From Lachnospiraceae bacterium (lineage in GTDB: Bacteria; Bacillota; Clostridia; Lachnospirales; Lachnospiraceae): a DNA stretch of 38,687 nt. Both the position numbers and the translations under genes were made by a program. The stretch is from contig JAILAD010000010.1 of assembly GCA_024681795.1 (NCBI GenBank), forward strand, positions 1 to 38,687, in the 5' to 3' direction. The notes under the pieces are model-generated. The model searched no databases. It worked only from the letters and a program-made list of their open reading frames with translations, and was not told where the DNA came from. Below are positions 1 to 38,687 of this stretch, piece after piece (position 1 is the stretch's first letter; each line of letters begins with the position of its first letter).

Positions 1-1
1 A

Positions 2-2968
2 AAGCACAATAATATCGGGGATAATGAATACTATTATTACTGGAAGACCACGACCCGGTCATTCGTTGCCACGACGTCAAACGGCGGTTTTATGACCTTT
101 GACGCAGGTGCATACGATAATGCGGATGGTTATCTCGTGGAGTATTATGACAGCAATTACAATTTTATCAGTTCCAAAACGGTTGCACCGGAGCTGCCGC
201 TGTTCGGATCATTTTATTCCGACGGAAGCAATTACTATCTGGTAACCGGAAAGGAAAATGATGCCCAGTCCGCAACGGCGGAGGTTTACCGGGTTACCAA
301 ATACGATCTGAACTGGAAGAAAATCAAATCGGTTTCTTTAAAGGACTGCAATACAACGCTTCCGTTCAGAGCGGGAGCCGCGGACATGATTTCTTCCGGA
401 AACAAGCTTTTTGTAAGAACATGCCATCAGATGTATACATCCTCGGATGGCTTGCGCCATCAGGCCAATTTAACGATGTTAATTGATAAGTCCAATATGA
501 CCATGCTGGATTCTTTCTCGATTGTCTGGAATCCTTCCGCCGGCTACAGCAGCCATTCCTTTAACCAGTTTGTGGCTCTGGACGGCAGCTATTTTATCGG
601 TGCGGATCATGGAGATGCTTATCCGAGAGGAGTTATGGTTGCGCGCTACAAGAATGCAATTACCGAAGGCAGTTTAAGCGGCGTGGATTCGTATTTTCCG
701 TATTCTTTTTCCGGTCAGATCGGACAGAATTACACCGGAGCAACACTTGGAGGCCTCGCGGTTTCTTCCACCTCCTATCTGACAGCGGGAAGCAGTATTG
801 ATCAGAATAATGTATCAAATACAACCAGAAATATTTTTATTGCAACGGTTGATAAGTCCACCGGCACGACATCCGTAAAATGGCTTACTTCTTTTGCCGA
901 AGGAGAGAATAGTTGCGGAAATCCGTTTTTGATTAAAGTCACAGACAATAAATTCGTTGTTCTCTGGACACGAAACGGTGTAACGAACTACGTTTTTATA
1001 GACGGCAAAGGAAATATGAAGAGTAAAATCCGTACCATGGACGGAGTTCTTTCGGACTGCAGACCGATCTACAAAGGCGGAAAAATAATCTGGTATTCCA
1101 GCGACGGAGCAAGTACAAATTTCTCCGAGATTATTGACTGCTATCCCGAAGTATCGCTTAAGAAAGTGGATGAAGGAGTACAGATTTCGTGGGAAGCACT
1201 TGAAATCGCAGCAAAATACAGAATTTTCAAGAAAGATGACGAAGGCAGGTGGGTGAAACTTGCAACCACGACGGCACTGAAATATACAGATAAAACTGCC
1301 GTTCCGGGAGACCCGAATACGTATGCGGTTATGGTTATGGACGCATCCGGAAAAGTTCTCGGTGAATACGGAGACGGAGAGACTCTTACATTTACACTGG
1401 ATCCGATTGAAATCGGTCTTGCAAATAAGGCAAGAGGTGTTATGGTCAGCTGGAGTGCCGTGGACAATGCGGCGAAATATGAAGTATTCCGTAAGATTCC
1501 GGGCAAATCCTGGGAGAGAGTCGGAACCACCACATCCTTAAAATATTCGGATAAAAAAGCGGTATTTTCCGAAACCTATCTTTATTCTGTAAGAGCAAAA
1601 ACAAAGAAAGGTAATTATATCAACAAATACGGTAACGGAACGAAGATTACATATATGGTATCCGCACCGAAGCTGACACTTGCAAACAGCGAAGACGGAG
1701 TGGAAGTAAGCTGGAAGTCCATGACCAAAGCTGCAAAATACCGTGTTTATGTAAAGAATGATTCCGGAAAATGGACGAGAATCGGACTGATTACCACCAC
1801 ATCCTTTACGGATAAAAATGTCGAGAACGGTAAGAAATATACCTATTCCGTAGTGGGACTGGATGCATCCAACCATGTCATGAACGAAAACGGCGACGGT
1901 TTTGAAATAACCAGAAGAGACGCATTCGTAAAAATGGACTGCTTCAATTCAACGGGAGGCGTTATGGTTTGCTGGAATGCCTTTGACGGAGCAGCAAAGT
2001 ACCGCGTATACCGAAAGAATTCTTCCGGCAAGTGGGTAAAACAGGCAACTGTAACCGATCTGAGTTACATGGATGCCGAGGCCGTACTGAATGAGGATAA
2101 TACCTATGCCGTACTTGCTGTTGCAGCAAACGGAACTTTGCTTTCCGATTACGGAAAGGGAACGACAATCAAGTTTGTTCTTCCGTGCACGCCTCTCGGG
2201 GCAACCGTAAAATCCAAAGGCGTAAGACTTGACTGGGAGCCGATGATTGAGAGAACGGCGAAGTACCAGGTGTTCAGAAGAACCAAATCCACTGCATGGG
2301 CTAAAATCGGAGCCACCTCAGGATTAAGCTATACCGATAAAACCGTGGAATCCGGAAAGAATTATTACTATTCCGTTTTAGCAGTTGATGCAGACGGAAA
2401 GGCCATGAATGATTACGGCGAGGGAATTCTGGTGAAATACAGGGCGGCTTCTGCAACGGCAACCGATGTAAAGAGCGGATTCAGTACCGAAGAAATTGCA
2501 GGAGAAGGAATTGTTGAAGAAGTAACGGAAGAAACCTCCGAAGAGATCAAAGACGAAGAAGAAACCTCCGAAGAGACCTCCGAAGAAACAAAAGACGAAG
2601 AAGATTCCGAAGAGACTTCCGAAGCGGTTGAAGACGAAGAAGAATCCTCTGAAGAAACCTCTGAAGAAACCTCCGAAGAAACCTCCGAAGAAACTTCCGA
2701 AGATATTACAGACGGGGAGGAGACTTCCGGAGAAAACGAAGACGGAGAGGAAGCTTCCGAAGAAACCGGTGATGCGGAAGAAATATCCGGGGAGAATAAT
2801 GAAGGAGAAGAGAGCTCAGTAAACAGGGAAGACGGAGAAGATGCACCTGAAGCAGTCATTGAAGAAACATCCGTAGAAACTTCCGAAGAAATCATAAGCG
2901 GAAACGAAGAAGTGAAAGAAGAAGTTTCCGGGGAAACCGGAGACGGAACGGAACCGGCTGAAGCGTAA
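2..2968 (+). CDS. Large secreted FN3-repeat protein, 5' end cut by window
   Basis: The reading frame is open from base 2 and the first codons (KHNNIGDN) match residues just after the signal peptide of the paralogue at 5728, so the true start and signal peptide lie left of the window. The first ~380 residues resemble the N-terminal domain of that paralogue and look like a beta-propeller (inferred). Five fibronectin-III-like repeats of ~85 residues follow (about bases 1153-2450), each with a W near the start, an AAKYRV-type strand, a SGKW turn and a Y[TS]DK strand. The last ~165 residues are Glu/Thr/Ser-rich with EETSE repeats. No LPXTG motif or C-terminal membrane segment is visible, so attachment to the cell is unclear. 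A terminator follows directly. The likely role is extracellular adhesion or a surface scaffold, which is inference only. Confidence 0.85.
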   Translation, partial: KHNNIGDNEYYYYWKTTTRSFVATTSNGGFMTFDAGAYDNADGYLVEYYDSNYNFISSKTVAPELPLFGSFYSDGSNYYLVTGKENDAQSATAEVYRVTKYDLNWKKIKSVSLKDCNTTLPFRAGAADMISSGNKLFVRTCHQMYTSSDGLRHQANLTMLIDKSNMTMLDSFSIVWNPSAGYSSHSFNQFVALDGSYFIGADHGDAYPRGVMVARYKNAITEGSLSGVDSYFPYSFSGQIGQNYTGATLGGLAVSSTSYLTAGSSIDQNNVSNTTRNIFIATVDKSTGTTSVKWLTSFAEGENSCGNPFLIKVTDNKFVVLWTRNGVTNYVFIDGKGNMKSKIRTMDGVLSDCRPIYKGGKIIWYSSDGASTNFSEIIDCYPEVSLKKVDEGVQISWEALEIAAKYRIFKKDDEGRWVKLATTTALKYTDKTAVPGDPNTYAVMVMDASGKVLGEYGDGETLTFTLDPIEIGLANKARGVMVSWSAVDNAAKYEVFRKIPGKSWERVGTTTSLKYSDKKAVFSETYLYSVRAKTKKGNYINKYGNGTKITYMVSAPKLTLANSEDGVEVSWKSMTKAAKYRVYVKNDSGKWTRIGLITTTSFTDKNVENGKKYTYSVVGLDASNHVMNENGDGFEITRRDAFVKMDCFNSTGGVMVCWNAFDGAAKYRVYRKNSSGKWVKQATVTDLSYMDAEAVLNEDNTYAVLAVAANGTLLSDYGKGTTIKFVLPCTPLGATVKSKGVRLDWEPMIERTAKYQVFRRTKSTAWAKIGATSGLSYTDKTVESGKNYYYSVLAVDADGKAMNDYGEGILVKYRAASATATDVKSGFSTEEIAGEGIVEEVTEETSEEIKDEEETSEETSEETKDEEDSEETSEAVEDEEESSEETSEETSEETSEETSEDITDGEETSGENEDGEEASEETGDAEEISGENNEGEESSVNREDGEDAPEAVIEETSVETSEEIISGNEEVKEEVSGETGDGTEPAEA
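2641..2702 (+). repeat. 15-bp tandem repeat coding the EETSE tail
   Basis: Near-identical 15-bp units of the type GAAGAAACCTCCGAA are repeated head to tail and encode EETSE. They lie in the acidic tail of the first gene and are likely to vary in copy number by slippage (inference). Confidence 0.7.
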
Positions 2969-3013
2969 GTGCGGGAAACAGCAGAAATGCAGTAATAAAG
3001 TTAAAACAGAGGA

Positions 3014-3041
3014 GGCAGCCCATCGGCTGCCTTTTCTTTTT
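3014..3041 (+). terminator. Rho-independent terminator after the first large gene
   Basis: A perfect 7-bp stem, GGCAGCC and GGCTGCC, with loop CATC is followed by TTTTCTTTTT. It lies 45 bases past the stop codon. Confidence 0.85.
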
Positions 3042-3082
3042 GGCAAATAATTCTATTCAAGAAAGGGAAATGAGAGTATTAT

Positions 3083-3088
3083 TATAAT
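3083..3088 (+). promoter_or_regulatory. Candidate -10 box upstream of the LRR gene
   Basis: TATAAT occurs ~110 bases before the start of the next gene. There is no good -35 box at 16-18 bases, so this is tentative. If real, the transcript has a 5' leader of about 100 bases. Confidence 0.3.
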
Positions 3089-3199
3089 GTACTTTTATAT
3101 GTTTCTGCATAGGCACTGCTGAATTATTGCAAGGATTTTTCATAAGTTGGTTTATTCGGGTTTGTTCATGGTATTTCAAGAATTGCGTGAGGTCCGTAC

Positions 3200-5731
3200 A
3201 TGAAAAAAACAGGAAAATTACTTTCAGCCGTTATTCCGCTTTTGCTGGTTATGATGTTACCGGCATTTGCCCTTCATGCGAAAGCATCGAAAGTTATAAT
3301 CAATGAGTCGAATTTTCCGGACAGCCGGTTTCGAAGCTACATTTCGGAAGAGTTTGATTCCGACGGGAACGGGGTAATCAAAGACTCGGAGATCTCGGAA
3401 ATCACCTGGATTTCCTGTGACGGACGCGGAATCAGTGACTTGCGCGGAATTGAATATTTTACATCGCTCGAAGGTCTTTACTGTTGCAATAACCGGATCT
3501 CAAGTCTGAATCTTTCTTCCAATAAATCGCTTTTGTACCTTGAGTGTTACAATAACCGTCTGACATCACTGGATACCGCCGGCAATACGGCGCTTCAGAT
3601 GCTTTACTGTTACGATAACCGGTTAAGCAGTCTGAACGTGAGCAAAAATACGAAACTGGAGTATCTGCACTGTGCGAATAACAATCTCGGAAGTCTTAAT
3701 GTCCGGAGCAATACGAAACTTCTGTATCTGGACTGTTCGAAGAATCCGCTCGGGAGTATTGATGTCAGCCGAAATACCGTGCTGGAAACCCTGCTGTGTG
3801 AAGAAGACGGACTGACCGGTCTTAATCTGAGCAAAAATACCGCGCTTACCGATCTCTGGTGCGGTTCCAACCGGATTGCAAGTCTTGATCTTAGCAACAA
3901 TGCGGAGCTTATGTTCATTATGTGTGCGAATAACTCGTTAAACAGCCTGAACCTGACCTCCAATCCGATGTTAAATTACCTTTCCTGTGAGGGCAATCCG
4001 ATGAAGAGGGTGGAAATTTTCGGGAATCCGGATTTGCTGGATGCATATCTGAACGGAGAAAAAACCACCGAGGACGGAATCACGTGGCATGAGGGAACCG
4101 GTTTCTTAAGATATGACTCGGGCGATACCGTGGTCACGAAAGATAAGCTGAAACCCATGGCGCTTACGTTAACAAATTTAACCGGCGGAATCAGCATCGA
4201 ATGGGAGGAAGTGACGGATGCCATTAAATACCGGGTTTACAAGAAAGATGACGGCGGAAACTGGGTGGTAATGGGCAGTACAACAGGGCTTAAATATAAG
4301 GATTCGGCTCCGAGAGCGGGATATGCCAACGTATATACCGTACTTGCGCTGGCGTCGGACGGTACGGAACTGTGCGCCCTCGGAAAAGGAACGTCCAAGG
4401 TATTTATGACGCCGCCTTTGGAAATTACGCTTACAAACAAAACGAGCGGTGTGATGATTAACTGGAGTGAGGTTCCGGGTGCGGTTAAATACTATATTTT
4501 CCGAATGAATCCGGACGGCTCTTGGGAGAAACTGGTTACCACCACATCCTTAAAATACACGGACAGAACGACGGTTTACAGCGAAAAATATTATTACAGC
4601 GTAAGAGCCGTCAGTGACAGCGGCAACTATATCAACAAGCGCGGAATCGGTACGAGAATTACCTATAAAATCCCCGCGCCGGAGCTTTCATTCCGGAATG
4701 TCGAGGATGGAATTGAGGTTTCGTGGAAACCGGTAAATAATGCGGCAAAATACCGCCTGTATGTAAAAACCGCATCCGGAAGCTGGAAATGCATTACGAC
4801 CACAACGGAAGTTTTCGGAACGGATACGGCAGTTACGGAAGGGCAGAAATACACCTATGCCGTAGTCGGATTTGATGCGGAAGAACGTATTATGAATGAT
4901 AAAGGTACCGGTTATGATTTTCTCCGAAAAGAGGAATTTGTAAAAATCGATGCAACCGGTACAACAGGCGGACTGGAAGTATTCTGGGATGAATATGAGG
5001 GAGCCGTAAAATACAGGGTTTACCGTAAAGCCGATTCCGGGGAATGGGTGAAACTGGCTGTGGTGACGGAATTATCCTATCTGGATGCAGAGGCTTCCGT
5101 AAACGCGGAAAATACCTACAGGGTTCTGGCAATCGGACCGGACGGAACGGTCATAAGCGAATACGGAAACGGAAAGACGTTTACTTTTGTAATTCCACCT
5201 ACATCTGTAGGAGCAATATCGAAAACCACCGGAGTCCGACTTGACTGGGAAGCGGTTATTACGGCTGCAAGATATCGGGTTGTAAGAAGAACGAAAACAA
5301 CGGACTGGGTAACGGTCGGAACCACGGCAGGATTGAGCTATACCGATAAGAGTGCGGTGTCCGGAAAGAATTATTATTACGCGGTACTTGCGCTGGACGG
5401 AAATAAAAAGGCACTGAATGAATCCGGGGAAGGAATTTTAGTGAAATACAGGGCCCCTTCGGCTTCCGTTTTCGCAGAGGAGAGCAGCGTTCTTTCGGAA
5501 GAGACGGAAGAAGTGACCGGAGGCGGAATCGAGGCGGAGGAACTCGTCGGAGAGGGAATTTTCGAAGAAGAGAATCCGGAAGAGATAATTGCAGAAGAGG
5601 AGATTTCCGAAGAGGAGATTTCCGAAGAAGAGAGTAACGAAGAAACAATTTCTGTGGAAGAGAACCCCGAAGAAGAGAGTTCAGAGGAAATTTCCACAGA
5701 AGACAGAAACGAAGAGAGGGTACAGTTATGA
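3200..5731 (+). CDS. Secreted LRR plus FN3-repeat protein with acidic tail
   Basis: The 843-residue protein begins with a signal peptide (about residues 1-28, MKKTGKLL then a hydrophobic core). Residues 53-64 form an EF-hand/dockerin-like loop (D53, D55, N57, E64) that could bind calcium. Nine leucine-rich repeats of 21 residues follow (about 90-280), with pattern LxxLxCxxNxLxxLxLSxNTx and a conserved Cys in nearly all. Five FN3-like repeats (about 315-735) correspond one to one with those of the flanking genes, then a Glu-rich tail. No sortase motif or C-terminal anchor is seen. The start is supported by the signal peptide; the ribosome site (GTGAGG) is weak. The stop overlaps the next start as ATGA, so the two are probably translationally coupled. 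LRRs suggest protein-protein or host-surface binding (inference). Confidence 0.88.
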   Translation: MKKTGKLLSAVIPLLLVMMLPAFALHAKASKVIINESNFPDSRFRSYISEEFDSDGNGVIKDSEISEITWISCDGRGISDLRGIEYFTSLEGLYCCNNRISSLNLSSNKSLLYLECYNNRLTSLDTAGNTALQMLYCYDNRLSSLNVSKNTKLEYLHCANNNLGSLNVRSNTKLLYLDCSKNPLGSIDVSRNTVLETLLCEEDGLTGLNLSKNTALTDLWCGSNRIASLDLSNNAELMFIMCANNSLNSLNLTSNPMLNYLSCEGNPMKRVEIFGNPDLLDAYLNGEKTTEDGITWHEGTGFLRYDSGDTVVTKDKLKPMALTLTNLTGGISIEWEEVTDAIKYRVYKKDDGGNWVVMGSTTGLKYKDSAPRAGYANVYTVLALASDGTELCALGKGTSKVFMTPPLEITLTNKTSGVMINWSEVPGAVKYYIFRMNPDGSWEKLVTTTSLKYTDRTTVYSEKYYYSVRAVSDSGNYINKRGIGTRITYKIPAPELSFRNVEDGIEVSWKPVNNAAKYRLYVKTASGSWKCITTTTEVFGTDTAVTEGQKYTYAVVGFDAEERIMNDKGTGYDFLRKEEFVKIDATGTTGGLEVFWDEYEGAVKYRVYRKADSGEWVKLAVVTELSYLDAEASVNAENTYRVLAIGPDGTVISEYGNGKTFTFVIPPTSVGAISKTTGVRLDWEAVITAARYRVVRRTKTTDWVTVGTTAGLSYTDKSAVSGKNYYYAVLALDGNKKALNESGEGILVKYRAPSASVFAEESSVLSEETEEVTGGGIEAEELVGEGIFEEENPEEIIAEEEISEEEISEEESNEETISVEENPEEESSEEISTEDRNEERVQL

Positions 5732-8700
5732 AGAGATTCCTGAATGGTTTAAAATTCGTCATTCCGACAGCTTTCGTTTTTATGATGGTATTTATATTGT
5801 TCGGAAACACCGTACTTGCCGACGCAGCAAAACACAACAATATCGGAGATCATAATTACAGTAACTGGAGCTCGCCGGCGCTTTCCTATATTACGCCGGT
5901 TTCGGGCGGTTATATGATTTTTGATGCCTTGTCATACAATTCCCAGGATGGTTATCTGGTGGAATATTATGACGGTAATTATAATTTTGTCAGTTCAAAA
6001 ACCGTTGCTGTCGAGTTGCCGATTTTCGGTGCCTTCTATTCAGACGGAAGCAATTACTATCTTTTAACCGGACAGGAGAATACGGAGGAATCCGCGACCG
6101 GGGAAGTATACAGGGTTACCAAATATTCCACGGACTGGAGCAGAATCTCATCGGTGTCTTTAAAAGACTGTAATACAACCATTCCGTTTGATGCCGGCGG
6201 AGCCGATATGATTTCTTACGGAAGCACTCTTTTTATCAGAACATGCCACGAAATGTATACATCTTCCGACGGGTATAACCATCAGGCTAATTTAACGATG
6301 CTGGTTGATACGTCCGCGATGACCATACTTGATTCTTTCTCAAAAGTCTGGAATTCTTCAGGCGGTTACTGCAGCCATTCCTTTAATCAGTATGTGGCAT
6401 TGGACGGCAGTTATTTTATAGGGGCCGATCACGGCGATGCACATCCGAGAGGCATTATGGTGACCCGTTACAACAATGCGGTTGCATCGGGAAGCCTGAA
6501 CGGTGTAAACGTATATTTTCCGTACAATTACTCGGAATCGGATACGCTTCACTATAACTATACCGGCGCCAATGTCGGAGGACTCGGAGTTTCCTCTTCC
6601 TCCTATCTGGTAGCCGGAAACAGCATTAATCAGGCTGATTTTGACCAGTCCAAAACAAAAAATATTATGATAGCGGTTGTCAATAAGTCAACGGGAAATA
6701 CGGGATATAAGATGATTACCTCCAATGCGGAAGGTGAGACAAGCTGCGGTAATCCGTTCCTGGTAAAGGTAAATGACGGCAGATTCCTTGTTCTCTGGTC
6801 CAGGGGAGATACGCTTCAGTATGCGTTTACGGACGGAGACGGAAATCTGCAGGGAAGTATTTATTCTGCGGAAGGAATGATTTCCGACTGTCGCCCGGTA
6901 ATGAACGGAGGCAAGGCTGTTTGGTATACCTATGACGGAAATCAGATGAATTTCTTTGAAATCAATACATCCACGGGTGAATTTTCCTCGAAGAATCCGA
7001 TTGATATCAACAGGGTAACGTTTGCAACCGTTCCGAGTCAGGGATTTACCGGCGCGGAAATTAAACCGGATATTAAACTGACATTCGGCGGAAGGGAACT
7101 CGTGAAGAATGTGGATTATTCGGTTGAGTATACGAATAACATAAACAGAGGAACTGCGAAAGCGGTCGTTACGGGAATCGGAAAATTTAACGGAAGTAAA
7201 ACCGTTTCCTTCTCCATTACACCAAAGAATATACAGGAATTAACGGTCGACCAGATTCCGGATATGGAATATACGGGATATGTGGTGACCCCGGATCCGG
7301 TAATTACATACGGAAAAAACACGCTGGTAAAAGGAACCGATTACGGTGTGTCCACTTCCGATACCGCTGCCGTCGGACAAAAAACCATTACCGTCAGCGG
7401 AAGGGGCAATTATACCGGCAGTATCAGTCTGACGTTTAATGTGGTGAAAAAAGATGTGAAGAATCTGGAGTACAGCAGTATAACGGATAAAATCTATACC
7501 GGTTCCGCCATTACGCCTTCGCTTACGGTTCGCAATAACGGAAAACTGTTATATAAGGATACGGACTATACGTTGGAATATCAGAACAATACCGCAATCG
7601 GAAAGGCAACCGTGGTTGTAAGCGGTATCAACAATTTTAAGGGAAGCTACAGTATTTCCTTCAACATTAATCCCAAGCCGATTTCGAATGTTTCTCTGTC
7701 GTATACATCCTATGCAATATATACGGGGGAACAGTTAAAACCGGAATTCAGCCTGAAAGACGGAGGCGTGCCTCTTACGGAGGGCACGGATTTTACGGCG
7801 GAATACTTTGATAACGTGAATGTCGGTAAGGGAAGAATCGTTGTTACGGGAACCGGAATATACGGAGGCACCAGGGAGATTAGCTTTACGGTTACGGCCC
7901 GCTCACTGTCTGCAACGACAATTGTCCTGGACGGAACTTCGTTTGTTTATACCGGAAGTGAAATTAAACCGTCGGTTACTGTGAAGTTTGACAGTAAAAC
8001 ATTAGTCGAAAATACGGATTATGAAATAACATATTCGGATAATGTGGAAATCGGAAGATACGCAACCGTAACCCTGACCGGAAAAGGTAATTTTAGCGGA
8101 ACTTCAAAGAAATATTTTACCATTCAGCCAATCAGCCTGAATGATTTTGAATTCAGCGGGATTCCGGATTGCACCTATACGGGTGAGGCGATTAAGCCCG
8201 CCGTTACCGTTCAGAAAGGAAGCAGTGTCCTTACGGAGGGAACCGATTACCAGCTGAGTTACGGAACCAATATTTCTGCAGGACAGGGCAGGGTTACCGT
8301 AACCGGAAAAGGTAATTATTCGGGATCGAAGATTCTTTACTTTAACATTCTTCCGAAGGATGTTTCCGGCCTTGATTTTACGTATTCGAAGAGTGAAACC
8401 TATACAAGATATACAATCACGCCGACGGTTACCGTAAAGGACGGAACGAAAGAACTGTCCACATACGATTACGGCGTAAGCTATTCAAACAATATCAATG
8501 CGGGAAAAGGAACGATTACCGTAACGGGAAAGAACAATTATACGGGTACGAAAAAACTGACCTTTACGATTAAACCGGCTCAGCTTTCCGAAACGGAAGC
8601 AGCACTCGGAAAGGAAGCAGCGGTTTTCACGGGGGATGCAATTACTCCGGTGGCCAATATTTTATGGAATAACCGTTATCTGACATCCGGTACGGATTAC

Positions 8701-10947
8701 AGATTAAGCTATAAAAATAATATCAACGCCGGAACGGCTAAAGTAACGGCAGAAGGACTCGGCAATTTCGCGGGTACGATAGAGATGACGTTTAAAATCA
8801 CTCCGGCGGATATCGGATACTATGCAACAATTCCTTCGATACCGGGTCAGACATACACCGGTGCGGCAATTACTCCGGATGTGGAAATAAAGAGAAATAC
8901 AAAGAAACTTGTGAATGGAACGGATTACAAGATTCAGTACGGAAGCAACACCAATGCCGGAAGTGCAACCGTTACCGTTACGGGAATAAACAATTACAGC
9001 GGCAGCGTAACAAGGTATTTTACCATTTCAAGGAAAAATATCGCAGACGCGGATTTAAGCATTGAAAGGCAGGGATGGTACTATACCGGTAAGTCTGTCA
9101 CTCCGAAGGTTGTTGCAAAAATCGGCAACAACGTGTTACAGAAAGATACGGATTACACCCTTTCCTATTACAATAACGTTAACATCGGAAAGGCAGCGGT
9201 TATCGTCAGCGGTACGGGTAACTGTTACGGAACCGCAGAGATTCCTTTTGAAATCATGGATGTAACGCCGAAGATTACCCTGAAGAAAGTGAGTGAGGGT
9301 GTAAGAATCAGATGGACCGAGATTGAAGGGGCGGCAAAATATCGTGTATTCAGGAAGAACGCAGAAGGCGGATGGGATAAAATCTCTACCCTGAACGCGT
9401 TGGAATACATTGACAAAACGGCACTTCCGGTTGTCGAAAATACCTATACGGTGCGCGTTATGGACGAGTCCGGAAAGCTTCTCGGTGAGTACGGAGACGG
9501 AAAGACCATTACCTTTGTCGGGGATCCGATGGAAATAACACTTGAAAACAAGGCGGCCGGAATTTTAGTCAGCTGGGAAGAAGTAAACGGAGCAGCGAAG
9601 TACCGTGTATTCCGAAAGAGTGTCGGCGGAAAGTCCTGGGATAAGCTGGCGGTAACCACGTCCTTGAGATACTCGGATAAGAAGGCGGTATTCGGTGAGA
9701 CCTACCTGTACAGTGTCAGAGCCATGACGGCGAGCGGAGAATATATCAACCGCTACGGAACCGGAACCGAGATTAAATATCAGGTATCCGCACCGAAACT
9801 GACTCTCGGAAACACCGAGTCCGGAATCGGGATTACCTGGAAGGCAATGACAAATGCTGCAAAATATCGTGTATATGTAAAAGATGCATCCGGAGACTGG
9901 AAGAGGATTGCGATTGTAAGCGGACTCTCCGCTACCGATACGGCGGTTCTGCAGGGTGAAATTTATACCTATTCCGTAGTCGGTCTGGATGCGGCCGGTC
10001 ATGTCATGAACGAGAAAGGTGAGGGATATTCCATTACGAGAAACAATGCATTTGTAAACGTGGATGCGGAATGTACAACGAGCGGTCTGAATATTTTCTG
10101 GGATGCTTTTGAAGGAGCAGCGAAGTACCGCGTCTACAGGAAGAATGTATCCGGCAAGTGGACGAAACTCGCAACGGTAAGTGAACTTTCGTATCTGGAT
10201 GCGGATGCCGAAGTGAATGCAGGGAACACATATACGGTACTGGCAATCGATGCTGACGGAAACAAACTCAGCGATTACGGAAACGGAAAGACGGTAAGCT
10301 TCGTAATTCCCGCAACACCTACAGTCGCAACGATGAAATCCGGCGGTGTAAGGCTTGACTGGGAACCGATTGTAAAGGCAGCGAAATACAAAGTATTCAG
10401 AAAGACCAAGTCAACGGAATGGGCAGCGATCGGTTCAACCGCGGGACTGAGTTATACCGACAAGAGTGCAGAGTCGGGAAAAACCTATTATTACGCTGTG
10501 GTTGCCCTGAATGAAGGCGGTGAAACGCTGAATGAATGCGGCGACGGAATAAAGATTAAGTTTACGGCAACAAGTACCGCAGTTAATGTACCGAAGTCGG
10601 CAGTCTTTGAAGAGGAGCTTCCTGACGAGGGAATCATGATTGAGGAAGAGATAATTGATGAAGGAATTTCCGAAGATGAGATTCAGGAGGAAGATGTGAC
10701 TGAGGAGGATGCGACCGAGGAAGAAACCGTGGTTGAGGAAGAGGATGCGACGGAGGAAGAAACCGTGGTTGTGGAAGAGGATGCGACGGAGGAAGAAACC
10801 GTAGTTGAGGAAGAGGATGCGACGGAGGAAGAAACCGTAGTTGAGGAGGAAAGTGAAGAATCTTTCGGGGATGCAGTTGAGGAAGAAGTCATAGAGGAGA
10901 CTTCGGAAGAAACGGTTGAAGAAGAAACAAGCGGGGAGGTTGAGTGA
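5728..10947 (+). CDS. Giant secreted multi-repeat surface protein
   Basis: The 1739-residue protein has a signal peptide (about 1-32, ending near VLADA). An N-terminal propeller-like domain (about 33-415) is the paralogue of the first gene in the window. Ten tandem Ig-like repeats of ~75 residues follow (about 425-1178); their pattern is YTG-x-x-ITP, then L-x-x-GTDY, NN-x-x-GKATVTVTG, NYxG and FxI, like repeats in many clostridial surface proteins (resembling MBG/YDG-type domains, not verified). Five FN3-like repeats (about 1180-1605) and a Glu-rich tail complete it. Translation starts at an ATGA overlap, with GAGAGGG inside the upstream gene as ribosome site. No sortase signal is seen. An adhesive or scaffold role is inferred from architecture only. 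Confidence 0.9.
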   Translation: MKRFLNGLKFVIPTAFVFMMVFILFGNTVLADAAKHNNIGDHNYSNWSSPALSYITPVSGGYMIFDALSYNSQDGYLVEYYDGNYNFVSSKTVAVELPIFGAFYSDGSNYYLLTGQENTEESATGEVYRVTKYSTDWSRISSVSLKDCNTTIPFDAGGADMISYGSTLFIRTCHEMYTSSDGYNHQANLTMLVDTSAMTILDSFSKVWNSSGGYCSHSFNQYVALDGSYFIGADHGDAHPRGIMVTRYNNAVASGSLNGVNVYFPYNYSESDTLHYNYTGANVGGLGVSSSSYLVAGNSINQADFDQSKTKNIMIAVVNKSTGNTGYKMITSNAEGETSCGNPFLVKVNDGRFLVLWSRGDTLQYAFTDGDGNLQGSIYSAEGMISDCRPVMNGGKAVWYTYDGNQMNFFEINTSTGEFSSKNPIDINRVTFATVPSQGFTGAEIKPDIKLTFGGRELVKNVDYSVEYTNNINRGTAKAVVTGIGKFNGSKTVSFSITPKNIQELTVDQIPDMEYTGYVVTPDPVITYGKNTLVKGTDYGVSTSDTAAVGQKTITVSGRGNYTGSISLTFNVVKKDVKNLEYSSITDKIYTGSAITPSLTVRNNGKLLYKDTDYTLEYQNNTAIGKATVVVSGINNFKGSYSISFNINPKPISNVSLSYTSYAIYTGEQLKPEFSLKDGGVPLTEGTDFTAEYFDNVNVGKGRIVVTGTGIYGGTREISFTVTARSLSATTIVLDGTSFVYTGSEIKPSVTVKFDSKTLVENTDYEITYSDNVEIGRYATVTLTGKGNFSGTSKKYFTIQPISLNDFEFSGIPDCTYTGEAIKPAVTVQKGSSVLTEGTDYQLSYGTNISAGQGRVTVTGKGNYSGSKILYFNILPKDVSGLDFTYSKSETYTRYTITPTVTVKDGTKELSTYDYGVSYSNNINAGKGTITVTGKNNYTGTKKLTFTIKPAQLSETEAALGKEAAVFTGDAITPVANILWNNRYLTSGTDYRLSYKNNINAGTAKVTAEGLGNFAGTIEMTFKITPADIGYYATIPSIPGQTYTGAAITPDVEIKRNTKKLVNGTDYKIQYGSNTNAGSATVTVTGINNYSGSVTRYFTISRKNIADADLSIERQGWYYTGKSVTPKVVAKIGNNVLQKDTDYTLSYYNNVNIGKAAVIVSGTGNCYGTAEIPFEIMDVTPKITLKKVSEGVRIRWTEIEGAAKYRVFRKNAEGGWDKISTLNALEYIDKTALPVVENTYTVRVMDESGKLLGEYGDGKTITFVGDPMEITLENKAAGILVSWEEVNGAAKYRVFRKSVGGKSWDKLAVTTSLRYSDKKAVFGETYLYSVRAMTASGEYINRYGTGTEIKYQVSAPKLTLGNTESGIGITWKAMTNAAKYRVYVKDASGDWKRIAIVSGLSATDTAVLQGEIYTYSVVGLDAAGHVMNEKGEGYSITRNNAFVNVDAECTTSGLNIFWDAFEGAAKYRVYRKNVSGKWTKLATVSELSYLDADAEVNAGNTYTVLAIDADGNKLSDYGNGKTVSFVIPATPTVATMKSGGVRLDWEPIVKAAKYKVFRKTKSTEWAAIGSTAGLSYTDKSAESGKTYYYAVVALNEGGETLNECGDGIKIKFTATSTAVNVPKSAVFEEELPDEGIMIEEEIIDEGISEDEIQEEDVTEEDATEEETVVEEEDATEEETVVVEEDATEEETVVEEEDATEEETVVEEESEESFGDAVEEEVIEETSEETVEEETSGEVE
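10705..10848 (+). repeat. 36-bp tandem repeat, four copies, in the acidic tail
   Basis: Four 36-bp units start at 10705, 10741, 10777 and 10813 and encode EDATEEETVVEE with few substitutions. The near-identity at the DNA level points to recent expansion. Confidence 0.9.
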
Positions 10948-10955
10948 ATTTCCCC

Positions 10956-11017
10956 GGGGACAGTCCCCGCTGCACACCCCGGGGACAGTCCCCGCAGGAA
11001 CATATGGGGACAGTCCC
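10956..11017. repeat. Family 1 palindromic repeat array, three copies
   Basis: GGGGACAGTCCC starts at 10956, 10981 and 11006, an exact 25-bp period. The 13-base spacers differ. The array sits between the stop of the giant gene and its terminator, so it is probably transcribed in the 3' untranslated region. Confidence 0.9.
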
Positions 11018-11033
11018 TGATTAAAAATTATTA

Positions 11034-11067
11034 AAAAAAGCTTACAGCGTCTGCTGTAAGCTTTTTT
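11034..11067. terminator. Bidirectional terminator between convergent genes
   Basis: A perfect 15-bp stem has an A-run on the left, a T-run on the right and loop GTCT. It can stop transcription from both the giant gene and the converging HPr-like gene. Confidence 0.92.
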
Positions 11068-11089
11068 GCATCTGTCAAATCAAACCGGA

Positions 11090-11320
11090 TTATACGATAT
11101 AAGGAGCAAGAACCTTCATTACTTCTTCGTCTCCGTCTTCTGCATGGATGTTTAAATCAATCGGTTTGGATAAATCCAGACTGAAAATACCCATGATGGA
11201 CTTTGCATCGATAACATATCTTCCGGATACAAGGTCAAAGTCATAATCAAATTTCGTGATATCATTTACGAATGATTTAACTTTATCAATTGAATTCAAA
11301 GAAATCTGTACAGTTTTCAT
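11090..11320 (-). CDS. HPr/Crh-like PTS regulatory protein
   Basis: The 76-residue protein aligns with HPr along its length. It keeps the Ser-46 region as KSIMG (Ser-41 here), the site phosphorylated by HPr kinase in Gram-positive bacteria. The segment where HPr has GIHARPA is replaced by a sequence without His, so PTS phosphotransfer through His-15 is not expected. This recalls Crh, which also lacks His-15. I chose the second of two nearby ATGs: GGAGG is 8 bases from it, but only 2 bases from the ATG at 11326. The gene stands alone, converging on the giant gene and diverging from mtaB. A regulatory role in carbon metabolism is likely but inferred. Confidence 0.8.
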   Translation of the reverse strand: MKTVQISLNSIDKVKSFVNDITKFDYDFDLVSGRYVIDAKSIMGIFSLDLSKPIDLNIHAEDGDEEVMKVLAPYIV

Positions 11321-11360
11321 ATACATTTCCTCCTTGTGATTTTCTTAGGTTTCGCTTATC

Positions 11361-11389
11361 ATACTAAAGGAATGGCAATAAAAAGTCAA
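11361..11389 (-). promoter_or_regulatory. Promoter for the HPr-like gene
   Basis: On the minus strand TTGACT (11389-11384) and TAGTAT (11366-11361) are 17 bases apart, a good sigma-A-type pair. An overlapping TATGAT would give a 20-base spacer and is less likely. Confidence 0.6.
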
Positions 11390-11422
11390 TCATAAAAACC
11401 ACCAAAAAAATCGGAGAATTCT

Positions 11423-13018
11423 ATGAAATCAGTAGCATTCCACAACCTCGGCTGTAAGGTAAATTCCTATGAACTCGATCTTATGAAGGAAAACGTCTTA
11501 AAAAACGGATGGCAGATTGTTCCGTTTGACGAAAATGCCGATGTATATATCATAAATACCTGTTCCGTTACCAACATCGCGGACCGGAAAAGCCGTCAGA
11601 TGATTCACCGTGCAAAGACGCTGAATCCGGCTGCTATCGTGGTTGCGGCAGGCTGCTATGTGCAGTCGGATGCGTTCGCCCTGTCCCGGGACGAAAGTGT
11701 CGATCTTTTAGTCGGAAATAATAAAAAATCACAGCTTTCCGAAATTCTTGATGAATACTTATGTGCAAGAAATGCGGGTACCCTTTCTCTCTATGCGGAC
11801 AGGATTCTGGGAAATGCAGAGGGAGCACCGGGTAAAACAGAAAAGCAGGGCGAAACAGGTATCACGGACAAATCGGAAACCCGGGACAATATGAAACTTC
11901 CGAACGGCGATGACATCTCCGGAAGCGAGAAAGAGGTTCGCATATATCTTGAAAAAACACTCGGAAACACAACGGTTCTTGATTTAAAGAACGTTTCGTT
12001 TGAAGAAGGAAATATTGTAAAAACCGATAGTCACACCAGAGCCTATATTAAGATTCAGGACGGATGCGACCGTTACTGCAGCTACTGCATCATTCCCTAC
12101 ACCAGAGGCAATGTACGTTCCAAACCGATTGAAGAAGTTGTGGAAGAAGCGGAGCATCTGGTTGGTTCGGGTGTTCGTGAAATTGTGCTTACGGGTATTC
12201 ATGTAAGTTCGTACGGCGTGGATTTTGCGGAATACCGGAAAGACGCAGAGGCGCGTGAAGAAGATGCGCGAATTGTTAAAACCGTTGCCGAAATCCGTGA
12301 GCGGAAATCCGCAATTTCCCGAAAAGCACTTTTATCCCTGTTAGAGAAACTGCAGGAAATAAAAGGTCTTGAAAGAATTCGTTTAAGTTCCTTCGAACCG
12401 CTTTTGATTTCGGAAGATTTTATGAAAGGACTTGGACGGATTTCCAAGATATGCCCGCATTTTCATCTGTCGCTTCAAAGCGGCTGCGATGAGACGCTGA
12501 AGCGGATGAACAGAAGATACACGACGGCGGAATACGCCGAAAAGGTAGCGTTAATCAGGAGTGTCTTTCCGGATGCCGCCGTTACAACGGATATTATCGT
12601 GGGATTCCCGGAGGAAACCGAGAAGGAATTTTCCGAAACCGTTTCGTTTGCAAAAGAAATCGGATTTTATGAAATCCATGTCTTTAAATATTCCAGAAGA
12701 AAAGGTACGCCGGCCGATGCCAATCCGGACCAGGTTCCGGAACAGGTGAAAAATACCAGATCCGACACATTGCTCGAACTGACGGCGAAGCAGTCCAAAG
12801 ACTTCCGCAGACGTTTTCGGAACAGGGAAGTGGAAGTGTTATTTGAGGAAGAGAAGGAAATCGCAGGCAGAAAATACTGGCTCGGCCATACACGCGAATA
12901 TGTCCTGGTGGCGATTTTCTCCCCGGAAAATCTGGAAAACAGGATCATGAAAGTGGAGACGGGGGATTTTATAAGAGACGATGTACTTCTTGCGCACAGC
13001 AGCGTGAGCGCGTTATAG
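11423..13018 (+). CDS. mtaB: tRNA t6A37 methylthiotransferase MtaB
   Basis: This radical-SAM enzyme of the MiaB/MtaB family converts t6A37 to ms2t6A37 in tRNAs reading ANN codons. The N-terminal UPF0004-type domain carries the three conserved cysteines (C11 in LGCKVN, C47 in NTCSVT, C78 in AAGCYV). The radical SAM cluster is C215, C219 and C222 in GCDRYCSYC, followed by a typical IVLTGIH segment and a C-terminal TRAM-like region. The opening LGCKVNSYE favours MtaB over MiaB or RimO. At 531 residues it is longer than the usual ~430-450. The excess is a hydrophilic stretch at about 130-175 and a charged Glu/Arg/Lys segment at about 265-300. The ribosome site CGGAG lies 6 bases before the start. 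Confidence 0.9.
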   Translation: MKSVAFHNLGCKVNSYELDLMKENVLKNGWQIVPFDENADVYIINTCSVTNIADRKSRQMIHRAKTLNPAAIVVAAGCYVQSDAFALSRDESVDLLVGNNKKSQLSEILDEYLCARNAGTLSLYADRILGNAEGAPGKTEKQGETGITDKSETRDNMKLPNGDDISGSEKEVRIYLEKTLGNTTVLDLKNVSFEEGNIVKTDSHTRAYIKIQDGCDRYCSYCIIPYTRGNVRSKPIEEVVEEAEHLVGSGVREIVLTGIHVSSYGVDFAEYRKDAEAREEDARIVKTVAEIRERKSAISRKALLSLLEKLQEIKGLERIRLSSFEPLLISEDFMKGLGRISKICPHFHLSLQSGCDETLKRMNRRYTTAEYAEKVALIRSVFPDAAVTTDIIVGFPEETEKEFSETVSFAKEIGFYEIHVFKYSRRKGTPADANPDQVPEQVKNTRSDTLLELTAKQSKDFRRRFRNREVEVLFEEEKEIAGRKYWLGHTREYVLVAIFSPENLENRIMKVETGDFIRDDVLLAHSSVSAL

Positions 13019-13098
13019 AAGAATTCGAAAAAATATGTTATAATATTCAGATGGGGGGAACGGAAGTCCTTCACATTACAGGAAAAGGAGGAATTCTT

Positions 13099-13689
13099 AT
13101 GGGTTTATTTGATTCTATCAAAAATACGATCGGGCAGCAGGTTTCGAATGCTGCGGGAAATGCAGTGAATCAGGCGGTTAACGCGGCACAGAGAAAATCC
13201 GAGACCTTTACGTTTACGACGATTCCGAGAAATGTTGCGGAATTGCAGGCATTGCCGGAAAGTGATCTTTCCACGCCGTTTAAGACCTGTGCACTTACCA
13301 TGCTGGTACTTTTAAATTATGAGGAAAATACACAGGCGACGATTGACATGCTGAATTTTTTAAAGGGACCGGCACCGCTCAGCCCGTTTGAAATGCAGTT
13401 TTTAAAGGATCGTCTTGCGGGAAAAGGATATGTAGTCCGGTCATTTTTTAAGGGCTCGTCCCCTGCCAACAACTATATTCCTTCGGAACCGCTTGTAATC
13501 ACGGTTTATGACAATCCGTACAGCTATCCGGAAGCAGGATGGGCGACGCTCCATATGGATTCCACCGGTGCGGATTCACCGAGACAGATTAAGTGTCGGT
13601 TAAAACCCAGCACGAATCAGTGGTTTATGGTAGAGAATCTGGCGCTTTCCGATATTCGTATTCCGGTTGCGGCGGATCCCTGGGCATAA
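13099..13689 (+). CDS. Conserved protein of unknown function (DUF6935-like)
   Basis: The 196-residue protein starts with an amphipathic Gly/Ala/Asn/Gln-rich segment (MGLFDSIKNTIG, about 1-35), followed by a compact domain with LPESDLSTPF, a helical region and a WATLHMDSTGADSPR segment. It resembles a family found in Lachnospiraceae that I recall as DUF6935; this is unverified. An in-frame ATG at 13051 is rejected because AAGGAGG lies 7 bases before 13099. No signal peptide or membrane segment is seen. The function is unknown. Confidence 0.75.
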   Translation: MGLFDSIKNTIGQQVSNAAGNAVNQAVNAAQRKSETFTFTTIPRNVAELQALPESDLSTPFKTCALTMLVLLNYEENTQATIDMLNFLKGPAPLSPFEMQFLKDRLAGKGYVVRSFFKGSSPANNYIPSEPLVITVYDNPYSYPEAGWATLHMDSTGADSPRQIKCRLKPSTNQWFMVENLALSDIRIPVAADPWA

Positions 13690-13771
13690 GCATGTGAGAA
13701 TTTGCGCACGGATTTTTGAAAGAAAATTAATACCGGAAGAAAGAAATAATCCGGATTTTGGGAGTTAAAAA

Positions 13772-15025
13772 GTGAGAATCATCTTTTTCAGATGGGGCAA
13801 TAATGATGAAGATATTATAGTGAACACGTTACGAAAGCAGGGGCATTTTGTCGCTGCTTTTGATGCTGCAAATATGTGTTTCAGCGACGGAACTTCCAAT
13901 TTCGGTTCGAACAGTGACGTTTATGAACTTGAGAGCCTGGGAGGTCTTCAGGCTGACGAGATGGTGACGCGGCTTGTGAAGGAAGCATCGAATTTTCACG
14001 CGGAAGTCTTCTTTTCCATCGACTATTTTCAGTATATTTCCCTTGCTGCAAAGAAAGCCGGAATCTATTATTACTGTTGGGTTTATCATCTGCCGCAGTG
14101 GAATCTGTATTCCAACCAGGCGCAGTTTCCCTGTAATCGTTTCTTTACGTATGATCACGCGCATCTTAGGAATATGCTTCGAAACAATATCAAGAATGTG
14201 GAGTATCTTTCCCTGGCTGCGGACCGCAAACTTTTTACCGGTGCCAGCAACGGAATTTCCGGGAACATGCTGACAATGTACGTTTCGGAGGTTTCTTTTG
14301 TGGGAAACCTGTACGAAAGCAGCAGCAGTATTTTTAACCGGATTTCACCGGAAGACAAGCAAAATCCAGTCTATAAAAAGATTGTGAAAACCATCCGGAA
14401 GAAAATGTTTTCTTACGGAAGAAATGTTCTGGAGACGGACATTACACCTGATATCGTGGAATTTTTGATGAAGGAAATGGAGTCGGAGAAGTGGAATTAC
14501 TTCTTCGCCAGCCAGGAGGATATCGTCATTCATTCCGTGATTGCAAAGAAGATTACGGTTGAGGAACGGAAGAAGGTCATTCAGGAGCTTGCGGCCCGCT
14601 TCGATTTCCGGCTTTATACACAGTCCAACACGAAGAAGTATCCGGCGGTTAAAAACATGGGACCGGTGGATTTCAGAAAAACCGCGCCTTTGATTTTTCA
14701 CCAGTCGAAAGTCAATATCTATATTACACCGCGAACCATTGCGACCGGTATTCCGTTGAGGGTTCTGGAAATTATGTCCTGTCAGGGATTTGTTCTGACG
14801 AATTATCAGGAGGATCTGGCGGCGGAATTCGTGGAAGGAAAAGAAATCGTAATGTATCATTCGCTCGAGGAACTGCTTGAAAAGACAGCATATTATCTGG
14901 AGCATGAGGATGAGCGGCAGCAGATAGCGAGAGCGGGGTACGAGAAGGTACTTCGTGATTATAATTATGCAGTGAAACTGTCGGAGATTTTCACGAAGGA
15001 TTCGTGCGGCGGGTTCTTGATTTAG
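13772..15025 (+). CDS. CgeB-like glycosyltransferase
   Basis: The 417-residue protein has an N-terminal Rossmann-like half starting MRIIFFRWGNNDEDI and a C-terminal glycosyltransferase-group-1-like half. Around residues 325-345 TGIPLRVLEIMSCQGFVLTNY matches the nucleotide-sugar-binding end of CgeB-type (DUF3880 plus Glyco_trans_1_2) enzymes. CgeB relatives act on spore or cell-surface glycans; the acceptor here is unknown. The start is GTG, with GGGAG 7 bases upstream. A terminator follows directly. A second glycosyltransferase at 16176 suggests surface glycosylation nearby, perhaps of the large secreted proteins (inference). Confidence 0.8.
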   Translation: MRIIFFRWGNNDEDIIVNTLRKQGHFVAAFDAANMCFSDGTSNFGSNSDVYELESLGGLQADEMVTRLVKEASNFHAEVFFSIDYFQYISLAAKKAGIYYYCWVYHLPQWNLYSNQAQFPCNRFFTYDHAHLRNMLRNNIKNVEYLSLAADRKLFTGASNGISGNMLTMYVSEVSFVGNLYESSSSIFNRISPEDKQNPVYKKIVKTIRKKMFSYGRNVLETDITPDIVEFLMKEMESEKWNYFFASQEDIVIHSVIAKKITVEERKKVIQELAARFDFRLYTQSNTKKYPAVKNMGPVDFRKTAPLIFHQSKVNIYITPRTIATGIPLRVLEIMSCQGFVLTNYQEDLAAEFVEGKEIVMYHSLEELLEKTAYYLEHEDERQQIARAGYEKVLRDYNYAVKLSEIFTKDSCGGFLI

Positions 15026-15035
15026 TGGGGTTGTT

Positions 15036-15122
15036 GTAATGGTGTCAGGCACTTTAAAAGGCTTACCGGGAATGGTAAGCCTTTTTTGTTTGCAAATTTG
15101 TAATGGGGTCAGGCACTGTTAC
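15036..15122. repeat. Family 2 palindromic repeats, two copies
   Basis: The first copy starts at 15036 (GTAATGGTG TCAGG CAC) and its right arm is replaced by the terminator stem. The second copy, 15100-15122, is full length with a CACTGTTAC right arm. The terminator lies between them. Confidence 0.8.
15056..15087. terminator. Terminator after the CgeB-like gene
   Basis: A 12-bp stem (AAAAGGCTTACC with GGTAAGCCTTTT) and loop GGGAAT is followed by a T-run. The A-rich left side would also let it serve the convergent lipoprotein gene. Confidence 0.88.
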
Positions 15123-15132
15123 ACTGGTACCT

Positions 15133-16062
15133 TTAATATCCGTAAGAATTCGGACAGCTGGAACTGTCGTCGATGTTAATGCTACCGGATTCACGATGTA
15201 CCGAGTACCCGGAACCGGTATTGGTAATGGTGGAGCCGGATATGTTAAGAGATGCTTTCCCTTCGTTTTGCAGTACTGCCGGGTGGGTTAAGTCACCGCC
15301 GCCGGTGACGATACAGCCTGAAAGGGTTGCAGTACCGGAGTTTACAAATGCGATGATATCCGCCTCGCTTCTGATAATCGTGCATCCGGTAAGCGTCATG
15401 TTGCTCTGCCCGTTATTGCTGTTCCAGACACTGAAGGACGGGGTTGAATTTTCAAAGGTTACATTCGTTGCCGTAAGAGTTCCGTAGTTTACCAGAGATT
15501 TGGAATTCGTTCCGCTTCCGGAGGTATTTGTAACGGTTCCGTCTCCGACTATTTCCAGATTACCGCAGTTTACAATTGTATCGTTGCCTGCACCGTCTAA
15601 GGAAAAGCCGTTCAGGTGAAGTGTGATGTCGCTTCCGACCGGTGTGATACCGGAGCCTGTTAAATCTTTTGTAAGATGGACTTCCGCGTGGCTTCCTTCC
15701 GGAACTGCATTGAATGCCGACTGTAAATCATCAAAGCCGATTCCGTTAACGGTAACGGGGTGCCCGGTATAGGTAAAATCCAGGTCAACGGTTGTATTTT
15801 TGGTAAGAGGATCGGTTTTCAGAGTCCACGAATTGCAGTCCCAGGTTGCATTGGCTTTTTTGTTGGAACATTTAATTCCCTTAATTTCATAAAGCCCCTG
15901 AGGAGGAAGGTCTTCTGTTTTCTTTCCGTCAATGCTGTAATTTACTTTTAACTCCGGGTCGCCGCATGCCGTAAGGATAAAACAAAACAGCAGGGCAGTC
16001 AGCAGTATGGGCAGAGATTTTTTTATGCCGGACCCGATCCGGTTTTTTTTGTTTAAGTGCAT
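15133..16062 (-). CDS. Beta-helix lipoprotein
   Basis: The 309-residue protein starts with a lipoprotein signal peptide; the lipobox is LTAC with the lipidated Cys at residue 33. After a short all-beta segment, residues ~120-300 contain repeats such as LEIVGDGTVTNTSG, LTATNVTFENS and MTLTGCTIIRS, typical of a right-handed parallel beta-helix (pectate-lyase-like fold). No catalytic residues can be assigned, so it may bind or organise polysaccharide rather than cut it. AGGAG lies ~15 bases before ATG, longer than ideal. The gene points toward the CgeB-like glycosyltransferase and is downstream of the GT2 gene on the same strand, separated by family 2 repeats. Confidence 0.82.
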   Translation of the reverse strand: MHLNKKNRIGSGIKKSLPILLTALLFCFILTACGDPELKVNYSIDGKKTEDLPPQGLYEIKGIKCSNKKANATWDCNSWTLKTDPLTKNTTVDLDFTYTGHPVTVNGIGFDDLQSAFNAVPEGSHAEVHLTKDLTGSGITPVGSDITLHLNGFSLDGAGNDTIVNCGNLEIVGDGTVTNTSGSGTNSKSLVNYGTLTATNVTFENSTPSFSVWNSNNGQSNMTLTGCTIIRSEADIIAFVNSGTATLSGCIVTGGGDLTHPAVLQNEGKASLNISGSTITNTGSGYSVHRESGSINIDDSSSCPNSYGY

Positions 16063-16095
16063 TTTTATTTTTTTATTTCTCCTTTAGTGAGATGT

Positions 16096-16185
16096 TTAAT
16101 GGGGTCAGGCACCATTACACAGGTACATTTATTTTGTAACAATTTTGTAATGGGGTCAGGCACCATAACGATCGGTCAGGCACCA
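16096..16185. repeat. Family 2 repeats, two full and one degenerate copy
   Basis: Copies lie at 16096-16118 and 16147-16169, with a shorter core GGTCAGGCACCA at 16174-16185. The last runs into the 3' end of the GT2 gene on the minus strand and provides its stop codon. Confidence 0.85.
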
Positions 16186-17243
16186 ATTAACTCCAGGTAC
16201 TTCCTCGGCTTCGTATTCCCGGCAGCCGGATCGATGGTCGGCGAAGTATTGTTCATTGCGATATTCAGCCAGTTCTTCGCATATACATAATCCCCGAGTT
16301 CGTAATACGCGATGCCTACCTCCAGGCAGACTTCGGAACACGGACCGGTTATCATCGAAGTCATGGCAACCTCGTAAAGCGATTTCATATTTCCTTCGAC
16401 TCTGGCAATCTTCGCAAGTACGCAAAGCGCCTCACGGTACATATTCCACTCAGTGTTGGAGATATCCTCGGCAGGTGCATCATTGTCCGCACGCTGAACC
16501 TCCGTCTCCCAAAGTGTGGCTTTATCCTTTTTCTTACGGTTATTTAAATCATCATCCGAGGTGAGATTTAATGTGGTGGACTCCACAAAACCCAGGAAAT
16601 AATCCTTCGAGCGAAGGAGTTCCTCCTTGCTTCCGGTCATGTAAAGATCCCTTGCATAAAGCCCGTGAAGCTTCGGCGAGAGCGTGCCGCCGCGGTTTAT
16701 AACCTTCTCGTAAATTGCGCAGTCCCTGCCGATATGCGACTGGCTCGGAAGGTGGCGGATACAGATGTCGCTGTCAAAAACCGTCGGTTCAAGCCGCATG
16801 CTTTCATGTACCGGGTCAATCCAGGTCCAGCTGCGAAGCCTTTTGAAAAGCTTCGGCCGGTACTCCTTCTCAAAGCCGTTCGCCTCATTAAAATCAAGCG
16901 GCGTTAAGTACCACATTTTTACGATTTCGTATTTCGGATCGAGATACCCTTTCAGGACACGGAACTTCTCCATGTTTTCGGCATCGAGCACCTCGTCGGC
17001 GTCCACCGTATAGATATAGTCCTTCGTGCATTTGGAAAATGCAAAATTTCTTGCGGCCGCGAAATCGCTGACCCACTCAAAATCGTAGACATCATCGGTA
17101 TATTCCCAGGCAATATCCTTTGTTTTATCCGTGGAGCCGGTATCCACAATCACGAGTTCGTCGTAGAGTCCGGTCAGGGAATCAAGACAACGCCGTAAGA
17201 GTTTCTCTTCGTTTTTTACTATCATGCATACAGATATTTCCAT
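16176..17243 (-). CDS. Family 2 glycosyltransferase with TPR-like C-terminus
   Basis: The 355-residue protein begins ISVCMIVKNEEKLLRRCLDS, the hallmark of GT2 (GT-A fold) enzymes. VDTGSTDKT (33-41) and the metal-binding DAD (D81-D83) are present. The C-terminal part (~240-350) is helical, with TPR-like helices (VCLEVGIAYYELGDYVYAKNWL). Such enzymes transfer sugars to surface polysaccharides or proteins; donor and acceptor are unknown. The ribosome site is GAGGGGGG just upstream of ATG. The last residues, IGA, and the TGA stop are encoded by a family 2 repeat, so the original C-terminus may have been slightly different. Confidence 0.87.
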   Translation of the reverse strand: MEISVCMIVKNEEKLLRRCLDSLTGLYDELVIVDTGSTDKTKDIAWEYTDDVYDFEWVSDFAAARNFAFSKCTKDYIYTVDADEVLDAENMEKFRVLKGYLDPKYEIVKMWYLTPLDFNEANGFEKEYRPKLFKRLRSWTWIDPVHESMRLEPTVFDSDICIRHLPSQSHIGRDCAIYEKVINRGGTLSPKLHGLYARDLYMTGSKEELLRSKDYFLGFVESTTLNLTSDDDLNNRKKKDKATLWETEVQRADNDAPAEDISNTEWNMYREALCVLAKIARVEGNMKSLYEVAMTSMITGPCSEVCLEVGIAYYELGDYVYAKNWLNIAMNNTSPTIDPAAGNTKPRKYLELIGA

Positions 17244-17285
17244 GCCGTATCCCCCCTCTTTACTAAAAAATGTAACCCTGTAAAA

Positions 17286-17319
17286 ATTGTATCATTTTTT
17301 ATGCGAAAAAGAAAGTCAA
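17286..17319 (-). promoter_or_regulatory. Candidate promoter for the GT2 gene
   Basis: The minus strand has an extended -10 box TGATACAAT (17294-17286). A TTGACT (17319-17314) lies upstream at 22 bases, too far for a standard pair, so activity would rest on the extended -10 element. Confidence 0.4.
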
Positions 17320-17431
17320 GCCTATATTTTCCAAAGATTGTCCGATATAATATTAATGGGTGAAAATTGCGTGCGGCAGTGCCCGCTGCACCGGTAACCG
17401 GAGAAGAAAGAGAATTAACGGAGAATAAAAT

Positions 17432-20400
17432 ATGGCATTTACACACCTGCATGTTCATACGGAGTACAGTCTTCTGGACGGCTCCAACAAAGTAAAAGAA
17501 TACGTAAAACGGTTAAAGGAACTTGGAATGACGCATGGTGCCATCACGGACCACGGCGTCATGTTTGGCTGTATCGAATTTTATAAAGAAGCACTGAAAG
17601 AGGGCATCACGCCGATTCTCGGCTGTGAGGTTTATGTTGCGCCCAATTCCCGGTTTGACAAGGAACTGACCGGCGGCGAGGACCGGTATAATCATTTGAT
17701 TCTCCTTGCTGAGAACAACACGGGCTATCACAATCTTATGAAAATCGTCTCCCGCGGTTTCACGGAAGGCTTTTATTACAAGCCACGCGTGGACGTTGAG
17801 GTGCTGAGGGAATATCATGAGGGCTTAATCTGCCTTTCCGCCTGCCTTGCCGGCGAGGTGCAAAAATACCTGGCGCGGGGATTTTATGACGAGGCAAAAA
17901 AATCGGCGCTGAAGCATTATGCGATTTTCGGCGAGGGGAACTATTTCCTGGAACTTCAGGATCACGGAATTCCGGAACAGCAGACCGTCAACGCAGGCCT
18001 GGTGCGGCTTTCCGAGGAGTTAAACATCCCGCTGGTCTGCACGAATGACGTGCATTATACCTATGCGGACGATGTGGAAGCGCATGATATTTTACTTTGC
18101 ATCCAGACCGGAAAGAAGGTTTCGGATACGGACCGCATGCGCTACGAGGGCGGACAGTTTTACTTAAAATCCGAGGACGAGATGCGCACCCTTTTCTCCT
18201 TCGCACCCGAGGCAATCGAGAATACGAATAAAATTGCCGAAAGATGCAGGGTCGAAATCAAATTTCATGAGACAAAAATCCCTCATTTCGATGTACCGGA
18301 AGGATACGATTCCAAGTCCTACCTTTTGGAACTATGCGAAAAAGGCTTTCGGGAGCATTACCCGGATGATGACGGAACACTGCATGAACGCATGATGTAC
18401 GAGATTTCCGTTATTGAGAAAATGGGATACCTGGACTATTTCCTGATTGTCTGGGATTTTATCAACTATGCAAAAGAAAACGGAATTGCAGTCGGACCGG
18501 GGCGAGGCTCCGCTGCCGGCAGTCTGGTTTCGTATTGCCTGCATATTACGGACATCGATCCGGTCCGGTTTGAACTGCTCTTTGAACGGTTCTTAAATCC
18601 GGAGCGTGTTTCCATGCCCGATATCGACGTGGATTTCTGCGTGGAACGGAGACAGGAAGTCATCGACTACGTGCACCGCAAATACGGTGAGTCAAACGTG
18701 GCGCAGATTGTAACCTTCGGAACCCTTCAGGCAAGAGGTGTCATCCGTGATGTGGCAAGAGTACTGGATATGCCGTATAACGTGGCGGATCAGATCGCAA
18801 AGCAGGTCCCGATGGAACTGAACATGACCTTAAACAAAGCGCTTTTGATGAACCCGGCGCTTCGCGAAATCTACGACGGCGATCCACAGATTCATTATCT
18901 GATTGATATGGCGAAACGTCTGGAAGGTCTGCCGAGACACACCGGCATGCATGCGGCAGGCGTACTCATTTCCCCGAAACCGGTCGAGGAATTCGTGCCG
19001 CTTAACCTCGGCGGCGACGGCGCGATAACGACGCAGTACACCATGACCACCCTCGAGGAACTGGGACTTTTGAAAATGGACTTCCTGGGACTTCGAAACC
19101 TTACCGTAATTCAGAATGCAGAGCGCAGCATTTCCAAAAAACTCGGCCGGGAATTTTCCGTGAAAGAAATCGATTACGATGATCCGAAGGTATATGCCTA
19201 TATCGGTACGGGCGCTACGGACGGCGTTTTCCAGCTCGAGAGCGCCGGAATGAAAAGCTTCATGAAGGAACTCCGCCCGACTTCCCTGGAGGAAGTCACA
19301 GCCGGAATTTCCCTGTACAGACCGGGGCCCATGGATTTTATTCCGCAGTATATCGCGGGAAAGGCGGCACCGGAGAAAGTGCAGTATTTATGCCCGCAGC
19401 TCGAGCCGATTCTTGCACCGACCTACGGCTGTATCGTATATCAGGAGCAGGTTATGCGAATCGTGCGTGACCTTGCAGGTTACACGCTCGGTCGTTCCGA
19501 CGAGGTACGGCGTGCCATGTCCAAGAAAAAGAAGCATGTCATGGAAGAGGAACGTCAGAATTTCGTGTACGGCAATAAAGAGCTCGGCATTCCGGGCTGC
19601 GCCGGGAACGGAATCGATGCCGCAATCGGCAACATGATTTACGACCAGATGATTACGTTTGCGGAATATGCGTTCAACAAATCCCACGCAGCCGCATACG
19701 CGGTGGTGTCATATCAGACTGCATATCTGAAATTTTATTATCCCGTGGAGTATATGGCGGCGCTGATTTCCTCCGTCATCAGCAACTCCGGAAAAGTATC
19801 GGAATACATTATGACCTGCCGGTCCATGAACATTAAGATGCTCTCGCCCGACATTAACGAGGGGGATGCGGATTTTACCGTAAAGGACGACTCCATCCGT
19901 TATTCCCTGACGGCGATAAAAAATGTCGGCCGGCCGATTATCGATGCCATCGTGGAGGAGAGAAACGAGAAGGGACTCTTTACTTCGATTCAGAATTTCG
20001 TGGAACGCATGAGCGCAAGGGAGGACAATCCCGTCAACAAGCGTGCGATGGAAAATTTCATCAAGGCCGGATGTTTTGATTCCCTGGGCGGAAACCGCAG
20101 GCAGTACATGCAGATTTACCAGGTGCTGATGGACCGCGTTGCCAAAGACCGGAAGGGCAGGCTGGAAGGGCAGATGTCGATTTTTGATATGGGAAGCGAG
20201 GAAGAGAAGAAAAATCTCGAGATTCCGCTGCCGGAGGTTGAGGAATTTGAAAAAGCACAGCTTCTCGCATTTGAAAAAGAGGTGCTTGGAATCTATGTAA
20301 GCGGGCATCCGCTGGAGGCTTATCAGGACCTCTGGAAAAAGAAGATTACGAACGTGGCGGCGGATTTTTATCTCGATGAAGAGACGAATGCGTCAATTGT

Positions 20401-20893
20401 CGAGGACGATGCGAAGGCAACCGTGGGCGGAATGATTGTAGAAAAGAGCGTAAAATACACGCACAACAACAAAGCCATGGCGTTTGTCACGCTGGAGGAT
20501 CTGTCGGGAACCGTGGAAGTGATTGTATTTTCCAGGCAGTTCGAACGGTATGCGAACATGCTGAATGAGGATGCTGCGATTTTTGTTACCGGAAGGGTAA
20601 GTTCCGAGGAAAATAAGAGTTCAAAACTGATTGCGGAGACGATTACACCGTTTGAGGCTTCCGCAAAATGCTTCTGGATAAAGTATTTAAACCGCGCGGA
20701 GTACGAGGAAAAAAACGCGGAAGTGACGGAGGTTTTAAATGCCTCCGACGGAAAAGACACCGTAAAACTGTATCTTGCAGAGGAAAAGCAGCTAAAGACG
20801 CTGCCGCCTTCGAGAAACGTCTGTGCCGGAGAGGAACTGCAGGCGAAGATAGAGGAAATTCTTGGCGAGGGCAGGGCAAAGATTACGTGGTGA
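17432..20893 (+). CDS. dnaE: DNA polymerase III subunit alpha, DnaE type
   Basis: This 1153-residue replicative-type polymerase has an N-terminal PHP domain (HLHVHTEYSLLDG at the start, ITDHGVM at ~38). The catalytic palm contains PDIDVDF (D397 and D399) and the third acidic residue in MDFLGLRNL (D550). A tandem helix-hairpin-helix region and a C-terminal OB-fold domain (~985-1080) follow. Length and order fit DnaE1 rather than PolC, which would carry an inserted exonuclease. In Firmicutes DnaE usually extends primers and PolC does bulk synthesis. GGAG lies 8 bases before ATG. TATAAT at 17346-17351 is a possible -10 box without a clear -35. Three 12-bp tandem units and family 2 repeats begin right after the stop. 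Confidence 0.96.
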   Translation: MAFTHLHVHTEYSLLDGSNKVKEYVKRLKELGMTHGAITDHGVMFGCIEFYKEALKEGITPILGCEVYVAPNSRFDKELTGGEDRYNHLILLAENNTGYHNLMKIVSRGFTEGFYYKPRVDVEVLREYHEGLICLSACLAGEVQKYLARGFYDEAKKSALKHYAIFGEGNYFLELQDHGIPEQQTVNAGLVRLSEELNIPLVCTNDVHYTYADDVEAHDILLCIQTGKKVSDTDRMRYEGGQFYLKSEDEMRTLFSFAPEAIENTNKIAERCRVEIKFHETKIPHFDVPEGYDSKSYLLELCEKGFREHYPDDDGTLHERMMYEISVIEKMGYLDYFLIVWDFINYAKENGIAVGPGRGSAAGSLVSYCLHITDIDPVRFELLFERFLNPERVSMPDIDVDFCVERRQEVIDYVHRKYGESNVAQIVTFGTLQARGVIRDVARVLDMPYNVADQIAKQVPMELNMTLNKALLMNPALREIYDGDPQIHYLIDMAKRLEGLPRHTGMHAAGVLISPKPVEEFVPLNLGGDGAITTQYTMTTLEELGLLKMDFLGLRNLTVIQNAERSISKKLGREFSVKEIDYDDPKVYAYIGTGATDGVFQLESAGMKSFMKELRPTSLEEVTAGISLYRPGPMDFIPQYIAGKAAPEKVQYLCPQLEPILAPTYGCIVYQEQVMRIVRDLAGYTLGRSDEVRRAMSKKKKHVMEEERQNFVYGNKELGIPGCAGNGIDAAIGNMIYDQMITFAEYAFNKSHAAAYAVVSYQTAYLKFYYPVEYMAALISSVISNSGKVSEYIMTCRSMNIKMLSPDINEGDADFTVKDDSIRYSLTAIKNVGRPIIDAIVEERNEKGLFTSIQNFVERMSAREDNPVNKRAMENFIKAGCFDSLGGNRRQYMQIYQVLMDRVAKDRKGRLEGQMSIFDMGSEEEKKNLEIPLPEVEEFEKAQLLAFEKEVLGIYVSGHPLEAYQDLWKKKITNVAADFYLDEETNASIVEDDAKATVGGMIVEKSVKYTHNNKAMAFVTLEDLSGTVEVIVFSRQFERYANMLNEDAAIFVTGRVSSEENKSSKLIAETITPFEASAKCFWIKYLNRAEYEEKNAEVTEVLNASDGKDTVKLYLAEEKQLKTLPPSRNVCAGEELQAKIEEILGEGRAKITW

Positions 20894-20968
20894 GTTAACG
20901 GGGCTGTTAATGGGGCTGTTAATGGTGTCAGGTACCATTACAAAGTTAATGGGGTCAGGCACTGTTAC
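20894..20968. repeat. 12-bp tandem units running into family 2 repeats
   Basis: GTTAACGGGGCT (20894), GTTAATGGGGCT (20906) and GTTAATGGTGTC (20918) form three head-to-tail 12-bp units. The third is the left arm of a family 2 copy (20919-20941); another copy follows at 20946-20968. The first unit starts immediately after the dnaE stop codon. Confidence 0.8.
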
Positions 20969-20994
20969 ATTCGTGGAAAAAACGGAAGGCATGG

Positions 20995-21023
20995 TACACA
21001 AAATTAACGGAATATGGTATGAT
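20995..21023 (+). promoter_or_regulatory. Candidate promoter for pfkA
   Basis: TACACA and TATGAT are separated by 17 bases. The leader of ~115 bases before pfkA holds a small 6-bp hairpin (TGATGT and ACATCA, near 21040). Confidence 0.45.
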
Positions 21024-21146
21024 AAAAGGTGTTTTTTGATGTTTTACATCAGGAAATAAAGGGCACGGAACCCAAAACGTGTTTGAACAGTCAGAAATAT
21101 GAAGAGTGATGCCGGATTCATTTCGGTTTCAAAAAGGAGTTAAGTT

Positions 21147-22115
21147 ATGTCAGACCAGATTAAAACAATCGGCGTGCTTACAAGCGGCGGTGATGCACCG
21201 GGAATGAATGCCGCAATTCGTGCGGTTGTAAGAAAAGCACTCAGCAACGGTGTTTCGGTAAAGGGAATCAAGCGCGGATACGCCGGATTGCTTGCGGAAG
21301 AGATTTTTGAAATGGGCCGCAGAGACGTTTCCGATACCATCCAGCGCGGCGGTACGATTCTCGGAACCGCAAGATGTCTCGAATTCAAGGAAGAAGAAGT
21401 GCAGGCACAGGCAGCGGAAATCTGCAAAAAGCACGGAATCGACGGTATCGTCGTAATCGGCGGAGACGGTTCCTACAGAGGTGCGCAGGCACTTGCCCGC
21501 CACGGAATCAATACCATCGGAATTCCGGGAACGATAGATCTTGACATCGCCTGCTCCGACTATACCATTGGTTTTGATACTGCGGTAAATACCGCTATGC
21601 AGGCAATAGATAAGGTCCGGGATACATCTTCTTCCCATGAAAGATGCTCCATCATCGAGGTTATGGGGCGTAACGCCGGCTACATTGCACTCTGGTGCGG
21701 CATTGCAAACGGTGCGGAGGATATTTTACTTCCCGAGACGTATGACTATAACGAGCAGAATATCATCAACAACATTATCCAGAACCGTAAAAAGGGAAAG
21801 AAACATCACATTATTATAAATGCGGAAGGTATCGGCCATTCGACTTCGATGGCGCGTCGTATTGAGGCGGCAACCGGAATTGAGACGAGGGCTACCATTT
21901 TGGGATACATGCAGCGCGGCGGATCACCGACCTGCAAGGACCGCTACTATGCTTCCATCATGGGTGCGTATGCGGCTGATATTTTATGTGAAGGCAAGTC
22001 CAACCGTGTGGTTGCATACCGTCACGGCGAGTTTACGGACTTCGATATCGAGGAAGCATTAAATATGGAAAAGAAAATCCCCGAATATCAGTATCTTGTC
22101 AGCAAGACAATCTGA
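21147..22115 (+). CDS. pfkA: ATP-dependent 6-phosphofructokinase
   Basis: It phosphorylates fructose 6-phosphate to the 1,6-bisphosphate in glycolysis in the cytosol. The 322-residue length is typical. SGGDAPGMNAAIR (13-25), GGDGS (105-109), PGTID (127-131) and MGRNAGY (173-179) are the nucleotide- and substrate-binding motifs. GGDGS and PGTID, in place of GGDDS and PKTID, indicate ATP rather than pyrophosphate as phosphoryl donor. The family's usual TIDND is TIDLD here (L132), with both Asp residues kept. The ribosome site AAGGAG is 8 bases from ATG. The SpoU methyltransferase gene follows after ~70 bases. Confidence 0.95.
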   Translation: MSDQIKTIGVLTSGGDAPGMNAAIRAVVRKALSNGVSVKGIKRGYAGLLAEEIFEMGRRDVSDTIQRGGTILGTARCLEFKEEEVQAQAAEICKKHGIDGIVVIGGDGSYRGAQALARHGINTIGIPGTIDLDIACSDYTIGFDTAVNTAMQAIDKVRDTSSSHERCSIIEVMGRNAGYIALWCGIANGAEDILLPETYDYNEQNIINNIIQNRKKGKKHHIIINAEGIGHSTSMARRIEAATGIETRATILGYMQRGGSPTCKDRYYASIMGAYAADILCEGKSNRVVAYRHGEFTDFDIEEALNMEKKIPEYQYLVSKTI

Positions 22116-22187
22116 CCGGGTGGACCAGGGGGACGGGGTTGGTGGTTCATACTCCGCGAACCGGCAGACGGAAGAGGAAATTTGCAG

Positions 22188-23018
22188 ATGATTACATCCT
22201 TCAGCAACAGCAGAATTAAATTCATACGTGAACTGATGCTTCGCTCGAGAACCCGCAAGAAAGAGGGACTTTTTGTGGCGGAGGGCGTGAAGATGTTTCT
22301 GGAGGCTCCGGTTGAAGAGATTACGGAAGCTTACATTACCGAGCGTCTTTATACCAGACTCCGTTATGAAAAAGAGCTGCCGGGCAACTATGAAAAGTGC
22401 CGTGCAAAATTAAATGACGTTCCGTATGAAATTGTTTCGGACGAGATTTTTGCTAGAATCTCCGACACGGTTTCGCCGCAGGGTGTCATCAGCATTGTAA
22501 AGAAGCGGGAACGTTCGCTTGACGAGGTTCTGGGCGGCAGAAAAAATGCGCTTTACATTGTCCTTGAAAATCTTCAGGATCCCGGAAATCTTGGCACCAT
22601 CATGAGAACGGCGGAGGCTGCGGGTGTGGACAGCGTTATTTTGGGCGCAAATTGTGTGGATATGTACAATCCGAAGGTGGTCCGTTCCACAATGGGCGCA
22701 ATCTACAGAATGCCCTTTGCTTACGTGGAAAATGTCCGTGAGGCAATACATATCATGAAAGAGTCCGGAATTGAGACCTATGCCGCGACGCTCAGCGATA
22801 CGGCAAAGGCATACGACGAATATGATTATCATCCGGCGACGGCCTTTATAATAGGAAATGAAGGAAACGGGCTTACGGAGGAGGCAATCAGCCGGTCCGG
22901 AGCGCAGGTATATATTCCGATGCATGGAGAGGCGGAGTCTCTGAATGCTTCCATGGCGGCCGGGATTTTAATGTATGAGGCTTTCAGGCAGAGAAGAAAG
23001 CCGGAAATGCACAGATGA
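22188..23018 (+). CDS. SpoU/TrmH-family RNA 2'-O-methyltransferase
   Basis: This SAM-dependent enzyme methylates ribose 2'-OH groups in tRNA or rRNA. The N-terminal substrate-binding domain (about 1-95, with FVAEGVKMF) is followed by the SPOUT knot. Motif 1 is ENLQDPGNLGTIMRTA (about 127-142), motif 2 is VVRSTMGAIYRMP and motif 3 is IPMHGEAESLNASMAAG (about 243-259). The family includes RlmB, TrmH and TsnR; the exact target base cannot be told. A TTG at 22182 would add two residues; GAGG lies 10 bases before the ATG at 22188 and only 4 before the TTG, so I chose the ATG. Family 2 repeats separate it from proC. Confidence 0.88.
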   Translation: MITSFSNSRIKFIRELMLRSRTRKKEGLFVAEGVKMFLEAPVEEITEAYITERLYTRLRYEKELPGNYEKCRAKLNDVPYEIVSDEIFARISDTVSPQGVISIVKKRERSLDEVLGGRKNALYIVLENLQDPGNLGTIMRTAEAAGVDSVILGANCVDMYNPKVVRSTMGAIYRMPFAYVENVREAIHIMKESGIETYAATLSDTAKAYDEYDYHPATAFIIGNEGNGLTEEAISRSGAQVYIPMHGEAESLNASMAAGILMYEAFRQRRKPEMHR

Positions 23019-23038
23019 TGAAAATGACAGCAGAAAGT

Positions 23039-23089
23039 GTAATGGTGCCTGACCCCGTTACGAAATGTAATGGTGCCTGACCCCGTTAC
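23039..23089. repeat. Family 2 repeat pair before proC
   Basis: Two nearly identical 23-bp copies at 23039-23061 and 23067-23089 lie in the opposite orientation to the copies in the other three gaps (core TGCCTGACCCC). The second ends 5 bases before the AGGAGG of proC. Confidence 0.88.
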
Positions 23090-23106
23090 GATTTAGGAGG
23101 AAAAAA

Positions 23107-23901
23107 ATGAAAATAGGTTTTATCGGACTTGGAAATATGGCGAGAGCCATCATCGGCGGAATCATTGAAAAGGGCAATATCAAGCCCGGTGAAATTATCG
23201 GCTCCGATGTCTCTTTGGCAGCGGCGGAGAGTGCAAAAAAGGATTTTAAAATCAAAGTCTGCATGGAGAATGCCATGGTTGCGGAGCAGGCGGATGTTCT
23301 GATTCTTGCCGTAAAACCGCAGTATCTTGACTATTCGCTGGAAGGCGTGAAGCCCGTATTAAAGAAAGATGTCATCATTATATCCATTGTTGCAGGCAAG
23401 GATATCGCGTATCTGGAGGGATTGCTCGGCAAGACACACAGTATCGTCAGATGTATGCCGAATACGCCTGCATTAATCGGTGAGGCCTGTACGGCATTTA
23501 CGCCGAATGCAAAAGTAAGCGAGTCCCAGCTTGACATCGCGGCTGAACTGATCCGATGCTTCGGAAAGGCGATTCAGGTTCCCGAGTCCATGATGGATGC
23601 GGTAGTCGGCGTCAGCGGAAGCGCTCCGGCGTATGTATTTATGTTTATAGAAGCAATGGCTGACGGCGCAGTTGCGGAAGGCATGCCGAGAAAGATGGCA
23701 TATGAGTTTGCGGCGCAGGCAGTACTCGGAAGTGCGAAACTCATGATGGAAACCGGCAAACATCCCGGAGAACTTAAGGATATGGTATGTTCCCCGGCGG
23801 GCACCACGATTGAGGCCGTACGTGTTTTGGAGGAAGGCAATTTCAGGGCAACGGTTATGGATGCGGTAATCGAGTGTGCCGAGAAGTCAAAAATGCTGTA
23901 A
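23107..23901 (+). CDS. proC: Pyrroline-5-carboxylate reductase
   Basis: It catalyses the last step of proline synthesis, reducing pyrroline-5-carboxylate with NAD(P)H. The Rossmann N-terminus has GLGNMA (7-12). MPNTPALIGEA and the C-terminal dimerisation helix region with VSGSAPAYVFMFIEAMADGA and CSPAGTTIEAV are characteristic. The length of 264 residues is normal. A strong AGGAGG lies 6 bases before ATG, right after the family 2 repeats. No T-rich terminator follows directly; a hairpin and a terminator-like structure lie 130-220 bases on. Confidence 0.95.
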   Translation: MKIGFIGLGNMARAIIGGIIEKGNIKPGEIIGSDVSLAAAESAKKDFKIKVCMENAMVAEQADVLILAVKPQYLDYSLEGVKPVLKKDVIIISIVAGKDIAYLEGLLGKTHSIVRCMPNTPALIGEACTAFTPNAKVSESQLDIAAELIRCFGKAIQVPESMMDAVVGVSGSAPAYVFMFIEAMADGAVAEGMPRKMAYEFAAQAVLGSAKLMMETGKHPGELKDMVCSPAGTTIEAVRVLEEGNFRATVMDAVIECAEKSKML

Positions 23902-24030
23902 GACCGGAGCGTCCGGAAAAAACGACAAAGCTGAAAAAACCGGTTAAAAGTACAGAAATATCATGACGGAATGCCTGGAACGGGACAACTTATTGTGGAT
24001 TATATACAAAACAAGTGACGGATTTTCAGA

Positions 24031-24055
24031 TTGTTCCGTCATATCGACGGAACAA
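24031..24055. other. 10-bp inverted repeat, no T-run
   Basis: TTGTTCCGTC and GACGGAACAA flank ATATC. The stem is perfect, but neither side has a T-run, so it could be an operator or RNA hairpin rather than a standard terminator. Confidence 0.6.
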
Positions 24056-24082
24056 TAAAATAGAATAGTAAAAAAATGACAG

Positions 24083-24125
24083 ATACCATGTAAATTTTAA
24101 CTAATTTTTACATGGTATTTCTTTG
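24083..24125 (+). terminator. Terminator-like hairpin
   Basis: A 12-bp AT-rich stem (ATACCATGTAAA with TTTACATGGTAT) and a 12-base loop is followed by TTTCTTT. It may end proC transcription or insulate the next promoter. Confidence 0.6.
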
Positions 24126-24161
24126 TGTAAAGAGTAAAAATACTGATTTTTAGCGGAAAAT

Positions 24162-24190
24162 TTGACATTCCCCGGTTGATTTGATATTAT
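24162..24190 (+). promoter_or_regulatory. Strong sigma-A promoter for the wall hydrolase
   Basis: TTGACA (24162-24167), a 17-base spacer and TATTAT (24185-24190) form a near-consensus promoter about 75 bases before the start codon. Confidence 0.85.
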
Positions 24191-24195
24191 ACTTT

Positions 24196-24212
24196 TGTAA
24201 CAAAAATGTAAC
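24196..24212 (+). promoter_or_regulatory. Candidate WalR (YycF) binding site
   Basis: TGTAAC, AAAAA, TGTAAC fits the published WalR consensus of two TGT(A/T)A(A/T/C) hexamers with a 5-base gap. It lies across the expected transcription start, a position that would favour repression. The downstream gene is a cell wall hydrolase, the classic WalR target class. Confidence 0.65.
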
Positions 24213-24214
24213 AA

Positions 24215-24240
24215 TTTACATAATTTAGTAATTATGTAAA
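24215..24240 (+). promoter_or_regulatory. 11-bp inverted repeat in the 5' leader
   Basis: TTTACATAATT and AATTATGTAAA flank TAGT, giving a perfect 11-bp stem in the leader RNA, 12 bases before the TTGGAGG ribosome site. It may be an operator or an mRNA stabilising or translation-control hairpin. Confidence 0.65.
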
Positions 24241-24263
24241 GCAGATTTGTACTTGGAGGAATT

Positions 24264-25415
24264 ATGAAAACTGTATTGCGTAAACGGTTAGCCTCCGGAA
24301 GCATTGCTACAGTACTTGCATTTGCTACTGTTATTTCCGGCAATACCGCGATAGCAAAAGGGGATGCGGCATTTACATTATCCGCGGGATCTGCACTCGG
24401 AACCGTTTCCGAAGCGGACAGCATGGATTTTGTGGAAATGAATTTATCCGCGGGTGCATCGGGAATCGTTGAGATATCCTATCTTGATAATCCGCAGGAA
24501 ATGGATGAATACAAAGCAAAATATGAGGAAGAACTTCAGGCAGAGCGTAACGAACGTTACAAACTGGCGATGGCAAAAACCTCCGATTATGTAAATGTAA
24601 GAACCAATCCGGATACCGAGTCAGACCGTGTAGGTGTTATTTATAAAAATTGCGGCGGTCAGGTTCTTGAACGTGGCAACGGATGGACCAAGATTGAGTC
24701 CGGAGAAGTAGTCGGCTGGGTTTCCAACGATTACCTTTACTTAGATGAGAGCGCTGAAGAATATGCAGAGCAGGTTTGCAAGAAATATGCAAATGTCGAT
24801 ACACAGGCTCTTCGTGTTCGTACACAGCCCGGTGAGGATACCGAGATTATCGGTCTTTTGGAGGTTGGAACAGACCTTGAAACCATGGCTGATGATAATG
24901 AAGATGACGGATGGACCAAGGTTTTATATCAGGGTAAGGTTGGATATGTTTCTTCGGATTATATTACATTAAGTCTTGATATTCCGAGCGGTGAAACACT
25001 TGAAGAAATCGAGGAAAGAGAGCGACTTGCAGCTCTTGAGAAAGCAAAACTCGTTACCACATATTCTTCTGTTGAAGCAAATGTTGATGATACCACGCTT
25101 CTTGCTGCAATCATTCAGTGCGAGGCAGGCAACCAGTGTTATGAAGGAAAACTTGCAGTCGGCGCGGTTGTTTGCAACCGTATCAGAAGCGGAAGTTACC
25201 CGAATAATGTTCACGATGTGGTATACCAGCGCGGACAGTTTACTCCTGCAAGCAGCGGAATGTTAGCAAAGGCTCTGGCAAGCGGAATCAGTGATTCCTG
25301 CCGTCAGGCAGCAGCGGAAGCTCTTACCGGAGCAACGAATGTCGGTAATGCGTGCCATTTCAGAAGATCCGGTGGACGTGAAGGCGTTACAATCGGAGAT
25401 CATGTTTTCTACTAA
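24264..25415 (+). CDS. Secreted SleB/CwlJ-like cell wall hydrolase with SH3b domains
   Basis: The 383-residue protein has a signal peptide (about 1-32), a linker, two bacterial SH3 domains (about 105-160 with VNVRTNPDTESDRVG, and 175-235 with LRVRTQPGEDTEIIG) and a C-terminal Hydrolase_2 domain (about 275-383). The likely catalytic Glu is E287 in IIQCEAGNQ. Hydrolase_2 enzymes include SleB-type lytic transglycosylases acting on cortex or vegetative peptidoglycan; the SH3b domains suggest binding to wall peptides. GGAGG is 5 bases from ATG. The gene is monocistronic with its own strong promoter and terminator. The WalR-like site points to vegetative wall turnover rather than spore germination (inference). 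Confidence 0.9.
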   Translation: MKTVLRKRLASGSIATVLAFATVISGNTAIAKGDAAFTLSAGSALGTVSEADSMDFVEMNLSAGASGIVEISYLDNPQEMDEYKAKYEEELQAERNERYKLAMAKTSDYVNVRTNPDTESDRVGVIYKNCGGQVLERGNGWTKIESGEVVGWVSNDYLYLDESAEEYAEQVCKKYANVDTQALRVRTQPGEDTEIIGLLEVGTDLETMADDNEDDGWTKVLYQGKVGYVSSDYITLSLDIPSGETLEEIEERERLAALEKAKLVTTYSSVEANVDDTTLLAAIIQCEAGNQCYEGKLAVGAVVCNRIRSGSYPNNVHDVVYQRGQFTPASSGMLAKALASGISDSCRQAAAEALTGATNVGNACHFRRSGGREGVTIGDHVFY

Positions 25416-25440
25416 TTTAACCGGATATACGAAACTACAG

Positions 25441-25469
25441 CCCCTGCGGGATACCCGCAGGGGTTTTCC
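25441..25469 (+). terminator. Terminator after the wall hydrolase
   Basis: CCCCTGCGGG and CCCGCAGGGG form a 10-bp stem with loop ATA, followed by TTTTCCTT. Confidence 0.9.
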
Positions 25470-25485
25470 TTATGGTTCCCGGATC

Positions 25486-25572
25486 GGGGACAGTCCCCGT
25501 TGTGCCACTTGGGGACTGTCCCTCTTTCCCGTCTGGGGGACTGTCCCCATTGTTTTCACCGGGGACTGTCCC
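25486..25572. repeat. Family 1 array, four copies at 25 bp
   Basis: Cores start at 25486 (ACA form) and 25511, 25536 and 25561 (ACT form, the reverse complement). The period is exactly 25 in all three steps. The array lies between the hydrolase terminator and the argF promoter. Confidence 0.93.
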
Positions 25573-25589
25573 TGTAATAACGCAGGGGG

Positions 25590-25618
25590 TTACATCTGCC
25601 TCGTATTTATGATAAAAT
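25590..25618 (+). promoter_or_regulatory. Candidate promoter for argF
   Basis: TTACAT and TAAAAT are 17 bases apart, just after the family 1 array. The leader is short, about 30 bases. Confidence 0.5.
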
Positions 25619-25652
25619 CATGATATCTATTTACTTTAGGGAGGTAGGTTTT

Positions 25653-26660
25653 ATGGCAATCAGTTTAAAAGGAAGAGACTTCCTTACATTAAAGGATTAT
25701 ACAAAGGAAGAAATCGAATATCTGCTTGATCTGGCAGCGGAGTTGAAGGAAAAGAAGAAAAACGGTGTATTGACCAAAGATGCACTAATGGGAAAAAATA
25801 TCGCATTAATTTTTGAAAAAACGTCTACCAGAACCCGTTGTTCCTTTGAGGTTGCAGGACACGATCTCGGTATGGAGGTAACTTACCTCGATCCTGCGGG
25901 CAGCCAGATTGGAAAAAAGGAGTCAATTGCAGATACAGCAAGAGTTTTGAGCAGAATGTATGACGGTATCGAATATCGTGGCTATGGTCAAAGTATCGTA
26001 GAAGAATTGGCAAAATACTCCGATGTACCGGTTTGGAACGGATTAACCAATGAATACCACCCGACGCAGATGCTTGCAGATCTCCTTACCATCCGTGAAC
26101 AGCTCGGAAGATTGGAAGGGGTAAGATTAACTTATATGGGTGATGCCCGTTACAATATGGGAAATTCATTGATGATAGCATGCGCAAAAATGGGAATGCA
26201 TTTTACTGCGTGTGCTCCCAGGGCTTATTTCCCGAATAAAGAACTGATTGCACAGTGTGAAGAATATGCGGCGATTTCCGGCGCAACGCTTACTTTTGAA
26301 GAGGATGTGAAAAAGGGAACCGAGGGCGCGGATGTAATTTATACGGATATCTGGGTATCCATGGGAGAGCCGGATGAAGTATGGCAACAGCGTATTGATG
26401 CACTTCGCCCTTACTGTGTCACAATGGATGTTATGAAAAACGGCGCAGATGATGTGATTTTCTTACACTGTCTGCCTTCTTATCATGATCGCAACACCAC
26501 TATCGGAAAAGCGGTTGGCGAAAAATTCGGACTGATGGAACTTGAAGTTACCAATGAGGTATTTGAGTCCAAATACTCGAAAGTATTTGATGAGGCAGAG
26601 AACAGAATGCATACCATCAAGGCTATGATGGCAGCTACGCTCGGTGCATTCGAGAAATAA
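25653..26660 (+). CDS. argF: Ornithine carbamoyltransferase
   Basis: It joins carbamoyl phosphate and ornithine to citrulline in arginine synthesis. The carbamoyl-phosphate motif STRTR is at 58-62, HPTQ follows mid-protein, and the ornithine-loop HCLP is at 272-275. The 335-residue length is typical. An in-frame ATG at 25620 is rejected because AGGGAGG lies 8 bases before 25653. The anabolic (argF) or catabolic (arcB) role cannot be fixed from context; no other arginine gene is near. A family 1 pair follows the stop, with no separate terminator. Confidence 0.93.
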
Positions 26661-26671
26661 AAAATACCGGC

Positions 26672-26708
26672 GGGGACAGTCCCTGCATGAATCAATGGGG
26701 ACAGTCCC
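26672..26708. repeat. Family 1 pair after argF
   Basis: GGGGACAGTCCC starts at 26672 and 26697, 25 bp apart, 11 bases after the argF stop. Confidence 0.9.
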
Positions 26709-26743
26709 TTTAGTATATGAGTTGTGACGAAAAAGAGAGAAAA

Positions 26744-27091
26744 ATGGAAAAAGTAGTAATCTGTGGGGCAAATGCCTACGAGAAAAAGTATTATTTCAAT
26801 AAGGATTTCGACAAAATTCCGGAATCCATGCAGGATGAGTTGCATATCATCTGCGTTCTTTTTACGGAGGAAGCAGGTGGAATCTTTACTATCGGATTTG
26901 ATGAGGAAGGCGAACTGGTCATGGAAACCAATTCGGAAGAAGATGACATCTATTACGACGAAATTGCGGCGGGGATGCTGATTAAACAGATTCGTGACAA
27001 TCGTCAGGAAATGTTTGAGGCGCTGTCGTTATATTACAGAGCAATCATACTGAAAGAACCCATTAGCTCGCTGCTTGGTGACGAGAACTGA
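26744..27091 (+). CDS. Small conserved protein (DUF6145-like)
   Basis: The 115-residue acidic protein has no signal peptide or membrane segment. It begins MEKVVICGANAYEKKYYFN and resembles a small Lachnospiraceae family that I recall as DUF6145 (unverified). The start at 26744 has AGAGAG just upstream; an in-frame ATG at 26717 has no ribosome site. It lies between argF and coaX with family 1 repeats on both sides. The function is unknown. Confidence 0.7.
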   Translation: MEKVVICGANAYEKKYYFNKDFDKIPESMQDELHIICVLFTEEAGGIFTIGFDEEGELVMETNSEEDDIYYDEIAAGMLIKQIRDNRQEMFEALSLYYRAIILKEPISSLLGDEN

Positions 27092-27121
27092 TTTGACAGC
27101 GGTTTTGATTATGCAATCAAT

Positions 27122-27169
27122 GGGGACAGTCCCCGGTGAACGATTTGTGAACAACAAGGGGACTGTCCC
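27122..27169. repeat. Family 1 pair before coaX, 36-bp spacing
   Basis: An ACA-form core starts at 27122 and an ACT-form core at 27158. The 24-base spacer contains GTGAAC twice, as if the spacer part had been duplicated. Confidence 0.88.
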
Positions 27170-27194
27170 TCTTGAAAAGAATGGAGAATGAAAT

Positions 27195-27965
27195 ATGATT
27201 CTGTGTATTGATGTAGGGAATACAAATATTAATTTTGGTGTATACGAGAACGAAAAATTGCTCGTTATGTTTAAACTGACCTCGCAGGTTGCCCGGACCT
27301 CAGATGAGTTTGGACTTAGTATCAGTGAATTGCTTCGATTAAACAATATAGATAAGAATAAAGTTGCCGGAGTTTGTATAGCGAGTGTAGTTCCGAACGT
27401 GATGCATTCCTTAATAGCAGCTGTTGAAAGGTATTTGGGATGCAAACCGTTAATTGTGGGACCGGGAACAAAAACAGGAATCAAGATTAATACCGATAAT
27501 CCGCGTGAAATGGGAGCTGACCGTATTGTGGATGCAGTTGCTGCTTATCATAAATATGGCGGGCCTGTTCTGGTACTGGACTTCGGAACCGGTACTACAT
27601 ATGATCTGATAACTGCAGACGGAGCCATTGTTGCGGCCATCACAGCCCCGGGTATTCGTATTTCTGCAAAGGCACTTTGGGAGGATACTGCAAAACTTCC
27701 GGAAATTGAAATCAAAAAACCTGCGTCGATATTGGCAACAGAGACCGTGTCTTCCATGCAGGCAGGTTTAATATTCGGTCAAATCGGACAGACAGAATAC
27801 ATTATTGAAAAGGTAAAGGAAGAGAGCGGTATTTCGGATATGAAGGTTATTGCGACAGGTGGCCTTGGACGAATTATTAGTGAAGAAACAAAGAAAATTG
27901 ATGTTTATGATCAGTTCCTGACACTTGAAGGACTCAGACTGACTTACGAGAAAAACCGCAGATAG
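27195..27965 (+). CDS. coaX: Type III pantothenate kinase
   Basis: It phosphorylates pantothenate in the first step of coenzyme A synthesis. This acetate-kinase-fold enzyme has DVGNT (6-10) for phosphate binding, GADR (107-110) with D109 as the probable catalytic base, and DFGTGTT (129-135). The 256-residue length is typical. TGGAGA lies 10 bases before ATG. Family 1 repeats flank it, and dus follows in the same direction, a pairing I recall from clostridia. Confidence 0.94.
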
Positions 27966-27980
27966 AGACTATAAAAATGC

Positions 27981-28066
27981 GGGGACAGTCCCTGGGAAAC
28001 CCAAAGGGACAGTCCCTGTGAAAAACACCGGGGACTGTCCCCGCAGAAACCAAGGGGACTGTCCCC
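27981..28066. repeat. Family 1 array, four copies, between coaX and dus
   Basis: Cores begin at 27981 and 28005 (ACA) and 28030 and 28054 (ACT), with steps of 24, 25 and 24. The two halves are inverted, so the RNA could fold into a long double hairpin. The last copy ends 10 bases before the dus start codon. Confidence 0.9.
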
Positions 28067-28076
28067 ATTATAAAAT

Positions 28077-29096
28077 ATGAAGATAGGCGATGTAACACTT
28101 CCAAATCCATACATACTCGCGCCGATGGCAGGTGTAACCGACCTGCCGTTTCGTATATTATGCGCTGAAATGGGCGCAGGCATGGTATGTACGGAAATGA
28201 TTTCCGCGAAGGCTCTGTCGTTTCATAACAAGGCAACCTATAAAATGCTGAAAACCGTGCCGGAAGAAGGAATCGTTTCGCTTCAGATTTTCGGTTCCGA
28301 ACCGGAACTGATGGGAGAGGTAGCCAAAACTCTTGAAGAGTATCCGTTTCAGATTCTGGACATAAACATGGGATGCCCGGTACCGAAGGTTGCCGGCAAC
28401 GGCGAGGGAAGCGCCCTTTTGAAAAATCCGGAGCTGGCAGGCAGAATTATGAAATGTGTCTCTCACAGTATCCAAAAGCCGGTAACTGCAAAAATCCGTC
28501 TGGGTTACGACAAGGATCATATCAATGCGGTTGAAGTGGCAAAAATCCTGGAGGATAACGGTGCTGCCGCAATTACGGTGCACGGAAGAACAAGGGAACA
28601 GTTTTATTCTGGAGAGGCTGACCTGGAAGAAATCGCAAGGGTAAAAGAAACCGTATCCGTTCCGGTAATCGGAAACGGGGATGTGAAGGATGCAGCATCC
28701 GCAAAGAATATGTTTAAAATCACAGGCTGCGACGGGATCGCGATAGGCAGGGCGGCGCGCGGAAACCCATGGATATTCCGTGAATTGTCTGAGGAAAATA
28801 CTTTCTCAAACAGCTACATAAACAGTAATAACAATAATAATAGTAATAATAATAATAATGAAGGTTATGCCTTTAATTCCCGGAAACCTTCCCGGACGGA
28901 AATATCCGAGATGATTTTGCGGCATGCGGAAATGCTTGTGGAGGAAAAAGGCGAATACACAGCCATCCGGGAAATGCGACAGCATATTGCATGGTATAGT
29001 GCCGGACTTCGCGGCGCAGTGGCACTTCGTAGGTCTGTAAACGAAATCAATTCCCTGGAAGATCTACGAAATACAATTAAAAAAATACAAACCTAA
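28077..29096 (+). CDS. dusB: tRNA-dihydrouridine synthase
   Basis: This FMN enzyme reduces uridines in the tRNA D-loop. The 339-residue TIM-barrel protein starts with a typical PYILAPMAGVTDLPFR. The catalytic Cys is C100 in NMGCPVPKV; KIRLGYD, HGRTREQFYSG and GNGDV complete the flavin and substrate site. The likely subfamily is DusB. An Asn-rich insert (N249-N261) separates the barrel from the helical tRNA-binding domain. The N-terminus fixes the start, yet no Shine-Dalgarno sequence is visible; the family 1 array occupies that position. Confidence 0.93.
   Translation: MKIGDVTLPNPYILAPMAGVTDLPFRILCAEMGAGMVCTEMISAKALSFHNKATYKMLKTVPEEGIVSLQIFGSEPELMGEVAKTLEEYPFQILDINMGCPVPKVAGNGEGSALLKNPELAGRIMKCVSHSIQKPVTAKIRLGYDKDHINAVEVAKILEDNGAAAITVHGRTREQFYSGEADLEEIARVKETVSVPVIGNGDVKDAASAKNMFKITGCDGIAIGRAARGNPWIFRELSEENTFSNSYINSNNNNNSNNNNNEGYAFNSRKPSRTEISEMILRHAEMLVEEKGEYTAIREMRQHIAWYSAGLRGAVALRRSVNEINSLEDLRNTIKKIQT
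28821..28859 (+). repeat. AAT/AAC microsatellite inside dus
   Basis: Thirteen codons of almost only AAT or AAC, with two AGT, encode N249-N261. A length-variable trinucleotide tract is unusual inside a bacterial housekeeping gene. Confidence 0.9.
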
Positions 29097-29127
29097 CTCC
29101 CAAACCTAACCCCCAAACCTCAAACCG
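29088..29127. repeat. 13-bp C-rich tandem repeat at the dus 3' end
   Basis: CAAACCTAACTCC (29088) and CAAACCTAACCCC (29101) are followed by the partial units CAAACCT (29114) and CAAACC (29121). The minus strand carries closely spaced G-runs. Confidence 0.65.
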
Positions 29128-29190
29128 GAAAAACGTTCCTGATAATACCACCCTGAAACAGACAGCAATTATATTTCAAAAATCATCCTG

Positions 29191-29253
29191 ATTTGTTGGA
29201 CATTTGTTGGACAAACGCATATATACTATGCGTACAGACTGAAATACTAATAT
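29191..29253 (+). promoter_or_regulatory. Operator-like region before the 1010-residue protein
   Basis: ATTTGTTGGAC occurs twice head to tail (29191 and 29202), an exact 11-bp tandem. ACGCATA and TATGCGT (29215-29233) form a 7-bp inverted repeat. No sigma-A promoter with correct spacing could be placed with confidence. Confidence 0.55.
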
Positions 29254-29296
29254 GAGATACCAGCCTGTACGGATTGTCATGTAGGAGGAAAAATAT

Positions 29297-32200
29297 ATGC
29301 CTAAGAAGAATAATATTAAAATGACTGCGGAAGAACTAATCAGAAAACATCAGGAAAATCAGGCAGCACTGGCTGAATTAAATAAGAAAAATCTGAAGAA
29401 AGCATGTGAGGATATTTTTTACATGCAGTCTATGGCTGATTTTGCGGAAAACGGTATTCTCTCCAAAATCAACAATCCGGATCGGATGATGACCCAGGCA
29501 AAGCAGTGGGAGAAGAACAACAAAGATTTCTTAAAATTTGCCACGATGATTGAAATGGAAACTCTGGCAGTAAATGTTCTGAAACTGGGCTGTAAACAGC
29601 ATGAAACCGGTTCTTTGAATGAAGAGGAATGGGAAGAAATCGAAAAAAATGCCGACAGAATTTCGGAAATTTGTGCAGCCGTTGCAAAGTCGGAATCTTT
29701 CAAGACATTTGATGCACATTCAAAGAAACCGATTGTTACTCTGATTGTTCCGAAAAAGGACGGAAAGGATCTTTTTACCGTCTGCAGCATGATGGGAAGT
29801 TATGCCCTATCTCAGGTATGTAAACAGAATACCGAGGTGTGCGAACTGAACAGCCTGGTTTCTGCGGTGGATGGCAGGATTAATGAGTTTGTGGCCCGGT
29901 CAAAAAAGGAAGTAGATAAATTAAGTAAGGAAGTAGATGAGTTAAGCGGGAAGGATAAAAAAAACAGGGACAGTAAAGAGTATAAAAATCTGTTGAATGC
30001 CGAGACGACACTGTATAACGCGTTGCAGTTGAGGAAAGAATTTACCAGGGTTTACAATAAGGGAATTATTGCAAATACGAATCAGGAATACGGAAATTAT
30101 GCCAATGCGTTTGTGGAATTTGTTTTTGCCCATGCCGACAATAATGAGGTTGGTTTTGTTAAGGGGCTTCCTGCTTTTCAGCATATGATGGAAACGTTCT
30201 CCAAACAGGCGGGGGATAAAAAAGCCGAAGCCGGGAATAAAATTGCAAAACCCGATGAGAACATTGTTAGCGCAAATAAGGACAATATCGAAATAAAAGA
30301 TAACGATGACAGTTTTGATAATGAGGAAAGAATCGAAAATATAAATTTAGATAACATAGGTAATATTAAAGATCTTGAAGGAGAAAACGTCGAGGCGACT
30401 ATTTTAGGGAAAAAAATCGAAAGCGGTCCTTTGGTTGATGATAATGAGTCCGAGATGAACGAATCCGGGCATGATTTGCCGAATACGGAGAAATCCGATA
30501 ACCAGGACATTTTGCAGGAGGATGTCATCGATGACGAAACGGAGCAACTGAAAAAACAGGGATTTAAGTATATTCCGGAATACGGAACTTATGTGTATGT
30601 CGGAAAACAGGAAAAACTCAAAAAGGAAAAATGGGTAGAGAATGAAGCCGTCAGTCTCAAAGGTCTTGGTACCTCCGATATTACGGCATGGAAGATGAGG
30701 GAAGCAATCGATATTGACCTGGATAAACTTTCGTTACCGGAAAAATCGGTAGCTCTTTACGGAATGATTGACGGTTTTAGAACCGCCATGAAGAAAGACC
30801 TTGAAAAAATGGAGGAACTGTTATCTGCAACACAGATACTGGAAGATGCCAATTTTAACAGTCAGATTCAGGAAGGACCGAATGATTACAGACAGCTTTG
30901 TACTGCAATAAAAAGCTGCAAAGAAATCGTAGAGAGAACCAATGCTACGCCGGATGAATTAATCAATGCATTCGGTGAGCTGAAAAAGAAAGAAGACAAG
31001 TATGTAAGAAAACATACTCCCCGTTTTATCGGGCACAGAACGGAGAAAACGGCGGAGCGCTTTAAAATCGTTCAGAGCATGAGCGAACTGACTGCGGCTC
31101 ACAATGCTCTTTTAAAAGATACGGTAAATAAGCTGCAGACGAACATGCTGAATGTCGAAAGACAGGAGAAACACGGAAATCTGTTCCTTAATATAAGGAA
31201 TATGCCTTTAAAGAATATTATCGAACAGGTGGATAACAGACTTTCAAACGACTATTTCATAGATGAAAATGATGAGATAGAAAACATCGAAAACCAGTCA
31301 AAAGAGGATGAACTGCTTGATTTAGGCCGGGCGGCAATGGATAGCGCGAAAGCAAAAGCGGAGAAAAAAATACTTACCGACCGTTTTGTTCGAAAGACGG
31401 GGCTTAATACGGAAGAAAAGAGGAAAACGTTTAATCCGTATGATAATATAAATGACCGGATTGATAATGCGGCAAAGAATTTCCTTGCAAATAAGTATTT
31501 AGACAGAATAAAGGAGATGGATCTTCCGTTGGAGGATGTTATTGATATCAATGAACAGATTCGCGTAAAACCGTTTAGAAAAGAATTGGAGACTTTATCC
31601 CAAAATCTGTATTTTCGCTATATTGTAAGAACGTATCCCACGGAATGGGCTGAAAAATGGGCACGTGTGGATGCAGGGGCAGATAAGTATCTGGAAGAAG
31701 TGAAAGCAAATGCCGATCGTTATTCGGGACCGGAAGGTCTGCTGCAGCTGCATAGTGAGATTGATAAAGTATTTCATCCCGGGATTACAATCGATGAAAT
31801 GCTGGAAGAAAATACAGATAATGACAGTACGAAAGAAAGAGAAAATGAAGAGAGAAAACTTCGTAACAGATATTGGGATTCGCACACCATTCTTGCGGAG
31901 CATCTTTTGAATCTTGCCATGAAAAAACCGGAATACAGGGATGTTCTTGAAATGATGAGCAGGCTCGAGGAAGAAGATCATGCCACTGTATGTAAAGATG
32001 TGGCGGAGTACCTGCTGAATTCATCTTACCGTCTTCCCGATGAAGAGGAAAAACTGAGTGCTGCTTTGGAAAGCAGAGTCAATAATTCCACACTGTTACT
32101 GGGCGTAGCAAATCGTGTCAGACAGTTTTTAAACACAAATGTTTTCTCCAAATCAGCAAAGGAGGAAGGCCCGGAACTGAAAACGGTCGTGAAGAAGGAA

Positions 32201-32329
32201 GGACCGAATGCAGGCGGAAAGAACGGTATCGACCTGAATGCGACGGGCGAAAAAAACGGAAATGAAAAGATAATGAATCATTCCGCTATTATTCCGAAGC
32301 AGGGTCACGGAATGGGAGGCATGAGTTAA
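29297..32329 (+). CDS. Large helical cytosolic protein of unknown function
   Basis: I do not recognise this 1010-residue protein. It has no signal peptide or membrane segment. The N-terminal part (1-310) is helical with a short coiled coil (about 198-215, KKEVDKLSKEVDEL). A disordered Asp/Glu/Asn-rich stretch (about 310-415) follows, then a short folded segment with GFKYIPEYGTYVYVG and a long charged helical C-terminal half. It ends in a Gly/Met/His-rich tail. AGGAGG lies 8 bases before ATG. Base use seems more AT-rich than the housekeeping genes. It stands alone between dus and greA with its own operator-like upstream region. Possible roles such as a scaffold or a secreted effector lacking a classical signal are speculation. 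Confidence 0.8.
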   Translation: MPKKNNIKMTAEELIRKHQENQAALAELNKKNLKKACEDIFYMQSMADFAENGILSKINNPDRMMTQAKQWEKNNKDFLKFATMIEMETLAVNVLKLGCKQHETGSLNEEEWEEIEKNADRISEICAAVAKSESFKTFDAHSKKPIVTLIVPKKDGKDLFTVCSMMGSYALSQVCKQNTEVCELNSLVSAVDGRINEFVARSKKEVDKLSKEVDELSGKDKKNRDSKEYKNLLNAETTLYNALQLRKEFTRVYNKGIIANTNQEYGNYANAFVEFVFAHADNNEVGFVKGLPAFQHMMETFSKQAGDKKAEAGNKIAKPDENIVSANKDNIEIKDNDDSFDNEERIENINLDNIGNIKDLEGENVEATILGKKIESGPLVDDNESEMNESGHDLPNTEKSDNQDILQEDVIDDETEQLKKQGFKYIPEYGTYVYVGKQEKLKKEKWVENEAVSLKGLGTSDITAWKMREAIDIDLDKLSLPEKSVALYGMIDGFRTAMKKDLEKMEELLSATQILEDANFNSQIQEGPNDYRQLCTAIKSCKEIVERTNATPDELINAFGELKKKEDKYVRKHTPRFIGHRTEKTAERFKIVQSMSELTAAHNALLKDTVNKLQTNMLNVERQEKHGNLFLNIRNMPLKNIIEQVDNRLSNDYFIDENDEIENIENQSKEDELLDLGRAAMDSAKAKAEKKILTDRFVRKTGLNTEEKRKTFNPYDNINDRIDNAAKNFLANKYLDRIKEMDLPLEDVIDINEQIRVKPFRKELETLSQNLYFRYIVRTYPTEWAEKWARVDAGADKYLEEVKANADRYSGPEGLLQLHSEIDKVFHPGITIDEMLEENTDNDSTKERENEERKLRNRYWDSHTILAEHLLNLAMKKPEYRDVLEMMSRLEEEDHATVCKDVAEYLLNSSYRLPDEEEKLSAALESRVNNSTLLLGVANRVRQFLNTNVFSKSAKEEGPELKTVVKKEGPNAGGKNGIDLNATGEKNGNEKIMNHSAIIPKQGHGMGGMS

Positions 32330-32332
32330 TTA

Positions 32333-32362
32333 TTGACACTTTCAAGTGTAGTAGTATATAAT
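32333..32362 (+). promoter_or_regulatory. Promoter of greA-lysS with internal palindrome
   Basis: TTGACA (32333) and TATAAT (32357-32362) are 18 bases apart. The spacer contains ACACTT, TC, AAGTGT, a 6-bp inverted repeat starting inside the -35 box. A repressor could sit there. Confidence 0.8.
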
Positions 32363-32465
32363 CGTTTTTGTCTTTAATTAAGATAGCGGAGAAGTACGCT
32401 TTTTAAGAAGGCGGAAAACGAATTAATATGTTTGAAAACCACTTTCAATGGAGGGAGAAATAACC

Positions 32466-32957
32466 ATGGAAGAAAAGAAAAATCTGCTGACACGTGAAGG
32501 TATTCAGAAATATGAAGAAGAACTGCAGCACTTAAAGGAAATCAGAAGAAAAGACGTTGCAGAGAAATTAAAAGATGCCAGAGCACAGGGTGACCTTTCC
32601 GAAAATGCGGAGTATGACGCAGCAAAGGATGAACAGCGTGATATCGAGGCCAGAATTTTTGAACTTGAGAAGCTTTTAAACAACGCAGAAATCGCAGATG
32701 AAGATGATACGGACAACAAAAAGGTATCCTTTGGTATGACCGTTGTCGTAAAGGATTTGGAAACCGAGGAGACGGAAACCTATACCATTAAGGGTGCAAC
32801 CGAAGCGAACAGTCTGGAAGGAACCATCTCAAACGAATCTCCCCTCGGCAAGGCTTTAATCGGTTCCAAGAAGGGCCAGACCGTTGAGGTAGAGTGCCCG
32901 GCCGGTATTCTTAAGTACAAGGTAATGAGTTTCTCCAAGCAGAAGAAAGAGAAATAA
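32466..32957 (+). CDS. greA: Transcription elongation factor GreA
   Basis: GreA rescues backtracked RNA polymerase by stimulating transcript cleavage. The N-terminal coiled coil (about 1-75) carries the tip acidic residues in GDLSENAEYDAAK, and the C-terminal FKBP-like domain ends with SPLGKALIGSKKGQTVEVECP. Its 163 residues are normal. The upstream ATG at 32448 is part of the ribosome site ATGGAGGGAG, so 32466 is chosen. The leader is about 95 bases. lysS follows behind a terminator-like hairpin, a common Firmicute arrangement. Confidence 0.95.
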   Translation: MEEKKNLLTREGIQKYEEELQHLKEIRRKDVAEKLKDARAQGDLSENAEYDAAKDEQRDIEARIFELEKLLNNAEIADEDDTDNKKVSFGMTVVVKDLETEETETYTIKGATEANSLEGTISNESPLGKALIGSKKGQTVEVECPAGILKYKVMSFSKQKKEK

Positions 32958-32984
32958 AATTACATTATAAACTTAAACGAGTCT

Positions 32985-33012
32985 AAAAAGGATTCCGAAG
33001 GGAATCCTTTTT
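32985..33012. terminator. Hairpin terminator between greA and lysS
   Basis: A perfect 12-bp stem, AAAAAGGATTCC and GGAATCCTTTTT, has loop GAAG. Only ~30 bases separate it from lysS with no promoter, so read-through probably feeds lysS. Confidence 0.85.
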
Positions 33013-33043
33013 AAAACATTTCAGGAAAGATAAAGGGAAAATC

Positions 33044-34693
33044 ATGGCAGAGAATAATCAGAACAATAATCAGAAGAACAACCAAAAGGGAAATGCACCT
33101 GCGGAACAGGATATCGGACAGCTTTTAAAGGTTCGCCGCGAAAAACTTGCGAATCTTCAGGCGGCGGGAAAAGATCCTTTTGTGATTACCAAATACAATC
33201 AGACGCATCATTCCACCGAAGCAAAGGCGGAATATGAAGCCCTGGAGGCAAAACTTGTGGGCGACAGACCTATCGTGAATACGGAAGGAATGGAAGAAGC
33301 GGATGCGAGGGCAGCAGTAAAAGCAGATTATGAGGAAAAGCGCGCAATCATGGATGCAAGTCCGATTCATGTTTCCATTGCAGGACGTCTGATGAGTAAG
33401 CGTGTAATGGGTAAGGCATCATTCGGAAATGTACAGGATAAACTCGGAAATATCCAGGTGTATGTATCCCGTGACGGAATCGGGGAAGAGTCCTATGCGG
33501 ATTTTAAGAAATATGATGTGGGCGACATCGTGGGAATTGAAGGTTATGTATTCCGCACGATGATGGGAGAAATTTCCATTCATGCAGAAAAGGTAACGCT
33601 TCTTTGCAAGTCCTTACAGATTTTACCCGAAAAATATCACGGCCTTACAAATACGGATATCCGTTATCGTCAGAGATACGTGGATTTGATAATGAATGAA
33701 GAGGCAAAGGACACCTTCATCAAGAGATCCAAAATTATCAGTTCCATTCGTCGTTATCTTGATGATCAGGGCTTTATGGAAGTGGAAACACCGATGCTGG
33801 TTGCCAATCCGGGAGGCGCTGCGGCAAGACCCTTTGAGACGCATTTTAATGCGCTTGATGAGGATTTAAAACTTCGTATTTCCCTGGAGTTATACCTTAA
33901 GAGACTGATTGTCGGCGGATTGGAGAGAGTTTATGAAATCGGTCGTGTTTTCCGTAACGAGGGTCTGGATACCAGACATAATCCGGAATTCACTTTGATG
34001 GAGCTTTATCAGGCATATACCGATTATCACGGAATGATGGATTTAACCGAGAACATGTTCCGTCATGTGGCAAAGGAAGTGCTCGGAACCACGACATTCA
34101 GGTACGGAGACATTGAGCTTGATTTCGGTAAGCCGTTTGAGCGCATGACAATGACGGAAGCAGTGAAAAAATATTCCGGCATTGATTTTGACGATCCTGC
34201 TCAGGTTCCCGATACCGAGGCTGCAAAGAAACTTGCAAAAGAACATCACATTGAGTTTGAAGAATTCCATACAAAGGGACACATTTTAAATCTTTTCTTT
34301 GAGGAGTACTGTGAGGATAAAATGGTTCAGCCGACCTTTATCATGGACCATCCGATTGAGATTTCCCCGCTTACCAAAAAGAAACCGTCCGACCCGACAA
34401 AGGTAGAGAGATTTGAGTTGTTTATCAACGGTTGGGAGATGTGCAACGCATATTCTGAGTTAAACGATCCGATTGACCAGCGTGAGAGATTTGCGCTGCA
34501 GGATGCCAATGCGGCAGCAGGGGATGAGGAAGCGGAGCATACCGATGAGGACTTCCTGAATGCACTTGAAGTCGGTATGGCACCGACCGGCGGTATCGGT
34601 TACGGTATCGACAGATTGACGATGCTGCTTACCAACAGCCCGGCAATCCGCGATGTTTTGCTCTTCCCGACTATGAAGTCACAGAAGGAATAA
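33044..34693 (+). CDS. lysS: Lysyl-tRNA synthetase, class II
   Basis: It charges tRNA-Lys with lysine. The OB-fold anticodon-binding domain (about 107-205, VSIAGRLMSKR) precedes the class IIb catalytic core, with motif 2 RNEGLDTRHNPEFTLMELY (about 303-322) and motif 3 GIGYGIDRLTMLLT (about 516-530). At 549 residues it exceeds the usual ~500. The extra length is an Asn/Gln-rich N-terminal tail (4-16) and a helical insert at about 55-105 inside the N-terminal domain. The conjugative element appears to begin directly after its stop codon, which itself lies in a 7-bp hairpin (TAAAGCC and GGCTTTA, 34691-34715). Confidence 0.95.
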   Translation: MAENNQNNNQKNNQKGNAPAEQDIGQLLKVRREKLANLQAAGKDPFVITKYNQTHHSTEAKAEYEALEAKLVGDRPIVNTEGMEEADARAAVKADYEEKRAIMDASPIHVSIAGRLMSKRVMGKASFGNVQDKLGNIQVYVSRDGIGEESYADFKKYDVGDIVGIEGYVFRTMMGEISIHAEKVTLLCKSLQILPEKYHGLTNTDIRYRQRYVDLIMNEEAKDTFIKRSKIISSIRRYLDDQGFMEVETPMLVANPGGAAARPFETHFNALDEDLKLRISLELYLKRLIVGGLERVYEIGRVFRNEGLDTRHNPEFTLMELYQAYTDYHGMMDLTENMFRHVAKEVLGTTTFRYGDIELDFGKPFERMTMTEAVKKYSGIDFDDPAQVPDTEAAKKLAKEHHIEFEEFHTKGHILNLFFEEYCEDKMVQPTFIMDHPIEISPLTKKKPSDPTKVERFELFINGWEMCNAYSELNDPIDQRERFALQDANAAAGDEEAEHTDEDFLNALEVGMAPTGGIGYGIDRLTMLLTNSPAIRDVLLFPTMKSQKE

Positions 34694-34735
34694 AGCCAGT
34701 AAAATCAAGGCTTTAAGGCAAATATTAAACGGTTA

Positions 34736-34754
34736 GTACGACAGAGGTACGACA
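34736..34754. other. 8-bp direct repeat, 11-bp period, near the element end
   Basis: GTACGACA occurs at 34736 and 34747. A short direct repeat with helical phasing close to the element boundary could be a recombinase or regulator site. Confidence 0.45.
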
Positions 34755-34869
34755 CTTTTCAATAGAATAATATATTTTAATATAGCGTAATATAATGAAA
34801 TCGAGAGAATCTCGGTATTCATTACCTGAAAACAGTAACAGTTGTTTGAAGGGAAAGCGGTTAGACATT

Positions 34870-34913
34870 AATGACGTTTTTTCTAAGAAATTAGAGAAGG
34901 CGTCATTTTTTTT
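34870..34913 (+). terminator. Leader terminator before the first element gene
   Basis: AATGACG and CGTCATT enclose an inner partial stem and are followed by eight T residues. A possible -10 box (TATAAT, 34791-34796) and a second hairpin (34795-34824) lie upstream, so this may be an attenuator controlling element genes. Confidence 0.65.
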
Positions 34914-34957
34914 GTAATCAGATTTATACTCGAAACCTGGAGATTGGAGGAATACTT

Positions 34958-35218
34958 ATGCTGAAACTAAAGATTTCAGGAACAAAGAATGACTTAAAAG
35001 CATTTCGTAAATGGCTGACCAGAGCAGCAACTATTCTGCCAAAGTACAAGATAGTTGATGATCCGGTATTTAAACCAAACGGAAAAGATGAGAAATTCTA
35101 TCGTTACGAAGCAGATTTAATAAGACCCTTAAGTGTGGAAGGAGGAGAAGGATATGTGCAAAGTAATCGCAGTTGTGAATCAAAAGGGTGGGGTTGGAAA
35201 AACCACTACCACGGCTAA
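34958..35218 (+). CDS. Small leading ICE protein (DUF3970-like)
   Basis: The 86-residue protein begins MLKLKISGTKNDLKAFRKWL and resembles small proteins (DUF3970-like, from memory) found at the start of such elements. GGAGG lies 8 bases before ATG. The last ~22 residues are read in a different frame over the start of parA, an overlap of 65 bases. That tail contains no clear conserved feature, so the ancestral stop may have been lost. The function is unknown. Confidence 0.65.
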   Translation: MLKLKISGTKNDLKAFRKWLTRAATILPKYKIVDDPVFKPNGKDEKFYRYEADLIRPLSVEGGEGYVQSNRSCESKGWGWKNHYHG

Positions 35219-35936
35219 TCTGGGTGTAGGTTTGGAAATGAAAGGAAAGCATGTGCTTCTGATTGATGCAGATGCACAAGGAGATTTGACCATGTGTATG
35301 GGTTATAACAATCCGGACAGATTTGAGAAAACATTAACAACTATACTTAAACAGGTCATTGAAGATGAACTAGAAAATCCCTTTGAGGCGGTTATTCATA
35401 ACGAAGAAGGAATAGATTTAATTCCATGCAACATTGAATTATCCGGAATGGAAGTATCGCTGGTTAATGTAATGGGGCGGGAATATATTCTGAAGCAGTA
35501 CCTGGAGCAGGTTAAGGATAGATATGATTATATTTTAATCGACTGTTCTCCATCCCTTGGTATGGTTACCATTAATGCCCTGGCCGCAGCAGACAGCGTT
35601 CTGATACCCGTAGAAGCCGAATATTTGCCCGCTAAAGGACTTGAACAACTTATAAAGACAATTCGTAAGACCAGAAATAAAATCAACCCTAAACTCGAAA
35701 TAGAGGGGATTTTAATGACCATGGTGGATGAGAGAACCAACTTAAGCCGGGAAATCATGGATTTAATCCAGGTAGGCTACGACTCAAGTGTTAGGGTTTT
35801 TGAAACGAAAATTCCAAAATCCATTAGGGCAGCCGAATCAACAGTCTTAGGAACCAGCATTTTTCAATACGATATGAAAAGCAAAGTTGCTGGGGCCTAT
35901 AAAAGACTTGTGAAGGAGGTGTTGGGAGATGCGTAA
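35154..35936 (+). CDS. parA: ParA-type partition ATPase
   Basis: This Soj/ParA ATPase of 260 residues moves or stabilises DNA together with ParB. The deviant Walker A motif is KGGVGKTT (11-18), with IDADAQGDLT and LIDCSPSLG (Walker B region). No N-terminal HTH is present, so it is the short type. An in-frame ATG at 35133 is rejected because GGAGGAG precedes 35154. The stop overlaps the parB start by 8 bases. In conjugative elements such pairs probably maintain the circular form (family knowledge). Confidence 0.92.
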   Translation: MCKVIAVVNQKGGVGKTTTTANLGVGLEMKGKHVLLIDADAQGDLTMCMGYNNPDRFEKTLTTILKQVIEDELENPFEAVIHNEEGIDLIPCNIELSGMEVSLVNVMGREYILKQYLEQVKDRYDYILIDCSPSLGMVTINALAAADSVLIPVEAEYLPAKGLEQLIKTIRKTRNKINPKLEIEGILMTMVDERTNLSREIMDLIQVGYDSSVRVFETKIPKSIRAAESTVLGTSIFQYDMKSKVAGAYKRLVKEVLGDA

Positions 35937-36840
35937 ACAGAGTATTAAGGGAAAAATCCAAATTGCCTCCTATGATGATTTATTAAGCGGTGGAGTTGAT
36001 CACAGCAAAAATGATATTACAGATATGCCTCTAATAAATCTTCATGAATTCAAAAATCATCCGTTTCATGTGGTTGATGATGAAAGAATGCAGGAACTTG
36101 TTGAAAGCATTAAAGAAAAGGGTGTGCTTTCTCCGGCAATCGTTCGGAAAAGAGAAAAAGGAGGTTATGAGATTATATCCGGACACAGGAGAAGACGGGC
36201 ATGTGAACTGGCAGGTTTGTTGTCTATGCCGGTAATAATAAAGGATCTGGATGATGATGAAGCGACCATCCTGATGGTTGATGCGAACATCCAAAGAGAG
36301 AATATTCTTCCTAGTGAAAGAGCCTTTGCTTATAAGATGCGAATGGATGCAGAAGGAAGACAGGGCAAAAGAACAAAATCAGACGATAAAATAACTTCTC
36401 GACAAGTTGTCGAGAAGTTGACATCAGACCGAATAGGAGAAGATAGCGGAATATCCGGTAGACAGGTCAATCGTTATATACGCCTTACTAACCTTATCCC
36501 AGAGCTATTAGAAAAAGTCGATTCCGGGAAAATAGGTTTTGTTCCTGCGGTGAATATTTCAAGTATAGACAAAGCTGGGCAAAAATGGATTTTGAGAGTT
36601 TTAGAGGAATCCAACAAAAAAATTACTTTGCGACAGTCCGAACTTCTTAAGAAAGAAGCAGCGGATGGAGCATTGACGGAAGAAACTGTAGTAACGATTC
36701 TTGTTGGAAAAGATGCTATAACTCGAACGGTAACATTATCTGAGGGAGATTTAAAACAATACTTTCCAGAATCTATGGAGGCAGGAGAAATTAAGGAAAT
36801 AATAAAAGAATTATTGGAAAAATGGAGCGAAAATAGGTAG
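35929..36840 (+). CDS. parB: ParB-type partition protein
   Basis: The 303-residue ParB/Spo0J-like protein has an N-terminal ParB domain (about 35-125) with GHRRRR (85-90), the CTP-binding and hydrolysis motif of the family, and NIQRENILPSERA. A helix-turn-helix region follows (about 150-195, ISGRQVNRYIRLT). AAGGAGG precedes ATG by 9 bases, within the end of parA. A 27-bp perfect palindrome lies inside the gene at 36393-36419, between the two domains. It probably acts with ParA on the excised or replicating element. Confidence 0.92.
   Translation: MRKQSIKGKIQIASYDDLLSGGVDHSKNDITDMPLINLHEFKNHPFHVVDDERMQELVESIKEKGVLSPAIVRKREKGGYEIISGHRRRRACELAGLLSMPVIIKDLDDDEATILMVDANIQRENILPSERAFAYKMRMDAEGRQGKRTKSDDKITSRQVVEKLTSDRIGEDSGISGRQVNRYIRLTNLIPELLEKVDSGKIGFVPAVNISSIDKAGQKWILRVLEESNKKITLRQSELLKKEAADGALTEETVVTILVGKDAITRTVTLSEGDLKQYFPESMEAGEIKEIIKELLEKWSENR
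36393..36419. promoter_or_regulatory. 27-bp perfect palindrome inside parB
   Basis: AACTTCTCGACAA and TTGTCGAGAAGTT are 13-bp perfect arms around a central G. It encodes TSRQVVEKL. It is a candidate ParB-binding (parS-like) site embedded in the coding sequence; it does not match the chromosomal parS consensus. Confidence 0.7.
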
Positions 36841-36874
36841 TTATCTTTTTTGGAAAAAAGACGGAGGAATTGGC

Positions 36875-37921
36875 ATGGCGGAAGGAATACTAAAACAATT
36901 TGATTATTATTACGGAGCAGAATCAGATTCTTTTAATTTTATTCAAGTTCCAAAATTTTTGTTTACAGATCCGTATTTCCAAACCATGAAATCGGATTCA
37001 AAGATCCTATACAGTTTCATGCTTGACCGGATGTCTTTATCCAGGAAGAACGAATGGTTTGATGAAAAAAGAAGAGTTTATATCATTTACACAATGGAAG
37101 AAATAATGGAGTCTGTTGGATGCGGACATACAAAGTGTGTGGACCTATTAAAGGAACTTACGAATTTTGGCTTAATAGAAAGAGTAAAGAGAGGTCTAGG
37201 TAAACCAGATATTATTTATGTAAAAGATTTCCTTCATGCAATTGAGGAACCTTTAAATACAGATAAATACACTGACTTCCGAAAAACGGAAGTCAAGACT
37301 TCCGCATCTAATACAGACTTCCGGAAAACGGAACTCAAGACTTCCGTAAATCGAAATTCTGGTCTTCCGGAAAACGGAACTCAAGACATTCGCAAATCGG
37401 AAGCAAGTAATACTGATTTAAATAATACAAATAATATTAAAACTGATATGAGTTATACTAATCCTCTTCCTCTTCTTCAGCAAACTGAGGATGCTCCGAG
37501 CGAAACTGAGGAGGATGAAGAGGAGAAGGTCAAAAAGCAAATCAATTATGATCGTTTGATCTGGAAGCATCAGGATAACAAAAAACTTCTAGCTTATATT
37601 TTATCCCAGATGACAGAAATGCTTAGCGAAAAGAAATCAAAGACAGAATTATCATCTGGCAGATATGAAGATACAATTCTGGTAAAGAAGAAACTTGAGA
37701 GTATTACATTTGATGATATCGAAAGTCTATTACAGATGCTTCCGGATAAATCGGAGAATAATGTTAAAAACCCAAGAGGATATATTAGAATATGTCTTTT
37801 TAATCTGGTAGACAGAAGAGATGCTATCTGTTTTACGCGGCAGATTAAAAGAAAAGGTGCAAATAACGGCCTGATCCACAGCGAGTATAACTTTGAAGAA
37901 TTAGAGAAATTGCTATTGTAG
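36875..37921 (+). CDS. RepA_N-type replication initiator with DUF6017-like C-terminus
   Basis: The 348-residue protein has an N-terminal winged-helix initiator domain (about 1-120, with FNFIQVPKFLFTDPYF and SKILYSFMLDRMSLS) typical of RepA_N plasmid initiators. A low-complexity middle (134-172) is encoded by iteron-like DNA repeats. The C-terminal half (~220-340) is like the DUF6017 domain found on conjugative elements. RepA_N proteins bind repeats within their own gene as the origin. GGAGG precedes ATG by 8 bases. The gene follows parB closely. Confidence 0.85.
   Translation: MAEGILKQFDYYYGAESDSFNFIQVPKFLFTDPYFQTMKSDSKILYSFMLDRMSLSRKNEWFDEKRRVYIIYTMEEIMESVGCGHTKCVDLLKELTNFGLIERVKRGLGKPDIIYVKDFLHAIEEPLNTDKYTDFRKTEVKTSASNTDFRKTELKTSVNRNSGLPENGTQDIRKSEASNTDLNNTNNIKTDMSYTNPLPLLQQTEDAPSETEEDEEEKVKKQINYDRLIWKHQDNKKLLAYILSQMTEMLSEKKSKTELSSGRYEDTILVKKKLESITFDDIESLLQMLPDKSENNVKNPRGYIRICLFNLVDRRDAICFTRQIKRKGANNGLIHSEYNFEELEKLLL
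37274..37392. repeat. Iteron-like repeats inside the rep gene, candidate origin
   Basis: CTTCCG begins at 37276, 37299, 37318, 37341 and 37364 (steps 23, 19, 23, 23). Each step also carries CGGAA-type half-sites; GACTTCCG and CGGAAGTC at 37274-37294 form an 8-bp inverted repeat. In RepA_N replicons the origin lies at this place. Confidence 0.7.
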
Positions 37922-37930
37922 GAGGTTTCT

Positions 37931-38296
37931 ATGACAAATACGATTGATAAATTAAAATGTGAAAAAGAAGTATTAGAGTATGTTGAATTCGTAGCCTGTG
38001 TTGAGAGAGAATATCCAAGACCTTATTACTATTTTGACGAGGATGGGAAATATGCAAAAAGATATGTTAAAGCAAATCCCGGGGCTTCGATTCATGAAGA
38101 TACGCAGATAGGAAACGTGCTTTGTAAAGATAATAACTCAAGATTAATGTATGCATATGAACTTCTTGGAGCATCAAGGGCGTATGCGTACATTTCGGGA
38201 AATCTCTTTACGGAGGCAATGAAGGCGGAAGCGGAGTCTGTTTGTATTATTAACGAACTGCTTCCAAAGGAGGGAAAAGATGCAGGAAGAACTTGA
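37931..38296 (+). CDS. Unknown ICE protein
   Basis: The 121-residue protein begins MTNTIDKLKCEKEVLEYVEF and has no signal peptide or membrane segment. I do not recognise the family. TAGGAGG lies 5 bases before ATG. It overlaps the next gene by 17 bases, so it belongs to the same operon as rep and the PcfB-like gene. Confidence 0.75.
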   Translation: MTNTIDKLKCEKEVLEYVEFVACVEREYPRPYYYFDEDGKYAKRYVKANPGASIHEDTQIGNVLCKDNNSRLMYAYELLGASRAYAYISGNLFTEAMKAEAESVCIINELLPKEGKDAGRT

Positions 38297-38687
38297 AAGA
38301 CAAACGGTAGCTTTGGTTTTTAAGGCTGGAAAACTTACGACTGATACGCTTGCAGATGCAGTACATAGAGTTATGGAAAAAGGGCTTAATCTTCCCAAAC
38401 TTGCCAAAGATCCGCAGGGAAAGATGAAATTGACTGAACTTGTTGGAAAAGGCAATAAGACTCAAAAGATGGAGTTTAAGGAAGAAGATCTTAAGTTTTT
38501 CCAAAAGATTGCATCTAAATATAACGTAGATTATGCAGTTCATAAAGAACCAAATGTAGAAACGGACAAGGCTGAAAAGCCATTTAAATATTATGTATTT
38601 TTCCAGGCAAAAGATGGAAAGGTGATTGAATCAGCATTTAATGAGTTTCTGGCAAAAAACGAAAAGCAGAAGGAAAGTGTACAAAAG
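38280..38687 (+). CDS. PcfB/DUF3801-like protein, 3' end cut by window
   Basis: The frame is open from ATG at 38280 to the window edge (136 codons). It begins MQEELERQTVALVFKAGKL, which matches the opening of PcfB-type (DUF3801) proteins that help relaxase and coupling protein in conjugation. GGAGGG lies 6 bases upstream, inside the preceding gene. The C-terminus is outside the window. This supports a conjugative rather than merely integrative element. Confidence 0.8.
   Translation, partial: MQEELERQTVALVFKAGKLTTDTLADAVHRVMEKGLNLPKLAKDPQGKMKLTELVGKGNKTQKMEFKEEDLKFFQKIASKYNVDYAVHKEPNVETDKAEKPFKYYVFFQAKDGKVIESAFNEFLAKNEKQKESVQK

Follow-up and report, generated by a model that had tools for sequence, protein, structure and literature searches.

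Phased intergenic arrays of a 13-bp palindrome in a Lachnospiraceae genome are very probably REPs of a RAYT-type transposase system

The described systems closest to the repeats reported here, found in a 38,687-nt stretch of Lachnospiraceae DNA analysed over its whole length (the window), are built around RAYTs, which passages of PMC8049555 describe as domesticated transposases of unknown exact function. Nearest of all, to go by the relevant sections of PMC3733652, are the TIRtrons (TIRYT genes) described in 2013 by Di Nocera, De Gregorio and Rocco, in which a RAYT-like tyrosine transposase gene lies between terminal repeats, GGGGWSAS being common to some of these; the TIR repeats are unrelated to GTAG, and some families are moderately abundant or occur as dimers or clusters. 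The likeness lies in GGGGACAG, which in our genome fits GGGGWSAS beside a RAYT-type gene. Three differences stand against it: the commonest core among relatives, GGGGACGG, breaks GGGGWSAS at position 7; TIR families occur, according to those sections, in a limited number of genomes, whereas we estimate ~180 core sites in our genome; and the core here sits between self-complementary arms that vary from locus to locus. The main text of PMC3733652 mentions neither Firmicutes nor Clostridium.

Classical RAYT/REP systems, with GTAG repeats in Gammaproteobacteria, resemble ours, as outlined in parts of PMC2817692 and PMC8266576, in a Y1/HUH gene with REPs inverted around it, in repeats that are high in copy number, extragenic and clustered, and in the presence, within a single genome, of different RAYTs that each have their own REPs; the top fold match of our system is a solved RAYT-REP complex, 4er8. 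The GTAG head, however, is not conserved here: GTAG or its complement lies within 12 nt of the core at 3 of 96 sampled sites (GTGG or its complement is near 23 of the 96), and flank base counts of the cores in our genome give no conserved GT(A/G)G head. What stays constant is a 12–13-nt core between variable arms, not a head at the foot of the stem, and our RAYT has a C-terminal helical extension. The RAYT biochemistry covered in excerpts of PMC8266576 concerns GTAG repeats. REPINs, as summarised in parts of PMC3116915 and PMC8049555, are non-autonomous, RAYT-linked and long persisting, and composite units occur here too (a 62-bp unit of core, 36 nt and core has five copies in our genome), but our repeats mostly follow one another in direct 24–25-bp steps without a conserved spacer and do not form one conserved two-REP element. 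CGTC-tagged REPs, as treated in sections of PMC3733652, are likewise short palindromic dispersed repeats, and the opposite strand of GGGGACG reads CGTCCCC; yet those sections report no associated transposase for them, the window core has WGTC and not CGTC, and their stem and tail design is unlike that found here. In a search of titles and abstracts, no title tied the core letters or their variants to bacterial repeats, and no title among the matches listed named such Clostridia RAYT repeats, although a description in Bertels and others (2017) is possible. Among those matches, two Geobacillus genome papers contain the terms RAYT and REP element. A first-pass annotation of the window, which had suggested an undescribed system, was only partly right, since RAYT/REP systems are known and GGGGWSAS terminal repeats were noted in 2013 (in the pertinent section of PMC3733652); the repeat is most likely a little-described, Clostridia-centred variant of a known bacterial repeat kind.

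A pattern search of the window found 15 copies of the 13-bp palindrome GGGGACWGTCCCC in five gaps (14 exact, one with a single mismatch), the 15 sites giving 30 strand-matches. The number of copies, the five arrays and their steps (25,25 / 25,25,25 / 25 / 36 / 24,25,24) are as the first-pass annotation had them, but its reverse complement needs correction: that of GGGGACAGTCCC is GGGACTGTCCCC, not GGGGACTGTCCC, and the two are registers of the one palindrome, with W at its centre. On the + strand GGGGACWGTCCC is exact at 14 of the 15 sites, the site at 28005 beginning with A, and a shuffle control gave an expectation of 0.16 and a maximum of 3 against the 15 sites observed. The arrays are:

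10956..11018, no strand assigned: array 1, cores at 10956, 10981 and 11006 in 25-bp steps, 8 bp past the stop of the 1739-aa ORF 5728-10947
25486..25573, no strand assigned: array 2, cores at 25486, 25511, 25536 and 25561 in 25-bp steps, in the gap between the cell-wall hydrolase and ornithine carbamoyltransferase genes
26672..26709, no strand assigned: array 3, cores at 26672 and 26697, one 25-bp step, in the gap between the ornithine carbamoyltransferase and DUF6145 genes
27122..27170, no strand assigned: array 4, cores at 27122 and 27158, one 36-bp step, in the gap between the DUF6145 and type III pantothenate kinase genes
27981..28066, no strand assigned: array 5, cores at 27981, 28005, 28030 and 28054 in 24/25/24-bp steps, in the gap between the pantothenate kinase gene and dusB

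All 15 cores are intergenic and occupy 5 of the 21 window gaps longer than 20 bp, in a window with a coding fraction of 0.914.

Throughout the genome the core gave 130 forward and 140 reverse matches, and the reversed-pattern control 0 and 0. Location and phasing were taken from 97 sites, comprising the window, 18 stretches around listed matches (contigs up to C54) and one stretch at the transposase gene on contig C87. With genes predicted by a simple script, 87 of these sites lie outside predicted genes and 10 inside, though 86% of the sampled bases are coding, and 34 of the 56 steps of up to 60 bp measure 24 or 25 bp (five measure 49 and three 36). Copy number, phasing and intergenic bias are therefore the reverse of the few, unphased and equally genic copies that the first-pass annotation, which had proposed this search, had named as evidence against its reading. 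Spacers are mostly 11–12 nt, many small arrays are scattered over the genome, and 73 of 80 classified sites have co-directional gene neighbours. Neighbouring spacers, compared as a test of tandem growth, are alike (6.94 vs 5.05 permuted; 0/2000, 16 pairs), a likeness that is weak once two near-identical arrays (L101) are left out (98/3000, 12 pairs); complementarity between neighbouring spacers is absent (4.0 vs 4.76 permuted, 16 pairs). Immediate stems around the cores are overall no commoner than with re-dealt arms (96 sites), and stems of at least 4 occur at 5 of the 96 against ~1.3 expected. A CRISPR array, defined in a section of PMC3733652 by 24–48-bp repeats that alternate, at one locus or several, with unique spacers of regular size, was rejected on the 13-bp core, the spacer length and the many small dispersed arrays.

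Judging from sequence, the most likely source of the repeats is a tiny mobile element, its copies spread by a transposase that the same genome encodes at another place. For the dispersed mobile repeat system proposed by the first-pass annotation there is now a candidate transposase gene, which adjoins some of the copies and tends to occur where the repeats do. This gene, on contig C87, encodes a 249-aa Y1/HUH transposase of RAYT type (PF01797, E 1.2e-15), with four cores upstream and three more past the next gene downstream, the 300 bp directly downstream being without a core. Among the three Y1_Tnp genes of the genome it alone has cores in the stretch examined around it: that around an IS200-type gene on C1 has none, and a RAYT-like gene on C47, whose protein scores 80.1 on the NCBIfam RAYT model, the best in the genome, has none within 1.5 kb. 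H60, H62 and Y118, the last of which we take to be the catalytic tyrosine, are invariant in aligned relatives of the C87 protein (sets of 14 and 30). Fold, flanking repeats and co-occurrence are our grounds for claiming a RAYT-type system that functions as such; membership of the NCBIfam equivalog is not claimed because the C87 protein scores 68.1 bits against the REP_Tyr_transpos cut-off of 80. The palindromic core gives no orientation at this gene.

Core matches are many in two of the 31 genomes of the genus (270 and 71) and number 0–1 in the other 29, and a C87-type RAYT is present only in the two high-copy genomes (Fisher 0.002). The sister species has a single match to the C87 query, 69% identical, which also has a core hairpin upstream, and its AlphaFold2 model (pLDDT 91.8) finds 4er8_A, the structure of a RAYT in complex with a REP hairpin, as best PDB match (E 1.8e-7). 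The RAYT carries an extra C-terminal helical part, where an HTH match is sub-threshold. Cores occupy the same 4 of 17 comparable gaps in both species. In one gap the cores of the two species (G000 and G175) lie at two different points, each core-free in the other species, a pattern that could also come from deletions. For array 1 no counterpart was found, contig C8 of G175 being core-free near the HPr-like gene and the other flanking gene being unmatched there. When cores are compared inside the sister genome, their arms pair no better than after permutation (1188/5000), and no arm covariation was found.

RAYT loci elsewhere, mostly from Clostridia, also carry the core. GGGGAC lies up to 300 bp before or up to 330 bp after the gene in 64 of 80 named loci and on both sides in 48, against a background of 0.415 sites per 630 bp; the 80 are partly non-independent (the L116 and L117 proteins are identical, and L114 and L148 are genes also counted as G175 and G116). 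A core was found at 28 of 41 further loci, so that 16 of the 80 and 13 of the 41 have none beside the gene. At 43 loci the asymmetric cores closest to the gene on its two sides could be tested for orientation, and in 36 of these they are inverted relative to each other. At these related loci the core sits between self-complementary arms, which pair within a locus with a mean longest helix of 5.1 vs 2.9 when re-dealt between loci (0/1000; one core per locus, 64 loci). Core type tracks the RAYT tree (19 changes vs 25–28 in 300 shuffles, 77 rows), and on a quick RAYT tree, in which many forks are weak, the perfect-palindrome core turns up in four separate positions. Strain AC2028 (G116) has two RAYTs, each nearest its own core variant: arms of the TGAGTCAC type enclose GGGGACWGTCCCC before and after the first gene, and at the second gene GGGGACGGTTCC with GTGAAC-type arms lies 25 bp beyond the 3' end and again ~300 bp ahead of the start.

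Across the family, a RAYT is present in 12 of the 15 high-copy genomes and absent from three (Fisher 2.5e-7, with a threshold of 12 matches picked after the counts were seen). Against the RAYT reading, two genomes with no Y1_Tnp match have 122 (G009) and 21 (G039) matches to GGGGACGGTTC and a third (G034, 31 matches) has a partial match only; an assembly can thus hold the repeats and no RAYT. Conversely, 19 of 31 RAYT-bearing family genomes (RAYT E up to 1e-20) have fewer than 12 matches of either pattern. In three of the 12 (G015, G038 and G104) the RAYT locus examined has another core type; in G104 and G038 the cores beside the examined loci L049 and L052 are of other types, and most GGGGACWGTCCC copies examined (16 regions) are part of a different, longer element. 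At the G128 locus the core lies inside the 3' end of the ORF itself.

It is very unlikely that the arrays act mainly as RNA, as strong hairpins 3' of genes that halt transcription or protect mRNA ends. Four of the five arrays do fold better than all 200 shuffles (z −4.2 to −7.8, folded as DNA; the array 3 fold is weak, z −1.9, 8/200 shuffles) and four of the five begin within ~30 bp past a stop codon, but the window has no Rfam match at gathering level, terminator-like hairpins, judged by eye, already stand after array 1 and before array 2, and such a role leaves the RAYT link unexplained; RNA stems at the arrays are plausibly a side effect, as far as sequence can indicate. In four relatives, moreover, the gaps compared between these genes are core-free, and this comparison, suggested by the first-pass annotation, also counts against its proposal of a regulatory repeat. 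We consider it highly improbable that a DNA-binding regulator or a nucleoid protein uses the cores as operators, binding tandem sites cooperatively so that arrays regulate neighbouring genes, even though a palindromic, near-invariant core, regular spacing, the predominance of co-directional neighbours and the gaps occupied in both species would suit such sites. With 10.5 bp per turn of the DNA helix, none of the steps (24–25, 36 and 49 bp) comes to a whole number of turns. The functions of the window neighbour genes are unrelated, 27 of the 29 genus genomes with 0–1 matches still match the DNA of the array-neighbour genes, and the core flanks RAYT genes across Clostridia.

Least probable of all is that another transposase (the C1 IS200-type, the C47 RAYT-like or an unseen element) spreads the cores and that the C87 neighbourhood is coincidental. 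The C47 protein's standing on the NCBIfam RAYT model and the core family's presence in genomes without a detected Y1_Tnp could be read that way, but the C1 and C47 loci, as far as examined, are core-free, the sister's single C87 match also has an adjoining core, and in strain AC2028 each of the two RAYTs has a core to match.

We regard the window arrays as very probably REPs of a RAYT system. The RAYT would bind the core where it folds into a hairpin on single-stranded DNA (with paired arms around it in relatives), nick beside the core via its tyrosine and join the strand elsewhere, so that copies would land between genes. After landing, some 25-bp units may have multiplied in tandem into phased arrays, and, with nothing but the core being read, spacers and arms would drift. 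In our species most copies appear to have lost arms still present in the sister species; an armless core, being a palindrome in itself, could even so fold into a small hairpin or pair with the next core.

More tentatively, GGGGAC-core repeats might form a third large REP superfamily, the Clostridia counterpart beside GTAG and CGTC, each type with its own RAYT having a C-terminal helical domain. The recognised sequence would then lie at the apex between freely evolving arms, the classical design reversed; the core would have become a perfect palindrome several times independently, and our genome would have shed the arms, leaving a 13-bp minimal element in phased arrays. A second repeat class, of different build and with RAYTs to match, would account for a large class of Clostridia intergenic repeats. 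It would also provide a clean natural experiment on which sequence a RAYT recognises, and the strain with two RAYTs and two matched repeats is part of it. The gaps shared by two species also make long-term repeat maintenance testable; in them the core is kept, and arms and spacing have changed.

The 13-bp palindrome GGGGACWGTCCCC occurs in 15 copies across five gaps of the window in a pattern scan, where 0.16 core matches per window are expected by chance, and the steps measured between these copies are those that the first-pass annotation had given for its arrays. In the whole of this genome (G000) the 12-mer has 130 forward and 140 reverse matches, a reversed-pattern control of the 12-mer finds zero, and we estimate ~180 core sites from the strand matches at 1.5 per site. 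In a sample of 20 stretches (the window and 19 regions; 106,110 bases, 97 sites), predicted genes contain 10 of the 97 core sites, as compared with 86% coding bases, a local value because the regions were picked around listed matches and the C87 transposase gene. The in-gene sites are mostly solitary copies (own-genome regions L084, L086, L087, L090, L091, L093, L094, L097 and L101). A looser scan, permitting up to two mismatches to the 13-mer, yields 98 sites, 97 of which deviate at the two end bases only; decayed cores are therefore rare. By eye, a terminator-like hairpin and T run lie at 25440-25468 of the window, immediately ahead of array 2.

Among core-to-core steps of up to 60 bp in the own-genome sample, 34 of 56 are 24 or 25 bp. 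In two arrays adjacent spacers are identical or near-identical, which suggests that arrays grow by tandem duplication, an indication that is weak elsewhere. All five 49-bp steps derive from one repeated 62-bp composite, laid out as a core, a conserved 36-nt middle and a core, suggesting that two-core units also move. Its five copies in this genome are:

L084, 2873: 62-bp composite
L085, 1034: 62-bp composite
L088, 1012: 62-bp composite
L089, 4304: 62-bp composite
L095, 2381: 62-bp composite

Three genes of this genome encode a Y1_Tnp domain, the Y1/HUH domain of REP-associated tyrosine transposases (RAYTs):

Contig C1: Y1_Tnp gene of the short IS200 type
Contig C47, 18262-18702 (L033): second RAYT-like gene, 211 aa, with a Y1_Tnp match
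Contig C87: Y1_Tnp gene, 249 aa, with the Y1/HUH domain present

Among the three fetched loci, cores adjoin the C87 gene only, with four upstream and the closest ending 45 bp ahead of the start codon; a scan of the fetched C47 locus found no such cores within 1.5 kb of its gene. The C87 protein falls below the NCBIfam RAYT cut-off and the C47 protein is just at it. The best match to a structure model of the RAYT from the sister species G175 (pLDDT 91.8) is the solved structure of a RAYT in complex with a REP hairpin.

Repeat and transposase were surveyed together in 31 genomes of the genus. Repeat counts are 270 in G000 and 71 in G175, and 0 or 1 in the other 29; likewise, the C87-type RAYT is found in G000 and G175 only, as proteins 69% identical. 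In nine other genus genomes all RAYT matches are of 35-46% identity, and the remaining 20 have no RAYT match at E up to 1e-10. In a survey of 150 family genomes with two core patterns and a RAYT query, a RAYT (E up to 1e-20) is present in 12 of 15 high-copy genomes versus 31 of all 150, high-copy meaning at least 12 matches of either pattern, a threshold set after the counts were known. Nineteen RAYT-bearing family genomes have few matches of either pattern. Repeats are present with no Y1_Tnp match in the assemblies of G009 and G039, and with a partial match only in G034; G009, with 122 matches of GGGGACGGTTC and at least two arm types (e.g. L240-L243), has either orphan repeats or an absent gene. 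The GGGGACWGTCCC copies of G104 and G038 are, in most of the 16 regions inspected (L224-L239), part of a different and longer element; this element, common to two genera, has GCAAA/TTTGC-type arms and often a AATATTCTGAAAA-type flank.

The same neighbourhood was scanned in named genomes with a RAYT alignment, taking the best 80 loci of at least 582 relatives. GGGGAC occurs no more than 300 bp upstream or 330 bp downstream of the RAYT gene at 64 of the 80 loci and on both sides at 48, the background from the same loci being 0.415 per 630 bp. By class, it is found at 54/60 loci in Clostridia, 1/4 in Bacilli and 1/5 in Coriobacteriia, and outside the named set at 28 of 41 family and genus RAYT loci. 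The most frequent core at the named loci is GGGGACGGTTCT. Arms flank the core on each side, varying from locus to locus and pairing inside one locus (mean longest helix 5.1 versus 2.9 after re-dealing arms; 0 of 1000 re-deals as good). Core type tracks the RAYT tree of 77 rows, changing 19 times where 300 shuffles give 25-28. On this quick tree, many of whose forks are weak, the palindromic WGTCC type occupies four separate places, including the G000/G175 pair. Strain AC2028, equated with genome G116 through an identical protein, encodes two RAYTs, the first with TGAGTCAC-core-GTGACTCA on each side and the second with GTGAAC-arm GGGGACGGTTCC copies as its closest repeats; its genome holds 75 and 59 matches for the two cores.

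RAYT/REP systems are already known. In the relevant portions of PMC3733652, species lacking GTAG repeats have RAYT-like genes with flanking terminal repeats, some of which share GGGGWSAS, a motif that the window core also fits, and some of which make up families. The pertinent section of PMC2817692 places RAYT homologs meeting that paper's criteria in Gammaproteobacteria only. To this we add the spread through Clostridia, a fixed core between variable arms, matched RAYT/repeat pairs within one strain, and arm-less palindromic arrays. We observe association, design, neighbourhood-based specificity, and presence or absence at corresponding places. Mechanistically, the RAYT would recognise the repeat as a single strand and would nick and join that strand, activities that in vitro assays have measured with the RAYTs of E. 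coli, Stenotrophomonas and Marinomonas, according to the portion of PMC8266576 concerned with them.

Across 62 copies, the G175 core sits within arms, mostly GTCRCCA and TGGYGAC, with GGGACCA as a third type; in G000 most arms are lost, a weak AC-core-GT persists, and a few copies, such as that in L096, have full arms. Of the 17 gaps that can be compared in the window and on contig C8 of G175, four are occupied in both species and 13 are empty in both (Fisher 0.0004); for these four, shared inheritance and shared insertion preference are indistinguishable because the gaps adjoin one another. Their core numbers are 4, 2, 2 and 4 in G000 and 1, 1, 1 and 2 in G175. The array 1 gap falls outside this comparison, its upstream gene being unmatched on C8; no core lies on that contig near the gene at the opposite edge of the gap. 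By inspection of the aligned parts of own-genome regions L101 and L102, six G000 array places are matched in G175 by a core at the corresponding position or close to it. One gap of L101 and the G175 region L247 has cores at two different points: upstream of a stretch shared by the two species lie five cores in G000 only, and downstream of it a single core in G175 only. From the alignment, these are best read as separate insertions. At L247 4909 a core hairpin lies between a promoter-like stretch and a gene start, where it may change expression.

In the displayed same-gene gaps of G120, G178, G152 and G159 the core is absent, and one such gap of G174 contains a hairpin that is related yet distinct. 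In G174 region L066, the gap ahead of the pantothenate kinase gene, which is the array 4 gap, contains different hairpins with TGACAC/GTGTCA-type arms, one of them around GTCCCCGTCCCC.
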